From a virus: 44,452 nt of DNA. Below, piece after piece: positions 1 to 44,452 of the stretch (position 1 is its first letter; each line of letters begins with the position of its first letter). The translations under genes were made by a program, and so were the position numbers. The notes beneath the pieces were generated by a model. The model worked only from the letters and a program-made list of their open reading frames with translations, was not told the origin of the DNA and did no database searches. The stretch covers positions 1 through 44,452 of IMG/VR virus record IMGVR_UViG_3300029286_000077; one strand, 5' to 3'.

Positions 1-1997
1 GATAGTTCAGTTAATGAGGGGTAGGTAGCAACTGCGGCAGAAACAATCTTCTTTGAACCATCTGTTATTAAAATCTCCGAGGCAGTTAAGTAAGAACCTG
101 TTATTGAAGTGGCAAATGTTGGTGTAGTTAACGGAGCCTTTAATGCGAGTGCATCAAAAACAGCATTGCCAGAAGGAGCAATTGTTGTATGTCCGTCCGT
201 AATATTGTCTTCTACTTGAGAAACTATATCGGTTGTCATCGCAAAGGTTCCATCCTTTGCAGGCATTGTATTCGTATATGAAGTGGCAGAAGTATTGGCT
301 ACTGAAATAGTATTCACTCCAGTAGAAGTACCCTTCATCGCTATCTTATCTTTATCAAAGGTTTTAAGTGCGGTTACGGTTTGTGCTGTTCCAAGCAACA
401 TATCGCCACTACCAGCAACTGACTGCCAGCTACAAGTTCCATCGCCATCTTCTCTTAAGTATTTAGTTCCACCTGCCTCATTAGTTGAAAGAATTGCTGT
501 TCCCTCGTGGGTATGGACAGCGGCGGCACCACCTATATCTGACAAAACTTCTGAGTAACTTTTACCTTCTAAGCCATTTGCAGTAAACTTAGCATAATCG
601 TTATCAGCTACATCGGCAGCGTCAATTTTTACATAATTAGTATTTGCAATTCCATAAGTTCCATCTCCAGTATTAGCACCTGATACCGATACTGCACCAG
701 CTCCGATTGTTAAGACAGAACTATTCGCGACATTCCCCGTAAGGGTAACTGTTCCAGTATTCACGGTTAATGCAGTTGTTAGTGTTGCATTAGTTACCGT
801 TCCAGCATTTCCCGTTACACTTCCTGCAATTGCATTGGTTGCCTCTAAATCTACAAACCAACCCTTAGTTAGTCTTGTTCCTGTTGAACCCAAACTAACG
901 GCTCCCAAAATATCTCCAGTCATCGTTCCGCCAGATAACTTTAGATAATTGGCATCTAAAAATTCTTGATTTATAGGAATTTGCCAATGTGAGTCTTCAT
1001 CTCCTTGATAATATAAAACACAGGTTGTGTTTTGGCTTCCACTAACAGTATTAAAATAAACTTTTCCAACCAAACGAGAACCAGCTGCTGGTGTATAATC
1101 AGTTGATAGCGTAGAATATACCCTTAACCTTGCCTTTGATGTAACCAATTCACTAAGATTTGAAGTGGCTATTAAGACTTCAGATGTGTCTGCTTTTCTT
1201 TCATAAAAACGCCAAAATACTCTAACGGCTCTATTACCAGCAGTTTTTTCCGCAAATATATTTAAATCATAAACACCAGCTTTTAATAATTCAAAAGTAA
1301 GGGCAGCTGGCGAAATCCATTCCTCAATTAGAGTGTCTGCTTCCGCATCTACAGAAGCACTAACATTGGCAGTTGCCAATGCACTTGCAGTTATTGAGCA
1401 TTGCTTATAAGCAGCCACATCTCCATCTGCGGCATCAAGCATATAGAATCTGGAACCGACTTTCAAGACTGAACTATCTACATATTCTTTATCAACCAAT
1501 TGATGTTGGTCTGTAAAATCAGCGTGAGCATCTTCGTATAATGGAAAGCCATTTATAATCGTCTGTGGGGTGGTCTGGTCCAAAGCCAAACAAGATGAAT
1601 TAGCCGCATTATCGCCAGTATTCGTCCCAGAAACAGAAGCATCTAATGGGACCGTAAGTGTCTTTGAAGTAGTTCCGCCGGCGATGGTAAAACCAACTAA
1701 GGCTGAAGTAAATGTGAGTCCATTAACTGTTGTAGGAGTTATACCTCCCAAAGATAAAACAATCTCTGGTGTAGACCCAGGGTTAGTAACTGAACCGACT
1801 ATTCCATCAGAAGCAGATATAGTAACCATTGTAACCGAGCCTAATCCTATTTCTGCTGGTGTGGCATTTTCAAAACTATCTGTTCCAGTTTTACGAATAA
1901 ACTCTCCTAATCCAGAAATTGGCAGGTCAAAAAGACCTGTTACCATTGAAATTTCCGAACTGGTACTAGCTTCTCCCTGGGGCGAAATATAACTCAT
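1..1997 (-). CDS. tail fibre / appendage protein, C-terminus beyond window
   Basis: An open frame runs without a stop from an ATG at 1997 to base 1, giving the first 665 residues of a larger protein. The composition is Gly/Thr/Ala/Asn-rich and beta-like. About two thirds along it carries the phrase LSGGTMTGDIL, a hallmark of phage tail-fibre shafts, followed by TGTRLTKGWFVDLEAT-type text, also common in fibres. Near the window edge it reads TYPSLTELS, a phrase that in many fibres precedes YVKGVTSAIQ. The start lies one base after the stop of the upstream coiled-coil gene (TAA G ATG), which suggests translational coupling. The role in host adhesion is inferred from family features; the receptor-binding end is not in the window. 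Confidence 0.8.
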   Translation of the reverse strand, partial: MSYISPQGEASTSSEISMVTGLFDLPISGLGEFIRKTGTDSFENATPAEIGLGSVTMVTISASDGIVGSVTNPGSTPEIVLSLGGITPTTVNGLTFTSALVGFTIAGGTTSKTLTVPLDASVSGTNTGDNAANSSCLALDQTTPQTIINGFPLYEDAHADFTDQHQLVDKEYVDSSVLKVGSRFYMLDAADGDVAAYKQCSITASALATANVSASVDAEADTLIEEWISPAALTFELLKAGVYDLNIFAEKTAGNRAVRVFWRFYERKADTSEVLIATSNLSELVTSKARLRVYSTLSTDYTPAAGSRLVGKVYFNTVSGSQNTTCVLYYQGDEDSHWQIPINQEFLDANYLKLSGGTMTGDILGAVSLGSTGTRLTKGWFVDLEATNAIAGSVTGNAGTVTNATLTTALTVNTGTVTLTGNVANSSVLTIGAGAVSVSGANTGDGTYGIANTNYVKIDAADVADNDYAKFTANGLEGKSYSEVLSDIGGAAAVHTHEGTAILSTNEAGGTKYLREDGDGTCSWQSVAGSGDMLLGTAQTVTALKTFDKDKIAMKGTSTGVNTISVANTSATSYTNTMPAKDGTFAMTTDIVSQVEDNITDGHTTIAPSGNAVFDALALKAPLTTPTFATSITGSYLTASEILITDGSKKIVSAAVATYPSLTEL

Positions 1998-1998
1998 C

Positions 1999-2487
1999 TT
2001 ATAAAATTAACTTTGTATTGGGAAACAACTCCTTATATTTTTTCTCCAATCTTTCTTTATAGATATTATAATCACGGACCTTCTCACTAAGAACCTTTTC
2101 TTCTTTAACGATTCTTTGGTGGGCGATATTTTCTGCTTCTTTAATTTCTGCAAGAGTATTATCTTCTGCGGAAATCCTTTTATTCATTTCATCTATATAA
2201 GAAATATATAAATCAAAAGACCTTTCTGCTCGAGAAAGAATTTCTAAATCTTCTCCAATAGATTTATTAAATGTCTTTTGTATATCACACAACTCTTTTT
2301 CAAGTTCGTCAATAGAACTATTAAGTAAAACTTCTTTATCGTGAAGTTCAGATACCAACATTGCGGCTTCGGAAGATTTACCACGAACAATAGTTTCCTC
2401 CTGAGAAAGGGCATTCATTGCGAGCCTCTTTTCTAATTGCTTAGAAGCAATATCTTTTAATATCGCCTCGTATCTTTCTCTTCTCAT
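1999..2487 (-). CDS. coiled-coil virion-associated protein, function unknown
   Basis: This 162-residue protein is almost entirely charged and helical. Glu/Lys/Arg heptad-like stretches run from about residue 5 to 150, as expected for a long coiled coil, and there are no membrane segments. It lies between a small beta-rich gene and the distal fibre gene, and the start of the fibre gene is one base past its stop. The position suggests a structural or fibre-assembly role (for example a chaperone or linker), but I recognise no family. The upstream sequence is A/T-rich with no Shine-Dalgarno motif. Confidence 0.7.
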   Translation of the reverse strand: MRRERYEAILKDIASKQLEKRLAMNALSQEETIVRGKSSEAAMLVSELHDKEVLLNSSIDELEKELCDIQKTFNKSIGEDLEILSRAERSFDLYISYIDEMNKRISAEDNTLAEIKEAENIAHQRIVKEEKVLSEKVRDYNIYKERLEKKYKELFPNTKLIL

Positions 2488-2497
2488 ATTTAATTAT

Positions 2498-2827
2498 TTA
2501 GCGATTTATAATTCTATAGTTTACAAATCCGCTGCACTGGACTGCTCCACCTAATGAGATTGTAAAGGCTTCATCTGCAGTACACTTTAATACACCCTCT
2601 TCGTCGTGCATTATATTTTCAATTGTATAACCTTGATTGGCGGTTAATGAATATGCCCCAGTAATTGCGGTAGAACCACTCTTAATTGTCATTGTAACCG
2701 CAGAATTTGGCACAAGATTTAAGTGGTCGATTACAATGCTTCCACCGTCTGTTGGGGCAGCAATTACTATATTGTCTCCTGCAGAAGAAAAACTAACAAC
2801 CGCTCTTTGTGTTTTATTTACAAACAT
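2498..2827 (-). CDS. small beta-rich structural protein
   Basis: A 109-residue protein made of short Val/Ile/Thr/Ser/Gly strands, without signal peptide or membrane segment. It resembles the small head-decoration or fibre-associated beta domains found in tailed-phage structural modules, and it lies between the 887-residue fibre gene and the coiled-coil gene. There is no enzyme motif. The start at 2827 follows an AT-only leader without SD. The exact role is unknown; structural-protein status is inferred from composition and location. Confidence 0.65.
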   Translation of the reverse strand: MFVNKTQRAVVSFSSAGDNIVIAAPTDGGSIVIDHLNLVPNSAVTMTIKSGSTAITGAYSLTANQGYTIENIMHDEEGVLKCTADEAFTISLGGAVQCSGFVNYRIINR

Positions 2828-2880
2828 ATTATGTTATTTTAAATTATTTTTTAAAGTCAGTTTGATAGGCAAACCCTTTC

Positions 2881-2910
2881 GGGGAGGGCTCTGCTAATTA
2901 GAGAACCCCC
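2881..2910 (-). promoter_or_regulatory. GC-rich hairpin downstream of HNH gene
   Basis: Within the 97-base gap after the HNH gene, GGGCTCT (2886-2892) pairs with AGAG and CCC (2900-2908), extended by the outer GGGG/CC bases. It could attenuate readthrough from the HNH gene or protect the mRNA. There is no clear U-run on the minus strand, so it is not a classical terminator. Confidence 0.35.
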
Positions 2911-2924
2911 GAGAGAAACTATTT

Positions 2925-3416
2925 CTAAGCGGCAATTATCTTGTTAACAACGCACTCTAATTCTCTAATTCTTTTTGATTGTAATTTAATAAGTGTCCCG
3001 TGTTCGTGATTATTAGCAGAAACGACTGCCAAATTTTCTATTCTATTATCATTTCTAATTCCATTAAGGTGGTGAACATATTCATCTTTATTTAATTTTC
3101 TTTTAAGAAAATTTTCTATTACATATCTATGCTCAAATATATTCTTCCCATTAATTCTAAGTGTAACATAACCAGTTTTTAATAAGTGTTTTCCACCCCT
3201 CCAGTTAGAACACTTGTCCCCAGATGGCATAACCCCCTTTAGTCCCATATTCCACGATAATCTCTTTCTTTTTGGAATACCATATCTTTTAAACCATCTA
3301 AATGGTTCAAATTTATTTACCCCTCCCAGAATAGCAATTTCTGAAATAGGTAATCTTTTTATTAAATATAAATATTCTAATTCTTTCTTTGATAGTTTAA
3401 ATTTTCTTTTTGACAT
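2925..3416 (-). CDS. HNH homing endonuclease (HNH_3-like)
   Basis: A 163-residue protein. The N-terminal third is basic and helical and could bind DNA. The C-terminal half contains GYVTLRINGK, then EHRYVIENFL, then VHHLNGIRNDNRIENLAVVS, the arrangement of HNH_3-type endonucleases with the catalytic His pair in VHHLNG and the second-His region at NNHEH. The gene stands between two structural genes and is flanked by hairpins on both sides, as expected for a mobile free-standing homing endonuclease. Its last residues (VVNKIIAA) resemble the end of the preceding fibre (VVNKKIAA), although the codons differ. Confidence 0.85.
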   Translation of the reverse strand: MSKRKFKLSKKELEYLYLIKRLPISEIAILGGVNKFEPFRWFKRYGIPKRKRLSWNMGLKGVMPSGDKCSNWRGGKHLLKTGYVTLRINGKNIFEHRYVIENFLKRKLNKDEYVHHLNGIRNDNRIENLAVVSANNHEHGTLIKLQSKRIRELECVVNKIIAA

Positions 3417-3448
3417 AATTTTGTAGATTAAAATTACGGTTTTGGTTG

Positions 3449-3475
3449 GTGGGGAGAGAATCTACCCCTCCCCAC
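3449..3475 (-). terminator. strong GC hairpin after the 887-residue fibre gene
   Basis: GTGGGGAG (3449-3456) and CTCCCCAC (3468-3475) form a perfect 8-bp stem with an 11-base loop, about 40 bases beyond the fibre stop. On the minus strand no long U-run follows, so it may be an RNA-processing or attenuation hairpin rather than a full terminator. Confidence 0.5.
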
Positions 3476-3512
3476 TCTTTATAACTAACGTAACCAAATA
3501 GGCAACATTATT

Positions 3513-6176
3513 TTATGCTGCTATCTTTTTATTTACTACCCACCAGTTGGCACCATCACTTACGATAGTGATACTGTCATATTGTGCGTCAACTTCGGCA
3601 TTTGTCGCGGCACCATCAATGGTTTCTGCACCTGGGGTATCAATCGTAACGGCAGCTGCATCGGCAGATGTCTTTTTGATTGTATACCATAATCCAGCGG
3701 TTCCAGAAACGGCAGGTAATGTAAGGGTTCTAGCAATTGTATTGCCAATTGTATAGAGACCACACATTGCTACTGTTAGAACTGCGGCACCATCGGCACC
3801 GGCAGTAATTTGTCCATATGAAGGAGCGGTAAGTTGTACTTGACCAGCAGTACCAGGAACTAAGGTGATATCACCATTAGCACCATCGGTAATTGTGATT
3901 GTAGCAGAACTTGTTCCTCCATTTGTTTCGAGAACTAAATCATACGCACCTTGCGAAGATATAAGTCCTGAAGCGGCACCAGTACCAACTAAGATACCAG
4001 CAAATGTTGCGTCAGCAACACTATCCCAACCAATTGCGAGATGTTGAGTTGCTGTTCCAGCCTTATCGGCATAGAATACCAATGCACCATCTGGATTAGC
4101 GGCAGCAGCATCTTTTAATACACAGTCAATTCTGCCATATACCTCTTCGGCATCAGCATCGTCTTGACCAGTAAATAAGATACGAGAGATAACATCTCCA
4201 ACCGCTTCAGCACCAGCACCTGGTGTATGATTGAATTTCAATACGGCACCAAGGGCACCACCAGTAGTTGAATTTAATTCCAACATACCACCAGCAGAAG
4301 CACCACTTCCAGTTATCTGTAAAGCGGCAGCAGTAGAATCCTTTGCGTTAATATAAACACAAACAGGATTACTTGACATTGTTCCACCGGCATTGGTGAA
4401 TACGGCAAGATAAGAAGTGGCAGCGGCAGGAGTTCCTGTAGCAGACACTCTTAATATGGCACCACCAGCAGCGGTAGCACCAGAACCAGTAATTTCGGCA
4501 ACTGCCTTTGTAGAAGCCTTAACTCCAGAACCTGTAATTAAGACATCAGAAACAGAGGTAGAAGCAGAAGCGATGTTAAGTGCCTTGGCACCAACACCAA
4601 CAGAGGTTATTTTAACAGCATCTCCAGTTGGAGCGGCAGTTCCTCCGTCAACCATCAATACTTCTAAACCAACAGTGCTATCGGTACAAGTACCAGCAGT
4701 ATTGGTAGAGGTATTCATTAACTTTAACACTGAACCAGCAGCGGTTAGGGTAAATGTATCACAATTAGCAATATTTGAACGGCTAATTAATAATGTATCA
4801 TAATCTAACGAAGCACTGGCAGTTGTTTGTGTAACCGAAGAAGTAATAGAGGCAAGGTTCCCAGTTTTGGGAGTTGCACTTATATTACCATTTTCAGTAT
4901 TAACAATCTTTAACAATTCACCAGCAGCGAATGTTTCGGCACTATTGGTAATTTGTAAAGCGTCTCCAGTTGTAAGTGCGGTACAGGTAATATCTAAAGC
5001 ATCACCAGTTGTAGAGGCAGAAGCAATCGTTAATCCAATTGTACCAGCGGCAGAAGTTGTAATCGTGGTTGCACCATCGGCGGCAACAGAAAATTCATCT
5101 GCGGCACCATCATAACACTGAATGTATTTACCAGCAAATGAAGCGGCAGAAGTATCTAAGTGTAAGAGTACACCGGTAGTAACTGCGTCAGCATTTACAT
5201 CAATAACATTTTTGTCGGTAGCAGCATCAGCAACAATCGTTAGTGCAGCACTATCGGCAGTGTTTGTAATAGATACAACACCGTCTGTCATAGTGAAATC
5301 ACCAGCGGTAATAGATAAAGCGGCAGTACCAGTTGCTGAACCAGCAATTACAGTAGCACCATCATCTCCAATGGTTAAGACATCTGAGCCGTCTTCAACA
5401 CAGGCTACAAAATAACCAGTTGTAAGACCTGCATCTGTAGTAACTAATCTCAAAATGTCTCCATCAGTAAGACCATTACAAGTAACAACAACCGCAGAAC
5501 CAGTTGATAGACCTGAACTAGTCAGGGCTAAAATGGTTTCATTGTCATTGTCTGTAAGACCAATTTTACCATCAGAGAATAAAATATCTCCTGCGGTAAT
5601 TGTAAGTGCAGTGGCATCAGCACCCCCAGTAATTACTAGGGTAGAACCAATTGTAACGGCACCGGTTGAAGTTGTAGCAATAGAGACTGTTCCAGCTCCA
5701 GTTGCTTCTAAATCCAAATTGGCGGCAGATGTTAAAGTGGGACCAACAAAAGAGGTTCCAGTAATAGCACCGGCGGCAGATACTGACCACGTAGAACTAG
5801 TACCAGTAATATCATTACCAGCACCAGCATTCGTGAATAGTACAATTGGACCACCAGAAGCGGCATCGGCATTTAAAGCCAATGTAGCGGTGTCTTGATT
5901 GACACCATTTAAAGTTAACGCACCAGCGTCAACAGTGATGGTTCGACCATCATCATATCCATCATTCAAACTATAATTAATAAGGGAACCTGCGGTGCCG
6001 AGAATACTCTCAACGCCTTGGGCTACATATACTAATTCATTACTTGAATTAACGTATAAACCATTGGACACAGAACCCAATGGGTTTGAAGAATTTGTAG
6101 CGTGAAACCTTAAAATACCTTCTTTTAAGTTAATATTTTTAGGTGAACTATAATTCTTCGAAGCTATAGTAGACAT
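3513..6176 (-). CDS. large Ala/Thr-rich repetitive fibre protein next to the capsid gene
   Basis: An 887-residue protein dominated by Ala, Thr, Gly, Asp and Val in degenerate repeats of about 35-45 residues (motifs such as LTITAGD, TTGDALDI, ADGATTI). These predict a long beta-structured trimeric shaft. The N-terminus (about residues 1-60) is less repetitive and probably attaches to the particle. The last about 100 residues (SYGQITAG to NWWVVNKKIAA) look like a distinct terminal domain seen at the tip of phage fibres. It directly follows the major capsid gene, so a head fibre or a tail fibre are both possible. The untranslated leader has an inverted repeat. Many antisense open frames over this gene are artefacts of its composition. 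Confidence 0.8.
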   Translation of the reverse strand: MSTIASKNYSSPKNINLKEGILRFHATNSSNPLGSVSNGLYVNSSNELVYVAQGVESILGTAGSLINYSLNDGYDDGRTITVDAGALTLNGVNQDTATLALNADAASGGPIVLFTNAGAGNDITGTSSTWSVSAAGAITGTSFVGPTLTSAANLDLEATGAGTVSIATTSTGAVTIGSTLVITGGADATALTITAGDILFSDGKIGLTDNDNETILALTSSGLSTGSAVVVTCNGLTDGDILRLVTTDAGLTTGYFVACVEDGSDVLTIGDDGATVIAGSATGTAALSITAGDFTMTDGVVSITNTADSAALTIVADAATDKNVIDVNADAVTTGVLLHLDTSAASFAGKYIQCYDGAADEFSVAADGATTITTSAAGTIGLTIASASTTGDALDITCTALTTGDALQITNSAETFAAGELLKIVNTENGNISATPKTGNLASITSSVTQTTASASLDYDTLLISRSNIANCDTFTLTAAGSVLKLMNTSTNTAGTCTDSTVGLEVLMVDGGTAAPTGDAVKITSVGVGAKALNIASASTSVSDVLITGSGVKASTKAVAEITGSGATAAGGAILRVSATGTPAAATSYLAVFTNAGGTMSSNPVCVYINAKDSTAAALQITGSGASAGGMLELNSTTGGALGAVLKFNHTPGAGAEAVGDVISRILFTGQDDADAEEVYGRIDCVLKDAAAANPDGALVFYADKAGTATQHLAIGWDSVADATFAGILVGTGAASGLISSQGAYDLVLETNGGTSSATITITDGANGDITLVPGTAGQVQLTAPSYGQITAGADGAAVLTVAMCGLYTIGNTIARTLTLPAVSGTAGLWYTIKKTSADAAAVTIDTPGAETIDGAATNAEVDAQYDSITIVSDGANWWVVNKKIAA

Positions 6177-6185
6177 ATTTTTGTA

Positions 6186-6235
6186 AGTCTCGTGTATAGT
6201 AAGCGGCGTCTATTCCACATACCCACTCCGAGACT
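6186..6235 (-). promoter_or_regulatory. inverted repeat in leader of the fibre gene
   Basis: AGTCTCG (6186-6192) and CGAGACT (6229-6235) are perfect 7-bp complements separated by 36 bases, ending about ten bases before the fibre start codon on the minus strand. The helix would sit just 5' of the initiation site, where it could modulate fibre translation. A TAAGCGG copy lies in its loop. Confidence 0.4.
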
Positions 6236-6262
6236 ATTAAGTTTATTCGAATAATCGACACG

Positions 6263-6286
6263 GGTGGGCAGGTTACCCTACCCACC
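6263..6286 (-). terminator. GC hairpin after major capsid gene
   Basis: GGTGGG (6263-6268) and CCCACC (6281-6286) form a stem 24 bases past the capsid stop on the minus strand, with further pairing inside the loop. This placement is typical for a partial terminator that lowers expression of genes after the abundant capsid protein. A T-run is lacking. Confidence 0.45.
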
Positions 6287-6309
6287 TTATGCGATTTTAA
6301 TAACTATGC

Positions 6310-7299
6310 TTAGGTGTTGTTCCCTTGAGAGCCAACCCACATTCTGGCAATATCATTAAAGCCATAAGCAAACATAGAGTGTTCAGAAACCTGAATCTCT
6401 TTGGTCTTATAGACAGTATGAGTTTCATCAAGTGTAGGTGCCTCTGATTCAATGAATTGAAAACCATTCCAATCATTCATCTTAGAACTATCGAACATAA
6501 ACCAATAAGCATCATTGGTTAAATAATCGAGAGCAATAATTTTGAATGCTGGTACGGCAGCCGCATCATTATCAAAAGACTCTGGAATCTTGCCAGCCTT
6601 AATGGCTCCCAAGATTTCAACAGCTTTGAAGTAAACAGAAGAACCTTTCTTACAAACCAAGGTATCAAGGTTTGCAGAATCAGGATTTCCTCTGGGGTCA
6701 ACAAACTTAGAGGCAGTCAAATGAGCAGCCTTTAAAGCCGCATAATCAAATGACATATTGTAGGTAGTGCCATCATAAACAATATTGTTCATATCGGTTC
6801 CACCGTCTTCTCTTGTGTGGGCGATACTAAATGGTTCAACCCCATCTCCACCTACGTTAGCGATGGTTTTTGTACCAGCACTTCCAGTATGGGTGTATGA
6901 AGTAGACCAACCATTGGTAAGTAATTCAGCACACAATTTCTCTCTCTTTCGCAAGTCAGCTTTTTTAAGTTCACCTACGATGTTTGTTAAGTCTCTTTTC
7001 TTAATTCCAAATTTCCACATCTGATAAGAGATGGGAAGTAATTTGGCAATCATTTCCTGAGTATACGATTTATCATAACCCTGTACAGGAATATCGGAGG
7101 TTATAACGGCGTTTTCACTAACGTAATCGGCTTCGCCTAAGCCAGACAGACTGCTATCTTTCTCATAATAATCCGTTGTAGTCCTGAAGTTAAAATATGA
7201 TTTATATTTCTCTTCGGGAGTTGACGTCTTAAGCCATATGTTTTGTATAGCTTTATTTACGAGGTCAGCAGCTTGTCCTAAAGTTAAAGGAGCAGGCAT
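6310..7299 (-). CDS. major capsid protein (HK97-fold, probable)
   Basis: The 329-residue size is right for an HK97-fold capsid subunit without a fused scaffold. The N-terminal helix region (LGQAADLVNKAIQNIWL) is followed by aromatic-rich strands (YKSYFNFRTTTDYYEK), a long central helix region with basic residues (about 95-130, ELKKADLRKREKLCAELL, spine-helix-like), and a C-terminal beta domain ending in FAYGFNDIARMW. Gene order (portal, scaffold, decoration-like, this gene) supports the call. The assignment rests on position, size and secondary-structure pattern, since sequence identity to a named family cannot be judged by eye. Confidence 0.8.
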   Translation of the reverse strand: MPAPLTLGQAADLVNKAIQNIWLKTSTPEEKYKSYFNFRTTTDYYEKDSSLSGLGEADYVSENAVITSDIPVQGYDKSYTQEMIAKLLPISYQMWKFGIKKRDLTNIVGELKKADLRKREKLCAELLTNGWSTSYTHTGSAGTKTIANVGGDGVEPFSIAHTREDGGTDMNNIVYDGTTYNMSFDYAALKAAHLTASKFVDPRGNPDSANLDTLVCKKGSSVYFKAVEILGAIKAGKIPESFDNDAAAVPAFKIIALDYLTNDAYWFMFDSSKMNDWNGFQFIESEAPTLDETHTVYKTKEIQVSEHSMFAYGFNDIARMWVGSQGNNT

Positions 7300-7318
7300 A
7301 TTGTAAGATTATTATTTG

Positions 7319-7753
7319 TTAAGCAGCAGAAGGTGCGACACCAGAACCAACTAAAATATATCCAATGGCAGAAGTAGTGGTAGAGCCAGGTTTCATTTGC
7401 AAGAAGCAAACTTCCTTGACAGTAGCATCGGAATCTGTATCACTGACCGTATTTTTGTCGATTAGTATCATCCTGTCTCCATTGTTAGCGGCAGCGACAG
7501 TATTGGCTGTTTGGGCTTCTACTAATTCGTTACCAGTAACAATATAAGCCAATACTTCAGTGTCAGCGGATGTAGCCGCTTCCATACATATTGCCTTACG
7601 AGTATAGTGAAGTGAAGCAGCAGTACATGCAGCCCAAGTGGTTGCACCTACACTAAGGTCAATCAAATCACCAGCAGACAGGGTTTGTGCAGAAATGGGG
7701 AGTTTTAAACACTCTCCATCTTTGACATCACTAAGGACTTTAAATCCAACCAT
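7319..7753 (-). CDS. capsid decoration / head-stabilising protein (probable)
   Basis: A 144-residue Ala/Thr/Val-rich beta protein placed between scaffold and major capsid genes, the usual slot for a capsid cement or decoration protein. The pattern of short strands (LSAGDLIDLSVG, LAYIVTGNELVEAQ, GDRMILIDKN, IGYILVGSG) matches small head-decoration folds such as those related to lambda gpD or phage capsid stabilisers. No signal peptide or catalytic motif is seen. The start is preceded by an A/T tract, without SD. Confidence 0.65.
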   Translation of the reverse strand: MVGFKVLSDVKDGECLKLPISAQTLSAGDLIDLSVGATTWAACTAASLHYTRKAICMEAATSADTEVLAYIVTGNELVEAQTANTVAAANNGDRMILIDKNTVSDTDSDATVKEVCFLQMKPGSTTTSAIGYILVGSGVAPSAA

Positions 7754-7769
7754 GTTGTTTTTTTATTAA

Positions 7770-8576
7770 CTATTCAAAATCAGAGTCATCAAATCCCTTT
7801 AAATAGGGTTTTAATTCGGGAGAAATTGAACTTTCTTTTGTAACCTTTGCGGTTGTTGTTCCTCCGTGGGCAGCAGTTTTTAGTTTTGTCTGCTGGGCGG
7901 CAACAGTCGCTGGGTCTATTTTTGAAGTTCCCACTATTTCGTTATGAATTTTCTCTAAGAGTTTTTTAAAATCCTTAGGATTATTCGGTTTCTTGTAGAT
8001 AGAGAACTCTTCTCTGAACTTGTCCCAGAGTAAATTGTCTGGGTCATTTTTTGGGTCGTATTCTGGATGGTTTTCAATAAAGTCATCTAAGACTTGACTG
8101 TTTGCGTCTTGTGTGGTATCGCCCCTAAAGGCGAGTCCCTCATCTTTGGCAACCACTTTCAGAATCTTCCTGAAATTAGCAATCTCCTCTGGATTATATT
8201 GAGAGAGAACTTCCGAATCTTCGACGGGTTCTTCGACTTTCGTCTCCGAAACTTCATCCTTAAAGAATTCGGTTTTCTTTTTCTCTTTTAATAACTTTCG
8301 GAGTCGCTCAATTTCAAACCTTCTTGCCCGTTCAACAAGGGTTTCCCCTTCAACGGGTTTTGGTCCAACTGGTTCAGGTACTATAATAGGCTCTTCAACG
8401 GGTACTTCAGGGGTTTCTGATTTCTCTTCAACCACTGGTTCTTCGTCAGGCTTTTTTTCGGGGGAAGGTTCCGCAGGTGTTTCCTCAACCTCTTCTATCT
8501 GGGGGGGAACGATAACCTCTTCGGCATCGCCATCCTCAGTAAAAAGTTCTTTTACTTCCTCATTCTCTTGTTCCAT
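7770..8576 (-). CDS. capsid scaffolding protein
   Basis: A 268-residue acidic protein. Residues 1-85 are a disordered Glu/Pro/Val-rich stretch. Residues 80-105 are a basic helix (ERARRFEIERLRKLLKEKKK), and the rest is helical with a short acidic C-terminus (KGFDDSDFE). This low-complexity, highly charged, helical profile directly upstream of decoration and capsid genes is characteristic of phage scaffolding proteins. No protease motif is visible here or in neighbours, so scaffold removal by cleavage is not supported. Its mRNA leader carries the overlapping inverted repeats at 8641-8729. Confidence 0.75.
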   Translation of the reverse strand: MEQENEEVKELFTEDGDAEEVIVPPQIEEVEETPAEPSPEKKPDEEPVVEEKSETPEVPVEEPIIVPEPVGPKPVEGETLVERARRFEIERLRKLLKEKKKTEFFKDEVSETKVEEPVEDSEVLSQYNPEEIANFRKILKVVAKDEGLAFRGDTTQDANSQVLDDFIENHPEYDPKNDPDNLLWDKFREEFSIYKKPNNPKDFKKLLEKIHNEIVGTSKIDPATVAAQQTKLKTAAHGGTTTAKVTKESSISPELKPYLKGFDDSDFE

Positions 8577-8640
8577 AATTTTTTACGCCATTATTTTAAC
8601 TAGGCGGCGAAACCTAGAATTAGGATTAATAAAAACAACC

Positions 8641-8729
8641 CCCTAAGGAGTTGGATTTATTCTCTAATCAGAAAGCTTGGAAGCGAAATGATTAGGGAAT
8701 AATCCCAACCCCTTAAGTTTCCAAGCTTT
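8641..8729 (-). ncRNA. structured leader with two overlapping inverted repeats
   Basis: Arm A (8641-8670) pairs with A' (8689-8717) over about 28 bp with few mismatches; most of these become G-U pairs on the minus strand, which is the transcribed one. Arm B AAAGCTTGGAA (8672-8682) lies in the loop of A and is the perfect 11-bp complement of TTCCAAGCTTT (8719-8729), outside A'. The two stems cross. Connecting loops are only 1, 6 and 1 bases, so both cannot form in full: this is either a switch or a partial pseudoknot. It sits between a small head gene and the scaffold start, in the head operon leader. Confidence 0.6.
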
Positions 8730-8746
8730 AATAAATTGTAAACGTG

Positions 8747-9061
8747 TTAAACTAACTTCTTGTCTAACTCTATAATGTCCTTATCCGATAAGGTAAATTC
8801 TCCCTTATCATTTTTTTCTTTAATGAATTTCTTTATCCACTCAATACTTTCTTTTGATAAATCAATTTCCCTATCTTTCGCTTTCTCGTTTTTCCAAGTT
8901 ATTCTATCTACGTCAGTTGTTAATTCAATTTCTTTTGCTTCCTTATCATCTATTCTAATTAATTTTAAATCATCCAACACCTTAGCCATTGTGTCAAGAT
9001 TACCTTTAAATTGATTTAAAATACCCAATGCTAAAATTCTCTCATTAATTGATAATTTCAT
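8747..9061 (-). CDS. small conserved-type phage protein, unknown function
   Basis: A 104-residue, charged, mixed alpha/beta protein. It opens with KLSINERILALGILNQFKGN, then has DRITWKN and a helical C-terminal half with KEKNDKGEFTLSDKDIIELD. This layout (N-terminal helix, an ITW strand, C-terminal helix about Ser/Lys/Glu) is familiar from small uncharacterised tailed-phage proteins. It is cotranscribed with small head-region genes. No enzymatic residues are evident. Confidence 0.65.
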   Translation of the reverse strand: MKLSINERILALGILNQFKGNLDTMAKVLDDLKLIRIDDKEAKEIELTTDVDRITWKNEKAKDREIDLSKESIEWIKKFIKEKNDKGEFTLSDKDIIELDKKLV

Positions 9062-9066
9062 GGTGT

Positions 9067-9225
9067 TTATTTTTTATGTTTAGATTTACCAGCAGCAGAC
9101 ATAGCAATTGCTATAATTTGTTTTCTACTGCGAGACTTACCATTCGCACCCCTCTCTTTGCCAGACTTTTTATTGTCGGCATAGAGTTCTTTTATATTTT
9201 TAGAAACGTTATGTGTAAGTGGCAT
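9067..9225 (-). CDS. small basic protein, SRKQ-IAIAMS type (DUF6496-like)
   Basis: A 52-residue gene reading MPLTHNVSKNIKELYADNKK to GKSRSRKQIIAIAMSAAGKS and ending in HKK. The SRKQ-IAIAMS-A motif near the C-terminus is typical of short basic proteins called DUF6496 in phages and bacteria. The start at 9225 is one base past the stop of the upstream 80-residue gene, so it belongs to the same operon. Gly, Lys and Arg content suggests nucleic-acid contact, but the function is unknown. Confidence 0.7.
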   Translation of the reverse strand: MPLTHNVSKNIKELYADNKKSGKERGANGKSRSRKQIIAIAMSAAGKSKHKK

Positions 9226-9226
9226 A

Positions 9227-9469
9227 TTACTTCTTATTCTTATTTCTTCTTACTTCTGCTAATCGTTTAGACATCTTTCTATTTAAGGCAATGCTGGCAT
9301 TAGTAGCCTTTGTTTGTCTAACCATCTCTGGAATTTGTTTGGCATTACTAACAAATTTTTTAACAACACTCTTTATTTTTTTACCCTCCCACTCACGAAT
9401 TTTAATCATTGCCTCGTCAGCATCATTTAACATTTCTTCACCCTTCTCCGGATTTGTTATTATTTTCAT
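9227..9469 (-). CDS. small basic helical protein, unknown
   Basis: An 80-residue Lys/Arg/Ala-rich protein with a helical pattern throughout (IKIREWEGKKIKSVVKKFVS, then RKMSKRLAEVRRNKNKK at the end). It is packed between two small genes with one-base gaps, so it is probably cotranslated. No family was recognised. The positively charged tail suggests DNA or RNA binding, which is inference. Confidence 0.6.
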   Translation of the reverse strand: MKIITNPEKGEEMLNDADEAMIKIREWEGKKIKSVVKKFVSNAKQIPEMVRQTKATNASIALNRKMSKRLAEVRRNKNKK

Positions 9470-9470
9470 A

Positions 9471-9920
9471 CTATTTAATTCCTAAGTTTTTGGCGACCAA
9501 CTCGCAGAAATTTTCTATTCCAACGTCTATGTCTTTTGGAGAAAATATTTTAGACCTTATATCTTTTCCACCAATAAGCAATTCTTTCTTGGTATTAGAT
9601 TTATCTATTGGAACAATTATACTAAATGAAACCATTCCATTTGGAGTGTATTGCATATCTACTCCAAAGTCTTCTCCCAATATATTTTTCGCATAGTCTA
9701 CCCATTCTTTGGGAATAGACTTGTCCTCATATATTGGCGGAGGTGCATTTATCTTAAATGCCTTTTCTTCCACCTGTGGAGTGAGTGCATTTATTTTATC
9801 GAGAAGTTCCTTGCGGTCGTCCTCAACAGTTTTTGCAAGTTCGGTTACCTTGTCTACCAATATTTTAAAGGCACCATCGGTAACCCCTCTTACCCTTACT
9901 ACTTTTGATTTTTTTATCAT
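9471..9920 (-). CDS. hypothetical protein in head operon
   Basis: A 149-residue protein with a basic N-terminus (IKKSKVVRVRG), a helical region at about residues 15-55 that may form a coiled coil (VDKVTELAKTVEDDRKELLD), a Pro-rich linker (KINAPPPIYED) and a mixed alpha/beta C-terminal domain. It follows an HNH gene and a short hairpin. No known motif was found. The linker suggests a two-domain virion-associated or assembly protein. Confidence 0.6.
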   Translation of the reverse strand: MIKKSKVVRVRGVTDGAFKILVDKVTELAKTVEDDRKELLDKINALTPQVEEKAFKINAPPPIYEDKSIPKEWVDYAKNILGEDFGVDMQYTPNGMVSFSIIVPIDKSNTKKELLIGGKDIRSKIFSPKDIDVGIENFCELVAKNLGIK

Positions 9921-9929
9921 AATTTTTTA

Positions 9930-9951
9930 CACCCTGATTTACGTGTGGGTG
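9930..9951 (-). promoter_or_regulatory. short hairpin between HNH gene and next gene
   Basis: CACCC (9930-9934) and GGGTG (9947-9951) form a 5-bp stem in the 71-base gap after the HNH gene stop. It is similar in placement to hairpins beside the other HNH genes. Weak on its own. Confidence 0.3.
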
Positions 9952-9991
9952 AACCACGAATTATTTTTAAAATCGACCAGTTCTCTAAAAG

Positions 9992-10600
9992 TTATTTCTT
10001 ATTTAAATATTCCTCTAATTGTTCTTTTGTATTATTATCCCTTCCATATTTATTATGAAATTTTAAGTGACAATTATTACAAAGCGTTATTCCATTGTCT
10101 ATTGCAAGTCTTAAAGATAAATAAGAAGAAAAATTATTTATATGATGAGCCCGTAATCTCCCGCCCCATTGTCCACATTTTTGGCAAGTAAAGTTATCCC
10201 TACTAAAGATAGATTCTCTCCACAATTTATATTCAATACTACCTCTAATTTTATGATTTAACGGAGTAATTCCACCCTTATAATTTGGATTGTTTTTTCC
10301 CGCTCTGGCAACGGACATATTCCGACGAACACTTTCGGGTAATTTTCTGCCAATATGGCTTTCACTCATTTTCTTTTTAACACTTTCGGGAAGATGTTTC
10401 CCTAACCAATATTTAGTTGGATGCCTTTTGTGTCCATCGCTCATATGTTTCTTCTCTATCTCTGTTCTGAATACCCCCCGCCTAGATATACTTAATTTTA
10501 ATTTAGATTCTGGGGACTTTTTCTTCCCAATCCAAAAGTCATGTAATTTCTTCTTGGCCACCTCACTAAGTTTTTGATGTTTATAAATTCCCCTTGGCAT
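9992..10600 (-). CDS. HNH homing endonuclease with NUMOD-like repeats
   Basis: A 202-residue protein. The N-terminal half has repeated KLSEVAKKK, PESKLKLSIS, PESVKKKMSESH and PESVRRNMSVARAGKNNPNYKG segments, the NUMOD3-like DNA-binding repeats of homing endonucleases. The C-terminal HNH domain has CQKCG (first zinc pair), RAHHINNFS (catalytic His pair), IDNGITLCNNCH (Asn and second zinc pair) and LKFHNKYG. It is a close paralogue of the proteins at 15711-16220 and 43945-44448. It is inserted between small head genes and is probably mobile. Confidence 0.9.
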   Translation of the reverse strand: MPRGIYKHQKLSEVAKKKLHDFWIGKKKSPESKLKLSISRRGVFRTEIEKKHMSDGHKRHPTKYWLGKHLPESVKKKMSESHIGRKLPESVRRNMSVARAGKNNPNYKGGITPLNHKIRGSIEYKLWRESIFSRDNFTCQKCGQWGGRLRAHHINNFSSYLSLRLAIDNGITLCNNCHLKFHNKYGRDNNTKEQLEEYLNKK

Positions 10601-10603
10601 AAT

Positions 10604-10963
10604 TTATTTAAGACGCCTATCTTTTATCTCTTTTATAATTTCGTTAATGTCTATTAAATAATCTAGAGATATTTTCCCCCCCTTAGGAATATCTTCTCTC
10701 GCCTCTATTTGTATACGTCTCGAAAATGCTGGTATTGAATACGACTCCCATTTTTCTAATAAATCAGACTGTTGTTCTTCTCCTAAAATTGAGAACATAA
10801 AGAATAGCAGGTCGTTCTTATTTATCTTAACAGTAGAAACTATTTTTTCATCCTTATAAAAATTAACCGTAGCGAAGTCCGACTCTTTGGGGTCGAACCC
10901 AAGCGTGAAACTTTGTTTCTTCCCATCCACTGGGAATACCATTTCATTTTTATTAGTTAGCAT
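10604..10963 (-). CDS. hypothetical protein downstream of portal
   Basis: A 119-residue protein. The first half is predicted beta (VDGKKQSFTLGFD, ATVNFYKDEKIVSTVKINK) and the second half helical. It overlaps the upstream 74-residue gene by 11 bases, so the two are translationally linked. No motif is recognised. The position between portal and scaffold genes suggests a head-assembly accessory role. Confidence 0.6.
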   Translation of the reverse strand: MLTNKNEMVFPVDGKKQSFTLGFDPKESDFATVNFYKDEKIVSTVKINKNDLLFFMFSILGEEQQSDLLEKWESYSIPAFSRRIQIEAREDIPKGGKISLDYLIDINEIIKEIKDRRLK

Positions 10964-11177
10964 TTTCTAATCGTTTATCCAATTCTTTTATAAAATCCTT
11001 ATACGCCTGTATGCGACCCTCTCTAAACGCTATATTCCAAATTGTTTGGAATTCGTTCTCACCCTTACAACTAACTTCTAAGTCTATTGTAGAAAGTTCT
11101 TTTAATAATTCCAAAACAGAATCGAAACGTTGGTCTCGGTAAATACTTTCTATTTGTTTATCCCGAAGTTTATTCAT
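10953..11177 (-). CDS. small acidic helical protein after portal
   Basis: A 74-residue protein, helical and rich in Glu/Asp/Lys (YRDQRFDSVLELLKELSTID, YKDFIKELDKRLENAN). It starts six bases after the portal stop and overlaps the following gene by 11 bases. Comparable small helical genes lie after portal genes in many podoviruses. Function unknown. Confidence 0.6.
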   Translation of the reverse strand: MNKLRDKQIESIYRDQRFDSVLELLKELSTIDLEVSCKGENEFQTIWNIAFREGRIQAYKDFIKELDKRLENAN

Positions 11178-11183
11178 TATTGA

Positions 11184-13352
11184 TTAAAAAATTTTCCCAA
11201 GGCCGTTAGGGGAGCGATTAGAATTTGTCCCGCTAACTTCATTTTTTGGTACAACTGTTTGTGGAACTGGCGGGGTCATATTTTGTCCGAATTTCATAGT
11301 TTCACCAGCGGCAGCATTAGCACCTCCTTGCCCACCCTGTTGCCCACCCTTTTGTCCCTGTATCTCTGACATAATTCCAGCGAGTTGTTCTTGTGCTGGG
11401 TCAGTAAATAACTGATTCTGTTGTTCCTCCTGTTGTTCTGCTTGCGGGGTTGTCCCTGTTTCTAAAAATTGTAACCAAGCATCTGGAAGCCACCTATCAA
11501 AGTCTATGTTGTGTTTAATAAATAACTCCTTAACACCCTTGGCATATAATTCTGGCGGGAACTGGAATAATGGTGAAACCAAATTCCATAATTCGTCTGT
11601 CTGTTGTTTTTCTAATTCTTCTGAGGGAGTAAGTAATGAAGTAGGTTTAACGGTTATAATACCCTCCCACTTTAATTTAGATACTGGAATATCTGTTCCT
11701 ATATTTAAGAAGCGGGTTTCTTTTGTTTCAAAAAGGGTATCCTTTTCTATGTTAAGAGAAACTTCTGGTAAATACGAGGCAGTAATTCCCTCTAATTGTC
11801 CAGTTTCTGGATTATTTTGAGACTCCATTTGGTTTGGATTTTTCCCGTTCTCTTCATTAAACAAATCCATTTCTTCTTCTGACACGAACTGCTTAATCTC
11901 AGGAGTGCTCAATGTCTGTTGTAGCCAACTAAGAGAAATATATGCTTCATCCGCAAGTACATTTGATATATTATTAATTGGGTCATTCATCCTCTTTAGG
12001 GCAGATTCTTTTGCCTGAAGGGTTTCTCCAAGTGTTTTCCCAGTAACCTCTCCCTGTAAGGTTGGGGTAATACCAGAATCGTCATCCATTCCAGCTTTAA
12101 TATATCTCAATCCATTAAAGGCATCTTCTCCTGGTCCTGGAACATCTAACCAATCTACTTTACCACCATAATTTTGGACACCCTTTCCTGGTTCAATTTT
12201 AATTTCGGTAGAGGCATTGATTCCACTCGTGCCAGTAAAGAAAAACATCTTAAATATAGACAAGACCAATTGGTCCATTGTCATATTAAGCATCTTATCA
12301 TATAAACCTTTTTTCTGTTTTATCTGGTCCCAAAGGCATAATCCATAAGGAGTTCTAGAATCTTTTAATAACCAAGGACCCTGCCAACAAGATAATTTTC
12401 CGTCATCATTTGGAAGTGGTCCAGAATATAATAAAATATTAGAACTCGGAACACGAATTGTGTAAAGGTCTTTATTCTTATTTTCGTAAAATTCTATGGT
12501 AACCAAATCTGTCCTATTGGTATCCTCTTCATTTTCTCTACTAAGATATGAATTCTTTGATACGAACTGCCAATTTGGATAATCTCCAAACTCTAACTTA
12601 GCGGAATCGTAATTATAATCTTTATTAAAACACCAATCGTTCATTGAGAATTGGTCAAATGGACGAGTCATCTCGTCTATCCACGTATTATAAACATCTA
12701 GGTTCTCCCTATGGACACCATTAAAATCTGTAATTATCTTTTTCTCATAAACATTCTTGGTGGGGTCTTCGGAATCATATTGGGTTAAAACACTCTTCTC
12801 TCTTTTTAAAATCTTGGGGTAGGTTCTTCCAATAGCCCAACCGTATTTAACTAAGTTAAAACAGAATAATTTCAATTGTAGTTTAGACCTATCTGTTAAC
12901 CAACTAGATTTCCAAATGGCGTGGGCTAAAGCACTGGTTCCAACAAATCTTTTAGAAACGGCAGAAAAAGAAGCCTCTGGGTCTCTGTCTATAATAATGG
13001 CCATTGCCGAAAGAACCTTTGTCATTAAGATAGGGTCAGAATTATGTTGTCTCCAATCGTCGGTAGCATTTCCTACCGGAACAAGAACTGACCTTAAGCC
13101 AGTCTCATCATTGGCTTCAAGTCTTTTTCCACCCTTTAATTCTTCCACCTTTTTAGGAGTATATTCCTTATCTATGCCCCTCCATTTTTCATCAAGATTT
13201 TCTCCAAAGACATTCTTGCGAGCGTCTTTCATGGCAGAAACCCTTTCCGATACGAAATCTAAAATCTCCTTATCTTTCTCGTTCGGAGTAAAAGACTTTT
13301 TTGGTTCATCTTCTTTTAGGTTTTTAACAGTGGAATATTTCTTCTGTGACAT
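11184..13352 (-). CDS. portal protein
   Basis: A 722-residue protein of the size of podovirus portals, encoded directly after TerL. The N-terminal wing region includes GVHRENLDVYNTWIDEM. The central part has FYENKNKDLYTIRVPSSNIL and PYGLCLWDQIKQKKGLYDKM, followed by the stem-helix area with ALKRMNDPINNISNVLADE and GKTLGETLQAKES, motifs of the DNA-packaging portal family. The C-terminal about 90 residues are Gln/Gly-rich low complexity (EQQEEQQNQ, GGQQGGQGG), probably a flexible or barrel tail. The portal ring would dock TerL and later the tail adaptor. Confidence 0.85.
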   Translation of the reverse strand: MSQKKYSTVKNLKEDEPKKSFTPNEKDKEILDFVSERVSAMKDARKNVFGENLDEKWRGIDKEYTPKKVEELKGGKRLEANDETGLRSVLVPVGNATDDWRQHNSDPILMTKVLSAMAIIIDRDPEASFSAVSKRFVGTSALAHAIWKSSWLTDRSKLQLKLFCFNLVKYGWAIGRTYPKILKREKSVLTQYDSEDPTKNVYEKKIITDFNGVHRENLDVYNTWIDEMTRPFDQFSMNDWCFNKDYNYDSAKLEFGDYPNWQFVSKNSYLSRENEEDTNRTDLVTIEFYENKNKDLYTIRVPSSNILLYSGPLPNDDGKLSCWQGPWLLKDSRTPYGLCLWDQIKQKKGLYDKMLNMTMDQLVLSIFKMFFFTGTSGINASTEIKIEPGKGVQNYGGKVDWLDVPGPGEDAFNGLRYIKAGMDDDSGITPTLQGEVTGKTLGETLQAKESALKRMNDPINNISNVLADEAYISLSWLQQTLSTPEIKQFVSEEEMDLFNEENGKNPNQMESQNNPETGQLEGITASYLPEVSLNIEKDTLFETKETRFLNIGTDIPVSKLKWEGIITVKPTSLLTPSEELEKQQTDELWNLVSPLFQFPPELYAKGVKELFIKHNIDFDRWLPDAWLQFLETGTTPQAEQQEEQQNQLFTDPAQEQLAGIMSEIQGQKGGQQGGQGGANAAAGETMKFGQNMTPPVPQTVVPKNEVSGTNSNRSPNGLGKIF

Positions 13353-13361
13353 TTTAGTTTA

Positions 13362-15701
13362 TTAAATAGTGAAATTGTTCTCTTCCTTATATAACTCTTT
13401 TATTCTTTTTTCTGCAGCGGTAATTGGTTTATCTGTTTTTGTTTCTCTTAGTGTTTGCAATGCATACCTAATAGAATCTGCACTGTTATGAATAATTATT
13501 TTGTCTGTAGCAAAGTTACCAAAGTCAGTTGTTACGTCATAAGTGTCTTCGTGTCCAATAAATTTTACATAAGATACTTTGTGATTGTAATTAGAATATA
13601 TCGGTTGATATTTCTTTTTGTAACCCATAAAAATTGAATCTATGGGCAAAGAACCCTTAACCCTTCTTCCCTTTACTGCCTTACAATTATTAGAACAAAA
13701 TTTTCTTTTTTTATCTCGTGCCAAAAATTCTTTATGACAGACTGGACACTCCATTTTAATGAGTGGAGCATCTTTCATTTTAATTGCAACAAGTTTTGCA
13801 TGTTCTATGTGCCACTTGTGTCCTTCATCGCTTTTGTGCCAAGCCTTTGCTAGATTATTCACAGACAATAATTGAGCAATATTCCTCTTTCTGTATTCAT
13901 TACTTAAGAATCTTCTATTTTGTTCCTCTCTTAACTTTATTCTTGTTTGTTCTGTGGGATTTTTTCTATTCTTTGCGTGTAAACGACAATGTTCAGCCCT
14001 GGTTAATAGTTCTAAATTATCTGGATTATTATTGAATTTATCAAAATCTTTGTGGTGAACATTATTTGTCCAACTATCATTTATATGTCCAATAATGTCT
14101 TCATAAACCATTTTTTGGGCAGACATTTTTTCTTTCTTGTGGTTTAAATTTATGCTTAAGTGCCCATGATGGTCAACACAAGTATAAATGGGCATCAAAC
14201 TTTCTCCGATAGACAGGTCTTTTAATTCTTTATATTCCCCACTCCTTAACATTATTCTGTGGTCTGGGGTTGCCCTTAGAATACTACCGTCATCTAGTCC
14301 AAGTTCCCAAATTTCTGCGTTTTTTCTTGTTTTTCTAACATTATAAAATTTAGTTACACCAATTCTTTCTCCATTCCAGCCATAACAATAACCATCTTTT
14401 CCAATTAAGTCTCCGATTTCTTTTATTCCCTCGGTTGTATATATTTTTGTATTACCAACCACACAGTGGTCTTCACCCTTCGTATCAACATCATCTGGGT
14501 GTATATCGTCAAAAACTAGTGATGGAATTGTTCTTATGGCGTTTATACAGGTATCAAAGAAAACTATTTTAGGCGGTGTATTGTCGTCCCACCTAAGGTA
14601 TTGGTGCATAAAGTTCCAACCAGCAATTCTATTCTTACTTGACGGAATAAAACCCTCTACACCGTGCCGCATATATACTTCGGCAATACTTTCTGGCATA
14701 CCAATTTTATCAAAAGCAGAAGAATCTATTACGGTATAGGAGTACATTTCTCCATTACTGAGTTTAGTTATATTCTCTGCGTGCTCGTCTGCATCTCTTT
14801 GGGTTCCATAATATTCTCGATAAACGTGAACCTTCCCGTCGTAGTCAATAGCCAGCCAGTAGCAACAAGTTATTCCATTATGCCCACCAACATCTATGGT
14901 TCTTATTTTTTTCCATGAAGTGGGAATATCGTATGGTTTAACTACGTGCTTTTCATGACTCCACTCCGTAAAATACTGACCCTCAAACACGTCCCAATCT
15001 CCCTCTCTGTATGCTTTTCTAAGTTTTTCTGGAAGAGAGTCAAGGGAAATGATATAAGAGGGGTCTATATATGGATTATCATCTACTTTAGCCTTAATAA
15101 AGCAGAATTTATCTGATTCTTTCTCGTTTTTATCAAATTCGTGGTCTATCCAAATCTTTTTTACCCAATTATGTCCTATTCCCCCTGGATTTGTGGCTCC
15201 AAGAAACTTTGGTTCTGATATACCCGGCCATCTTAAGCGGGTTCTAAGGTAAGTAAATATTTCTTCTAAGTCATTTGTTAACTCGTCTACGGCTATGGCA
15301 GCGAACTCGGCAGATTTATACTTACTAATATTATCTAAATTTCTAAAGGCGATTGTTCCCGCCCCGTATTCTTTCTTTAAAGTAAAATCGTGAGATTGCT
15401 GATTATAAGTTCCTAACCAAGAGGGAAATTCAAATTTAATTTTACTTAAATGACGGTCTTCTAGGGTTGGATAATCTTCACAAAATAAACCCACCACTAT
15501 TCCGCTTATTCCTAACTTAGCATACCAACTGACCAATAAATATACCAATGTCCAACGCAACCAGTAGGACTTTCCACCCGCCATTGCACCTCCGTATAAA
15601 ATATATTTTGATGTCCTTAGTGCATTAACTGCCTCAGTTTGTTTTGGTGTCCAATGTACCAAGTCAGAAAACCGTATTCTTTCTTCAATTTGTTCTGACA
15701 T
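13362..15701 (-). CDS. terL: terminase large subunit with in-frame intein
   Basis: The 779-residue reading frame is a 452-residue terminase interrupted by a 327-residue intein. The ATPase domain has Walker A GGAMAGGKS (37-45), Walker B FAAIAVDE (133-140) and GATNPGG (168-174, coupling motif). The RuvC-like nuclease has Asp residues at DVGG (270), VIDSS (326) and GEDH (411). The intein begins at Cys413 directly after the catalytic-region GEDH and ends at Asn739, followed by Ser740 of SADSIRYAL. Splicing would restore GEDH-SADSIRYAL, the usual terminase motif. TerL powers and cuts DNA during packaging at the portal. TerS lies upstream, separated by an HNH gene. Confidence 0.93.
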   Translation of the reverse strand: MSEQIEERIRFSDLVHWTPKQTEAVNALRTSKYILYGGAMAGGKSYWLRWTLVYLLVSWYAKLGISGIVVGLFCEDYPTLEDRHLSKIKFEFPSWLGTYNQQSHDFTLKKEYGAGTIAFRNLDNISKYKSAEFAAIAVDELTNDLEEIFTYLRTRLRWPGISEPKFLGATNPGGIGHNWVKKIWIDHEFDKNEKESDKFCFIKAKVDDNPYIDPSYIISLDSLPEKLRKAYREGDWDVFEGQYFTEWSHEKHVVKPYDIPTSWKKIRTIDVGGHNGITCCYWLAIDYDGKVHVYREYYGTQRDADEHAENITKLSNGEMYSYTVIDSSAFDKIGMPESIAEVYMRHGVEGFIPSSKNRIAGWNFMHQYLRWDDNTPPKIVFFDTCINAIRTIPSLVFDDIHPDDVDTKGEDHCVVGNTKIYTTEGIKEIGDLIGKDGYCYGWNGERIGVTKFYNVRKTRKNAEIWELGLDDGSILRATPDHRIMLRSGEYKELKDLSIGESLMPIYTCVDHHGHLSINLNHKKEKMSAQKMVYEDIIGHINDSWTNNVHHKDFDKFNNNPDNLELLTRAEHCRLHAKNRKNPTEQTRIKLREEQNRRFLSNEYRKRNIAQLLSVNNLAKAWHKSDEGHKWHIEHAKLVAIKMKDAPLIKMECPVCHKEFLARDKKRKFCSNNCKAVKGRRVKGSLPIDSIFMGYKKKYQPIYSNYNHKVSYVKFIGHEDTYDVTTDFGNFATDKIIIHNSADSIRYALQTLRETKTDKPITAAEKRIKELYKEENNFTI
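13485..14465 (-). mobile_element. HNH-containing intein in TerL
   Basis: Residues 413-739 of the TerL frame. The block A start is CVVGNTKIYT (nucleophile Cys413). LRATPDHRIM is block B with the TxxH-type pattern. The block F region is HEDTYDVTTDFGNF, and block G is IIIHN followed by Ser. Between the splicing blocks lies an endonuclease with VHHKDFDKFNNNPDNLELLT (HNH) and a CPVCHKEF to CSNNC zinc-finger-like pair. All residues needed for class-1 splicing (Cys1, B-block His, penultimate His, terminal Asn, +1 Ser) are present, so an active intein is expected. It sits at the most conserved nuclease motif of TerL, a typical insertion site. Confidence 0.92.
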
Positions 15702-15710
15702 TGGATTGAT

Positions 15711-16220
15711 TTATTGTTTAAGAAATTCTTCTATCTGTTCTCTCGTATTGTTCTGTCTACCAAATATTTTATGAAATAATGTGTGACACCCTGTGCATAA
15801 AGTTATTCCATTGTCTATCGCAAATCGTAACTCGGGATATTGTGCAAAGTTTTTTAAGTGATGAGGATTTAGTTTTCCACCCTTAATTTTACATTTTTGA
15901 CAAGTCCAGCCATCTCTAGCATAAACAGACTCCCTCCACAATCTATATTCTACACTACTCCTTATTGCCTTATTCTCTGGGGTAATTCCACCCTTATAAT
16001 TCCAGTTTTTTATACTTTTTTGTGAATTACTTTGTCTTAACCTCGTCTCTACTGACGAGTGGGTTCCTATCCGTGCCTTTCTAATTTTTTCTTTAGCTTC
16101 TGGAGATTGGTGTGACCCCTTCATTCCCGTGGGTCTTCTACCATTTGCATATGCCAATTTTAGTGCCTCACTAATATGTATATCTTGCTCTTTACTATGT
16201 TTATATATACCAGTGGGCAT
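15711..16220 (-). CDS. HNH homing endonuclease between TerS and TerL
   Basis: A 169-residue protein with an N-terminal MPTGIYKHSKEQ, then NUMOD3-like SPEAKEKIRKARIG and SVETRLRQSN repeats, then an HNH domain with RDGWTCQKC, NPHHLKNFAQYP and DNGITLCTGCHTLFHKIFG. It shares the RSSVEYRLWRES(V/I)-RD core with the proteins at 9992-10600 and 43945-44448. Its start codon shares base 16220 with the end of TerS, and TerL starts ten bases after its stop. It therefore interrupts the terminase gene pair without breaking either reading frame. Confidence 0.9.
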   Translation of the reverse strand: MPTGIYKHSKEQDIHISEALKLAYANGRRPTGMKGSHQSPEAKEKIRKARIGTHSSVETRLRQSNSQKSIKNWNYKGGITPENKAIRSSVEYRLWRESVYARDGWTCQKCKIKGGKLNPHHLKNFAQYPELRFAIDNGITLCTGCHTLFHKIFGRQNNTREQIEEFLKQ

Positions 16221-16681
16221 TATTCTTCTAAAAGTTTAGTTTCTTTTGGAGGTTCAATTGTTTCTAATTGCGGTTGGTCATCCATTATTAAAATTCTTGA
16301 AGTAACGCCAATCTCTTGTTTTTCCGCAAACTCATCTGGGGCCTTTCGTTGTAAAAACCACTGTGCATTAGTAAGATTCTTGTCTAAATTATCTACCACC
16401 ATCTTTCTGGCCTTTAGCGTGGGAGATTGTTTCCACAATTCTTTCTGTTCTAAAAATTCTGGATGTTCGGTTTGATAATTCTTTAAAGTAGAGTAGGCAA
16501 TTCCCGCAAAAAGAGCAGCTTCTGCATCCTTACAACCCATATTAAAAGCGGCCTCTAACATTTTTAAAGTCTCTTTACTGACAACACGAGGGCGGCCCCC
16601 CTTGTGGGTATACCAATTTCCACCAACAGTGTGTTTAATCGGTGGGGTTTCTATTCTTTCTTTTACTTCTAATTCGTCCAT
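16220..16681 (-). CDS. terS: terminase small subunit
   Basis: A 153-residue protein. It has a basic GGRPR segment (about residues 28-32), then a helix-turn-helix (KDAEAALFAGIAYSTLKNYQ, about 51-70) as in small terminases that recognise packaging sites. An oligomerisation helix with SPTLKARKMVVDNLDKNL follows, then WFLQRKAPDEFAEKQE, also a known terminase small-subunit phrase. The last about 30 residues are Pro/Glu-rich. It recruits the viral DNA to TerL. It overlaps the upstream HExxH gene by 47 bases in another frame. Confidence 0.85.
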   Translation of the reverse strand: MDELEVKERIETPPIKHTVGGNWYTHKGGRPRVVSKETLKMLEAAFNMGCKDAEAALFAGIAYSTLKNYQTEHPEFLEQKELWKQSPTLKARKMVVDNLDKNLTNAQWFLQRKAPDEFAEKQEIGVTSRILIMDDQPQLETIEPPKETKLLEE

Positions 16682-16976
16682 GCTTTTTAAATAATTTTTT
16701 AAACCTATCTTGAACGATTAAGCGGCAAATTTTCTGGGCATAATCGTTTGTTTCGTTATACCTAACAAAATCGTCATCGTTCATTGCCCTTATGTGTCCC
16801 TTATACCTGTCTTGTAAAAAATGTAGGAATTCATGTATTAAAACCTCCATTTCCCTATCCCAGGGCAGTTTCTTAGCTATCTCTATCTTCTTACACCACG
16901 AATGATACATTCCATTATACCCAAATGGGTCTGGGTCATTCTTCCTCAAATATTTAATTGTAGGAAGTTTTCTCAT
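16635..16976 (-). CDS. HExxH metallopeptidase-like protein
   Basis: I place the start at 16976 (MRKLPTIKYL), giving 113 residues; the longer frame to 17030 runs through the tRNA-like element. The protein has EVLIHEFLHFLQDRYKGH (about residues 44-61), a HExxH zinc-binding site in a helix, and a downstream Asp/Glu-rich stretch that might supply a third ligand. The C-terminus is basic (KKHGRIRSKRKNRN). No signal peptide is present, so the enzyme would act in the cytoplasm. Small HExxH proteins are common in phages but their substrates are unknown. It is the first sizeable gene of the late operon. Confidence 0.65.
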   Translation of the reverse strand: MRKLPTIKYLRKNDPDPFGYNGMYHSWCKKIEIAKKLPWDREMEVLIHEFLHFLQDRYKGHIRAMNDDDFVRYNETNDYAQKICRLIVQDRFKKLFKKHGRIRSKRKNRNPTD

Positions 16977-16980
16977 ATTG

Positions 16981-17051
16981 TGGACTTGCTGGGAGTTGCA
17001 CCCAGTTTTAGATGGTTTAACGTAGACCATCTTACGAACTGTATCAAGCCC
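16981..17051 (-). tRNA. degenerate tRNA-like element (Asn-like loop with insertion)
   Basis: On the minus strand, GGGCTTG (17051-17045) pairs with CAAGTCC (16988-16982) as a 7-bp acceptor. AGATGGT/ACCATCT forms a 7-bp anticodon stem, and CTGGG-TGCAACT-CCCAG is a 5-bp, 7-base T-arm. The anticodon loop has nine bases, CTACGTTAA; removing AC gives CTGTTAA, the tRNA-Asn(GUU) loop. The D-arm is reduced to about 12 bases without a GG pair. CCA is not encoded. It lies between a tiny membrane gene and the HExxH gene, inside the late transcript. It could be a worn tRNA, a tRNA mimic or a processing signal. Confidence 0.45.
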
Positions 17052-17149
17052 TAATTTGAACCCTCATAAAAATTTAGAATCGTTTGAATTACGTGAATTA
17101 CGAAACAAATAAAGAAGATAAATCCTAAAATTCCAATTGTTCCACCCAT
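17051..17149 (-). CDS. 32-residue membrane peptide at head of late operon
   Basis: A short frame, MGGTIGILGFIFFICFVIHV and on to LNFYEGSN. About 24 hydrophobic residues form one clear membrane span with a short polar C-terminus. Its TAG stop overlaps the first base of the tRNA-like element. It is the first frame after the late promoter at 17325-17354. Function unknown; a small membrane effector is possible. The hydrophobic run is unlikely by chance but the call remains tentative. Confidence 0.4.
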   Translation of the reverse strand: MGGTIGILGFIFFICFVIHVIQTILNFYEGSN

Positions 17150-17324
17150 ATAACGCGAAATAGAACTTTATTAAAGTCCTTAGAAGAAAACCCTTTACCG
17201 TGCACGGCTGTATTCAAGATACATTCAATTGGGTTATATGCGTTTTAAGGTCTTGTCGCCTGACTAATAAGAATAATTAGGTTTGACAAAGAATATCCTT
17301 GTCTCTTAATTTATCCTATACTTC

Positions 17325-17354
17325 ATTATAGCATATTATATAGAGTGTTGTCAA
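17325..17354 (-). promoter_or_regulatory. late-operon promoter (sigma70-like)
   Basis: On the minus strand TTGACA (17354-17349), an 18-base spacer and TGC-TATAAT (-10 at 17330-17325). It is nearly identical to the promoters at 23725-23754 and 31856-31885, sharing CTTGACAACACT. It would start transcription near 17318 toward the terminase and head genes. A triplicated -35 block lies directly upstream. Confidence 0.85.
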
Positions 17355-17375
17355 GTGTTGTCAAGTGTTGTCAAG
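17344..17375 (-). repeat. three tandem copies of a CTTGACAACA unit
   Basis: The 10-base unit TGTTGTCAAG is repeated three times on the plus strand. On the minus strand this makes three consecutive TTGACA elements at 17349-17354, 17359-17364 and 17369-17374. Only the innermost is at the right distance from the -10. The others could be UP-like or regulator-binding sites. Confidence 0.8.
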
Positions 17376-17530
17376 TTTTACCAGGCTTTTAGTTTCTCCA
17401 CCCTAAAACCCAGTATTCATCAGGCTTATTGGAGTTTATTGCCTTCCTTGGTTTAAATTTTATTTTAGTTTCTGGCTAAAGAAAATTATACTAAAGCATT
17501 AATTTCTCCACTTGTGGTGGTAAAGGACAC

Positions 17531-17563
17531 TCTAAGGGCATTCTAAGGGCATTCTAAGGGCAT
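17531..17563. repeat. three tandem TCTAAGGGCAT units (11 bp)
   Basis: Three exact copies of an 11-bp unit lie at 17531-17541, 17542-17552 and 17553-17563. The motif GCATTCTAAGGG recurs once at 29786-29797, at the far end of the early region. Confidence 0.85.
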
Positions 17564-17670
17564 TATAGGCATAAGTGCATGGATTGGAAATACTACTCTT
17601 TTAGAGGGTAGGTCTATCCCCGTCTATTAGTTTCTCCACATTGCCGCTCTCTTGCCCATATGTACCCATA

Positions 17671-17720
17671 TCCCTATCTATCCCTATCTATCCCTATCTA
17701 TCCCTATCTATCCCTATCTA
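17671..17720. repeat. five tandem TCCCTATCTA units (10 bp)
   Basis: Five perfect copies of a 10-bp unit. The core CCCTAT is shared with the 12-bp repeats at 17829-17888, so the same protein may bind both arrays. Iteron-like. Confidence 0.9.
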
Positions 17721-17828
17721 TTATATATCTATATCAAGCCATTGATACTGCTAAGCGGCACATATCATAACATTACAGAGCTCTACTGTCAATGAACTGT
17801 ATATCTACCACATATCTACATCCCTATG

Positions 17829-17888
17829 GTTACCCTATAAGTTACCCTATAAGTTACCCTATAAGTTACCCCATAAGTTACCCTATCT
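17829..17888. repeat. five tandem GTTACCCTATAA units (12 bp)
   Basis: Three perfect copies, a fourth with one change (CCCC for CCCT) and a fifth that diverges in its last two bases. The core CCCTAT matches the 10-bp array. An apparent open frame through the array is a by-product of the repeat. Confidence 0.9.
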
Positions 17889-18445
17889 TATACCATAAAA
17901 TAGCAATAAGCGGGCAAAATATCCCAAAACACCTTAAAATATCCCTAAAACACCTCAAAAAGACCCCTAAAAGTGCCAAGAATGTAGGCTGGCAATGAAA
18001 TATAGTGAACCTAAATTGACCCTAAAACTAGGTTATACCTAGGACTTGCCTATTTTGGCTAATGACTACTAGGTCAGACCCAGTATAGAAAACCCTTCCT
18101 GAGGCATTCTAGGGGCTATTATTATAAACTATTGTTGGATATTTGTCAAATATAGGGGGTTTTTAGGGGTCAAAATGGGCTAAAGTCAATACTAGAGCCA
18201 ATTCTACAATCTTTTAAAAACCCTTATGGCAACAAAAGAACTCCTATCATATCATTATAATCTATCTATATTCTCAGCGGTTTTGAGTAAGCGGTTTTTG
18301 GTAGTGATTACTGGCTATTGAGATTTAAATAAGCGGTGAATTAAAGCAAAAACAAAACGAATTAAAATGCTCTTTAAAATACTATTATATAATAAAATAA
18401 TAAGCGGGCTCTTTAAGCGGTAAAAATATAAAGGTGGATAACTCT

Positions 18446-18475
18446 TTGACAAAAAAACTACCAATGTTGTAATAA
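18446..18475 (+). promoter_or_regulatory. early promoter 1
   Basis: TTGACA (18446-18451), an 18-base spacer and TAATAA (18470-18475), reading toward the early genes. The spacer has the same length as in the other phage promoters, although the -10 is less perfect. Confidence 0.5.
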
Positions 18476-18516
18476 TATCGTAAATAATCGTTATACATAG
18501 CATAAACACTATATAC

Positions 18517-18545
18517 TTGACAAAACTACTAAAACAATCTAATAT
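18517..18545 (+). promoter_or_regulatory. early promoter 2
   Basis: TTGACA (18517-18522), a 17-base spacer and TAATAT (18540-18545). Second of three closely spaced early promoters. Confidence 0.55.
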
Positions 18546-18566
18546 ATATAAAATGTTTAAAACCCA

Positions 18567-18594
18567 TTGACACGGTTCTATAACTTGCTATACT
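18567..18594 (+). promoter_or_regulatory. early promoter 3
   Basis: TTGACA (18567-18572), a 16-base spacer and TGC-TATACT (-10 at 18589-18594), giving an untranslated leader of about 38 bases before the ATG at 18639. The leader holds a TAAGCGG motif at 18613-18619, as does the leader of the 19208 promoter, and it has no SD. Confidence 0.65.
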
Positions 18595-18638
18595 TATAAT
18601 GTTATCAATTAATAAGCGGCAAAGTTTAAACAAAAAAT

Positions 18639-18833
18639 ATGTCAATAGAAAAAAATTTGATATTATATGGTATTAAAATGGGAGAAAAATATGAAGACAT
18701 AATAGTAGAAACAGACAAAATAGAAACAATAGAAAGGGCAAAAGCTTGGGCAAAAAATAATAACTACGAAAAATTAAGGTTTTGGAAATATAATGGTGGC
18801 AAGCCAGATTTTATAAAAACAATTACATTCTAG
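18639..18833 (+). CDS. first early gene, small unknown protein
   Basis: A 64-residue protein with mixed alpha/beta character (NLILYGIKMGEKYEDIIVET, then TIERAKAWAKNNNYEKLRFW). The pattern resembles small phage proteins of one alpha/beta unit that read like a host-takeover or regulatory factor, but no family is recognised. It stands alone behind three promoters and ahead of a hairpin, so it is probably strongly and immediately expressed. No SD. Confidence 0.65.
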   Translation: MSIEKNLILYGIKMGEKYEDIIVETDKIETIERAKAWAKNNNYEKLRFWKYNGGKPDFIKTITF

Positions 18834-18849
18834 TGATTTTTCGCTTTTA

Positions 18850-18876
18850 GCTATCATTAAGCGGCTTAATGGTAGC
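18850..18876 (+). terminator. 27-bp near-perfect palindrome after first early gene
   Basis: GCTA-T-CATTAAG, CGG, CTTAATG-G-TAGC forms a long hairpin directly after the first early gene, with one internal mismatch. There is no U-run. It could act as a transcript-stabilising or regulatory hairpin, or as a dyad operator. A TAAGCGG motif is at its centre. Confidence 0.5.
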
Positions 18877-18931
18877 AATAAAGCCAAAAATATTAAAACG
18901 GCTTTAAAATATGATTATAAAAACAAGGGGC

Positions 18932-18960
18932 GGCAAGTTTCCTATATATAAGGACTTGCC
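18932..18960 (+). promoter_or_regulatory. strong hairpin GGCAAGT/ACTTGCC
   Basis: GGCAAGT (18932-18938) pairs with ACTTGCC (18954-18960), with an inner CCT/AGG extension. It lies in the 246-base gap after the first early gene. Possibly a terminator or RNA element. Confidence 0.4.
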
Positions 18961-18967
18961 AATTGGG

Positions 18968-19057
18968 TTGTATCTGTTTATATGCGGTTCGGTGTTGTTC
19001 GTTGCTTGGCAGCTGGTGAGGTTCGTTAATGGTGCTATTGGAAGCGGTTTATTCTAG
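18968..19057 (+). CDS. possible 29-residue membrane peptide, TTG start
   Basis: A short frame read from TTG at 18968 gives YLFICGSVLFVAWQLVRFVN followed by GAIGSGLF, one hydrophobic span. The start codon is unusual and there is no SD, so it may be chance. It is listed because the next short frame is also a single-span peptide. Confidence 0.2.
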   Translation: MYLFICGSVLFVAWQLVRFVNGAIGSGLF

Positions 19058-19079
19058 GGTAATAATGATAAGGAGTCTT

Positions 19080-19202
19080 GTGAAAACGATGATAAAACAA
19101 AATTGGAGGGAGGGCGGAGAGTTTGCGGTGAGGATAGTAATGGCGATTGTTTTAGGGGGCTCAATTGGTTTATTACTGGTAAAGTTTTTTGAGCAGTTAT
19201 AA
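19080..19202 (+). CDS. 40-residue single-span membrane protein
   Basis: The frame starts at GTG 19080, four bases after an AAGGAG Shine-Dalgarno sequence (19070-19075), one of the few in this phage. An in-frame ATG follows at 19089. The protein has a polar N-terminus (KTMIKQNWREGGEF) and one membrane segment (IVMAIVLGGSIGLLLVKFF). Early, tiny membrane proteins often alter the host envelope or block superinfection; this is inference, as no family is recognised. Confidence 0.5.
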   Translation: MKTMIKQNWREGGEFAVRIVMAIVLGGSIGLLLVKFFEQL

Positions 19203-19207
19203 GGTTC

Positions 19208-19236
19208 TTGACTTTTTCCTAAAAATTTGCTACACT
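19208..19236 (+). promoter_or_regulatory. early promoter 4
   Basis: TTGACT (19208-19213), a 17-base spacer and TGC-TACACT (-10 at 19231-19236). A TAAGCGG motif lies in the predicted leader at 19252-19258, in the same relative place as in the leader of early promoter 3. It drives the gene at 19302. Confidence 0.65.
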
Positions 19237-19301
19237 GTCGTTAGTTAAAAATAAGCGGTCGAAAAACAAGGTTATAAATTTTTAAAAAACAACTTTAATA
19301 T

Positions 19302-19616
19302 ATGGAAAACTTTATACCATTAGATACGTTTGATGATAAGTTTACGCAGGAGAATAGAGAACACACAAAAGAGCAAACAGATATTTTGTGTAGTGCCTAT
19401 AAGAGTTTGACGGAGTTCTTGGCGGAGCTTCCTTGTGAAATAAATATAGACGGTGCCTATACGGATGTTTTAACTATTATGGAATATGCCAGAACCGGCG
19501 ACTATATAGATAGGACAAAGATAGAAAATATGGTAGCAGAAGACTATAAGCGGCAACCAAGACCAATTGAAGTAAGGGATATTGATGATAAGGATTATCC
19601 TTATGAAACTATATAA
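19302..19616 (+). CDS. early protein, unknown function
   Basis: A 104-residue acidic protein, mostly helical (TKEQTDILCSAYKSLTEFLA, then TDVLTIMEYARTGDYIDRTK). It has no metal site or membrane segment. It is preceded by its own promoter and an AT-only leader. The following membrane gene begins five bases after its stop, so the two form a small operon. Confidence 0.65.
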   Translation: MENFIPLDTFDDKFTQENREHTKEQTDILCSAYKSLTEFLAELPCEINIDGAYTDVLTIMEYARTGDYIDRTKIENMVAEDYKRQPRPIEVRDIDDKDYPYETI

Positions 19617-19620
19617 CATT

Positions 19621-19791
19621 ATGAAAAACTTTATTAAATCGTTTGCGGTGGTTGTTTTGTCAATTTTAAGGGTTTGGTTTTTACTGGTGGGCGGGCTTTT
19701 GTCAGTTGTGGGTAGCTTTTTGTCTTGGCTTGGTGGAGGAATTGTCGGTTTCGCTACTAAGTATGCGGGTTATATTAAAAAAATGATATAA
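19621..19791 (+). CDS. small Gly-rich membrane protein
   Basis: I start at ATG 19621 (MKNFIKSF), giving 56 residues; a longer frame overlaps the previous gene. Two hydrophobic segments ([19 protein letters not shown] and [16 protein letters not shown]) are rich in Gly and end in the basic tail YIKKMI. The layout resembles small holins or superinfection-exclusion proteins, but it is in the early region, away from the lysis genes. Function unresolved. Confidence 0.55.
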
Positions 19792-19792
19792 T

Positions 19793-20470
19793 ATGAAAAA
19801 CAAAATACAGATAAAATCTGGTTTGGGAGATGTATTATTTGAACTTGAAAAAGAAAATAATACCATTAAGGATACTATATTAGAGGCGGTTGGGTCTGGG
19901 GCTAATTTGGCTGGGGCTGATTTGGCTTGGGCTAATTTGGCTGGGGCTAATTTGGCTGGGGCTAATTTGGCTGGGGCTAATTTAACTAAGGCTGATTTGG
20001 CTGGGGCTTATTTGTGTAGGGCTAATTTGGCTGGGGCTGATTTGGCTTGGGCTAATTTGTGTAGGGCTAATTTGACTGGGGCTAAGGGAATACCTAAGAT
20101 ATATCAATCAAACCTGTCTATTCTTAATAATCAGGTTAACCCGTTAAGGGCATTTAAATTCTTGGATAAAGATATGGCTTCTCCAATAAATGATAAAAAA
20201 ATAACCTATGAAGTGGGAAAAGAGTATGCGAAAAAAGTAGATAAAGACAAAAAAGAAGTATGTGGAGCTGGGCTAAATGTAGCCACGCTTGAGTGGTGTA
20301 TAAGGGAAAATACACTGGGTAAGGGGGCAGTCTTTATAGAAGTGGAGTTTAATCCAAAAGATATGGTCGTCCCCTATTTTTCCGATGGTAAGTTTAGGGT
20401 AAGCAGGTTTAAAGTAGTTAGGATTGTACCAAAGAGTGAAATTAAACAAGCAATGAAAAATATAAAATAA
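19793..20470 (+). CDS. pentapeptide-repeat protein with C-terminal DUF7666-like domain
   Basis: A 225-residue protein. Residues about 37-105 are A(N/D)L(A/T/C)x pentapeptide repeats ([15 protein letters not shown]), which fold into a right-handed quadrilateral helix that can mimic DNA. The C-terminal about 110 residues (RAFKFLDKD to FKVVRIVPK) include [14 protein letters not shown] and [13 protein letters not shown], as in the domain that follows pentapeptide repeats in many phage proteins. The DNA shows matching 15-bp repeats from about 19900 to 20080, so the repeat number can vary. Function unknown; DNA mimicry or gyrase interference is only inference. Confidence 0.8.
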
Positions 20471-20476
20471 AAATAT

Positions 20477-20752
20477 ATGAAAATAGATTGTCTAAATAAA
20501 AGCGGCTTCAAGAAAACCGAGCAAGTCATTCTTGAAGACGAGAACAAGGGTGCGGTTGAACTTTGGAATGCTTTTATAGAAGTAGCCAATTCACTTAGCG
20601 ACTTTGAGGATATGGGCTGTGATATTGGTCGTTGCTATGCGGCTCTTTCTACAATACTTCACAAAGTAAATGAGCCAGTAAATAAGCGGCTGATTGCCAA
20701 GTGGCTTGACGAGGGAAACTTTGAATATAAAGGGTTAAATGATATAATATAA
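20477..20752 (+). CDS. early protein, unknown function
   Basis: A 91-residue helical protein (KGAVELWNAFIEVANSLSDF, then YAALSTILHKVNEPVNKRLI). It begins seven bases after the pentapeptide-repeat gene and ends two bases before the next gene, so it lies in a tight operon. There is no motif, signal peptide or membrane span. The leader is AT-rich without SD. Confidence 0.6.
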   Translation: MKIDCLNKSGFKKTEQVILEDENKGAVELWNAFIEVANSLSDFEDMGCDIGRCYAALSTILHKVNEPVNKRLIAKWLDEGNFEYKGLNDII

Positions 20753-20753
20753 T

Positions 20754-20969
20754 ATGAATAAATATACCTTTGCGGTTTACAAAACTACGATAGAAAGGTT
20801 TGAAGTGGTTGCGGAAGATGGCGAACAGGCAACAGATATTATATATGGCAGGGCAGAAAATGACGAAAATTGCGAGTTTGTGGGTCGAGAAGAAATGCCC
20901 GACCGCACAGAAATAATAAAAGAAACCGCCATCTTAATAGGCGACGAAGATTTATCAAATAATGAATAA
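20754..20969 (+). CDS. small acidic protein, DpnD/PcfM-like pattern
   Basis: A 71-residue protein. It begins with a beta hairpin pattern (YTFAVYKTTIERFEVVAEDG), continues with EQATDIIYGRA and ends in an acidic tail. The strand-strand-helix (VEVVA-E-EEA) order resembles the DpnD/PcfM small domain seen in mobile elements, but the match is weak. Operon position is between two small genes with 2-base gaps. Confidence 0.55.
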   Translation: MNKYTFAVYKTTIERFEVVAEDGEQATDIIYGRAENDENCEFVGREEMPDRTEIIKETAILIGDEDLSNNE

Positions 20970-20971
20970 AT

Positions 20972-21181
20972 ATGAAAATAGAATTAACAATTGCGACGGG
21001 TAGGCAGTTTGAAAATGCCCATTTGTCTGAAGAAATAGAAGCGGGTAATTTTGACGAAGCAATGGCTTTTGCGGAACAAGCGGAAGAGAAGTTTCATAAC
21101 TGTTTTATCAAAAATGATATCGTTGAGAATGTGGTGGGAAAGCCGATGGATACTGGAAAAGACGAACAATTAGAACTTTAA
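20972..21181 (+). CDS. small early protein, unknown
   Basis: A 69-residue protein with an N-terminal strand (KIELTIATGRQF), an acidic helix (GNFDEAMAFAEQAEEKFH) and a Lys/Asp-rich tail. It shares a strand-helix outline with the preceding gene and may be a distant relative. No function is recognised. It is tightly packed in the early operon. Confidence 0.55.
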   Translation: MKIELTIATGRQFENAHLSEEIEAGNFDEAMAFAEQAEEKFHNCFIKNDIVENVVGKPMDTGKDEQLEL

Positions 21182-21184
21182 TTT

Positions 21185-21364
21185 ATGAACAAAAACATAA
21201 GAAAACTAAAGAAATATATCACCAATAGGGTGGAAAGGTTTGGGGGGGTATCGGTTAGATTGGGGGGTAAAAATGACGAGGGGTGGCTCGCAAAGAAACT
21301 CGCAAGAGAAATGGGTATTAAATACACCACAGAGGGTTTCGGATATTATAGGCTATACAAGTAA
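21185..21364 (+). CDS. small basic protein, unknown
   Basis: A 59-residue gene starting at ATG 21185, three bases past the previous stop. It is basic and has an NIRKLKKYITNRVERF helix followed by GWLAKKLAREMGIKYTTEGF and a Tyr-rich end. The Gly-rich middle (FGGVSVRLGG) separates two helices. The layout could suit nucleic-acid binding, but I recognise no family. Confidence 0.55.
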   Translation: MNKNIRKLKKYITNRVERFGGVSVRLGGKNDEGWLAKKLAREMGIKYTTEGFGYYRLYK

Positions 21365-21375
21365 ATCATAAAATT

Positions 21376-21939
21376 ATGACTATTGACGAAATTGTATTAG
21401 AATGGTGTAACACAGACGACGGTCTTCACCAAAGAAAAATTGGTCGCTACAATGCGAGTGAAATTTCTTCTATCAAGAAAGGATACTTGAAACCAAAAGA
21501 TTTCTTTACTAAAAAGAAAATAGACTTATTGGGTGCCAAGCGTATTTCAAGCGGTAGAATACTAGAAACTGGGTTAGAGCAAATGCTCTTGGACTTGAAA
21601 ATACCACACGACTATAATCCAAAATATGAAATAAAGATAGATGATTTCGTTGTGGTTTGTAAACCAGATTTTATTTTTGAGAACTTTGTGATTGAAACTA
21701 AGGCACCTGCTACGGATAGGTCTTGGGAATACTTGTTTGACAGTTATAAATATCAACTTCAAGCAGAACACCTTGTAACTGGTAAAGATGTTTATCTGGG
21801 AAGATTTTGTTTAGATGGCGGAAACCAATTTAATGTGCGGTTTAGAAAATATCTTGCGAGTGACAAGGTCTGGGAAGAAGCGGTTGAGATTTTGCGTAAG
21901 TTCGACAAAAAACTAAAAGAACTCTATGGACAAGGATAA
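21376..21939 (+). CDS. RecB/YqaJ-like PD-(D/E)XK nuclease
   Basis: A 187-residue protein with the core of the viral recombinase nuclease family. Glu64 is in SGRILETG, Asp98 in CKPDF, and Glu107 and Lys109 in VIETKAP; YKYQLQAEHLVTG follows at about residues 124-136, the usual Q-box helix. These residues bind two metal ions for double-strand exonuclease activity. It probably resects ends for single-strand annealing recombination or replication, in partnership with the SSB-like protein two genes downstream. It overlaps the next gene by 14 bases. Confidence 0.85.
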   Translation: MTIDEIVLEWCNTDDGLHQRKIGRYNASEISSIKKGYLKPKDFFTKKKIDLLGAKRISSGRILETGLEQMLLDLKIPHDYNPKYEIKIDDFVVVCKPDFIFENFVIETKAPATDRSWEYLFDSYKYQLQAEHLVTGKDVYLGRFCLDGGNQFNVRFRKYLASDKVWEEAVEILRKFDKKLKELYGQG

Positions 21940-22363
21940 CTACACTAATTACAATACCCTCTTAATGGGAATGGTGGGAGGAATTAAATACGACCTATGT
22001 CATATGTATTTGGGATATAAGCAGTATCACTCATTTGAAAGAAGAGCGGCGATAATAAACTTTATACTAACCTACGAAAACTATTTTAACTTTGATAATC
22101 ACCATATATTAGTAGAGTGGTTCTATGAACTATGTCCTAAGGTAAATCAAAAGTTAGAGCAGTTAGCAATGAGTTTCCTCTGTTCCTATATTCTTTGGAA
22201 ACTTGGAATAAAAGACAAACCCAGTAACTTTGCGATTGCCGTAGCCAAAAGAACCATAGAATACTGTGGGCATACTGACTTTCTTGATGGGCTAATGTCT
22301 TTAGTGGGCAACTCTAAAGTTAAACTCCCACCACTTGACTACGGTATATCAAATGTGCTATAA
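21926..22363 (+). CDS. helical early protein partnered with nuclease, unknown
   Basis: A 145-residue protein, helical, rich in Tyr/Phe and His (NYTNYNTLLMGMVGGIKYDL, then QKLEQLAMSFLCSYILWKLG). It overlaps the nuclease gene by 14 bases. Its last codons contain the next promoter: the -10 box TATAAT supplies the stop codon TAA. Its position between nuclease and SSB suggests a recombination accessory role, but no annealing-protein motif is visible. Confidence 0.6.
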   Translation: MDKDNYTNYNTLLMGMVGGIKYDLCHMYLGYKQYHSFERRAAIINFILTYENYFNFDNHHILVEWFYELCPKVNQKLEQLAMSFLCSYILWKLGIKDKPSNFAIAVAKRTIEYCGHTDFLDGLMSLVGNSKVKLPPLDYGISNVL

Positions 22364-22364
22364 T
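22335..22364 (+). promoter_or_regulatory. promoter for SSB-like gene
   Basis: TTGACT (22335-22340), an 18-base spacer and TGC-TATAAT (-10 at 22359-22364), then TAAGTATATC. It lies in the end of the upstream gene, with the -10 overlapping its stop codon. The leader is about 20 bases, AT-rich, with no SD. The flanks match the promoters at 23784 and 24423. Confidence 0.85.
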
Positions 22365-22390
22365 TAAGTATATCAATTAAAGAATATAAT

Positions 22391-22921
22391 ATGCAATCTC
22401 TCAAGGATATGTTAGCGGAAAGTGGTATGTCTGATGGCGGAAAGTCGGAATCGTTTAAGATTAAGGAGGGAACAAATAAGATTAGGGTTTGTTCTGATTT
22501 TATCTTTCACGAGAGTTCTTTTAAGGGAACAAAAAATAAGAAGTTTGTTTGTTGGGTTATAGACAGGGCAGATGGAAAAGTAAAACCATACTTTGCACCC
22601 TATACAATAGTTAAGGCATTGTCTAAGTATCAAGAAGACGAAGAGTATGCTTGGGAAGAATTTCCAATGACAAGAGACTTGATTATTGACGCAAAAGATG
22701 CAGGAACTAAAGAAGTAGATTATCAGTGTCATCTAAGTTTAAAAGAAAGTAAACTTACTGATGTTGAATTGGCAGACTTGGAACAAAAGGGTTCTATTAA
22801 AGACCTTATAGAGAGAATTAAAGAGAAACAAGAAAAAGAAAATCCAACCGAGCCGGTTATTGACGCAGATGATGAACCAAGTGATTCTGATTTAGATAAT
22901 TTAAATCCATTGATGGACTAA
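22391..22921 (+). CDS. single-stranded DNA-binding protein (probable)
   Basis: A 176-residue protein. The N-terminal about 130 residues form a mixed beta domain with aromatic residues (KKFVCWVIDRADG, KPYFAPYTIVKALSKY, YAWEEFPMTRDLII). The C-terminus is a disordered, strongly acidic tail ending DSDLDNLNPLMD, the type SSB proteins use to recruit partners. Its own promoter and its position beside the RecB-like nuclease fit a replication/recombination SSB. An OB fold is inferred from the pattern, not proven. The start overlap TAATG couples it to the next gene. Confidence 0.6.
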   Translation: MQSLKDMLAESGMSDGGKSESFKIKEGTNKIRVCSDFIFHESSFKGTKNKKFVCWVIDRADGKVKPYFAPYTIVKALSKYQEDEEYAWEEFPMTRDLIIDAKDAGTKEVDYQCHLSLKESKLTDVELADLEQKGSIKDLIERIKEKQEKENPTEPVIDADDEPSDSDLDNLNPLMD

Positions 22922-23136
22922 TGACTAAGCGGATTGAAATAACGGATAAAGATTTGTTAAGAATAGAAAAGAGCGGAGATTGCCTCCGCTTCTTTTTTTC
23001 ATCTCACTCTCGCCCACACTTAGAGAATATTGTTACTTACCATAAAGGGAAATACTCCTGTGACTGTGGTGCAGCAATTCTTAATGGAAATCAAAATTGC
23101 GTTCACATAAAATATTTAAAAAGAACCACCATTTAG
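22921..23136 (+). CDS. SWIM-type zinc-finger protein
   Basis: A 71-residue protein ending in YSCDCGAAILNGNQNCVHIKYL, the CxC-n-CxH pattern of a SWIM zinc finger (about residues 46-66). SWIM domains occur in DNA repair and recombination factors, where they bring partners together. It overlaps the SSB-like gene (TAATG), so the two are made together and probably act together. Its stop lies inside the bidirectional terminator. Confidence 0.65.
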   Translation: MTKRIEITDKDLLRIEKSGDCLRFFFSSHSRPHLENIVTYHKGKYSCDCGAAILNGNQNCVHIKYLKRTTI

Positions 23137-23146
23137 GTGGTTTTTG
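23124..23146. terminator. bidirectional terminator between convergent genes
   Basis: AACCACC (23124-23130), loop ATTTA and GGTGGTT (23136-23142), followed by T's on the plus strand and A/T-rich sequence on the minus side. The stops of the plus gene (23136) and minus gene (23133) both lie in the hairpin. Confidence 0.85.
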
Positions 23147-23411
23147 GTTTGTGTTCGTAATACCAACAAACCCTCTCTCTGTCTTTCCAGGTTTTAGACA
23201 TTTCTGCGGTTCGTTTTTCGCTTTCTTTCTGAAACTTTCGTTGTGATTTATTAAACCACCGCATATCTACTTTTCCATTTTCTGAAATCTGTATCTTTCT
23301 ATTATTTAAAAAAGCAAAGACGTCATTGTCAATGATTCTTAAATATTTTATTTTTTGATTTCCTATAATATTCTTATAAGAAAGTTCTTTTGTATTAAAT
23401 AAATCTATCAT
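23133..23411 (-). CDS. lone minus-strand protein in the early region
   Basis: I start at ATG 23411 (MIDLFNTKEL), giving 92 residues; an upstream in-frame ATG at 23471 is possible but lies in the structured leader. The protein has short beta segments (KYLRIIDNDVFAFLNNRKIQ) and a Lys/Arg/Glu-rich helix (RKFQKESEKRTAEMSKTWKD). It ends in CWYYEHKPKTT. It is the only minus gene within the early region and has its own promoter and a leader of over 300 bases. This arrangement suits a regulator, but I recognise no DNA-binding fold. Confidence 0.6.
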   Translation of the reverse strand: MIDLFNTKELSYKNIIGNQKIKYLRIIDNDVFAFLNNRKIQISENGKVDMRWFNKSQRKFQKESEKRTAEMSKTWKDRERVCWYYEHKPKTT

Positions 23412-23718
23412 GATTTGTTTGTATTCTAACACCTTTAGGAAACACCCGCCTATGGGACTTTTCCTCCCCATTACTGGGTGTGGAATAGAATACTATGTAT
23501 AAATTACGAGAACTCGGTCAGCGGTAATTCTATATGTTGATATCCTCCGTTCCTTTCGGAACACTGGCGGTCACCAGTCGCAAGTCCGTAGCGTTGCTGG
23601 TTCATCGATTTAATAAGGATAGAGATTTCTCTCCTTTAGGTTTTACACCCCCCGTGCCATAACATTAACGGGTCTTGTATATTGCTTATACCAACACTGT
23701 AATTTAATTTTAACTTAT
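23412..23718 (-). ncRNA. long structured leader or non-coding RNA
   Basis: About 300 bases between the minus promoter and the gene start fold well on the minus strand. Elements are GTTCC-GAAA-GGAAC (23562-23549, GNRA loop only on this strand), ACTGG/CCAGT (23563-23578), CCCGT/ACGGG (23651-23672) and AAGG-AGAG/CTCT-CCTT (23615-23636). The density of hairpins and the GNRA loop suggest a functional RNA such as a cis-regulatory leader. A GGGGAGGAAAAGTCC stretch near 23470 resembles RNase P CR-I by chance only. Confidence 0.5.
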
Positions 23719-23724
23719 AAGTTA

Positions 23725-23754
23725 AGTATATCACAAAGTATATAGTGTTGTCAA
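23725..23754 (-). promoter_or_regulatory. promoter for lone minus gene
   Basis: TTGACA (23754-23749), an 18-base spacer and TGA-TATACT (-10 at 23730-23725). It shares CTTGACAACACTATA with the lysis promoter. Its -35 forms the palindrome TGTCAAG-CCCCC-CTTGACA with a plus-strand TTGACA at 23762-23767. Confidence 0.8.
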
Positions 23755-23783
23755 GCCCCCCTTGACAAGTATTTCCCAATCAC

Positions 23784-23813
23784 TTGACTACGACCCCCAA
23801 AGTGTGCTATACT
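23784..23813 (+). promoter_or_regulatory. promoter for gene at 23841
   Basis: TTGACT (23784-23789), an 18-base spacer and TGC-TATACT (-10 at 23808-23813), then TAAG. It is divergent from the minus promoter 30 bases away. The leader is about 20 bases, without SD. Confidence 0.85.
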
Positions 23814-23840
23814 TAAGTTATATAAATAAAATAATAGTAA

Positions 23841-24035
23841 ATGAAAAGAGTGGTAGATTACATAGATAGGGATGAAAAGGCAAAAAATATTAGAGAGTTT
23901 CTCCACGAACATTCTGAGGAGGTTTTAATAAATTATATCTTTATTAAGTATCCAAATATTTGTGCGAGTGAAAAGTTTTTAGACTTTGCGGCAAAACAAT
24001 ATAAAGAATATAAAAATGGTAAACCTATTCAATGA
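23841..24035 (+). CDS. small early helical protein
   Basis: A 64-residue charged helical protein (RDEKAKNIREFLHEHSEEVL, then DFAAKQYKEYKNGKP). It has a strong promoter and a short leader. Its end overlaps the next gene by 20 bases. No motif was recognised. Size and charge resemble small phage regulators, which is inference. Confidence 0.6.
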   Translation: MKRVVDYIDRDEKAKNIREFLHEHSEEVLINYIFIKYPNICASEKFLDFAAKQYKEYKNGKPIQ

Positions 24036-24402
24036 AAATGAAAAAGTATTTGTAAATAAGGAGAAACCTAAGAATGAAATGTATTCCCTGATTTACTTTT
24101 ACTTGCGATTACAAAACCAAGAACCCAATCAGGTTTTAGCGAAACGCTACTTAAGGGATATGTCTGATTTGCTTAAACTGGGAACACCCGCAGAGATAAA
24201 ACTTAGATGTATAGAGATAAAGAAGTATGCGGAAAAACAAGGTATCAGTTGGTCGTTGAACTTTGTTATTAAGAGTTGGGGAAAATCTTTTAAATCCAAA
24301 GACGAACAAGCAGAAGAACTTTATTGGAAAAAGTTTCAAGCCGAGAGTGATGCGTTTGATAAGAAATATGAAATTGGAAAATACTCAAAACCGCTTAAAT
24401 AA
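24016..24402 (+). CDS. early protein, helical, unknown
   Basis: I start at ATG 24016 (MVNLFNENEK), giving 128 residues; a longer frame starts within the previous gene. The protein is helical and basic-acidic (EMYSLIYFYLRLQNQEPNQV, then AEIKLRCIEIKKYAEKQGIS). The pattern with paired helices and a QxPNxV turn could resemble replication accessory factors, but no family was found. It is the last gene before the leaderless HNH gene. Confidence 0.6.
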   Translation: MVNLFNENEKVFVNKEKPKNEMYSLIYFYLRLQNQEPNQVLAKRYLRDMSDLLKLGTPAEIKLRCIEIKKYAEKQGISWSLNFVIKSWGKSFKSKDEQAEELYWKKFQAESDAFDKKYEIGKYSKPLK

Positions 24403-24422
24403 TTTTATTAAAACAAGCACAC

Positions 24423-24452
24423 TTGACTACGGTATATCAATTGTGATATAAT
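24423..24452 (+). promoter_or_regulatory. promoter giving a leaderless HNH transcript
   Basis: TTGACT (24423-24428), an 18-base spacer and TGA-TATAAT (-10 at 24447-24452). The HNH start codon is at 24459, at the expected +1 site seven bases after the -10, so the mRNA would have no leader. Confidence 0.85.
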
Positions 24453-24458
24453 TAATAT

Positions 24459-25070
24459 ATGAAATGGACAAAGGAAATGGCGAGGGAATACCAAAAGAAA
24501 TGGAAGGAAGGCTGGAAGGAAGGCCATAGAAAAATTGTTAATAAATATTCTCGAGATTGGCAAAAAACCGAAAAGGGTAAGGCGTATTTAAAAATACTCG
24601 CCGCAACCCCAAATAGAAAGGCTACTCGCAAGAAATATTCTCAATCCCAACGGGGAAAAGAAGTCCTAAAAAGATATAAAATGTGTCACCCAGAATACGG
24701 CAAGGAGTATAGAAAAAAATATTATCAACTAAATAAAGAAAAATATACGGAGTATAGAAAAACACATTTAATAAAAAATCCAGGATTAAATTCTCATTAT
24801 GTAAGTATTTATAGGGCAAGAAAACTCGGTGCGGTCGGAACGCACACCATCGGGGAATGGGAATTACTTAAGAAACAGTATGGATATACTTGTCCGTGTT
24901 GCGGGAAAAGTGGACCAAGTATTAAACTTACAGAAGACCATATAGTCCCACTTAGTAAGGGTGGTTCGAACTATATTGAAAATATACAACCACTGTGTAA
25001 GTCGTGTAATAGTAAGAAACATACGCAAACGGTCGTATATGATAATAAGGTTAGCTCTTTACAATTTTAA
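24459..25070 (+). CDS. HNH endonuclease, leaderless
   Basis: A 203-residue protein. The N-terminal about 130 residues are Lys/Arg/Tyr-rich helices (KKWKEGWKEGHRKIVNKYSR, KEYRKKYYQLNKEKYTEYRK), likely for DNA binding. The C-terminal HNH domain of the McrA type has CPCCG, then EDHIVPLSKGGSNYIENIQP and CKSCNSKK, two zinc pairs around a DHIVPLSKGG centre. The ATG coincides with the predicted transcription start. Probable homing endonuclease or nicking nuclease. Confidence 0.85.
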   Translation: MKWTKEMAREYQKKWKEGWKEGHRKIVNKYSRDWQKTEKGKAYLKILAATPNRKATRKKYSQSQRGKEVLKRYKMCHPEYGKEYRKKYYQLNKEKYTEYRKTHLIKNPGLNSHYVSIYRARKLGAVGTHTIGEWELLKKQYGYTCPCCGKSGPSIKLTEDHIVPLSKGGSNYIENIQPLCKSCNSKKHTQTVVYDNKVSSLQF

Positions 25071-25079
25071 AAGATACTT

Positions 25080-25838
25080 ATGAAAAGAGAAAAACTCCCT
25101 ATGGGAGAATCTATCAAGGGGGTGCCCGCAATGAAAAACGGAGGAATAATGCCTATTCACCGTTTGAAGAAAGACGACTGGATGTGGTTATTCACGCATC
25201 ACTGCAAACACGGTCACAGATACACCGAGCACTATTCGTGTTATCTGGCGGACTATCCGAATATGGTTCATCCGTCAGCACTGGTTGAGAAAGTTGGATT
25301 TCTCGATATTGAGACTTCCAACCTTGATGCCAACTTTGGTATAATTCTTACTTATTGTATCAAGGTGGGCGGAAAGAAAACCATTCTCACTGGGCAGGTC
25401 AACGGAAAGGATATTGCGAAATACCCTTCCGACAAAACGGACACGAGAGTTGTTCAATCGTTGGTAACGGATATGTTGAAGTTTGACCGCATAGTTACTC
25501 ACTACGGGTCACGCTTTGACATACCCTTTATCAGAACAAGGGCTCTCTATGACGGGGTAGATTTTCCCCAGTTTGGGTCAATCCGCCAGGACGATACCTG
25601 GATTATGGCTCGCCACAAACTCAAACTGAACTCCAACCGCTTGGAGACAATCGCCAGAACCATTCTTGGTTCTTCCGATAAAACCCATCTGGAGTTCAAG
25701 TATTGGATTGCGGCTACTCGTGGAGATGAAAAGGCTATTGCCTATATTCTCCAACACAACAAGTTCGATGTCACGGACTTGGAAAAGATTTGGCTCAAAC
25801 TTCGTGGATTTTCACGCTTCACTTGTACAAGTATCTAA
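25080..25838 (+). CDS. DEDD-type 3'-5' exonuclease (RNase H-like)
   Basis: A 252-residue protein of the DnaQ/YprB-like fold. Catalytic Asp76 and Glu78 lie in FLDIETS; Asp147 in HYGSRFDIPF; and the last motif HNKFDVTDLE has Asp230. A Cys/His cluster (HHCKHGHRYTE, about 40-50) could bind zinc. No polymerase domain is attached. It probably trims DNA ends or proofreads with the host polymerase. The codon use is markedly more GC-rich than its neighbours, which suggests recent transfer. It lies nine bases after the HNH gene. Confidence 0.8.
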   Translation: MKREKLPMGESIKGVPAMKNGGIMPIHRLKKDDWMWLFTHHCKHGHRYTEHYSCYLADYPNMVHPSALVEKVGFLDIETSNLDANFGIILTYCIKVGGKKTILTGQVNGKDIAKYPSDKTDTRVVQSLVTDMLKFDRIVTHYGSRFDIPFIRTRALYDGVDFPQFGSIRQDDTWIMARHKLKLNSNRLETIARTILGSSDKTHLEFKYWIAATRGDEKAIAYILQHNKFDVTDLEKIWLKLRGFSRFTCTSI

Positions 25839-25846
25839 ACTGTTAT

Positions 25847-25869
25847 GCGGGCTCAGAATAAAAGCCCGC
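25847..25869 (+). terminator. hairpin GCGGGCT/AGCCCGC after exonuclease gene
   Basis: A 7-bp GC-rich stem (25847-25853 with 25863-25869) and a 9-base loop lie ten bases past the exonuclease stop. The downstream sequence TTAAATG has only a weak T-run, so it is a likely but not ideal terminator. Confidence 0.6.
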
Positions 25870-25887
25870 TTAAATGTAATTAAAACT

Positions 25888-26112
25888 ATGCTTATATCAC
25901 AAGAAGAAATAGAGAATATTGTAAAAAGGGTAATCAATACCTTTACTGTAAACTTTCTTAGATGGGATATTGAAAGCACTGGATTTGGAGATGTAATTGA
26001 ACAAATTGTTAGAAGAATTGTTGCCCTTGAAGATTATCTTGATATTCATTATGAAGAAAACACCACCAATGGTTATGTAAAGAATAAAAAGGTCGGTAAA
26101 AATAAATCTTAA
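25888..26112 (+). CDS. small protein, unknown
   Basis: I start at ATG 25888 (MLISQEEIEN), giving 74 residues; a longer frame runs back into the exonuclease gene. The protein has a helical N-terminus (EIENIVKRVINTFTVNFLRW), an acidic middle and a basic Lys/Asn-rich end. It is AT-rich like the main phage genes, unlike the GC-rich genes on both sides. Function unknown. Confidence 0.5.
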   Translation: MLISQEEIENIVKRVINTFTVNFLRWDIESTGFGDVIEQIVRRIVALEDYLDIHYEENTTNGYVKNKKVGKNKS

Positions 26113-26368
26113 CTTGGTTATTGGGTAAGTATGCGGACGAGTTTAAAACCGCAGTTGTAGATGGATTGTTAAAGAAAGAATAATAAGCGGTTTGTGGTGG
26201 GGGTAAGTTCATAGTATTGTATATCCGCAGTAGGGGAACACGATATAAATACGCGGCAAGAACGGACACCTTGAAACGAAAGTTCGGTGTCAGTAGTTGG
26301 TTCGAATCCAACCCCCCAAACTTTTTATCTGGTAGTTAGCAGCACATTACAAAAAAAGGAGGTGAAGT
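26113..26368 (+). other. 256-base gap with tRNA T-arm-like element
   Basis: No gene is seen. A GTTGG-TTCGAAT-CCAAC T-arm (26296-26312) is followed by CCCCCAA, which can pair with GTGGGGG at 26197-26203. The 124 bases between do not fold into a standard D-arm and anticodon arm. A GACACC/GGTGTC stem (about 26265-26291) with GAAC/GTTC crossing it suggests a small structured RNA or tRNA remnant. The strong SD of the next cassette begins at about 26357. Confidence 0.4.
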
Positions 26369-26557
26369 ATGTCTCGCAAGATTACCAAGTCTTGGGATTA
26401 CTGGTTCCTAACCACAAAGGGTAATGCCGTGTGGGTCAATGTAAAGACTGGGAACATTCTCGTGGAGAGAGATAACCATCTGCTCTACGAGCCGAGCAAG
26501 GAAGAGGCAGATGAGATAACTCTCAATGCCATCTTCAATGCCTATAAGGAGGACTAA
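26369..26557 (+). CDS. foreign-cassette paralogue 1
   Basis: A 62-residue protein with an excellent SD (GGAGGTG, about seven bases before ATG). It contains DYWFLTTKGNAVWVNVKTGN then LVERDNHLLYEPSKEEADEI, a short beta-rich unit. The same outline recurs in the next two genes: W/Y-F, V-V/Y-N, V-E-D, LxEPSKEEA. It is GC-rich relative to the phage. The next SD, AAGGAGG, overlaps its last codons. Function unknown. Confidence 0.65.
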   Translation: MSRKITKSWDYWFLTTKGNAVWVNVKTGNILVERDNHLLYEPSKEEADEITLNAIFNAYKED

Positions 26558-26558
26558 G

Positions 26559-26771
26559 ATGAACGCCAAAGACAAGCACTGGTTGTATCAGTTCACGAAC
26601 AAAGCAGGAAAAAGAGTCTATTACAACTGCAAAGAAAATCTCTGGGCAGTTGAGATAGATTATGCCCAACTCATTGAGCCGACCATCAAAGAGACTGCCG
26701 AGATTCTCAATTACATCGTTGAAACTCAGATGGACGCTTGGGGAGAACTCTTTGGGGAGGGGGAGAGATGA
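26559..26771 (+). CDS. foreign-cassette paralogue 2
   Basis: I start at ATG 26559, six bases after AAGGAGG, giving 70 residues. The sequence KHWLYQFTNKAGKRVYYNCK to VEIDYAQLIEPTIKETAEIL follows the same pattern as the previous gene (W-F, V-Y-N, V-E-D, LIEPTIKE). The ATGA overlap with the next gene shows coupled translation. Function unknown. Confidence 0.65.
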   Translation: MNAKDKHWLYQFTNKAGKRVYYNCKENLWAVEIDYAQLIEPTIKETAEILNYIVETQMDAWGELFGEGER

Positions 26772-27034
26772 AAGATACAAGCTATAAGCCTGTTCTCTTT
26801 CTTCCTGAACACGGTGTCTGGGTGGTCGTCGGAAACGAAACCAGGCAAACTCTCGTTATGGAGAGTGATGGCTTCGTTAGAGAAATGACCACAAACGAAC
26901 TCAACGAGTATGCCTTCATACAGGAGGACTACCAATGGGTAAGAGAAACAGAACATCTACAAAGGCATCAAATCATCACCGCCTACCTCGCTCGAAGGGG
27001 GGAAAGACTAACGAGTTCAACTGTGTTATGTTGA
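26768..27034 (+). CDS. foreign-cassette paralogue 3, stop codon lost
   Basis: The start at 26768 overlaps the previous stop as ATGA. The 88-residue frame has YKPVLFLPEHGVWVVVGNET then VMESDGFVREMTTNELNEYA, matching the two preceding genes. In paralogue 1 the segment before the next start reads GGAGGACTAAG with an in-frame stop; here the matching segment reads GGAGGACTACC and the frame runs on for about 30 codons into the next gene in another frame. The tail (after QEDYQW) is therefore probably a readthrough. Confidence 0.55.
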   Translation: MKDTSYKPVLFLPEHGVWVVVGNETRQTLVMESDGFVREMTTNELNEYAFIQEDYQWVRETEHLQRHQIITAYLARRGERLTSSTVLC

Positions 27035-27210
27035 ACCCTGAAGTTCACAAACTTTGGCATCAGATTTTCTCTAATCTGACACCTACAGATATCCAAGTAG
27101 AAATCTGTAGGGTGTTCTATGGGTTTGACGAGGGTCAGATGAGAGATGTCCGAGTCGAGAACTTTCTTGATATGGTCTCATCTATCACCGAAGCCAAAGA
27201 CAGGTGCTAA
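26935..27210 (+). CDS. HNH-like protein of the SD cassette
   Basis: A 91-residue protein with an SD (GGAGG, about seven bases before the start). It contains NHHRLPRSKGGKTNEFNCVM and EVHKLWHQIF, a minimal HNH outline of the NHH-PRSKGG-N-H type seen in short phage HNH proteins without zinc pairs. It overlaps paralogue 3 by 100 bases in another frame. It may be a nuclease, although typical zinc cysteines are absent. This gene ends the GC-rich cassette. Confidence 0.65.
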   Translation: MGKRNRTSTKASNHHRLPRSKGGKTNEFNCVMLNPEVHKLWHQIFSNLTPTDIQVEICRVFYGFDEGQMRDVRVENFLDMVSSITEAKDRC

Positions 27211-27230
27211 CTTCCTTTTTTAAACAGTTC

Positions 27231-27438
27231 GGCTACCCTGTATAAAAGTAGCCACTTATATGCGGGTTTCCAGCGAAAGTAGCAACAAGTGCTTAAGCCA
27301 TAGGCGAACTAAGTAACCTATCCAGCGTTGGGAAGTAATGCATACTTCATTCAAATGGACTGTTTAGCTAAAAGTTTTCCCGCAAGGGAATTGCAGTCCT
27401 ATCTAAACCGCTACTGGCGGAGCAACACCGCTACCCGC
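27231..27438 (+). ncRNA. multi-hairpin structured RNA with pseudoknot
   Basis: An outer helix GCGGGT (27262-27267) / ACCCGC (27433-27438) encloses ATAGG/CCTAT (27300-27321), GAAGTA/TACTTC (27332-27348), TTCCC-GCAA-GGGAA (27377-27390, GNRA loop) and GCGG/CCGC (27417-27431). GGACT (27357-27361) pairs with AGTCC (27395-27399), and GTTTAG (27362-27367) with CTAAAC (27403-27408), a crossing pair. GGCTAC/GTAGCC (27231-27253) lies just upstream. No known class is recognised. It precedes a small membrane gene and a HigA-like gene, so it may be a cis-regulator or free RNA. Confidence 0.6.
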
Positions 27439-27450
27439 AACTAAATTATT

Positions 27451-27567
27451 ATGACAACAGAAGAATACCATTCTGCGAATATAAGATTAAACCGCTTCAA
27501 GATTTTATTAAGTGTGGTTATTTTAATAATTGGAATTGCTAATTTAATTTTACAAATTATAAAATGA
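27451..27567 (+). CDS. 38-residue membrane peptide
   Basis: A short frame with a polar N-terminus (TTEEYHSANIRLNRFK) and one hydrophobic span (ILLSVVILIIGIANLILQII). It follows the structured RNA by 12 bases and overlaps the next gene as ATGA, so coupling is likely. Small membrane peptides beside toxin-antitoxin-like genes can be toxins; this is speculation, as nothing else supports it. Confidence 0.5.
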   Translation: MTTEEYHSANIRLNRFKILLSVVILIIGIANLILQIIK

Positions 27568-27821
27568 AATATAAAAATAGAATGAACCAATATAAACCAG
27601 ATTATGCAATACCGCCAGGAGAAACAATTAAGGATATTCTTTGTGATGTCTTTGGAATAGGAGAAGGAAAGTTGGAGAAACTTCTAAATGGAGATATTCG
27701 CATAACCAAAAGGATTGCCAAAAACATTGTAAACCTGTTCGGTGGAGTTGGCGAACAATTTTGGATAAATGCAGATAAGAATTATATTAAGACCAAAAAG
27801 AAACTAAATAAAATAAAATGA
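27564..27821 (+). CDS. HigA-like helix-turn-helix regulator
   Basis: An 85-residue protein with PPGETIKDILCDVFGIGEGK then LEKLLNGDIRITKRIAKNIV and EQFWINADKNY. The order PGE-IKD, LLNG-ITK and FWI matches HigA/XRE-type antitoxins, whose HTH lies at about residues 20-55. No HigB toxin neighbour is visible; the flanking genes are a membrane peptide and a 62-residue protein. It could be an orphan antitoxin or a transcription regulator. Coupled by ATGA to both neighbours. Confidence 0.75.
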   Translation: MKYKNRMNQYKPDYAIPPGETIKDILCDVFGIGEGKLEKLLNGDIRITKRIAKNIVNLFGGVGEQFWINADKNYIKTKKKLNKIK

Positions 27822-28006
27822 AATGGTTTTATGCGGTCGTAAAAATTAAGAACAAATATCACATCTGTGAGATTTATTGTGACGAGGATGGAAAGCCAGC
27901 AGAGAAACCACTTTATTCTATAGAAGATAGAAACTTCTCTATAGTGGGGACAAAAATACCCCAATGGATACTTAAGGATTTATTTGAAAACCATTTAAAA
28001 TTATAA
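27818..28006 (+). CDS. small protein next to HigA-like regulator
   Basis: A 62-residue protein with a beta-rich N-terminal part (WFYAVVKIKNKYHICEIYCD) and a DEDGKPAEKP turn, then a short helix. It overlaps the regulator gene by four bases. It is smaller than HigB or RelE toxins and lacks their basic core, so a toxin call is not supported. Function unknown. Confidence 0.55.
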   Translation: MKWFYAVVKIKNKYHICEIYCDEDGKPAEKPLYSIEDRNFSIVGTKIPQWILKDLFENHLKL

Positions 28007-28015
28007 AATGAAACT

Positions 28016-29080
28016 ATGACAAATTACGGAATAAATCGAGTTAAGGATAGTAAAAAACAGTGGAAAGCTGGAGCAGAAACAGGAATTACCTATAAAGAAA
28101 ACCTACCCACAGGAGATTGGACCCCCTACCTGCCTAAAGACGAAAAACAAAGTGGGGATATAGACGCTCTTGGTTGTGTTAGTTTTTCAGCACTTAACTG
28201 TATAGAAACTCAATTGAAATATCTTTTAGAAAGTGGCAAAGTTCCGCAGTCTACGATAGATTGGTTAAAGGACAGTGGTTATTATGACGGATTAGAAGTT
28301 AATTTTTCGGATAGGGCACTTGCCAAGATGTCTGGAACTCAGACAATGCACGGTAACTGGCCACCGAATGTTTGGGAAGCCGCAAGGGTAAATGGACTTC
28401 TACCCGAGAAAGACTGGCTATCTGATTTCTCTTCTTATGAGAATTACTATGCGGAAATTCCTGCCGTCTTACAAGTAAAAGCAAAAGAGTTTCTAAAATA
28501 CTTTAGTATAAAATACCAATGGATTATTGTCGGACAACAAGCAGACGACAGTGGAGTTAAAGACGCTATCGGGTTATTTCTAAAACAATCCCCGTTACAA
28601 ACGTGTTCTCCGGTTTGTCCGTCTTGGTTTTCTCCATTAGTAATTCCCTGCGGAAAAAGAAACGCTGACCACGCCACAATGATTTACCGCATAGTCAAAG
28701 ATGTGGCTATCTATATTTTTGACCACTATTCTGTATTTAGAAAGGTATTGTCCTATCTATACCCAACCGATTTCGTGATGCAGGGAATTATAGAACCCAT
28801 TGTCGCCACAGAAACAGTCGTGCCGCACTATTTTCTCAACACGGACCTGCGATATGGAAATAGAAATGAAGAGGTAAAATGGTTACAAGAAGAGTTAATA
28901 TATCTTGGATTGCTTAAGAGTGGCTTGAATACTGGCTACTATGGAAACCTGACCGCAGAAGCAGTTAAGAAGTTTCTTATCAAATACAAGGTAACGAGTT
29001 TGTTTTGGATTAACCTTAATTGCGGAAAGTTTGTGGGTAAATTAACGAGAACCAAGTTAAATCAGATTTTTGCCGCTTAA
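28016..29080 (+). CDS. papain-like cysteine peptidase with peptidoglycan-binding domain
   Basis: A 354-residue protein. The N-terminal peptidase (about 45-245) has Cys54 in DALGCVSFSAL, His219 in NADHATMIYRI and Asp236 in IYIFDHYS, the order of a papain-type fold. The C-terminal part (about 280-350) has GNRNEEVKWLQEELIYLGLL and YYGNLTAEAVKKFLIKY, a PG_binding_1 repeat. Together these suggest a cell-wall endopeptidase, perhaps an endolysin. It lies in the early strand, far from holin and lysozyme. Its stop overlaps the NinG start. Confidence 0.75.
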   Translation: MTNYGINRVKDSKKQWKAGAETGITYKENLPTGDWTPYLPKDEKQSGDIDALGCVSFSALNCIETQLKYLLESGKVPQSTIDWLKDSGYYDGLEVNFSDRALAKMSGTQTMHGNWPPNVWEAARVNGLLPEKDWLSDFSSYENYYAEIPAVLQVKAKEFLKYFSIKYQWIIVGQQADDSGVKDAIGLFLKQSPLQTCSPVCPSWFSPLVIPCGKRNADHATMIYRIVKDVAIYIFDHYSVFRKVLSYLYPTDFVMQGIIEPIVATETVVPHYFLNTDLRYGNRNEEVKWLQEELIYLGLLKSGLNTGYYGNLTAEAVKKFLIKYKVTSLFWINLNCGKFVGKLTRTKLNQIFAA

Positions 29081-29466
29081 TGTCTAAGGATATTTCTAAA
29101 TTAAAAAAAGATGTCTGGACTCTGGTCTCCAAGTATGTCCGTAATAAGTATGCGGTCAAGGGGTGCGATATCTGTTATACCTGCGGAATTAAAAAGCCAA
29201 TTAAAGAAATGCAGGCAGGACACGGAATTGGTGGTAGAAGTAATGCAATCATCTTTGACCTTGACATATTAAAACCGCAGTGCTATGGCTGTAATATTAT
29301 GAAAAGTGGAAACTATGATGTCTTCCACGAGAAGTTAATTAAAGAACACGGATTAAAATGGATGGAAAAGAAATGGAAATTAGCAAAAACCACTAAGCAG
29401 TTTACTGTTACAGAATTAACCGCTTTGAAAGAACATTATAAAGAACTATTAAAACAATGGGAATGA
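29080..29466 (+). CDS. ninG: NinG-like recombination nuclease
   Basis: A 128-residue protein with Cys32/Cys35 in CYTCG, AGHGIGGRSNAIIFDLDILK (His48) and Cys68/Cys71 in PQCYGCNIMKSGN. This is the pattern of the lambda NinG (Rap) family, which acts on branched DNA and promotes recombination. It shares the TAATG junction with the peptidase gene. With endonuclease VII at 30243 and the RecB-like nuclease, it forms the phage's recombination set. Confidence 0.85.
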   Translation: MSKDISKLKKDVWTLVSKYVRNKYAVKGCDICYTCGIKKPIKEMQAGHGIGGRSNAIIFDLDILKPQCYGCNIMKSGNYDVFHEKLIKEHGLKWMEKKWKLAKTTKQFTVTELTALKEHYKELLKQWE

Positions 29467-29711
29467 AACAAACCTATACTACAATAGCCGAAGCACTAAG
29501 AAAAAACGAAAGTCGCGTATCTAACTTGGTGGTTTTGGGTGAATTAGTTATAGGTTCAAATCTCTCAAAGGAGGGAATTCGCAAGTTGCTCCGCCTATAT
29601 CGTAAGACGGATTATGACAATGTGGATAAAGAAAAAATAGTAGAGGATTTCTATAAAAAGGGACAACAAATCCGCCCAAAGAAGAATACCTCAAAAACGG
29701 GTCTTTTCTGA
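29463..29711 (+). CDS. small basic protein after NinG, unknown
   Basis: I start at ATG 29463, which overlaps the NinG stop as ATGA (an ATG at 29457 is also in frame). The protein has 82 residues. A helix-turn-helix-like stretch (TTIAEALRKNESRVSNLVVL, about 5-24) and another helix (EGIRKLLRLYRKTDYDNVDK) are followed by a basic tail. It could be a DNA-binding partner of NinG. No close family is recognised. Confidence 0.6.
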   Translation: MKQTYTTIAEALRKNESRVSNLVVLGELVIGSNLSKEGIRKLLRLYRKTDYDNVDKEKIVEDFYKKGQQIRPKKNTSKTGLF

Positions 29712-29785
29712 CTTGTGATAGCAAAATAAGCATTTTGAGAATGTAGTATTCAAGCACCTTCCCAACGGTCAACTTTACGGAATTT

Positions 29786-29809
29786 GCATTCTAAGGGGGT
29801 CAAAATGGG
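29786..29809 (+). repeat. joined copy of two origin-region motifs
   Basis: GCATTCTAAGGG (29786-29797) matches the 11-bp repeats at 17531-17563, and GGGGTCAAAATGGG (29796-29809) matches 18166-18179. They lie together in the gap at 29712-29863 after the NinG operon, so the same motifs border both ends of the early region. Confidence 0.7.
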
Positions 29810-29863
29810 TGGGGGTGCCTGTTTATACCTTTTATGAATAACCACCCCTTAAAATGTCAATAT

Positions 29864-30007
29864 ATGAAGAAAACCACCCAAGAATATATCCTAACCCACA
29901 AATCCACCGTCAAAGAACTCCGAGAGTTAAGGAAACATATTAAGCGGATTTTAAAAGATTATAAAAAAACCTTTGAATTATTAACCAATGAAACCAATAC
30001 TAAATAA
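29864..30007 (+). CDS. 47-residue helical protein
   Basis: A short frame from ATG 29864 with a basic helix-rich sequence (KKTTQEYILTHKSTVKELRE, then ILKDYKKTFELLTNETN). It overlaps the next gene by 20 bases. A TAAGCGG motif encodes its KHIKRI part. No function is recognised. Confidence 0.5.
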   Translation: MKKTTQEYILTHKSTVKELRELRKHIKRILKDYKKTFELLTNETNTK

Positions 30008-30200
30008 ACGCACAAAAAAACCATTCACCATAAAAGACCTACCAGAGATAGTCTCTTGGGTTTATATCAAAGAACACCTCTATATCAAGGATTATAAGCG
30101 GTTTTTAAAATGGATGGAAGGACAAACGGTTACAGAGAATGGTGTTTATTCGTGGGACTTTGAAAGGTTCTTGTTGGGTAGAAATCCATTTAGATACTAG
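29988..30200 (+). CDS. small early protein, unknown
   Basis: A 70-residue protein, basic and aromatic (KPILNKRTKKPFTIKDLPEI, then RFLKWMEGQTVTENGVYSWD). It overlaps the previous small gene and ends before a terminator hairpin. No motif was recognised. Its position just upstream of endonuclease VII suggests a DNA-metabolism accessory, without direct support. Confidence 0.6.
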   Translation: MKPILNKRTKKPFTIKDLPEIVSWVYIKEHLYIKDYKRFLKWMEGQTVTENGVYSWDFERFLLGRNPFRY

Positions 30201-30203
30201 AAC

Positions 30204-30221
30204 ACACCTTAAAGGTGTTTT
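30204..30221 (+). terminator. terminator hairpin ACACCT/AGGTGT
   Basis: ACACCT (30204-30209) pairs with AGGTGT (30213-30218), followed by TTTTG. It lies four bases after the preceding stop and 22 bases before the endonuclease VII gene. A short but regular rho-independent terminator. Confidence 0.65.
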
Positions 30222-30242
30222 GTAGTCCAAATTTTAAAGGAT

Positions 30243-30686
30243 ATGAAAAAACAGACAAAGGCAGAATACGACAAACAAAGGCATAAAGAGTGGAAACTAA
30301 ATAATGTTCTTAGGGTCTCTGAATACGGAAAGGAATATTATAAAAAGAATAGAGAAAAAATACTGGCATACGGTAAGGAATATTCAAAAACTCCTCATAA
30401 AATTAGGTATCAGGAAAATCATAAATTGTTAAAGAAATACGGAATTTCTATAGAACAACGAGACCAAATAATAGAATGTCAGCACGGATTATGCCCAATT
30501 TGTAATAAACCACTTATGAATAAAAGCGGTATTTTTGTCGACCACAATCACGACACGGGTAAAGTGAGGGGGGTTCTTTGTAGAAAGTGTAATCTTGCCA
30601 TTGGATTATTGGGTGAAGATGTGGAAACGTTAGAAAGGGGATTTCAATATCTAATGTACGAATTAGTCCATTCTAACACAAAATAG
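30243..30686 (+). CDS. recombination endonuclease VII
   Basis: A 147-residue protein. The C-terminal domain (about 60-140) has LLKKYGISIEQRDQIIECQH, Cys84/Cys87 in CPICNKPL, catalytic DHNHDTGKVRGVLCRKCN (Asp100, His101, His103; Cys113/Cys116) and IGLLGEDVETLERGFQYL. This is the T4 gp49 (endonuclease VII) family, which resolves branched DNA before packaging. The N-terminal 55 residues are basic. It is the last early gene and ends in two terminators. Confidence 0.9.
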   Translation: MKKQTKAEYDKQRHKEWKLNNVLRVSEYGKEYYKKNREKILAYGKEYSKTPHKIRYQENHKLLKKYGISIEQRDQIIECQHGLCPICNKPLMNKSGIFVDHNHDTGKVRGVLCRKCNLAIGLLGEDVETLERGFQYLMYELVHSNTK

Positions 30687-30704
30687 TCAAAATAGTGTTT
30701 CTAC

Positions 30705-30722
30705 GTACCCAATTTTGGGTAC
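30705..30722 (+). promoter_or_regulatory. 18-bp palindrome GTACCCAA-TT-TTGGGTAC
   Basis: A perfect palindrome directly after the endonuclease VII gene and 12 bases before the terminator. It may be an operator-like dyad or the first half of a double terminator. Confidence 0.5.
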
Positions 30723-30734
30723 TACCAGTTCACA

Positions 30735-30756
30735 AACCGCAGTTGGGCGGTTTTTT
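30735..30756 (+). terminator. rho-independent terminator of the early region
   Basis: AACCGC (30735-30740), loop and GCGGTT (30747-30752) run into a six-T stretch (30751-30756). A textbook terminator ending the plus-strand early region. Confidence 0.9.
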
Positions 30757-31156
30757 GTTTGCAATCTGCATACAATCGTATGTTAACTGCATACAACTAG
30801 GCAAATCCCTCACTATTAACATAGAATACTTGGGTGCCGCATAAATACTATATTTTCGCATACCAAAAACTACCAACAATGTGGCAGTCTTGGGGGAATT
30901 CATTCCCAAGTAGTTCCTTTCGGATACACTTAGGAGACTTTGATTATGTAGGCTGGAAGACCCCCTATGTCTAGAGTTATGTCTTTATGCTATGTCTGTC
31001 CACCATTCCGGATGCAAAAGTTTACATAGCGACCAACCACTATCCACCAGTTCTCTGGTATAGCATCACCTTTTTGACATAATTTAGATGAGCGGCTTGC
31101 AAGTAGTTCTAAAGACTAGTGAATAGCGACCCGTCTTTAGTAGTCTTCAAGCAAGG
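30757..31156. other. 400-base gap between convergent regions, with repeats and hairpins
   Basis: No gene is seen between the early terminator and the end of the lysozyme gene. It holds three TATGTCT repeats at 30966-30972, 30978-30984 and 30991-30997 (12-13 base spacing), a CTTGGG/CCCAAG hairpin near 30890-30911, two copies of CTGCATACAA (about 30767 and 30788), and a CTAAAGAC/GTCTTTAG hairpin with outer CTTG/CAAG pairing (about 31095-31155). The last probably terminates the lysis transcript. The TATGTCT set could be protein-binding sites. Confidence 0.5.
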
Positions 31157-31573
31157 TTATTTAATGGGATTACTTGTGTAGGTTCGGCTAAGTGGTCCCC
31201 ATAACCGCCAATAACCGTTTCGTAAAGCTAAAATCGTCATATCTATTTGGTCGATATCAACAGAGTGGTCTAAGTCATACCGCCCAGTAATTCGTTGAAA
31301 TTCAAACCAAGTATTCTCTCTAATCTGATATACTCCACAGGACACACCACCGTCACCGCAACTTCTGTTTTGACCGTAATCACTTTCTTTAGCCATTAGC
31401 CAAATCATTAGTTTTGGATAGGCGAAGTTGTAAAATTTACACCTATTGGTTATGATTGTTGAGACCTGTTCGTTTGTTAAACCCTTAAGGCTACCGTAGG
31501 ACACTTTGTCCAATAGTGCTTGTTCGGGTGACTTAATTGGGGCAAGGGCAGATACCACATAGGCAGAACACAT
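31157..31573 (-). CDS. SLT-type lysozyme, signal peptide cut off by a frameshift
   Basis: The 138-residue open frame has LMAKESDYGQN (catalytic Glu of SLT/lysozyme type), then CGDGGVSCGVYQIRENTWFE, with a Cys pair and the GVYQI substrate strand typical of lytic transglycosylases. Its true start appears to be ATG 31631, directly after the holin stop. From there the frame reads MNIF and meets a stop because of a T6 run (31624-31619). With five T's it would read MNIFKRTIITSIGIVLTLCM on into SAYVVSALAP, a clean Sec signal peptide. The enzyme would cut cell-wall glycan. Either a sequencing error, a mutation or frameshifting is involved. Confidence 0.75.
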   Translation of the reverse strand: MCSAYVVSALAPIKSPEQALLDKVSYGSLKGLTNEQVSTIITNRCKFYNFAYPKLMIWLMAKESDYGQNRSCGDGGVSCGVYQIRENTWFEFQRITGRYDLDHSVDIDQIDMTILALRNGYWRLWGPLSRTYTSNPIK

Positions 31574-31631
31574 ACACAGTGTTAAGACTATTCCTATTGA
31601 GGTAATGATTGTCCGCTTAAAAAATATTCAT

Positions 31632-31817
31632 TTATTTTCCGGCATAAGGAGCATTTGAATCTCCTTTATTAGCGAAGTAAAAGGTGAACGCCATTGAAGC
31701 CAAGACCATAAAGTCTTTTGGGTCTATCTTCCCAGTAAACAACCCAGCAATGGTTGATAGGCACATCAGGACAAATACAATCTTTGAAGCAGATTTGATT
31801 ATTTCTGACATATTCAT
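31632..31817 (-). CDS. holin
   Basis: A 61-residue protein with two hydrophobic segments (IVFVLMCLSTIAGLFTG and DFMVLASMAFTFYFAN) joined by a short KIDPKD turn, and a short polar C-terminus. This is a class II holin-like layout. Its own promoter starts transcription about 30 bases upstream, and the lysozyme ATG follows directly after its stop. It would form pores in the inner membrane that start lysis. The leader has no SD. Confidence 0.75.
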   Translation of the reverse strand: MNMSEIIKSASKIVFVLMCLSTIAGLFTGKIDPKDFMVLASMAFTFYFANKGDSNAPYAGK

Positions 31818-31855
31818 ATTTAAATTTATAACCCTTATTAAACTCTCTATAATCC

Positions 31856-31885
31856 ATTATAGCACAAACGCTATAGTGTTGTCAA
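31856..31885 (-). promoter_or_regulatory. lysis promoter
   Basis: TTGACA (31885-31880), an 18-base spacer and TGC-TATAAT (-10 at 31861-31856). It shares CTTGACAACACTATA with the other minus promoters. It lies directly after the stop of the 95-residue gene and drives only holin and lysozyme. Confidence 0.85.
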
Positions 31886-31886
31886 G

Positions 31887-32174
31887 CTACTTTAAAACTA
31901 ACGCCATTATCCCTCCGACCACGGCCGTAAGAACAAGGGCAATAAATCCATAAACCGCAGACTTAACATCCTTGAACTCGGTTCTGGAAACATATTTAAC
32001 ATCTGCACTCTCTATAAACCCATCTATTTTATCAAGAATTTCTTTGTGGGCGACCGTATTTTCTGAACAACTCTGTTTGAAGGCACTCTTAAGCTCACCT
32101 AAACCCTCCCCTAGGTGTTTTATTTCCATCCCAAGTGAATTAATTAATAAATCTTGCTTACTATCAGTTTTCAT
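31887..32174 (-). CDS. tail-anchored membrane protein, holin/XhlA-like
   Basis: A 95-residue protein. The N-terminal about 70 residues are a charged helix with coiled-coil character (EIKHLGEGLGELKSAFKQSC, KEILDKIDGFIES). The C-terminus is a single membrane span (AVYGFIALVLTAVVGGIMAL). This outline is shared with XhlA-type haemolysin/holin helper proteins. It lies just upstream of the lysis promoter, so it belongs to the end of the late operon. A second holin or an anti-holin is possible. Confidence 0.65.
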   Translation of the reverse strand: MKTDSKQDLLINSLGMEIKHLGEGLGELKSAFKQSCSENTVAHKEILDKIDGFIESADVKYVSRTEFKDVKSAVYGFIALVLTAVVGGIMALVLK

Positions 32175-32176
32175 AA

Positions 32177-35100
32177 TTATTTAAGAAGTTCTTTCATTTG
32201 TTTATAAACTTCTGCGGTTATTATTTTTTTATCCATTAAGTAATTAAAATAGGAATCTCTCTGTTCGTCCGTATCTAGAAATGAAAGTTCTTGGATAATC
32301 TGCTTTGCTCTATATCCGCCCGTTACGGGTAGGGTTAAGAGGGCCTTGTCCGTAGAAGTAACTTCCACGATTTTCATTCTATCCTTTATGTTTTGAATAC
32401 TTGCTAATGGGTTATTGGTTAGAAATACTTTCGCCTCACTTTCTATTTGGGCAGTGGTCTTCCCACCCCATCCAGAAATCATCTCGTCTATTTTTCTATT
32501 TTTGTCTACAGATTGACGGTAAGAAGAATCTTTAAGGGAGTTTATTCTATCTAATTCATTATATGCAGCCCTAACCTCTGGAAAAGAGTTTGGTCCGGCA
32601 ATCGTTGCCCTAAGAAAATTGGCAACACTTGGTTCTATTTTGGTTAAAACATTTCCAGCCTTTGTCTTTACTTCTCCTTCGTTAAATGCCGCCAAACCAG
32701 TAATAGTCTTTTTCGCTTGTACGCCCCCTGGAATTAGAGCAATCGCAGGATTCTTTAATAATTTCCATGCGGGCATATCTCCAGCCCAAACCGATGCAAA
32801 ATCTGCTCCAGTTGGGGCTATTCCACTAAGTGGAATTCTTCTCTGCCAAACAATATCTGTAAAGGGAAGGTCTCCGGCAATTTGTTCCATTGACTTATAA
32901 ATTCTTCCCATTGTGGGTAACCCTTGTCCTACCGTATTCCCCTTTCCTGCAAGAGTTTCAACTGTATAGATTGGGTCTACTGCTGGCCTTCTACCAAACA
33001 CTTTCTCAAAAACATTATTAAGGTAGTGCCAGAAAACAAATAACATTACATATGCGACTGCCCTTCTCCAAGGGTTCTTATACATCTTAGGCATATCTTT
33101 TGTCATAAAAGAAAACTGATTATTCGGTTCAACACTAAACTGGGTAATGGGTTGAAGTGCCTTTACTTGATATATAGAGGGTAGATTACCAAAACTTCTA
33201 TCTGTAATAGATTTTCTAGCGTATGCATCTGCGTCATAAATAGCCTGTTCTGGCGACTTGCCCTGGTCTATTCCCTCTTGATATTTAGAATAAACTGCCA
33301 TACGGGCAGAAAACCTATCGGTAAATCTAAATCCGCCATTGGTCGCATATGTAAATAATTCCCCCGAAGTCGGGTCTATATTATCGGCAGGACTTTCTAA
33401 TGCACTCCTGTTAAATAAAAATTCTGACCTTTGTCCGTCTATATCCCACAGTTCGGTCCCATATATTTTTTTCTTTATTGGATATATAATAGCATCTATT
33501 GTTCCCTGCGTAAACGCTTTTGCAGAGCTGGTTGAGAATGTCTGTCCCACCGCAATAAAGTTAGATATTTGAACAGAAAGGTTACCGACGACGGCACTTC
33601 CACCCCATCGGTGGGTAAGCCATTTAATTATTCCAATACTTTTGTTAAGGTCATTTCTCATTAATTGAATGTCTGCCCCAACCGCCTTTCCAGACATTAA
33701 ATTTGCCTGAGAGGTAAGTTCATTTATTAAATTAGGAAGGCGAACATCTATTGGATTAACCTCTTCAGATGCCTTAAGATATTTTATTAATGCCCTTATT
33801 CGAAGAACACTATCGGTATGGAATAATGGTGTGGCAACAGAATCTATGTAATTCTCTAAACCAGTAACGGCATCAAGTTTTGTAGTTCCTCCTTTTCTAT
33901 GCAGAAAAGTAGTACTCGTTGGTGCCTTCGGTTCTATATATTGATATCCTTCTTTAAAAGATGCGGGTAAATCTTCGTTTTGAGAGAATATTCCATTCTT
34001 AGAATTAATAAGAGATTTAAAATCTCCCATATGCCTAAAATAATTAGGTAACTTGGGAATGGGCTTAAGATTACTCTCTATCCTCATCTCGTTAATAGCA
34101 TCTATAACCCCATCATAGAAAGACCTTGCCTCGTCTGCATACTTAACCACCTTTTCCCAATTTTTTGTTTGGGTTTTTAACTTTTCAAGTGAGATGGCTT
34201 TCTCTCCATATTGTTGAACCAGACTACTGTCCGTAGAACCAGTATGAATGTTATACGCTTCTGACAAATATCTAAAGTATTTCTTTCCAGCGGCTTTCCA
34301 TTCTTTTAATGCCATATTATTCGTGGATATTGGGTCAATAATATTCTTCATTATTGCCCGAAGCTGTTTAGGGTCTCTAAATGCCCACTCAAGATTTCTA
34401 GTAATAGTCTCCCTATGGGAATCAAGTGCTATTACATCTTTTGTATTTGAAAAATCTAATTCAAGATATTCTCCCCCAGGAAGAACCATGGGCTTGGCCA
34501 CAAACCTTAAGACATCTGCTGGCAATGAAGATTCTGCTCTATCTAAAATAACATCTACTGGAGACGGTTCTAAAACAACTTCTTTTTCAACCTTGGCGGG
34601 AACAATCTCTTTCTGGGTAGCCCCTGAAATTTTTTTCTGTGGAATTGTCTTAGGTGCTTTTGGAGGTAATTTATCTACTAAATTAGTAGTATCACCAGCA
34701 AATCTACCCATCTTGTTAGTAATTAGGGAATCCACAATGTATTGAGCCCTATTGCTATCAAGGCCCCGCTTATTATACATTCTATAGGCCTCATTAAGTG
34801 GGTGGACTTGAACTGGTTTAGTTGCAGGTGTCTCTATGGTGGAGGGTTGAACTGGCTGGGGAATAATGTTAATCGGTTTTCCCTCTATTAAATGATTGCC
34901 TTGTGCAGGGTTAAACACAAGAATATTGCCGAGCCCACCACTTAGATAATTTTTATCTATTTTAATCTTCTTACCAATGGGCAATAAAGATATTTCGTTT
35001 TGGTCAAGACCCAGACCAATTGGGTTAAGGGAAAAATGTGTTTTTCCGTCTGGGGAAATATAATTTAAAGATTTTTCTAACCCCAACTGCTCATCAAGTA

Positions 35101-36604
35101 TACTTGTGTCAGCATCTTCGGAAACAGTTAAATATGGGTTTTCTTTGAACCCTGGTACTTCGAATAATTGTTTCAGTTGGGTTCCCCCAATGGAAATTTT
35201 TTTCTTAGCCCCGGAATCAAGAATAGGGGTATACCCACCCCCTTCTCCTGGTAAATAGTTATCGGCGGAAGGGGTTCCCAAATATAATTCATCTGTAACA
35301 GGACTAGAAATTATTTTTTTCTGTGTAACCCTTTTTCCCGCAGAAAGGTCTGCATCGGTAGCCATTGTAGTTGTTTCCTTTCCGTCTACAATATTAGAGA
35401 GCATATATTTAATAACTCCCTTTTTGTCCCTTGTGGCACCCAATACCGTGAAATCTTTTCCCTTATATTTAACTATCTCTCCGTTTTGATGGACAATCTT
35501 ATTTATATCTGGTTGATTACCAACCTCTTTAACAGATAAACCAACGGCAGGTTGGAACTGTGTAGTTGCGGCAGTGGTAGGTTTTCCAGTAAACATCTCT
35601 CCTGCGTTTTGTGTAAGTAATCCAACCCCAGGGGCTTGATTTAAAACTGGTTTGTTAAATAACTCACCAACTGGACCAATGGGTTTATTTGCAATAAAAT
35701 TGGTTATATAATCTTTTACATCCCGTGGATTTATTTTGCCATTGGTCCCAATATATGTATAGGCATTATTATAGAAATCTTTCCAAGCAGTCGCCTGTTC
35801 CGTCACTGGCATATTTTGAATTGCCGTAGCAGTTTTGTTTGCAGTATTAAAGAACTCTTCTGGGGTTTGTGGGTTTCTGAAATATACATTAGCCCTTACC
35901 TTTGCACTACCAAGGGCAGTATTTTTTGCCAACCCTTGAAACATATTAGTTGTTATCTTTCCTGCAGTTGCAAGTGCAAGGGCGGCACTGGAGATTGAAT
36001 ATAGTGCACCAACCCCCTTGGCACCCCCCTCACTAAATCCTTTCTGTTTTGCAGAATTATAAAAATTAAAGTAATCATCGGCAAGACTGTCTACTTTATA
36101 GTTAGTAGTTTTAGGAGCAATGGAGCCAGTTTTAATTGTAGAATAAATATCCTTAACCGTATTTACCACCTTTTCTGGTAATTCTATATTCCATTTTAAC
36201 ATTTCACTAACTGGAATAGGAACCGGTGGTGTCCATTGTTTGTCTAATCCGCCTATGTGAGGAAGGGTAATATTCGTTAATGGGGGCGGGGTAGAAACTT
36301 TAGGATTACCAAGATATTCGTTTCTAGTTTGAATATTTTTAACCACACTCTTGGCAGTGGCAACTGTTTGTTTAACCATTTCTGGAAGTTTTTCGACAAC
36401 TTCCTTACTATTTGGCACCTGAAAAGCGCCCGTCTTTTTGTCAACCGTTACGGGTTTAGGAATTACTGTTTTCTTGGCAGTATTATCAATGGCTGCTCGA
36501 GCAGCAATACTCTGTTGAGTAGCAATAGTCTGCTTAATTACAGATGGCAGTAAGCTTAAATTAGTTGTTGCCTTTTTAAGTATGTCTTTTAAAATATTCG
36601 CCAT
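32177..36604 (-). CDS. 1475-residue ejected-type virion protein (large polyvalent-like)
   Basis: The largest gene. The N-terminal about 450 residues are Thr/Pro/Lys-rich with helical patches. The middle has repeated PKTIPQKK and KPV linkers. The C-terminal part (about 1000-1300) has NLSVQISNFIAVGQTF, RFTDRFSARMAVYSKYQEGI and KALQPITQFSVEPNNQFSF, as in the domain LPD38 of large polyvalent proteins. A hydrophobic stretch (YVMLFVFWHYLNNVF, about 1180) may cross a membrane. It probably travels in the head and enters the host with DNA. Ends three bases before the next gene. Confidence 0.7.
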   Translation of the reverse strand: MANILKDILKKATTNLSLLPSVIKQTIATQQSIAARAAIDNTAKKTVIPKPVTVDKKTGAFQVPNSKEVVEKLPEMVKQTVATAKSVVKNIQTRNEYLGNPKVSTPPPLTNITLPHIGGLDKQWTPPVPIPVSEMLKWNIELPEKVVNTVKDIYSTIKTGSIAPKTTNYKVDSLADDYFNFYNSAKQKGFSEGGAKGVGALYSISSAALALATAGKITTNMFQGLAKNTALGSAKVRANVYFRNPQTPEEFFNTANKTATAIQNMPVTEQATAWKDFYNNAYTYIGTNGKINPRDVKDYITNFIANKPIGPVGELFNKPVLNQAPGVGLLTQNAGEMFTGKPTTAATTQFQPAVGLSVKEVGNQPDINKIVHQNGEIVKYKGKDFTVLGATRDKKGVIKYMLSNIVDGKETTTMATDADLSAGKRVTQKKIISSPVTDELYLGTPSADNYLPGEGGGYTPILDSGAKKKISIGGTQLKQLFEVPGFKENPYLTVSEDADTSILDEQLGLEKSLNYISPDGKTHFSLNPIGLGLDQNEISLLPIGKKIKIDKNYLSGGLGNILVFNPAQGNHLIEGKPINIIPQPVQPSTIETPATKPVQVHPLNEAYRMYNKRGLDSNRAQYIVDSLITNKMGRFAGDTTNLVDKLPPKAPKTIPQKKISGATQKEIVPAKVEKEVVLEPSPVDVILDRAESSLPADVLRFVAKPMVLPGGEYLELDFSNTKDVIALDSHRETITRNLEWAFRDPKQLRAIMKNIIDPISTNNMALKEWKAAGKKYFRYLSEAYNIHTGSTDSSLVQQYGEKAISLEKLKTQTKNWEKVVKYADEARSFYDGVIDAINEMRIESNLKPIPKLPNYFRHMGDFKSLINSKNGIFSQNEDLPASFKEGYQYIEPKAPTSTTFLHRKGGTTKLDAVTGLENYIDSVATPLFHTDSVLRIRALIKYLKASEEVNPIDVRLPNLINELTSQANLMSGKAVGADIQLMRNDLNKSIGIIKWLTHRWGGSAVVGNLSVQISNFIAVGQTFSTSSAKAFTQGTIDAIIYPIKKKIYGTELWDIDGQRSEFLFNRSALESPADNIDPTSGELFTYATNGGFRFTDRFSARMAVYSKYQEGIDQGKSPEQAIYDADAYARKSITDRSFGNLPSIYQVKALQPITQFSVEPNNQFSFMTKDMPKMYKNPWRRAVAYVMLFVFWHYLNNVFEKVFGRRPAVDPIYTVETLAGKGNTVGQGLPTMGRIYKSMEQIAGDLPFTDIVWQRRIPLSGIAPTGADFASVWAGDMPAWKLLKNPAIALIPGGVQAKKTITGLAAFNEGEVKTKAGNVLTKIEPSVANFLRATIAGPNSFPEVRAAYNELDRINSLKDSSYRQSVDKNRKIDEMISGWGGKTTAQIESEAKVFLTNNPLASIQNIKDRMKIVEVTSTDKALLTLPVTGGYRAKQIIQELSFLDTDEQRDSYFNYLMDKKIITAEVYKQMKELLK

Positions 36605-36612
36605 TTTGTTTA

Positions 36613-37512
36613 TTATGGTTTTTTGCTAAACCAACTCTTTACGAAATCAACTGCGTTTTCAATGTTTCCCGTAGTTTTGGTCTCCTTATTTATATTAAGA
36701 GGGGTTTCTTCTGCGGGTTTTTCTAGTTCTTCTCCGGTATAAATATCATAAATCTTACCAGTATTGGGGTCAAACATTACGGTTTTACTCTCCCCAAACA
36801 GTCCCGTGCTTATAGAAGTTGGATAACGGCTCTTTGGAGTAGTCGATGTTTCTGTTTTATTTTTAGCAAATTCAGCCCAATCGGCTTGGGTAAGCCACTT
36901 AGAAACCCTCTGAACTTGTTCAAAGGGAACGGTCATTCCATTTCTCATTGCGTCTTTAACAACTGCCGCTTCTTCTTCTGTTGGTGGTAGGAGTTTATTA
37001 AAATCTTCTCCATAGGTTGTTTTCATTAAATCCATAATATCCCCCATTTGCTTTATGCGGGTTGAAAGTGCATCTATACTGGGAGAGTACATTTTTGTTT
37101 CGTTCTGAAGGGCGTTCATTTTGGCGTCAGGAGAAAGGGTTCTTGCATCTTCGCCAGTAAATTGGGTTTGCCCTGCCGCAAAAGATTCTCTTTGTAATCC
37201 AGCTTTCTGGGCTTCTGCCTCTTGTTGTTTAACCTGGGCGTTTTTAAGCATATCCATAATACCAGTAGATAAGCGGGACATTGGGTCTCCTTGTGGTTGT
37301 GGTTGAGAAACCTGAATTGGTTTAGGAATTAAACTAGGGGTAGTAGGAACACTTGAATATTGGGTAGCCGCATTTTTATAATCAGTAAATGGAACCGCTG
37401 TAATAGAACCAGAATAAAGTCCTTTTAAAACATTTGGGTCATTAACACCCGCATATCCTTTATCCGTTTTCTCAAAAAATGCACCCTCGGGAGTTTTGTA
37501 TATAGTTGCCAT
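36613..37512 (-). CDS. internal virion protein, GLQRES-motif
   Basis: A 299-residue protein. The N-terminus is mixed beta (FFEKTDKGYAGVNDPNVLKG). A Gln/Ala/Glu-rich helix (about 85-105) follows, then GLQRES with ARTLS downstream, then a helical part and a C-terminal Lys-rich end. The GLQRES-A-T-F-G-AR phrase is shared with the next gene, which points to a common origin or shared function. Its location before the 1475-residue protein suggests an ejected or internal virion protein. No enzymatic residues were seen. Confidence 0.6.
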   Translation of the reverse strand: MATIYKTPEGAFFEKTDKGYAGVNDPNVLKGLYSGSITAVPFTDYKNAATQYSSVPTTPSLIPKPIQVSQPQPQGDPMSRLSTGIMDMLKNAQVKQQEAEAQKAGLQRESFAAGQTQFTGEDARTLSPDAKMNALQNETKMYSPSIDALSTRIKQMGDIMDLMKTTYGEDFNKLLPPTEEEAAVVKDAMRNGMTVPFEQVQRVSKWLTQADWAEFAKNKTETSTTPKSRYPTSISTGLFGESKTVMFDPNTGKIYDIYTGEELEKPAEETPLNINKETKTTGNIENAVDFVKSWFSKKP

Positions 37513-37513
37513 A

Positions 37514-38734
37514 TTAAATATTATATTCGTTCAAATAATTATATTTTAAGAGGTCCGCATACTCACGTTTCTTATTCGCTTGTTCGTATTCGAGGGAGCC
37601 AGTAATCCCACCAGTGGGAGAATATAAATTAGAAGAACCCGTTTGATTTACCCCACCCTTTCCCTGTAAAGATGCCGAATATGAAGATAATTTGGGAACA
37701 GAAATACCACCCAAATTAAGACTACCGATTGTTCTTTCGGTTTCGTTTAATCCTTTTTGGGCATTATATCTTGTTGTGTTTTCTAAAGAAGAAAGGTCTC
37801 GTTGAGCAGAGCTTTGGAGAGATTGTTCTCTTGCGGTTCTTCCGCCACTAAAAGTAGTTCCTTGGCTTGCTTCGGATTCTCTTTGTAATCCAAGCGATTG
37901 TCTAAAAGAGGCATTCTTTTCTGCCGCAGTTAGTTCATATTCTTTTTGTAAATTATCAAAACTTGAATTAAGGTCAGATTGAATTGCCTTTATTTGCTGT
38001 TGATAGTAAGGGTCAACTTCTGCGGATGCTTGATTAGCCCATTGAGCGGCTTGGGCAGGGGTAATGTCATTAGGGGTAATTTTCTTCCCACTGGCTATCC
38101 ATTGGTCAAGCAGGTCTTGGTAGGACTTTAATATTCCACCAACTGGGTCTTCGGGATTGTCTCCTGGGCTTTCTGTGGTAACTTCTTCGGGAGGGGTATT
38201 CTGATTTACATTATTTGTGGGTGCAGTATACTCTTCATAGGTAGCAACCGTACCATCTTGATTAAATGTAAGGTTTCTATATCTTTGTGGATTCTGAGAA
38301 ACAGACCTTTCTAGATTTGCCCTTGTAGTTGGATTTACGTCTGTAAGACTTTTTGTGGTCCATCCAGAACCAGAAGAAGTAGAAGAACTAGATGTAGGTA
38401 ACCATCCACCCAATAATTTATTTTGCAAAGCTAAATTGTCTGCAGCTGTTCCAGTTGTTAATCCAAGGGCACTGGCTTGGCTCCATGGTTTGCCAGTTAA
38501 TCTTTCCCAAGTTTGATATGGTAATTCTCCAGATGCAGTAGTTGTTGTTTGCGTGGGGGTAACATATAAACTACTGCCACTAGAAGAACCACCACTTGAG
38601 GTGGTTGGGGTTGAAGAAGATGTTGGAGTACTTGTCCCAAAATAAGCGGCGGCCGCAGAAGGACTTGAATTAACAATGGACTGTAGCATTGCTTGTTGTG
38701 AAGGAGTTAAACCTACCGAAGAAACTTGTGGCAT
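37514..38734 (-). CDS. Ser/Thr-rich internal virion protein, GLQRES-motif
   Basis: A 406-residue protein. Residues 1-130 are Ser/Thr-rich low complexity (TPTSSSTPTTSSGGSSSGSS), a flexible region. From about 230 it is a coiled-coil-like region with Gln/Glu (YYQQQIKAIQSDLNSSFDNL), then GLQRESEAS-T-FSGG-AR and GLNETERTIGSLN. Like the next gene, it is a candidate ejection-core protein. It ends near KREYADLLKYNYLNEYNI. The function is inferred from gene order. Confidence 0.6.
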   Translation of the reverse strand: MPQVSSVGLTPSQQAMLQSIVNSSPSAAAAYFGTSTPTSSSTPTTSSGGSSSGSSLYVTPTQTTTTASGELPYQTWERLTGKPWSQASALGLTTGTAADNLALQNKLLGGWLPTSSSSTSSGSGWTTKSLTDVNPTTRANLERSVSQNPQRYRNLTFNQDGTVATYEEYTAPTNNVNQNTPPEEVTTESPGDNPEDPVGGILKSYQDLLDQWIASGKKITPNDITPAQAAQWANQASAEVDPYYQQQIKAIQSDLNSSFDNLQKEYELTAAEKNASFRQSLGLQRESEASQGTTFSGGRTAREQSLQSSAQRDLSSLENTTRYNAQKGLNETERTIGSLNLGGISVPKLSSYSASLQGKGGVNQTGSSNLYSPTGGITGSLEYEQANKKREYADLLKYNYLNEYNI

Positions 38735-38745
38735 ATTATATAATA

Positions 38746-39063
38746 TTATTTATTTAAAGAATTAAAACGATACACACAGACATTTGCCTTCATCTCAAGT
38801 ATTTCTTCGGTAAAACCATCTTCCCATGTAAGGTGATGACACAGTTCGTGAATTATTATTTGTCTAATTTTTTGTGATGGATATGTTATTAAATTATTAT
38901 CAAAAACTATAAGGTTGTACTTGGGAAGATAACAAGCAATATATTTTCCTAAACAATATATTTGTTTTCCGTTTTCTATCACCTTTATATTTAAAGTATC
39001 GAAACTTCTTGCAACTGTATTAAGGGGAAATAATATTAATAATAATATAATTAATTTTTTCAT
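38746..39063 (-). CDS. secreted HExxH metallopeptidase-like protein
   Basis: A 105-residue protein. The N-terminal KKLIILLLILFPLNTVARS is a signal peptide. The mature part has IIIHELCHHLTWEDGF (about residues 71-86), a HExxH zinc site, and a Glu-rich helix that may add the third ligand. It would act outside the cytoplasm. It lies between a tail fibre and the ejection-type proteins. The substrate is unknown; host surface or virion processing are both possible. It is the second HExxH protein in the window. Confidence 0.7.
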   Translation of the reverse strand: MKKLIILLLILFPLNTVARSFDTLNIKVIENGKQIYCLGKYIACYLPKYNLIVFDNNLITYPSQKIRQIIIHELCHHLTWEDGFTEEILEMKANVCVYRFNSLNK

Positions 39064-39066
39064 AAT

Positions 39067-41070
39067 TTACCAAGTTGAAATTGCGGCTCTTTTCCATGTA
39101 TCCGTTGAGGTACAAACATATATATAAGAAGCATCCCAACAAATATCCCCCGCAGTTCCCGTTGCTCCAGAATTTGCAGGTGTTTTACTAACGGCTAGAT
39201 TTAACAATCCATTAATGGTTAATTTTCGGTTTGTGGCCGTGTTGGAAAATACCCCTGAAAGAAGGTTTCCAATAACAAGTGTATTTGAACCATTTCCTGT
39301 TACGTCATAGCCAATAACAATCTCTCCCGAATCACCATCGGCATTAGCCCTTGTGGCACATCCTAAATAAATAGAACCAGTGGAAGTTTTATTTTGTCCA
39401 CCATTAGTATAATATGTACCCGCATGAAATCCAATGGCCACATTCAGACTGCCCGTGGTAATGAAAGAGAGTGCGTTTTCCCCAATGGCAGTATTTTGAT
39501 ATCCAACGTCATTATCATAAAGAGCCGCATGACCAATTGCAGTATTTTCAAAACCAGATGTAATGGAATAAAGGGCAGCGTTACCAACTGCAACATTAGA
39601 ATATCCAGCTGTAATATTGGTACCACCACCTTGTCCCACCAAGGTATTTCTTTTCCCCAAACTTAAGCTTTCGATGTTGTCAATGATAATTTTTCCAAAG
39701 GTATCATTATCTCTAAATGTTGCATAAGAGCCAGTTAAATTAGCATCGGAAACATTGTCTGTATATGTGGTGGCGGAGTTGTTTCCTATGGTTGTCAAAA
39801 GATAATAATCAGCTCCCCCTGCTTTTGTTCTGTAAATCTTTCTTGACGAAACGGCACTAGAAGAGCTGGTGGCAATATTGGTTAAGTCTACTTGTTTATG
39901 GGTGGCGTCTACCGTTACTTCATTAGATGCCGTCCCCAACTCCGTTTCCCCAGTAGTGGTTACAAATGTCACCGCATAAGAATGGGTTCCGTTATCAACA
40001 TTTCCAGTGTTTGTAACAACAAGTGTGGCAGTGCAAGCTGTGGGAAAGGCAACAGAAGTGAATTTAATGCACCCACCCTCTTTTAATAATACATTGGAAC
40101 CATAGTCTAGTGTTATACCATTAGTAATATTTGAATAAAGGCTTAAACCACTTATGGTAGTATATTGTAAATAACTTGTGGTTGTACCAATGTATATTTC
40201 GTCTGAAATAAGTTTTGCCAATTGTGTTCCAGTTGTATTATAAATAAATAAACCCTTTTCTCCAGTATCTGTGCCCAACCGAATAATTGTATCATCAGAA
40301 GCATCTTTTACTAAATAAGAGGCATCATTTTGAATAAGCCAATCGCCACTTACGTACTCAGAATCCCCATCAATACTTAACATATCTCCTTGTCTTGCCC
40401 AAAATCCATAATTAGAGACTCCCCAATTACCACTCCCATCATGTTTTGGTAAACCATTTAAATAACCCATCACAACCTTTTCATTGGTTGCGTCAAATAT
40501 AGACACCCTTAAAGCAGATTGATTTAATTCTATTCTAGCACCAGTCGAAGATGATTTTAGCATATCACTACCAATAACCCACCCACCGATTGTGCCTGCA
40601 ATAGAAGTTATATTTCCATTAGTTGCATCTAATTTAAAATTTTGAGTATTTGAAGATAGTCCAAATAAACCCGTTTTATCAAGATATATTCCCGTACCAA
40701 CTGAGACACCAGTTGGCGGCGTTGTTCCAAATGCTAAAGATGCTGCCGCACCAGAAGTTAGTAATAATCCAGTTGAACTTATTGAGGTTGTTGTAATAGA
40801 AAATCCACCAATAGCACCAGAAGTTGCCGTAATTGAACCAGAAAGGATTACACCAACGGCTCTAATTATTCCATCCGAACCAAGCTGCCACCCCGCTGAA
40901 CCGCTTACAAAAACAGCAGATTCATTAGTATTGCTTGATTGTGAAACAGAACCAACAATAGAACCGCTCCCAATAGTATCAGGGTCTATTTCTCCCACGC
41001 TGGGAATCTCAACCCCCAATTTATTTAAGTGGCGGTCAAAACTTTCGTATAATGTAGATTGGTCAGCCAT
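39067..41070 (-). CDS. tail fibre with YadA-like head repeats
   Basis: A 667-residue protein. The first about 45 residues are polar and likely attach to the tail. A beta-rich shaft follows, with GAIGGFSITTTSISSTGLLL and GTIGGWVIGSDMLKSSSTGA. A fibronectin-like segment (about 345-440, GTHSYAVTFVTTTGETELGT to KIYRTKAGGADYYLL) comes next. Then three to four repeats, NVAVGNAALYSITSGFEN, NTAIGHAALYDNDVGYQN and NTAIGENALSFITTGSLN, form a left-handed beta roll as in YadA heads. It should bind the host surface. One base overlaps the upstream gene. Confidence 0.85.
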   Translation of the reverse strand: MADQSTLYESFDRHLNKLGVEIPSVGEIDPDTIGSGSIVGSVSQSSNTNESAVFVSGSAGWQLGSDGIIRAVGVILSGSITATSGAIGGFSITTTSISSTGLLLTSGAAASLAFGTTPPTGVSVGTGIYLDKTGLFGLSSNTQNFKLDATNGNITSIAGTIGGWVIGSDMLKSSSTGARIELNQSALRVSIFDATNEKVVMGYLNGLPKHDGSGNWGVSNYGFWARQGDMLSIDGDSEYVSGDWLIQNDASYLVKDASDDTIIRLGTDTGEKGLFIYNTTGTQLAKLISDEIYIGTTTSYLQYTTISGLSLYSNITNGITLDYGSNVLLKEGGCIKFTSVAFPTACTATLVVTNTGNVDNGTHSYAVTFVTTTGETELGTASNEVTVDATHKQVDLTNIATSSSSAVSSRKIYRTKAGGADYYLLTTIGNNSATTYTDNVSDANLTGSYATFRDNDTFGKIIIDNIESLSLGKRNTLVGQGGGTNITAGYSNVAVGNAALYSITSGFENTAIGHAALYDNDVGYQNTAIGENALSFITTGSLNVAIGFHAGTYYTNGGQNKTSTGSIYLGCATRANADGDSGEIVIGYDVTGNGSNTLVIGNLLSGVFSNTATNRKLTINGLLNLAVSKTPANSGATGTAGDICWDASYIYVCTSTDTWKRAAISTW

Positions 41071-42491
41071 TATCCTATAATTTCACTATTATTTTCTAAC
41101 AACTCTAGCCCCGACCACACAAAGGGTTCACCCACAGAAGAGCCACTTAATCTAAACCAAATCTTATGTCCCCTGATATTACACCTAAGCGGTTCGCAAC
41201 TCTTGCCTACTTGACTAATTGGCGACCACTTATTTATATTATCGCTATCTACCCGAGAAGAGAGCAAAGAACCCTCTGCCCCCACGTGAATTGCTGAAAG
41301 TTTGGTTATCAGTTTTGTTGAAGAGAAAATTCCGTCAAGCGTATAGGGTCTTGTTATAAGCGAGTAGGTAATCGCAGTTCCATTGTCAGTGTTTCCAGTA
41401 TTCATTTTTAAAACATTACCAGAAGAATCGCCCGCTAAATAGTAAAGAGTGGTTCCGTCATTGTAAGGAGAACTAACCACAAATTTAGTTGGATAAGAGT
41501 AGGTAGTCCACACTTGGGAAGAAATGGTATAACGAATAACTATATTAGTATGGGTAATTCCATTCTCTGTTATATCTCCCAAAGACCAATATATATGGTT
41601 TCCATCTTGCCAACCGCAAACATTCTCATATTGCGATGCTGGTATATTCTTTATAAAATCTATAATTGGTTGAGAGATATCTAAAACGCCGCCTTCTTGA
41701 TAGCGATAAATTCCCGTTGGGTGAAAGAAATAAACACCGTCTTTAGCATCTACCACACTTTCTTGGGAATATGTTCCTACACTTATCTTGGGGTCTGGGT
41801 CTGTTTGAGAAGTAGAATAAACCCTATAGATATGATTTTGTTTAAACACAAGCAGAGCATTCTTGTCTCTTTTAAGTGCAGTTATATTTTCACCATCTTG
41901 AGGAGAAATGTCAATCCAGTCGCCAGTAGTATTGTCTGTATCCCAGGTTATGGCAGGAATGGCTTCCGCAGAAGGAATTGAGGAATAGTAAATACGGTCA
42001 GGGTAGGTTACATTTCCTGCTACCCACATACGAGAACGATAGTTTTCTATATATTTAGCAGATGGCGATTGGTTAGAATTTCCAGTCGTTGTAAAAAGGT
42101 TTATAGGATTTCCGTCCCAAGTTACGGTCTGGTCTGCTCCATTAACCATAAAAACATTATTAAGAAAAGTTGAAAACCTTGCCTTCTGACCAGTCGTTAC
42201 TGTTCGTATTTCCGTCCAAGTCCCACCGCTTAAATAATAAACCTTGGTTCCCACGACGGAAATTAACTGGCTATTAGAACCAGAACTATCTCGAAACTCA
42301 TAAAGTCCAAGGAGTGTCCCGCCAAGATTGTTTCCAAGCAGAGTTGTTCCCTCTCTTAAAGAAACCGAACCTATGCGGTCGAAGTTTAGATTTATCGATT
42401 CCGAAACTGCCTCCATGGGCATTTGACTTTCCGATACCGCCGATGGGGTTATTAGTCCAGATTGTAGATTAGTTAATTGCGAAATATCCAT
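41070..42491 (-). CDS. tail hub / DNA-stabilising beta-propeller (P22 gp10-like)
   Basis: A 473-residue protein. It opens with a short helix and ESINLNFDRIGSVSLREGTT, then repeated beta blades with Trp/Tyr and Gly/Asp turns (LLGLYEFRDSSGSNSQLISV, YIENYRSRMWVAGNV, DKNALLVFKQNHIYRVYSTS, DGVYFFHPTGIYRYQEGG). Such blades are typical of phage tail hubs and P22 gp10-like stabilising proteins that plug the tail tube. It lies between an adaptor-like gene and the tail fibre. The class is inferred from pattern and position. Confidence 0.65.
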   Translation of the reverse strand: MDISQLTNLQSGLITPSAVSESQMPMEAVSESINLNFDRIGSVSLREGTTLLGNNLGGTLLGLYEFRDSSGSNSQLISVVGTKVYYLSGGTWTEIRTVTTGQKARFSTFLNNVFMVNGADQTVTWDGNPINLFTTTGNSNQSPSAKYIENYRSRMWVAGNVTYPDRIYYSSIPSAEAIPAITWDTDNTTGDWIDISPQDGENITALKRDKNALLVFKQNHIYRVYSTSQTDPDPKISVGTYSQESVVDAKDGVYFFHPTGIYRYQEGGVLDISQPIIDFIKNIPASQYENVCGWQDGNHIYWSLGDITENGITHTNIVIRYTISSQVWTTYSYPTKFVVSSPYNDGTTLYYLAGDSSGNVLKMNTGNTDNGTAITYSLITRPYTLDGIFSSTKLITKLSAIHVGAEGSLLSSRVDSDNINKWSPISQVGKSCEPLRCNIRGHKIWFRLSGSSVGEPFVWSGLELLENNSEIIG

Positions 42492-42493
42492 AT

Positions 42494-43885
42494 TTAATTT
42501 ATATCAGGAATTAAGTGAATTTCTTGTCCCAACATTTCTTTTAAAATTAAATTATTCTTTCCCTGTAGCCAAAGAACATAGTCGCCATCTTTCTGTGGTG
42601 CTAATTTTCCGTTACTCTTTAATGCTTTAATTTTATATTTAAGATAAGACACGAACATATCAATTTCTGGCTCATCTAATATATCGGCATCAGAGTCATA
42701 TGTAGGCAAGGTGGAATAATAATCTAAATAGATATTTTCTCCCGCCAAATCATCGTCAAAAGGACAGTTAAATACTATCTTATGATTTTCTGAATCAACA
42801 CTAAATGCGGACGGAAAACCAAAACTTGCGTCTTGCCAAACGTCTGTAAGGGTAGTGTGTCCAGTAGCAACTATTCCAGTTACTCCAGAGACTACATTAG
42901 AAGAAAGGTCATTGGCGGTATAGGCAATGGTATCTATTGTAGTTTCTGTATCTGCGGCAGCGACATCTATGTTTCCACTATCCAAGAAATCTCCAGAATC
43001 CGTTAGGGTAATGGAAGTATCTGCGGTAAGAACCGCACCATTTAAAGTTGTGTGAGCAACACCATAATAATATGCCTGCAAAGCATTCCAGTCTACATAA
43101 GTAAGTTGCTGGTTATCTTTTCCTATTCTAACACCAAGAATATTCTTAACTGAGTTCGGGTCTCTTAAATCGGTTGGTATGGTAGCGGTATTTGTTCCAG
43201 GAACAATCCCACCCAAGTTATAATTGGTTTTAGTTCTAAAACTATATCGCAATACCTTTGGGTCATTGTCAAGTTCTCTTCTACCCTCCCACAAAGATTC
43301 ATTTAAAAACTCGTCAGTGATTAAGTCATTAACCTTTTCTCCCATTTGAGAGAGGGCACGGTTCTTGACCGCATAAACTGTATTATAGGCATACTCACCA
43401 ACCGCAACATCAGAATAGTCGGAATAAAGGGTTGTAGTTGAATTATAAAATCTTGCCTTATAATAGTCGGTAGAAGCATCTGCGGTTCTCATTACGGAAG
43501 TCCAAAGAGTGTCTGTTTGAATACCTACCGCAGAAAGTGCCGCATAGGTAGTTCCATCAGTAGACCTGCTTACGACAATCTGATTAAAGGGAATAAAGGT
43601 TATCTTGGTTCCTCTTGGGTGAACAAAGGTGGTAGCGTCTGTTACTATTGTCCCCGTAGAAGTAGATGAAATCTTTCTAATTTCAGAAGTTTCTTCTTCC
43701 CAACTTCCAATTAAAACATAGTCTGTAGCAGTAAAACCGCCTTCAGATATTACACTTAAAGTAGTCTGCCCCACCGCCTCATCTCCCGATAAATAAGTAG
43801 TTGGTAAATCAGAAAGGTCTGGGTGTTGTACAAAAACCTGTATACCCACCCCTACCCCATATTTTGTTTTTATTACTGGTTTCAT
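42494..43885 (-). CDS. head-tail connector / tail adaptor protein
   Basis: A 463-residue protein. The N-terminal third is beta-rich (immunoglobulin-like, VGQTTLSVISEGGFTATDYV, ISSTSTGTIVTDATTFVHPR). The middle is helical (RALSQMGEKVNDLITDEFLN, ESLWEGRRELDNDPKVLRYS), similar to podovirus adaptors that join portal and tail. Another beta region follows, and the C-terminus (IDMFVSYLKYKIKALKSNGK) is helical. It is the first gene of the tail module and directly precedes the beta-propeller. Assignment rests on position and helical core. Confidence 0.65.
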   Translation of the reverse strand: MKPVIKTKYGVGVGIQVFVQHPDLSDLPTTYLSGDEAVGQTTLSVISEGGFTATDYVLIGSWEEETSEIRKISSTSTGTIVTDATTFVHPRGTKITFIPFNQIVVSRSTDGTTYAALSAVGIQTDTLWTSVMRTADASTDYYKARFYNSTTTLYSDYSDVAVGEYAYNTVYAVKNRALSQMGEKVNDLITDEFLNESLWEGRRELDNDPKVLRYSFRTKTNYNLGGIVPGTNTATIPTDLRDPNSVKNILGVRIGKDNQQLTYVDWNALQAYYYGVAHTTLNGAVLTADTSITLTDSGDFLDSGNIDVAAADTETTIDTIAYTANDLSSNVVSGVTGIVATGHTTLTDVWQDASFGFPSAFSVDSENHKIVFNCPFDDDLAGENIYLDYYSTLPTYDSDADILDEPEIDMFVSYLKYKIKALKSNGKLAPQKDGDYVLWLQGKNNLILKEMLGQEIHLIPDIN

Positions 43886-43944
43886 TTTATTTAAGTTAAA
43901 AATTGAGAAGGATTCTACTTGTCCACCGAGGATTGATGATATTG

Positions 43945-44448
43945 TTATCTGTTGTATTTAAGTGGGGTTATTTGAGCAAGCTTAATTGCATATTTATTAT
44001 CTTTCATCTGAATTCCATTTTCTTCTTTGTGGCATTTCTTGCATAAGGTTATTCCATTATTTATATTCCATAATTCTTCGCATAATTCAGCCCCTTCAAG
44101 CGATTTAATTGCGTTTTCTCTTATTATTAAACTGAACATTTTTATATGATGTGCCTCTATTTTACATCTTGTTGCACCACATTTTTGACAAATATAATTA
44201 TCTCTACTAAAAATATCTGAACGCCACTTACTATATCTAACAGAATTTCTTATCTGAAAACCCAATAAGGTTATACCCCCTTGCCACATACCGTTGGCCT
44301 CTTTTCTATGTATTCCTGTGGCAGATTTTCTCATTTTTCTAATTGTTTCGTCACTACAAAGACCTTTCTGCCCCTTATTCCAGCCAACATCGGTTCCATT
44401 CTTTCTTTTAGTAGCCCACTGTTTTATCTGTCTTTCTTTATAATCCAT
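43945..44448 (-). CDS. HNH homing endonuclease at window edge
   Basis: A 167-residue protein with basic N-terminal repeats (KGLCSDETIRKMRKSATGIH), then MWQGGITLLGFQIRNSVRYS, then an HNH domain with RDNYICQKCG, EAHHIKMFS and NNGITLCKKCHKEENG. It is a paralogue of the HNH proteins at 9992 and 15711. It starts at 44448, four bases from the window end. If the window ends are joined, the fibre frame at base 1 continues in frame into this protein, so it may lie inside or next to the fibre gene. Confidence 0.88.
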   Translation of the reverse strand: MDYKERQIKQWATKRKNGTDVGWNKGQKGLCSDETIRKMRKSATGIHRKEANGMWQGGITLLGFQIRNSVRYSKWRSDIFSRDNYICQKCGATRCKIEAHHIKMFSLIIRENAIKSLEGAELCEELWNINNGITLCKKCHKEENGIQMKDNKYAIKLAQITPLKYNR

Positions 44449-44452
44449 ATCA

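Follow-up and report, generated by a model that had tools for sequence, protein, structure and literature searches.

The heptamer TAAGCGG is truly in excess and truly clustered in the analysed window, a DNA of 44,452 b comprising an entire IMG/VR virus record (G000), and the best single explanation, judged from sequence, is that the word may be a host Chi site read by an AddAB-type helicase-nuclease, a reading to which a probability of about 0.4 is assigned. The two ends of the record join in a single minus-strand frame of 837 aa, thus the record probably represents a tailed-phage genome that is complete and circularly permuted. The late genes run leftward and flank both sides, while the early genes run rightward from 18.6 to 30.7 kb. 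A gene-free stretch at 17.03–18.64 kb, which contains the GC-skew minimum, divides the terminase genes from the early genes. The terminase small subunit (TerS; 16220..16681, minus strand; PHROG 4102, E 2.5e-15) lies on the packaging side of the TAAGCGG cluster, and the large subunit with its C-terminal HNH domain (TerL) occupies 13362..15701 on the same strand (PHROG 979, E 1.8e-19; PHROG 15471, E 4.4e-17). Plus-strand early genes encode a protein weakly matching single-strand DNA binding proteins (22391..22921; PHROG 1607, E 4.6e-4), a NinG/Rap family junction endonuclease (29080..29466; Pfam NinG, E 2.4e-12; PHROG 5034, E 4.3e-17) and an endonuclease VII of the junction resolvase family (30243..30686; Pfam, E 7.4e-22; PHROG 2914), and the predicted pair of NinG/Rap and endonuclease VII points to junction processing. 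Scans against Pfam and PHROG gave no match to Gam or Abc2 among the proteins scanned, many early genes having no recognised function, and Rfam scans of the phage gave no match above threshold. A 187-aa early protein resembles, by eye only, a PD-(D/E)xK nuclease (single-sequence fold pLDDT 34). The phage genes have no Shine-Dalgarno leaders. Sigma70 sites are enriched in the phage (11 versus 2.1 expected), with several near-perfect sigma70-type promoters within the divergent region that holds the cluster, and the Bacteroidota-type promoter displays no enrichment in the phage.

The plus strand carries 22 copies of TAAGCGG and the minus strand 8 (as CCGCTTA), exactly the numbers that an earlier note on this DNA had estimated by eye. 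The expected plus/minus copies are 2.7/1.0 under a second-order and 5.6/2.1 under a third-order Markov model, and the expectation for both strands is 3.4–4 with low-order and 7–8.6 with third-order models. When its own copies are masked, a fourth-order model expects 3.9 copies against the 30 seen (7.7-fold) and places the word first among 968 frequent 7-mers; the unmasked fourth-order block model expects ~15, since the word feeds its own background. The excess that the earlier note had proposed to measure against a Markov background stands under the second-, third- and masked fourth-order models. TAAGCGG is the most over-represented 7-mer in the intergenic Markov test as well, and together with the palindrome-constrained synonymous shuffling presented below this makes it the top 7-mer under three nulls. 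After TAA-GCG the next base is G 30 times and A or T once (30/31), while all other GCG contexts are followed by G 225 times and by A or T 217 times (54% G overall; Fisher P = 7e-8 for the contrast). Replacement of the first T yields 12 copies with G, 6 with A and 3 with C, and TAAGCGA, TAAGCGC and TAAGCGT total a single copy; all seven letters of TAAGCGG matter. GAAGCGG itself is found 12 times against ~2.6 expected by the second-order model (10 against 5 in coding DNA under the codon null), CAAGCGG (3 copies) and AAAGCGG are at about chance level, and the known Chi words GCTGGTGG and GCGCGTG are not notably enriched in the phage. TATGCGG is also over-represented (23 versus ~4), which may reflect either a relaxed recognition (TA[AT]GCGG) or some other force.

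The excess of TATGCGG, and likewise of TCTGCGG, would be expected if TAAGCGG were a by-product of composition, in which palindrome avoidance forces GCGG, the AT-rich background supplies TAA and no protein reads the word. Palindromic tetramers are indeed strongly depleted (observed/expected: GATC 0/188, GCGC 2/100, CGCG 10/75, CCGG 38/182, CATG 44/196, GGCC 40/176), and GCGG is seen 255 times against 135 expected. Avoidance pushes GCG to GCGG and a false Chi could result; therefore synonymous codons were permuted within each gene with twelve avoided palindromes capped at their observed counts. Under this null the coding sequences contain 15 copies of TAAGCGG against 2.64 ± 1.5 expected (maximum 8 in 1,711 samples), a 5.7-fold excess and the largest deviation of any coding 7-mer (z 7.2), while in six relatives treated identically the top word reaches a z of just 4.5–5.3. 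An excess of ~4-fold persists under third-order models, which include tetramer avoidance, and the 7.7-fold excess of the masked fourth-order model and the preference for G after TAA-GCG also speak against a purely compositional origin, as does the presence of only 1–2 copies in relatives with comparable avoidance (such as G008 and G307). The near-absence of palindromes accounts for only part of the GCGG excess. Composition is thus a part of the TAAGCGG story and not all of it, and as its full explanation is disfavoured as improbable.

Seven co-oriented plus-strand copies lie at 17752..18619 in the gene-free divergent region, with first bases at 17752, 17907, 18288, 18330, 18401, 18414 and 18613 (spacings of 155, 381, 42, 71, 13 and 199 b). 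None of 5,000 uniform placements matched seven sites within 870 b, confirming the earlier description of seven copies in about 870 bases of gene-free DNA. The cluster lies between TerS and the early module, a putative replication module. Two 13-b pairs are located within the cluster: in AGCGGTTTTGAGTAAGCGG (18276..18294, plus) the TAAGCGG is preceded, 13 b upstream, by another AGCGG, with a portion of the string found again on the minus strand at 24391, and two TAAGCGG 13 b apart occupy 18401..18420 (plus). Past the early promoter at 18567-18594, 19 b from its -10 hexamer, lies the last cluster member (18613..18619), a further plus copy (19252..19258) lies in the leader past a promoter-like site at 19208-19236, and a third (18858..18864, plus) sits centrally in a stable inverted repeat (~18850-18876; -18.1 kcal/mol, z -4.5), so that the two leader copies and the palindrome copy described previously were all found. 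The cluster belongs to a run of 13 consecutive plus-strand copies that begins at 16719..16725, antisense to coding DNA and adjoining TerS, and continues through early coding copies at 19547..19553 and 20683..20689 to end with another at 22926..22932.

Elsewhere there are 9 plus and 8 minus copies. The plus copies are antisense at a late gene end (2926..2932), within the TerL gene (15234..15240) and in late coding DNA (37270..37276, 38643..38649 and 41186..41192), intergenic at 6200..6206, 26184..26190 and 29941..29947, and early coding at 30095..30101. The minus copies comprise a sense copy within the TerL gene (15502..15508), one upstream of gene 24459 (24391..24397), intergenic copies at 25866..25872 and 31613..31619, an antisense copy at an early gene end (29073..29079) and late coding copies at 34766..34772, 40901..40907 and 42226..42232. 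The plus bias is therefore local to 16.7–23.0 kb (13 plus, 0 minus), and its extension by the earlier note to regions of either transcription direction is not supported. The 15 coding copies are divided into 8 sense and 7 antisense, and this equal use points to double-stranded DNA, not RNA or protein, as the carrier of the signal.

Such a signal could also be read by a site-specific DNA-binding protein other than AddAB, of phage or host, such as an origin initiator, an early repressor or a nucleoid protein. The cluster would then be its main assembly site in the divergent control and origin region, the scattered copies being secondary. The intergenic copies (12 plus, 3 minus) are densest in the divergent region that carries the GC-skew minimum and the near-perfect sigma70-type promoters, and the 13-b pairs, the two copies directly past early promoters and the one in the stable hairpin fit such a protein. 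However, the 15 coding copies still represent an approximately six-fold excess, ten copies in late genes, most of them far from the control region, are left unexplained, just one copy has a strong promoter match (10 of 12 or better) in the 60 b upstream of it, and the cluster spacings are irregular, unlike iterons. A DNA-binding protein of this type is accordingly held to be unlikely. That a phage-encoded protein, and not a host enzyme, reads TAAGCGG genome-wide is a further possibility.

The Chi reading is favoured by the likeness of TAAGCGG to the published Chi words of AddAB-type enzymes, AGCGG in B. subtilis and GAAGCGG in S. aureus (PMC5959072, PMC11442139). The former is contained whole in TAAGCGG, although the unit selected in the phage has seven letters, and the latter is identical at 6 of 7 bases, sharing AAGCGG and differing in the first base (G versus T), which bears out the similarity on which the earlier note had drawn. 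TAAGCGG displays the profile of a Chi-type word, being short, non-palindromic and in strong excess beyond composition, and its excess of ~4–8 fold falls within the Chi range reported for phages (PMC3784561). Chi is enriched in lambdoid phages that lack RecBCD inhibitors (median O/E 2.5), the median O/E is 4.76 in sequenced phages lacking recombinases of their own, and lambdoid Chi sites are found mainly in the stretch from the replication genes to the terminase (PMC3784561). The present phage, likewise of ~45 kb, displays a similar excess in a similar place. Host and Chi are both known for the lambdoid phages; TAAGCGG is, on sequence statistics, a candidate addition to the Chi-like words already known in phages.

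If TAAGCGG is a Chi site, the phage would have gathered copies of the host word because it apparently encodes no inhibitor of the AddAB-type enzyme. The enzyme would load onto a DNA end left by breakage or cutting, meet TAAGCGG in the right orientation, stop degradation and supply the recombinase with a 3' single strand, allowing the phage DNA to survive and recombine into concatemers. We infer that AddAB would read TAAGCGG, that the host genome would be enriched in the word and that the cluster would protect DNA ends. Chi is polar and acts in one orientation. All 13 copies at 16.7–23.0 kb are on the plus strand, whereas a packaging cut next to the terminase genes at ~17 kb, mirrored on lambda, would call for minus-strand copies. 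The orientation relative to the packaging end thus looks opposite to that of lambdoid phages, and end protection by the cluster would fit only with the relevant end located to its right.

A DNA-uptake word of Pasteurellaceae type, gained from the host, shares the AAGCGG core with TAAGCGG through ACAAGCGGT, the A. pleuropneumoniae-type uptake word. The flanking letters differ, however, and no excess of uptake sequences was found in the phage, where ACAAGCGGT has 0+0 copies, AAGTGCGGT 2+0, ACAAGCGG 1 and CAAGCGG 3. Pasteurellaceae phages, moreover, do have Shine-Dalgarno leaders, which this phage lacks. With the full word absent, the uptake motif that the earlier note had offered as a weaker alternative finds no support and is highly improbable.

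The search for the Chi word beyond the phage itself gave no clear enrichment. The earlier note had counted absence of the motif from related phages against its proposal, and this is largely what was observed, with 0–7 copies in each of 22 related viral records (whole-record counts); none of the relatives examined ranks TAAGCGG high or shows a comparable excess. These low counts would allow a host-specific Chi word, yet they provide no support for it. The proposal that the phage carries host Chi-like sites against end-degradation or for recombination is partly supported, with the excess, the clustering and the likeness to Chi borne out and a genome-wide strand bias and a comparable excess in the relatives examined not found. 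Genomes sampled from three bacterial phyla by way of stray viral relatives, none of them a known host, show no clear excess of TAAGCGG, its ratio to the reversed word being a few-fold at most. A comparison of the phage with phage records revealed no near matches, and no relatives of the early proteins were found in IMG/VR. Metagenome 3300028581 contains a contig 99.96% identical to the phage. Profile searches of genome contigs with a virion protein led to four stray contigs in unrelated MAGs, further matches being small contigs of a small-genome phylum. Phage DNA gave only weak matches in 285 Omnitrophota and 380 small-genome-phylum genomes, and at four of the examined places CRISPR-like repeats were absent. 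A triple-motif scan of IMG/VR recovered mostly repeats whose spacing is divisible by three, a pattern typical of repetitive proteins, and was set aside. A literature search for the TAAGCGG 7-mer found no relevant use among the papers listed.

To our knowledge Chi words are known in few bacteria. TAAGCGG might tentatively be regarded as a new Chi word of an uncultured lineage whose phages have no Shine-Dalgarno leaders, a word readable only through the phage. If TAAGCGG is Chi, the palindrome-controlled codon null would provide a general method for reading Chi words, phage genomes could serve to read those of uncultured hosts, and an environmental clade would be added to the rule by which phages lacking nuclease inhibitors accumulate host Chi.

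A single open frame of 837 aa on the minus strand spans the joined ends of the record (1–2000 and 43945–44452), and the linear record is thus probably a complete, circularly permuted genome. The large subunit of the terminase (13362–15701) carries an HNH endonuclease domain at its C-terminal end, both being encoded in a single frame. Additional HNH genes are located at 9992–10600, 15711–16220 and 24459–25070, with a weak one at 26935–27210. The gene-free region at 17344–17900 displays several short tandem repeats, mutually unrelated, with units of 10, 10, 11 and 12 b, and the match between the window and the 99.96% identical locus L036 stops at 17767, within this repeat stretch. A second over-represented word of similar shape to the Chi-like TAAGCGG, TATGCGG, is present in 23 copies across the window, which are split evenly between the strands and are absent from the cluster of seven plus-strand TAAGCGG copies at 17752–18619. 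Judged by eye from its residues KPD...ETK...QLQAEH, the 187-aa early protein encoded at 21376–21939 looks like a PD-(D/E)xK nuclease; a family search returned no match for this protein and a single-sequence fold gave no usable information.

Shine-Dalgarno sequences are missing from virtually all gene leaders throughout the phage and, likewise, occur in virtually no gene of the related loci L037, L042, L045, L051, L054 and L056. Sigma70-type promoters are nevertheless enriched in the phage, and together these two features suggest a host lineage that does not use Shine-Dalgarno sequences and whose promoter type is other than that of Bacteroidota. An island of small genes at 26285–26957 does carry Shine-Dalgarno leaders (AAGGAGGTG and AGGAGGAC) and was probably imported from a genome that uses them. 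A tRNA-like 3' half (GTTGGTTCGAATCCAAC), which received no call by ARAGORN or Rfam, is positioned upstream of this island. Palindromic 4-mers are extremely depleted across the whole window, GATC being found 0 times against 188 expected and GCGC twice against 100 expected. Similar avoidance is displayed by the relatives L010, L017, L027, L036 and others, the set of avoided palindromes differing from one relative to another. Restriction systems in the hosts of the phage and its relatives have probably left their mark in this avoidance.
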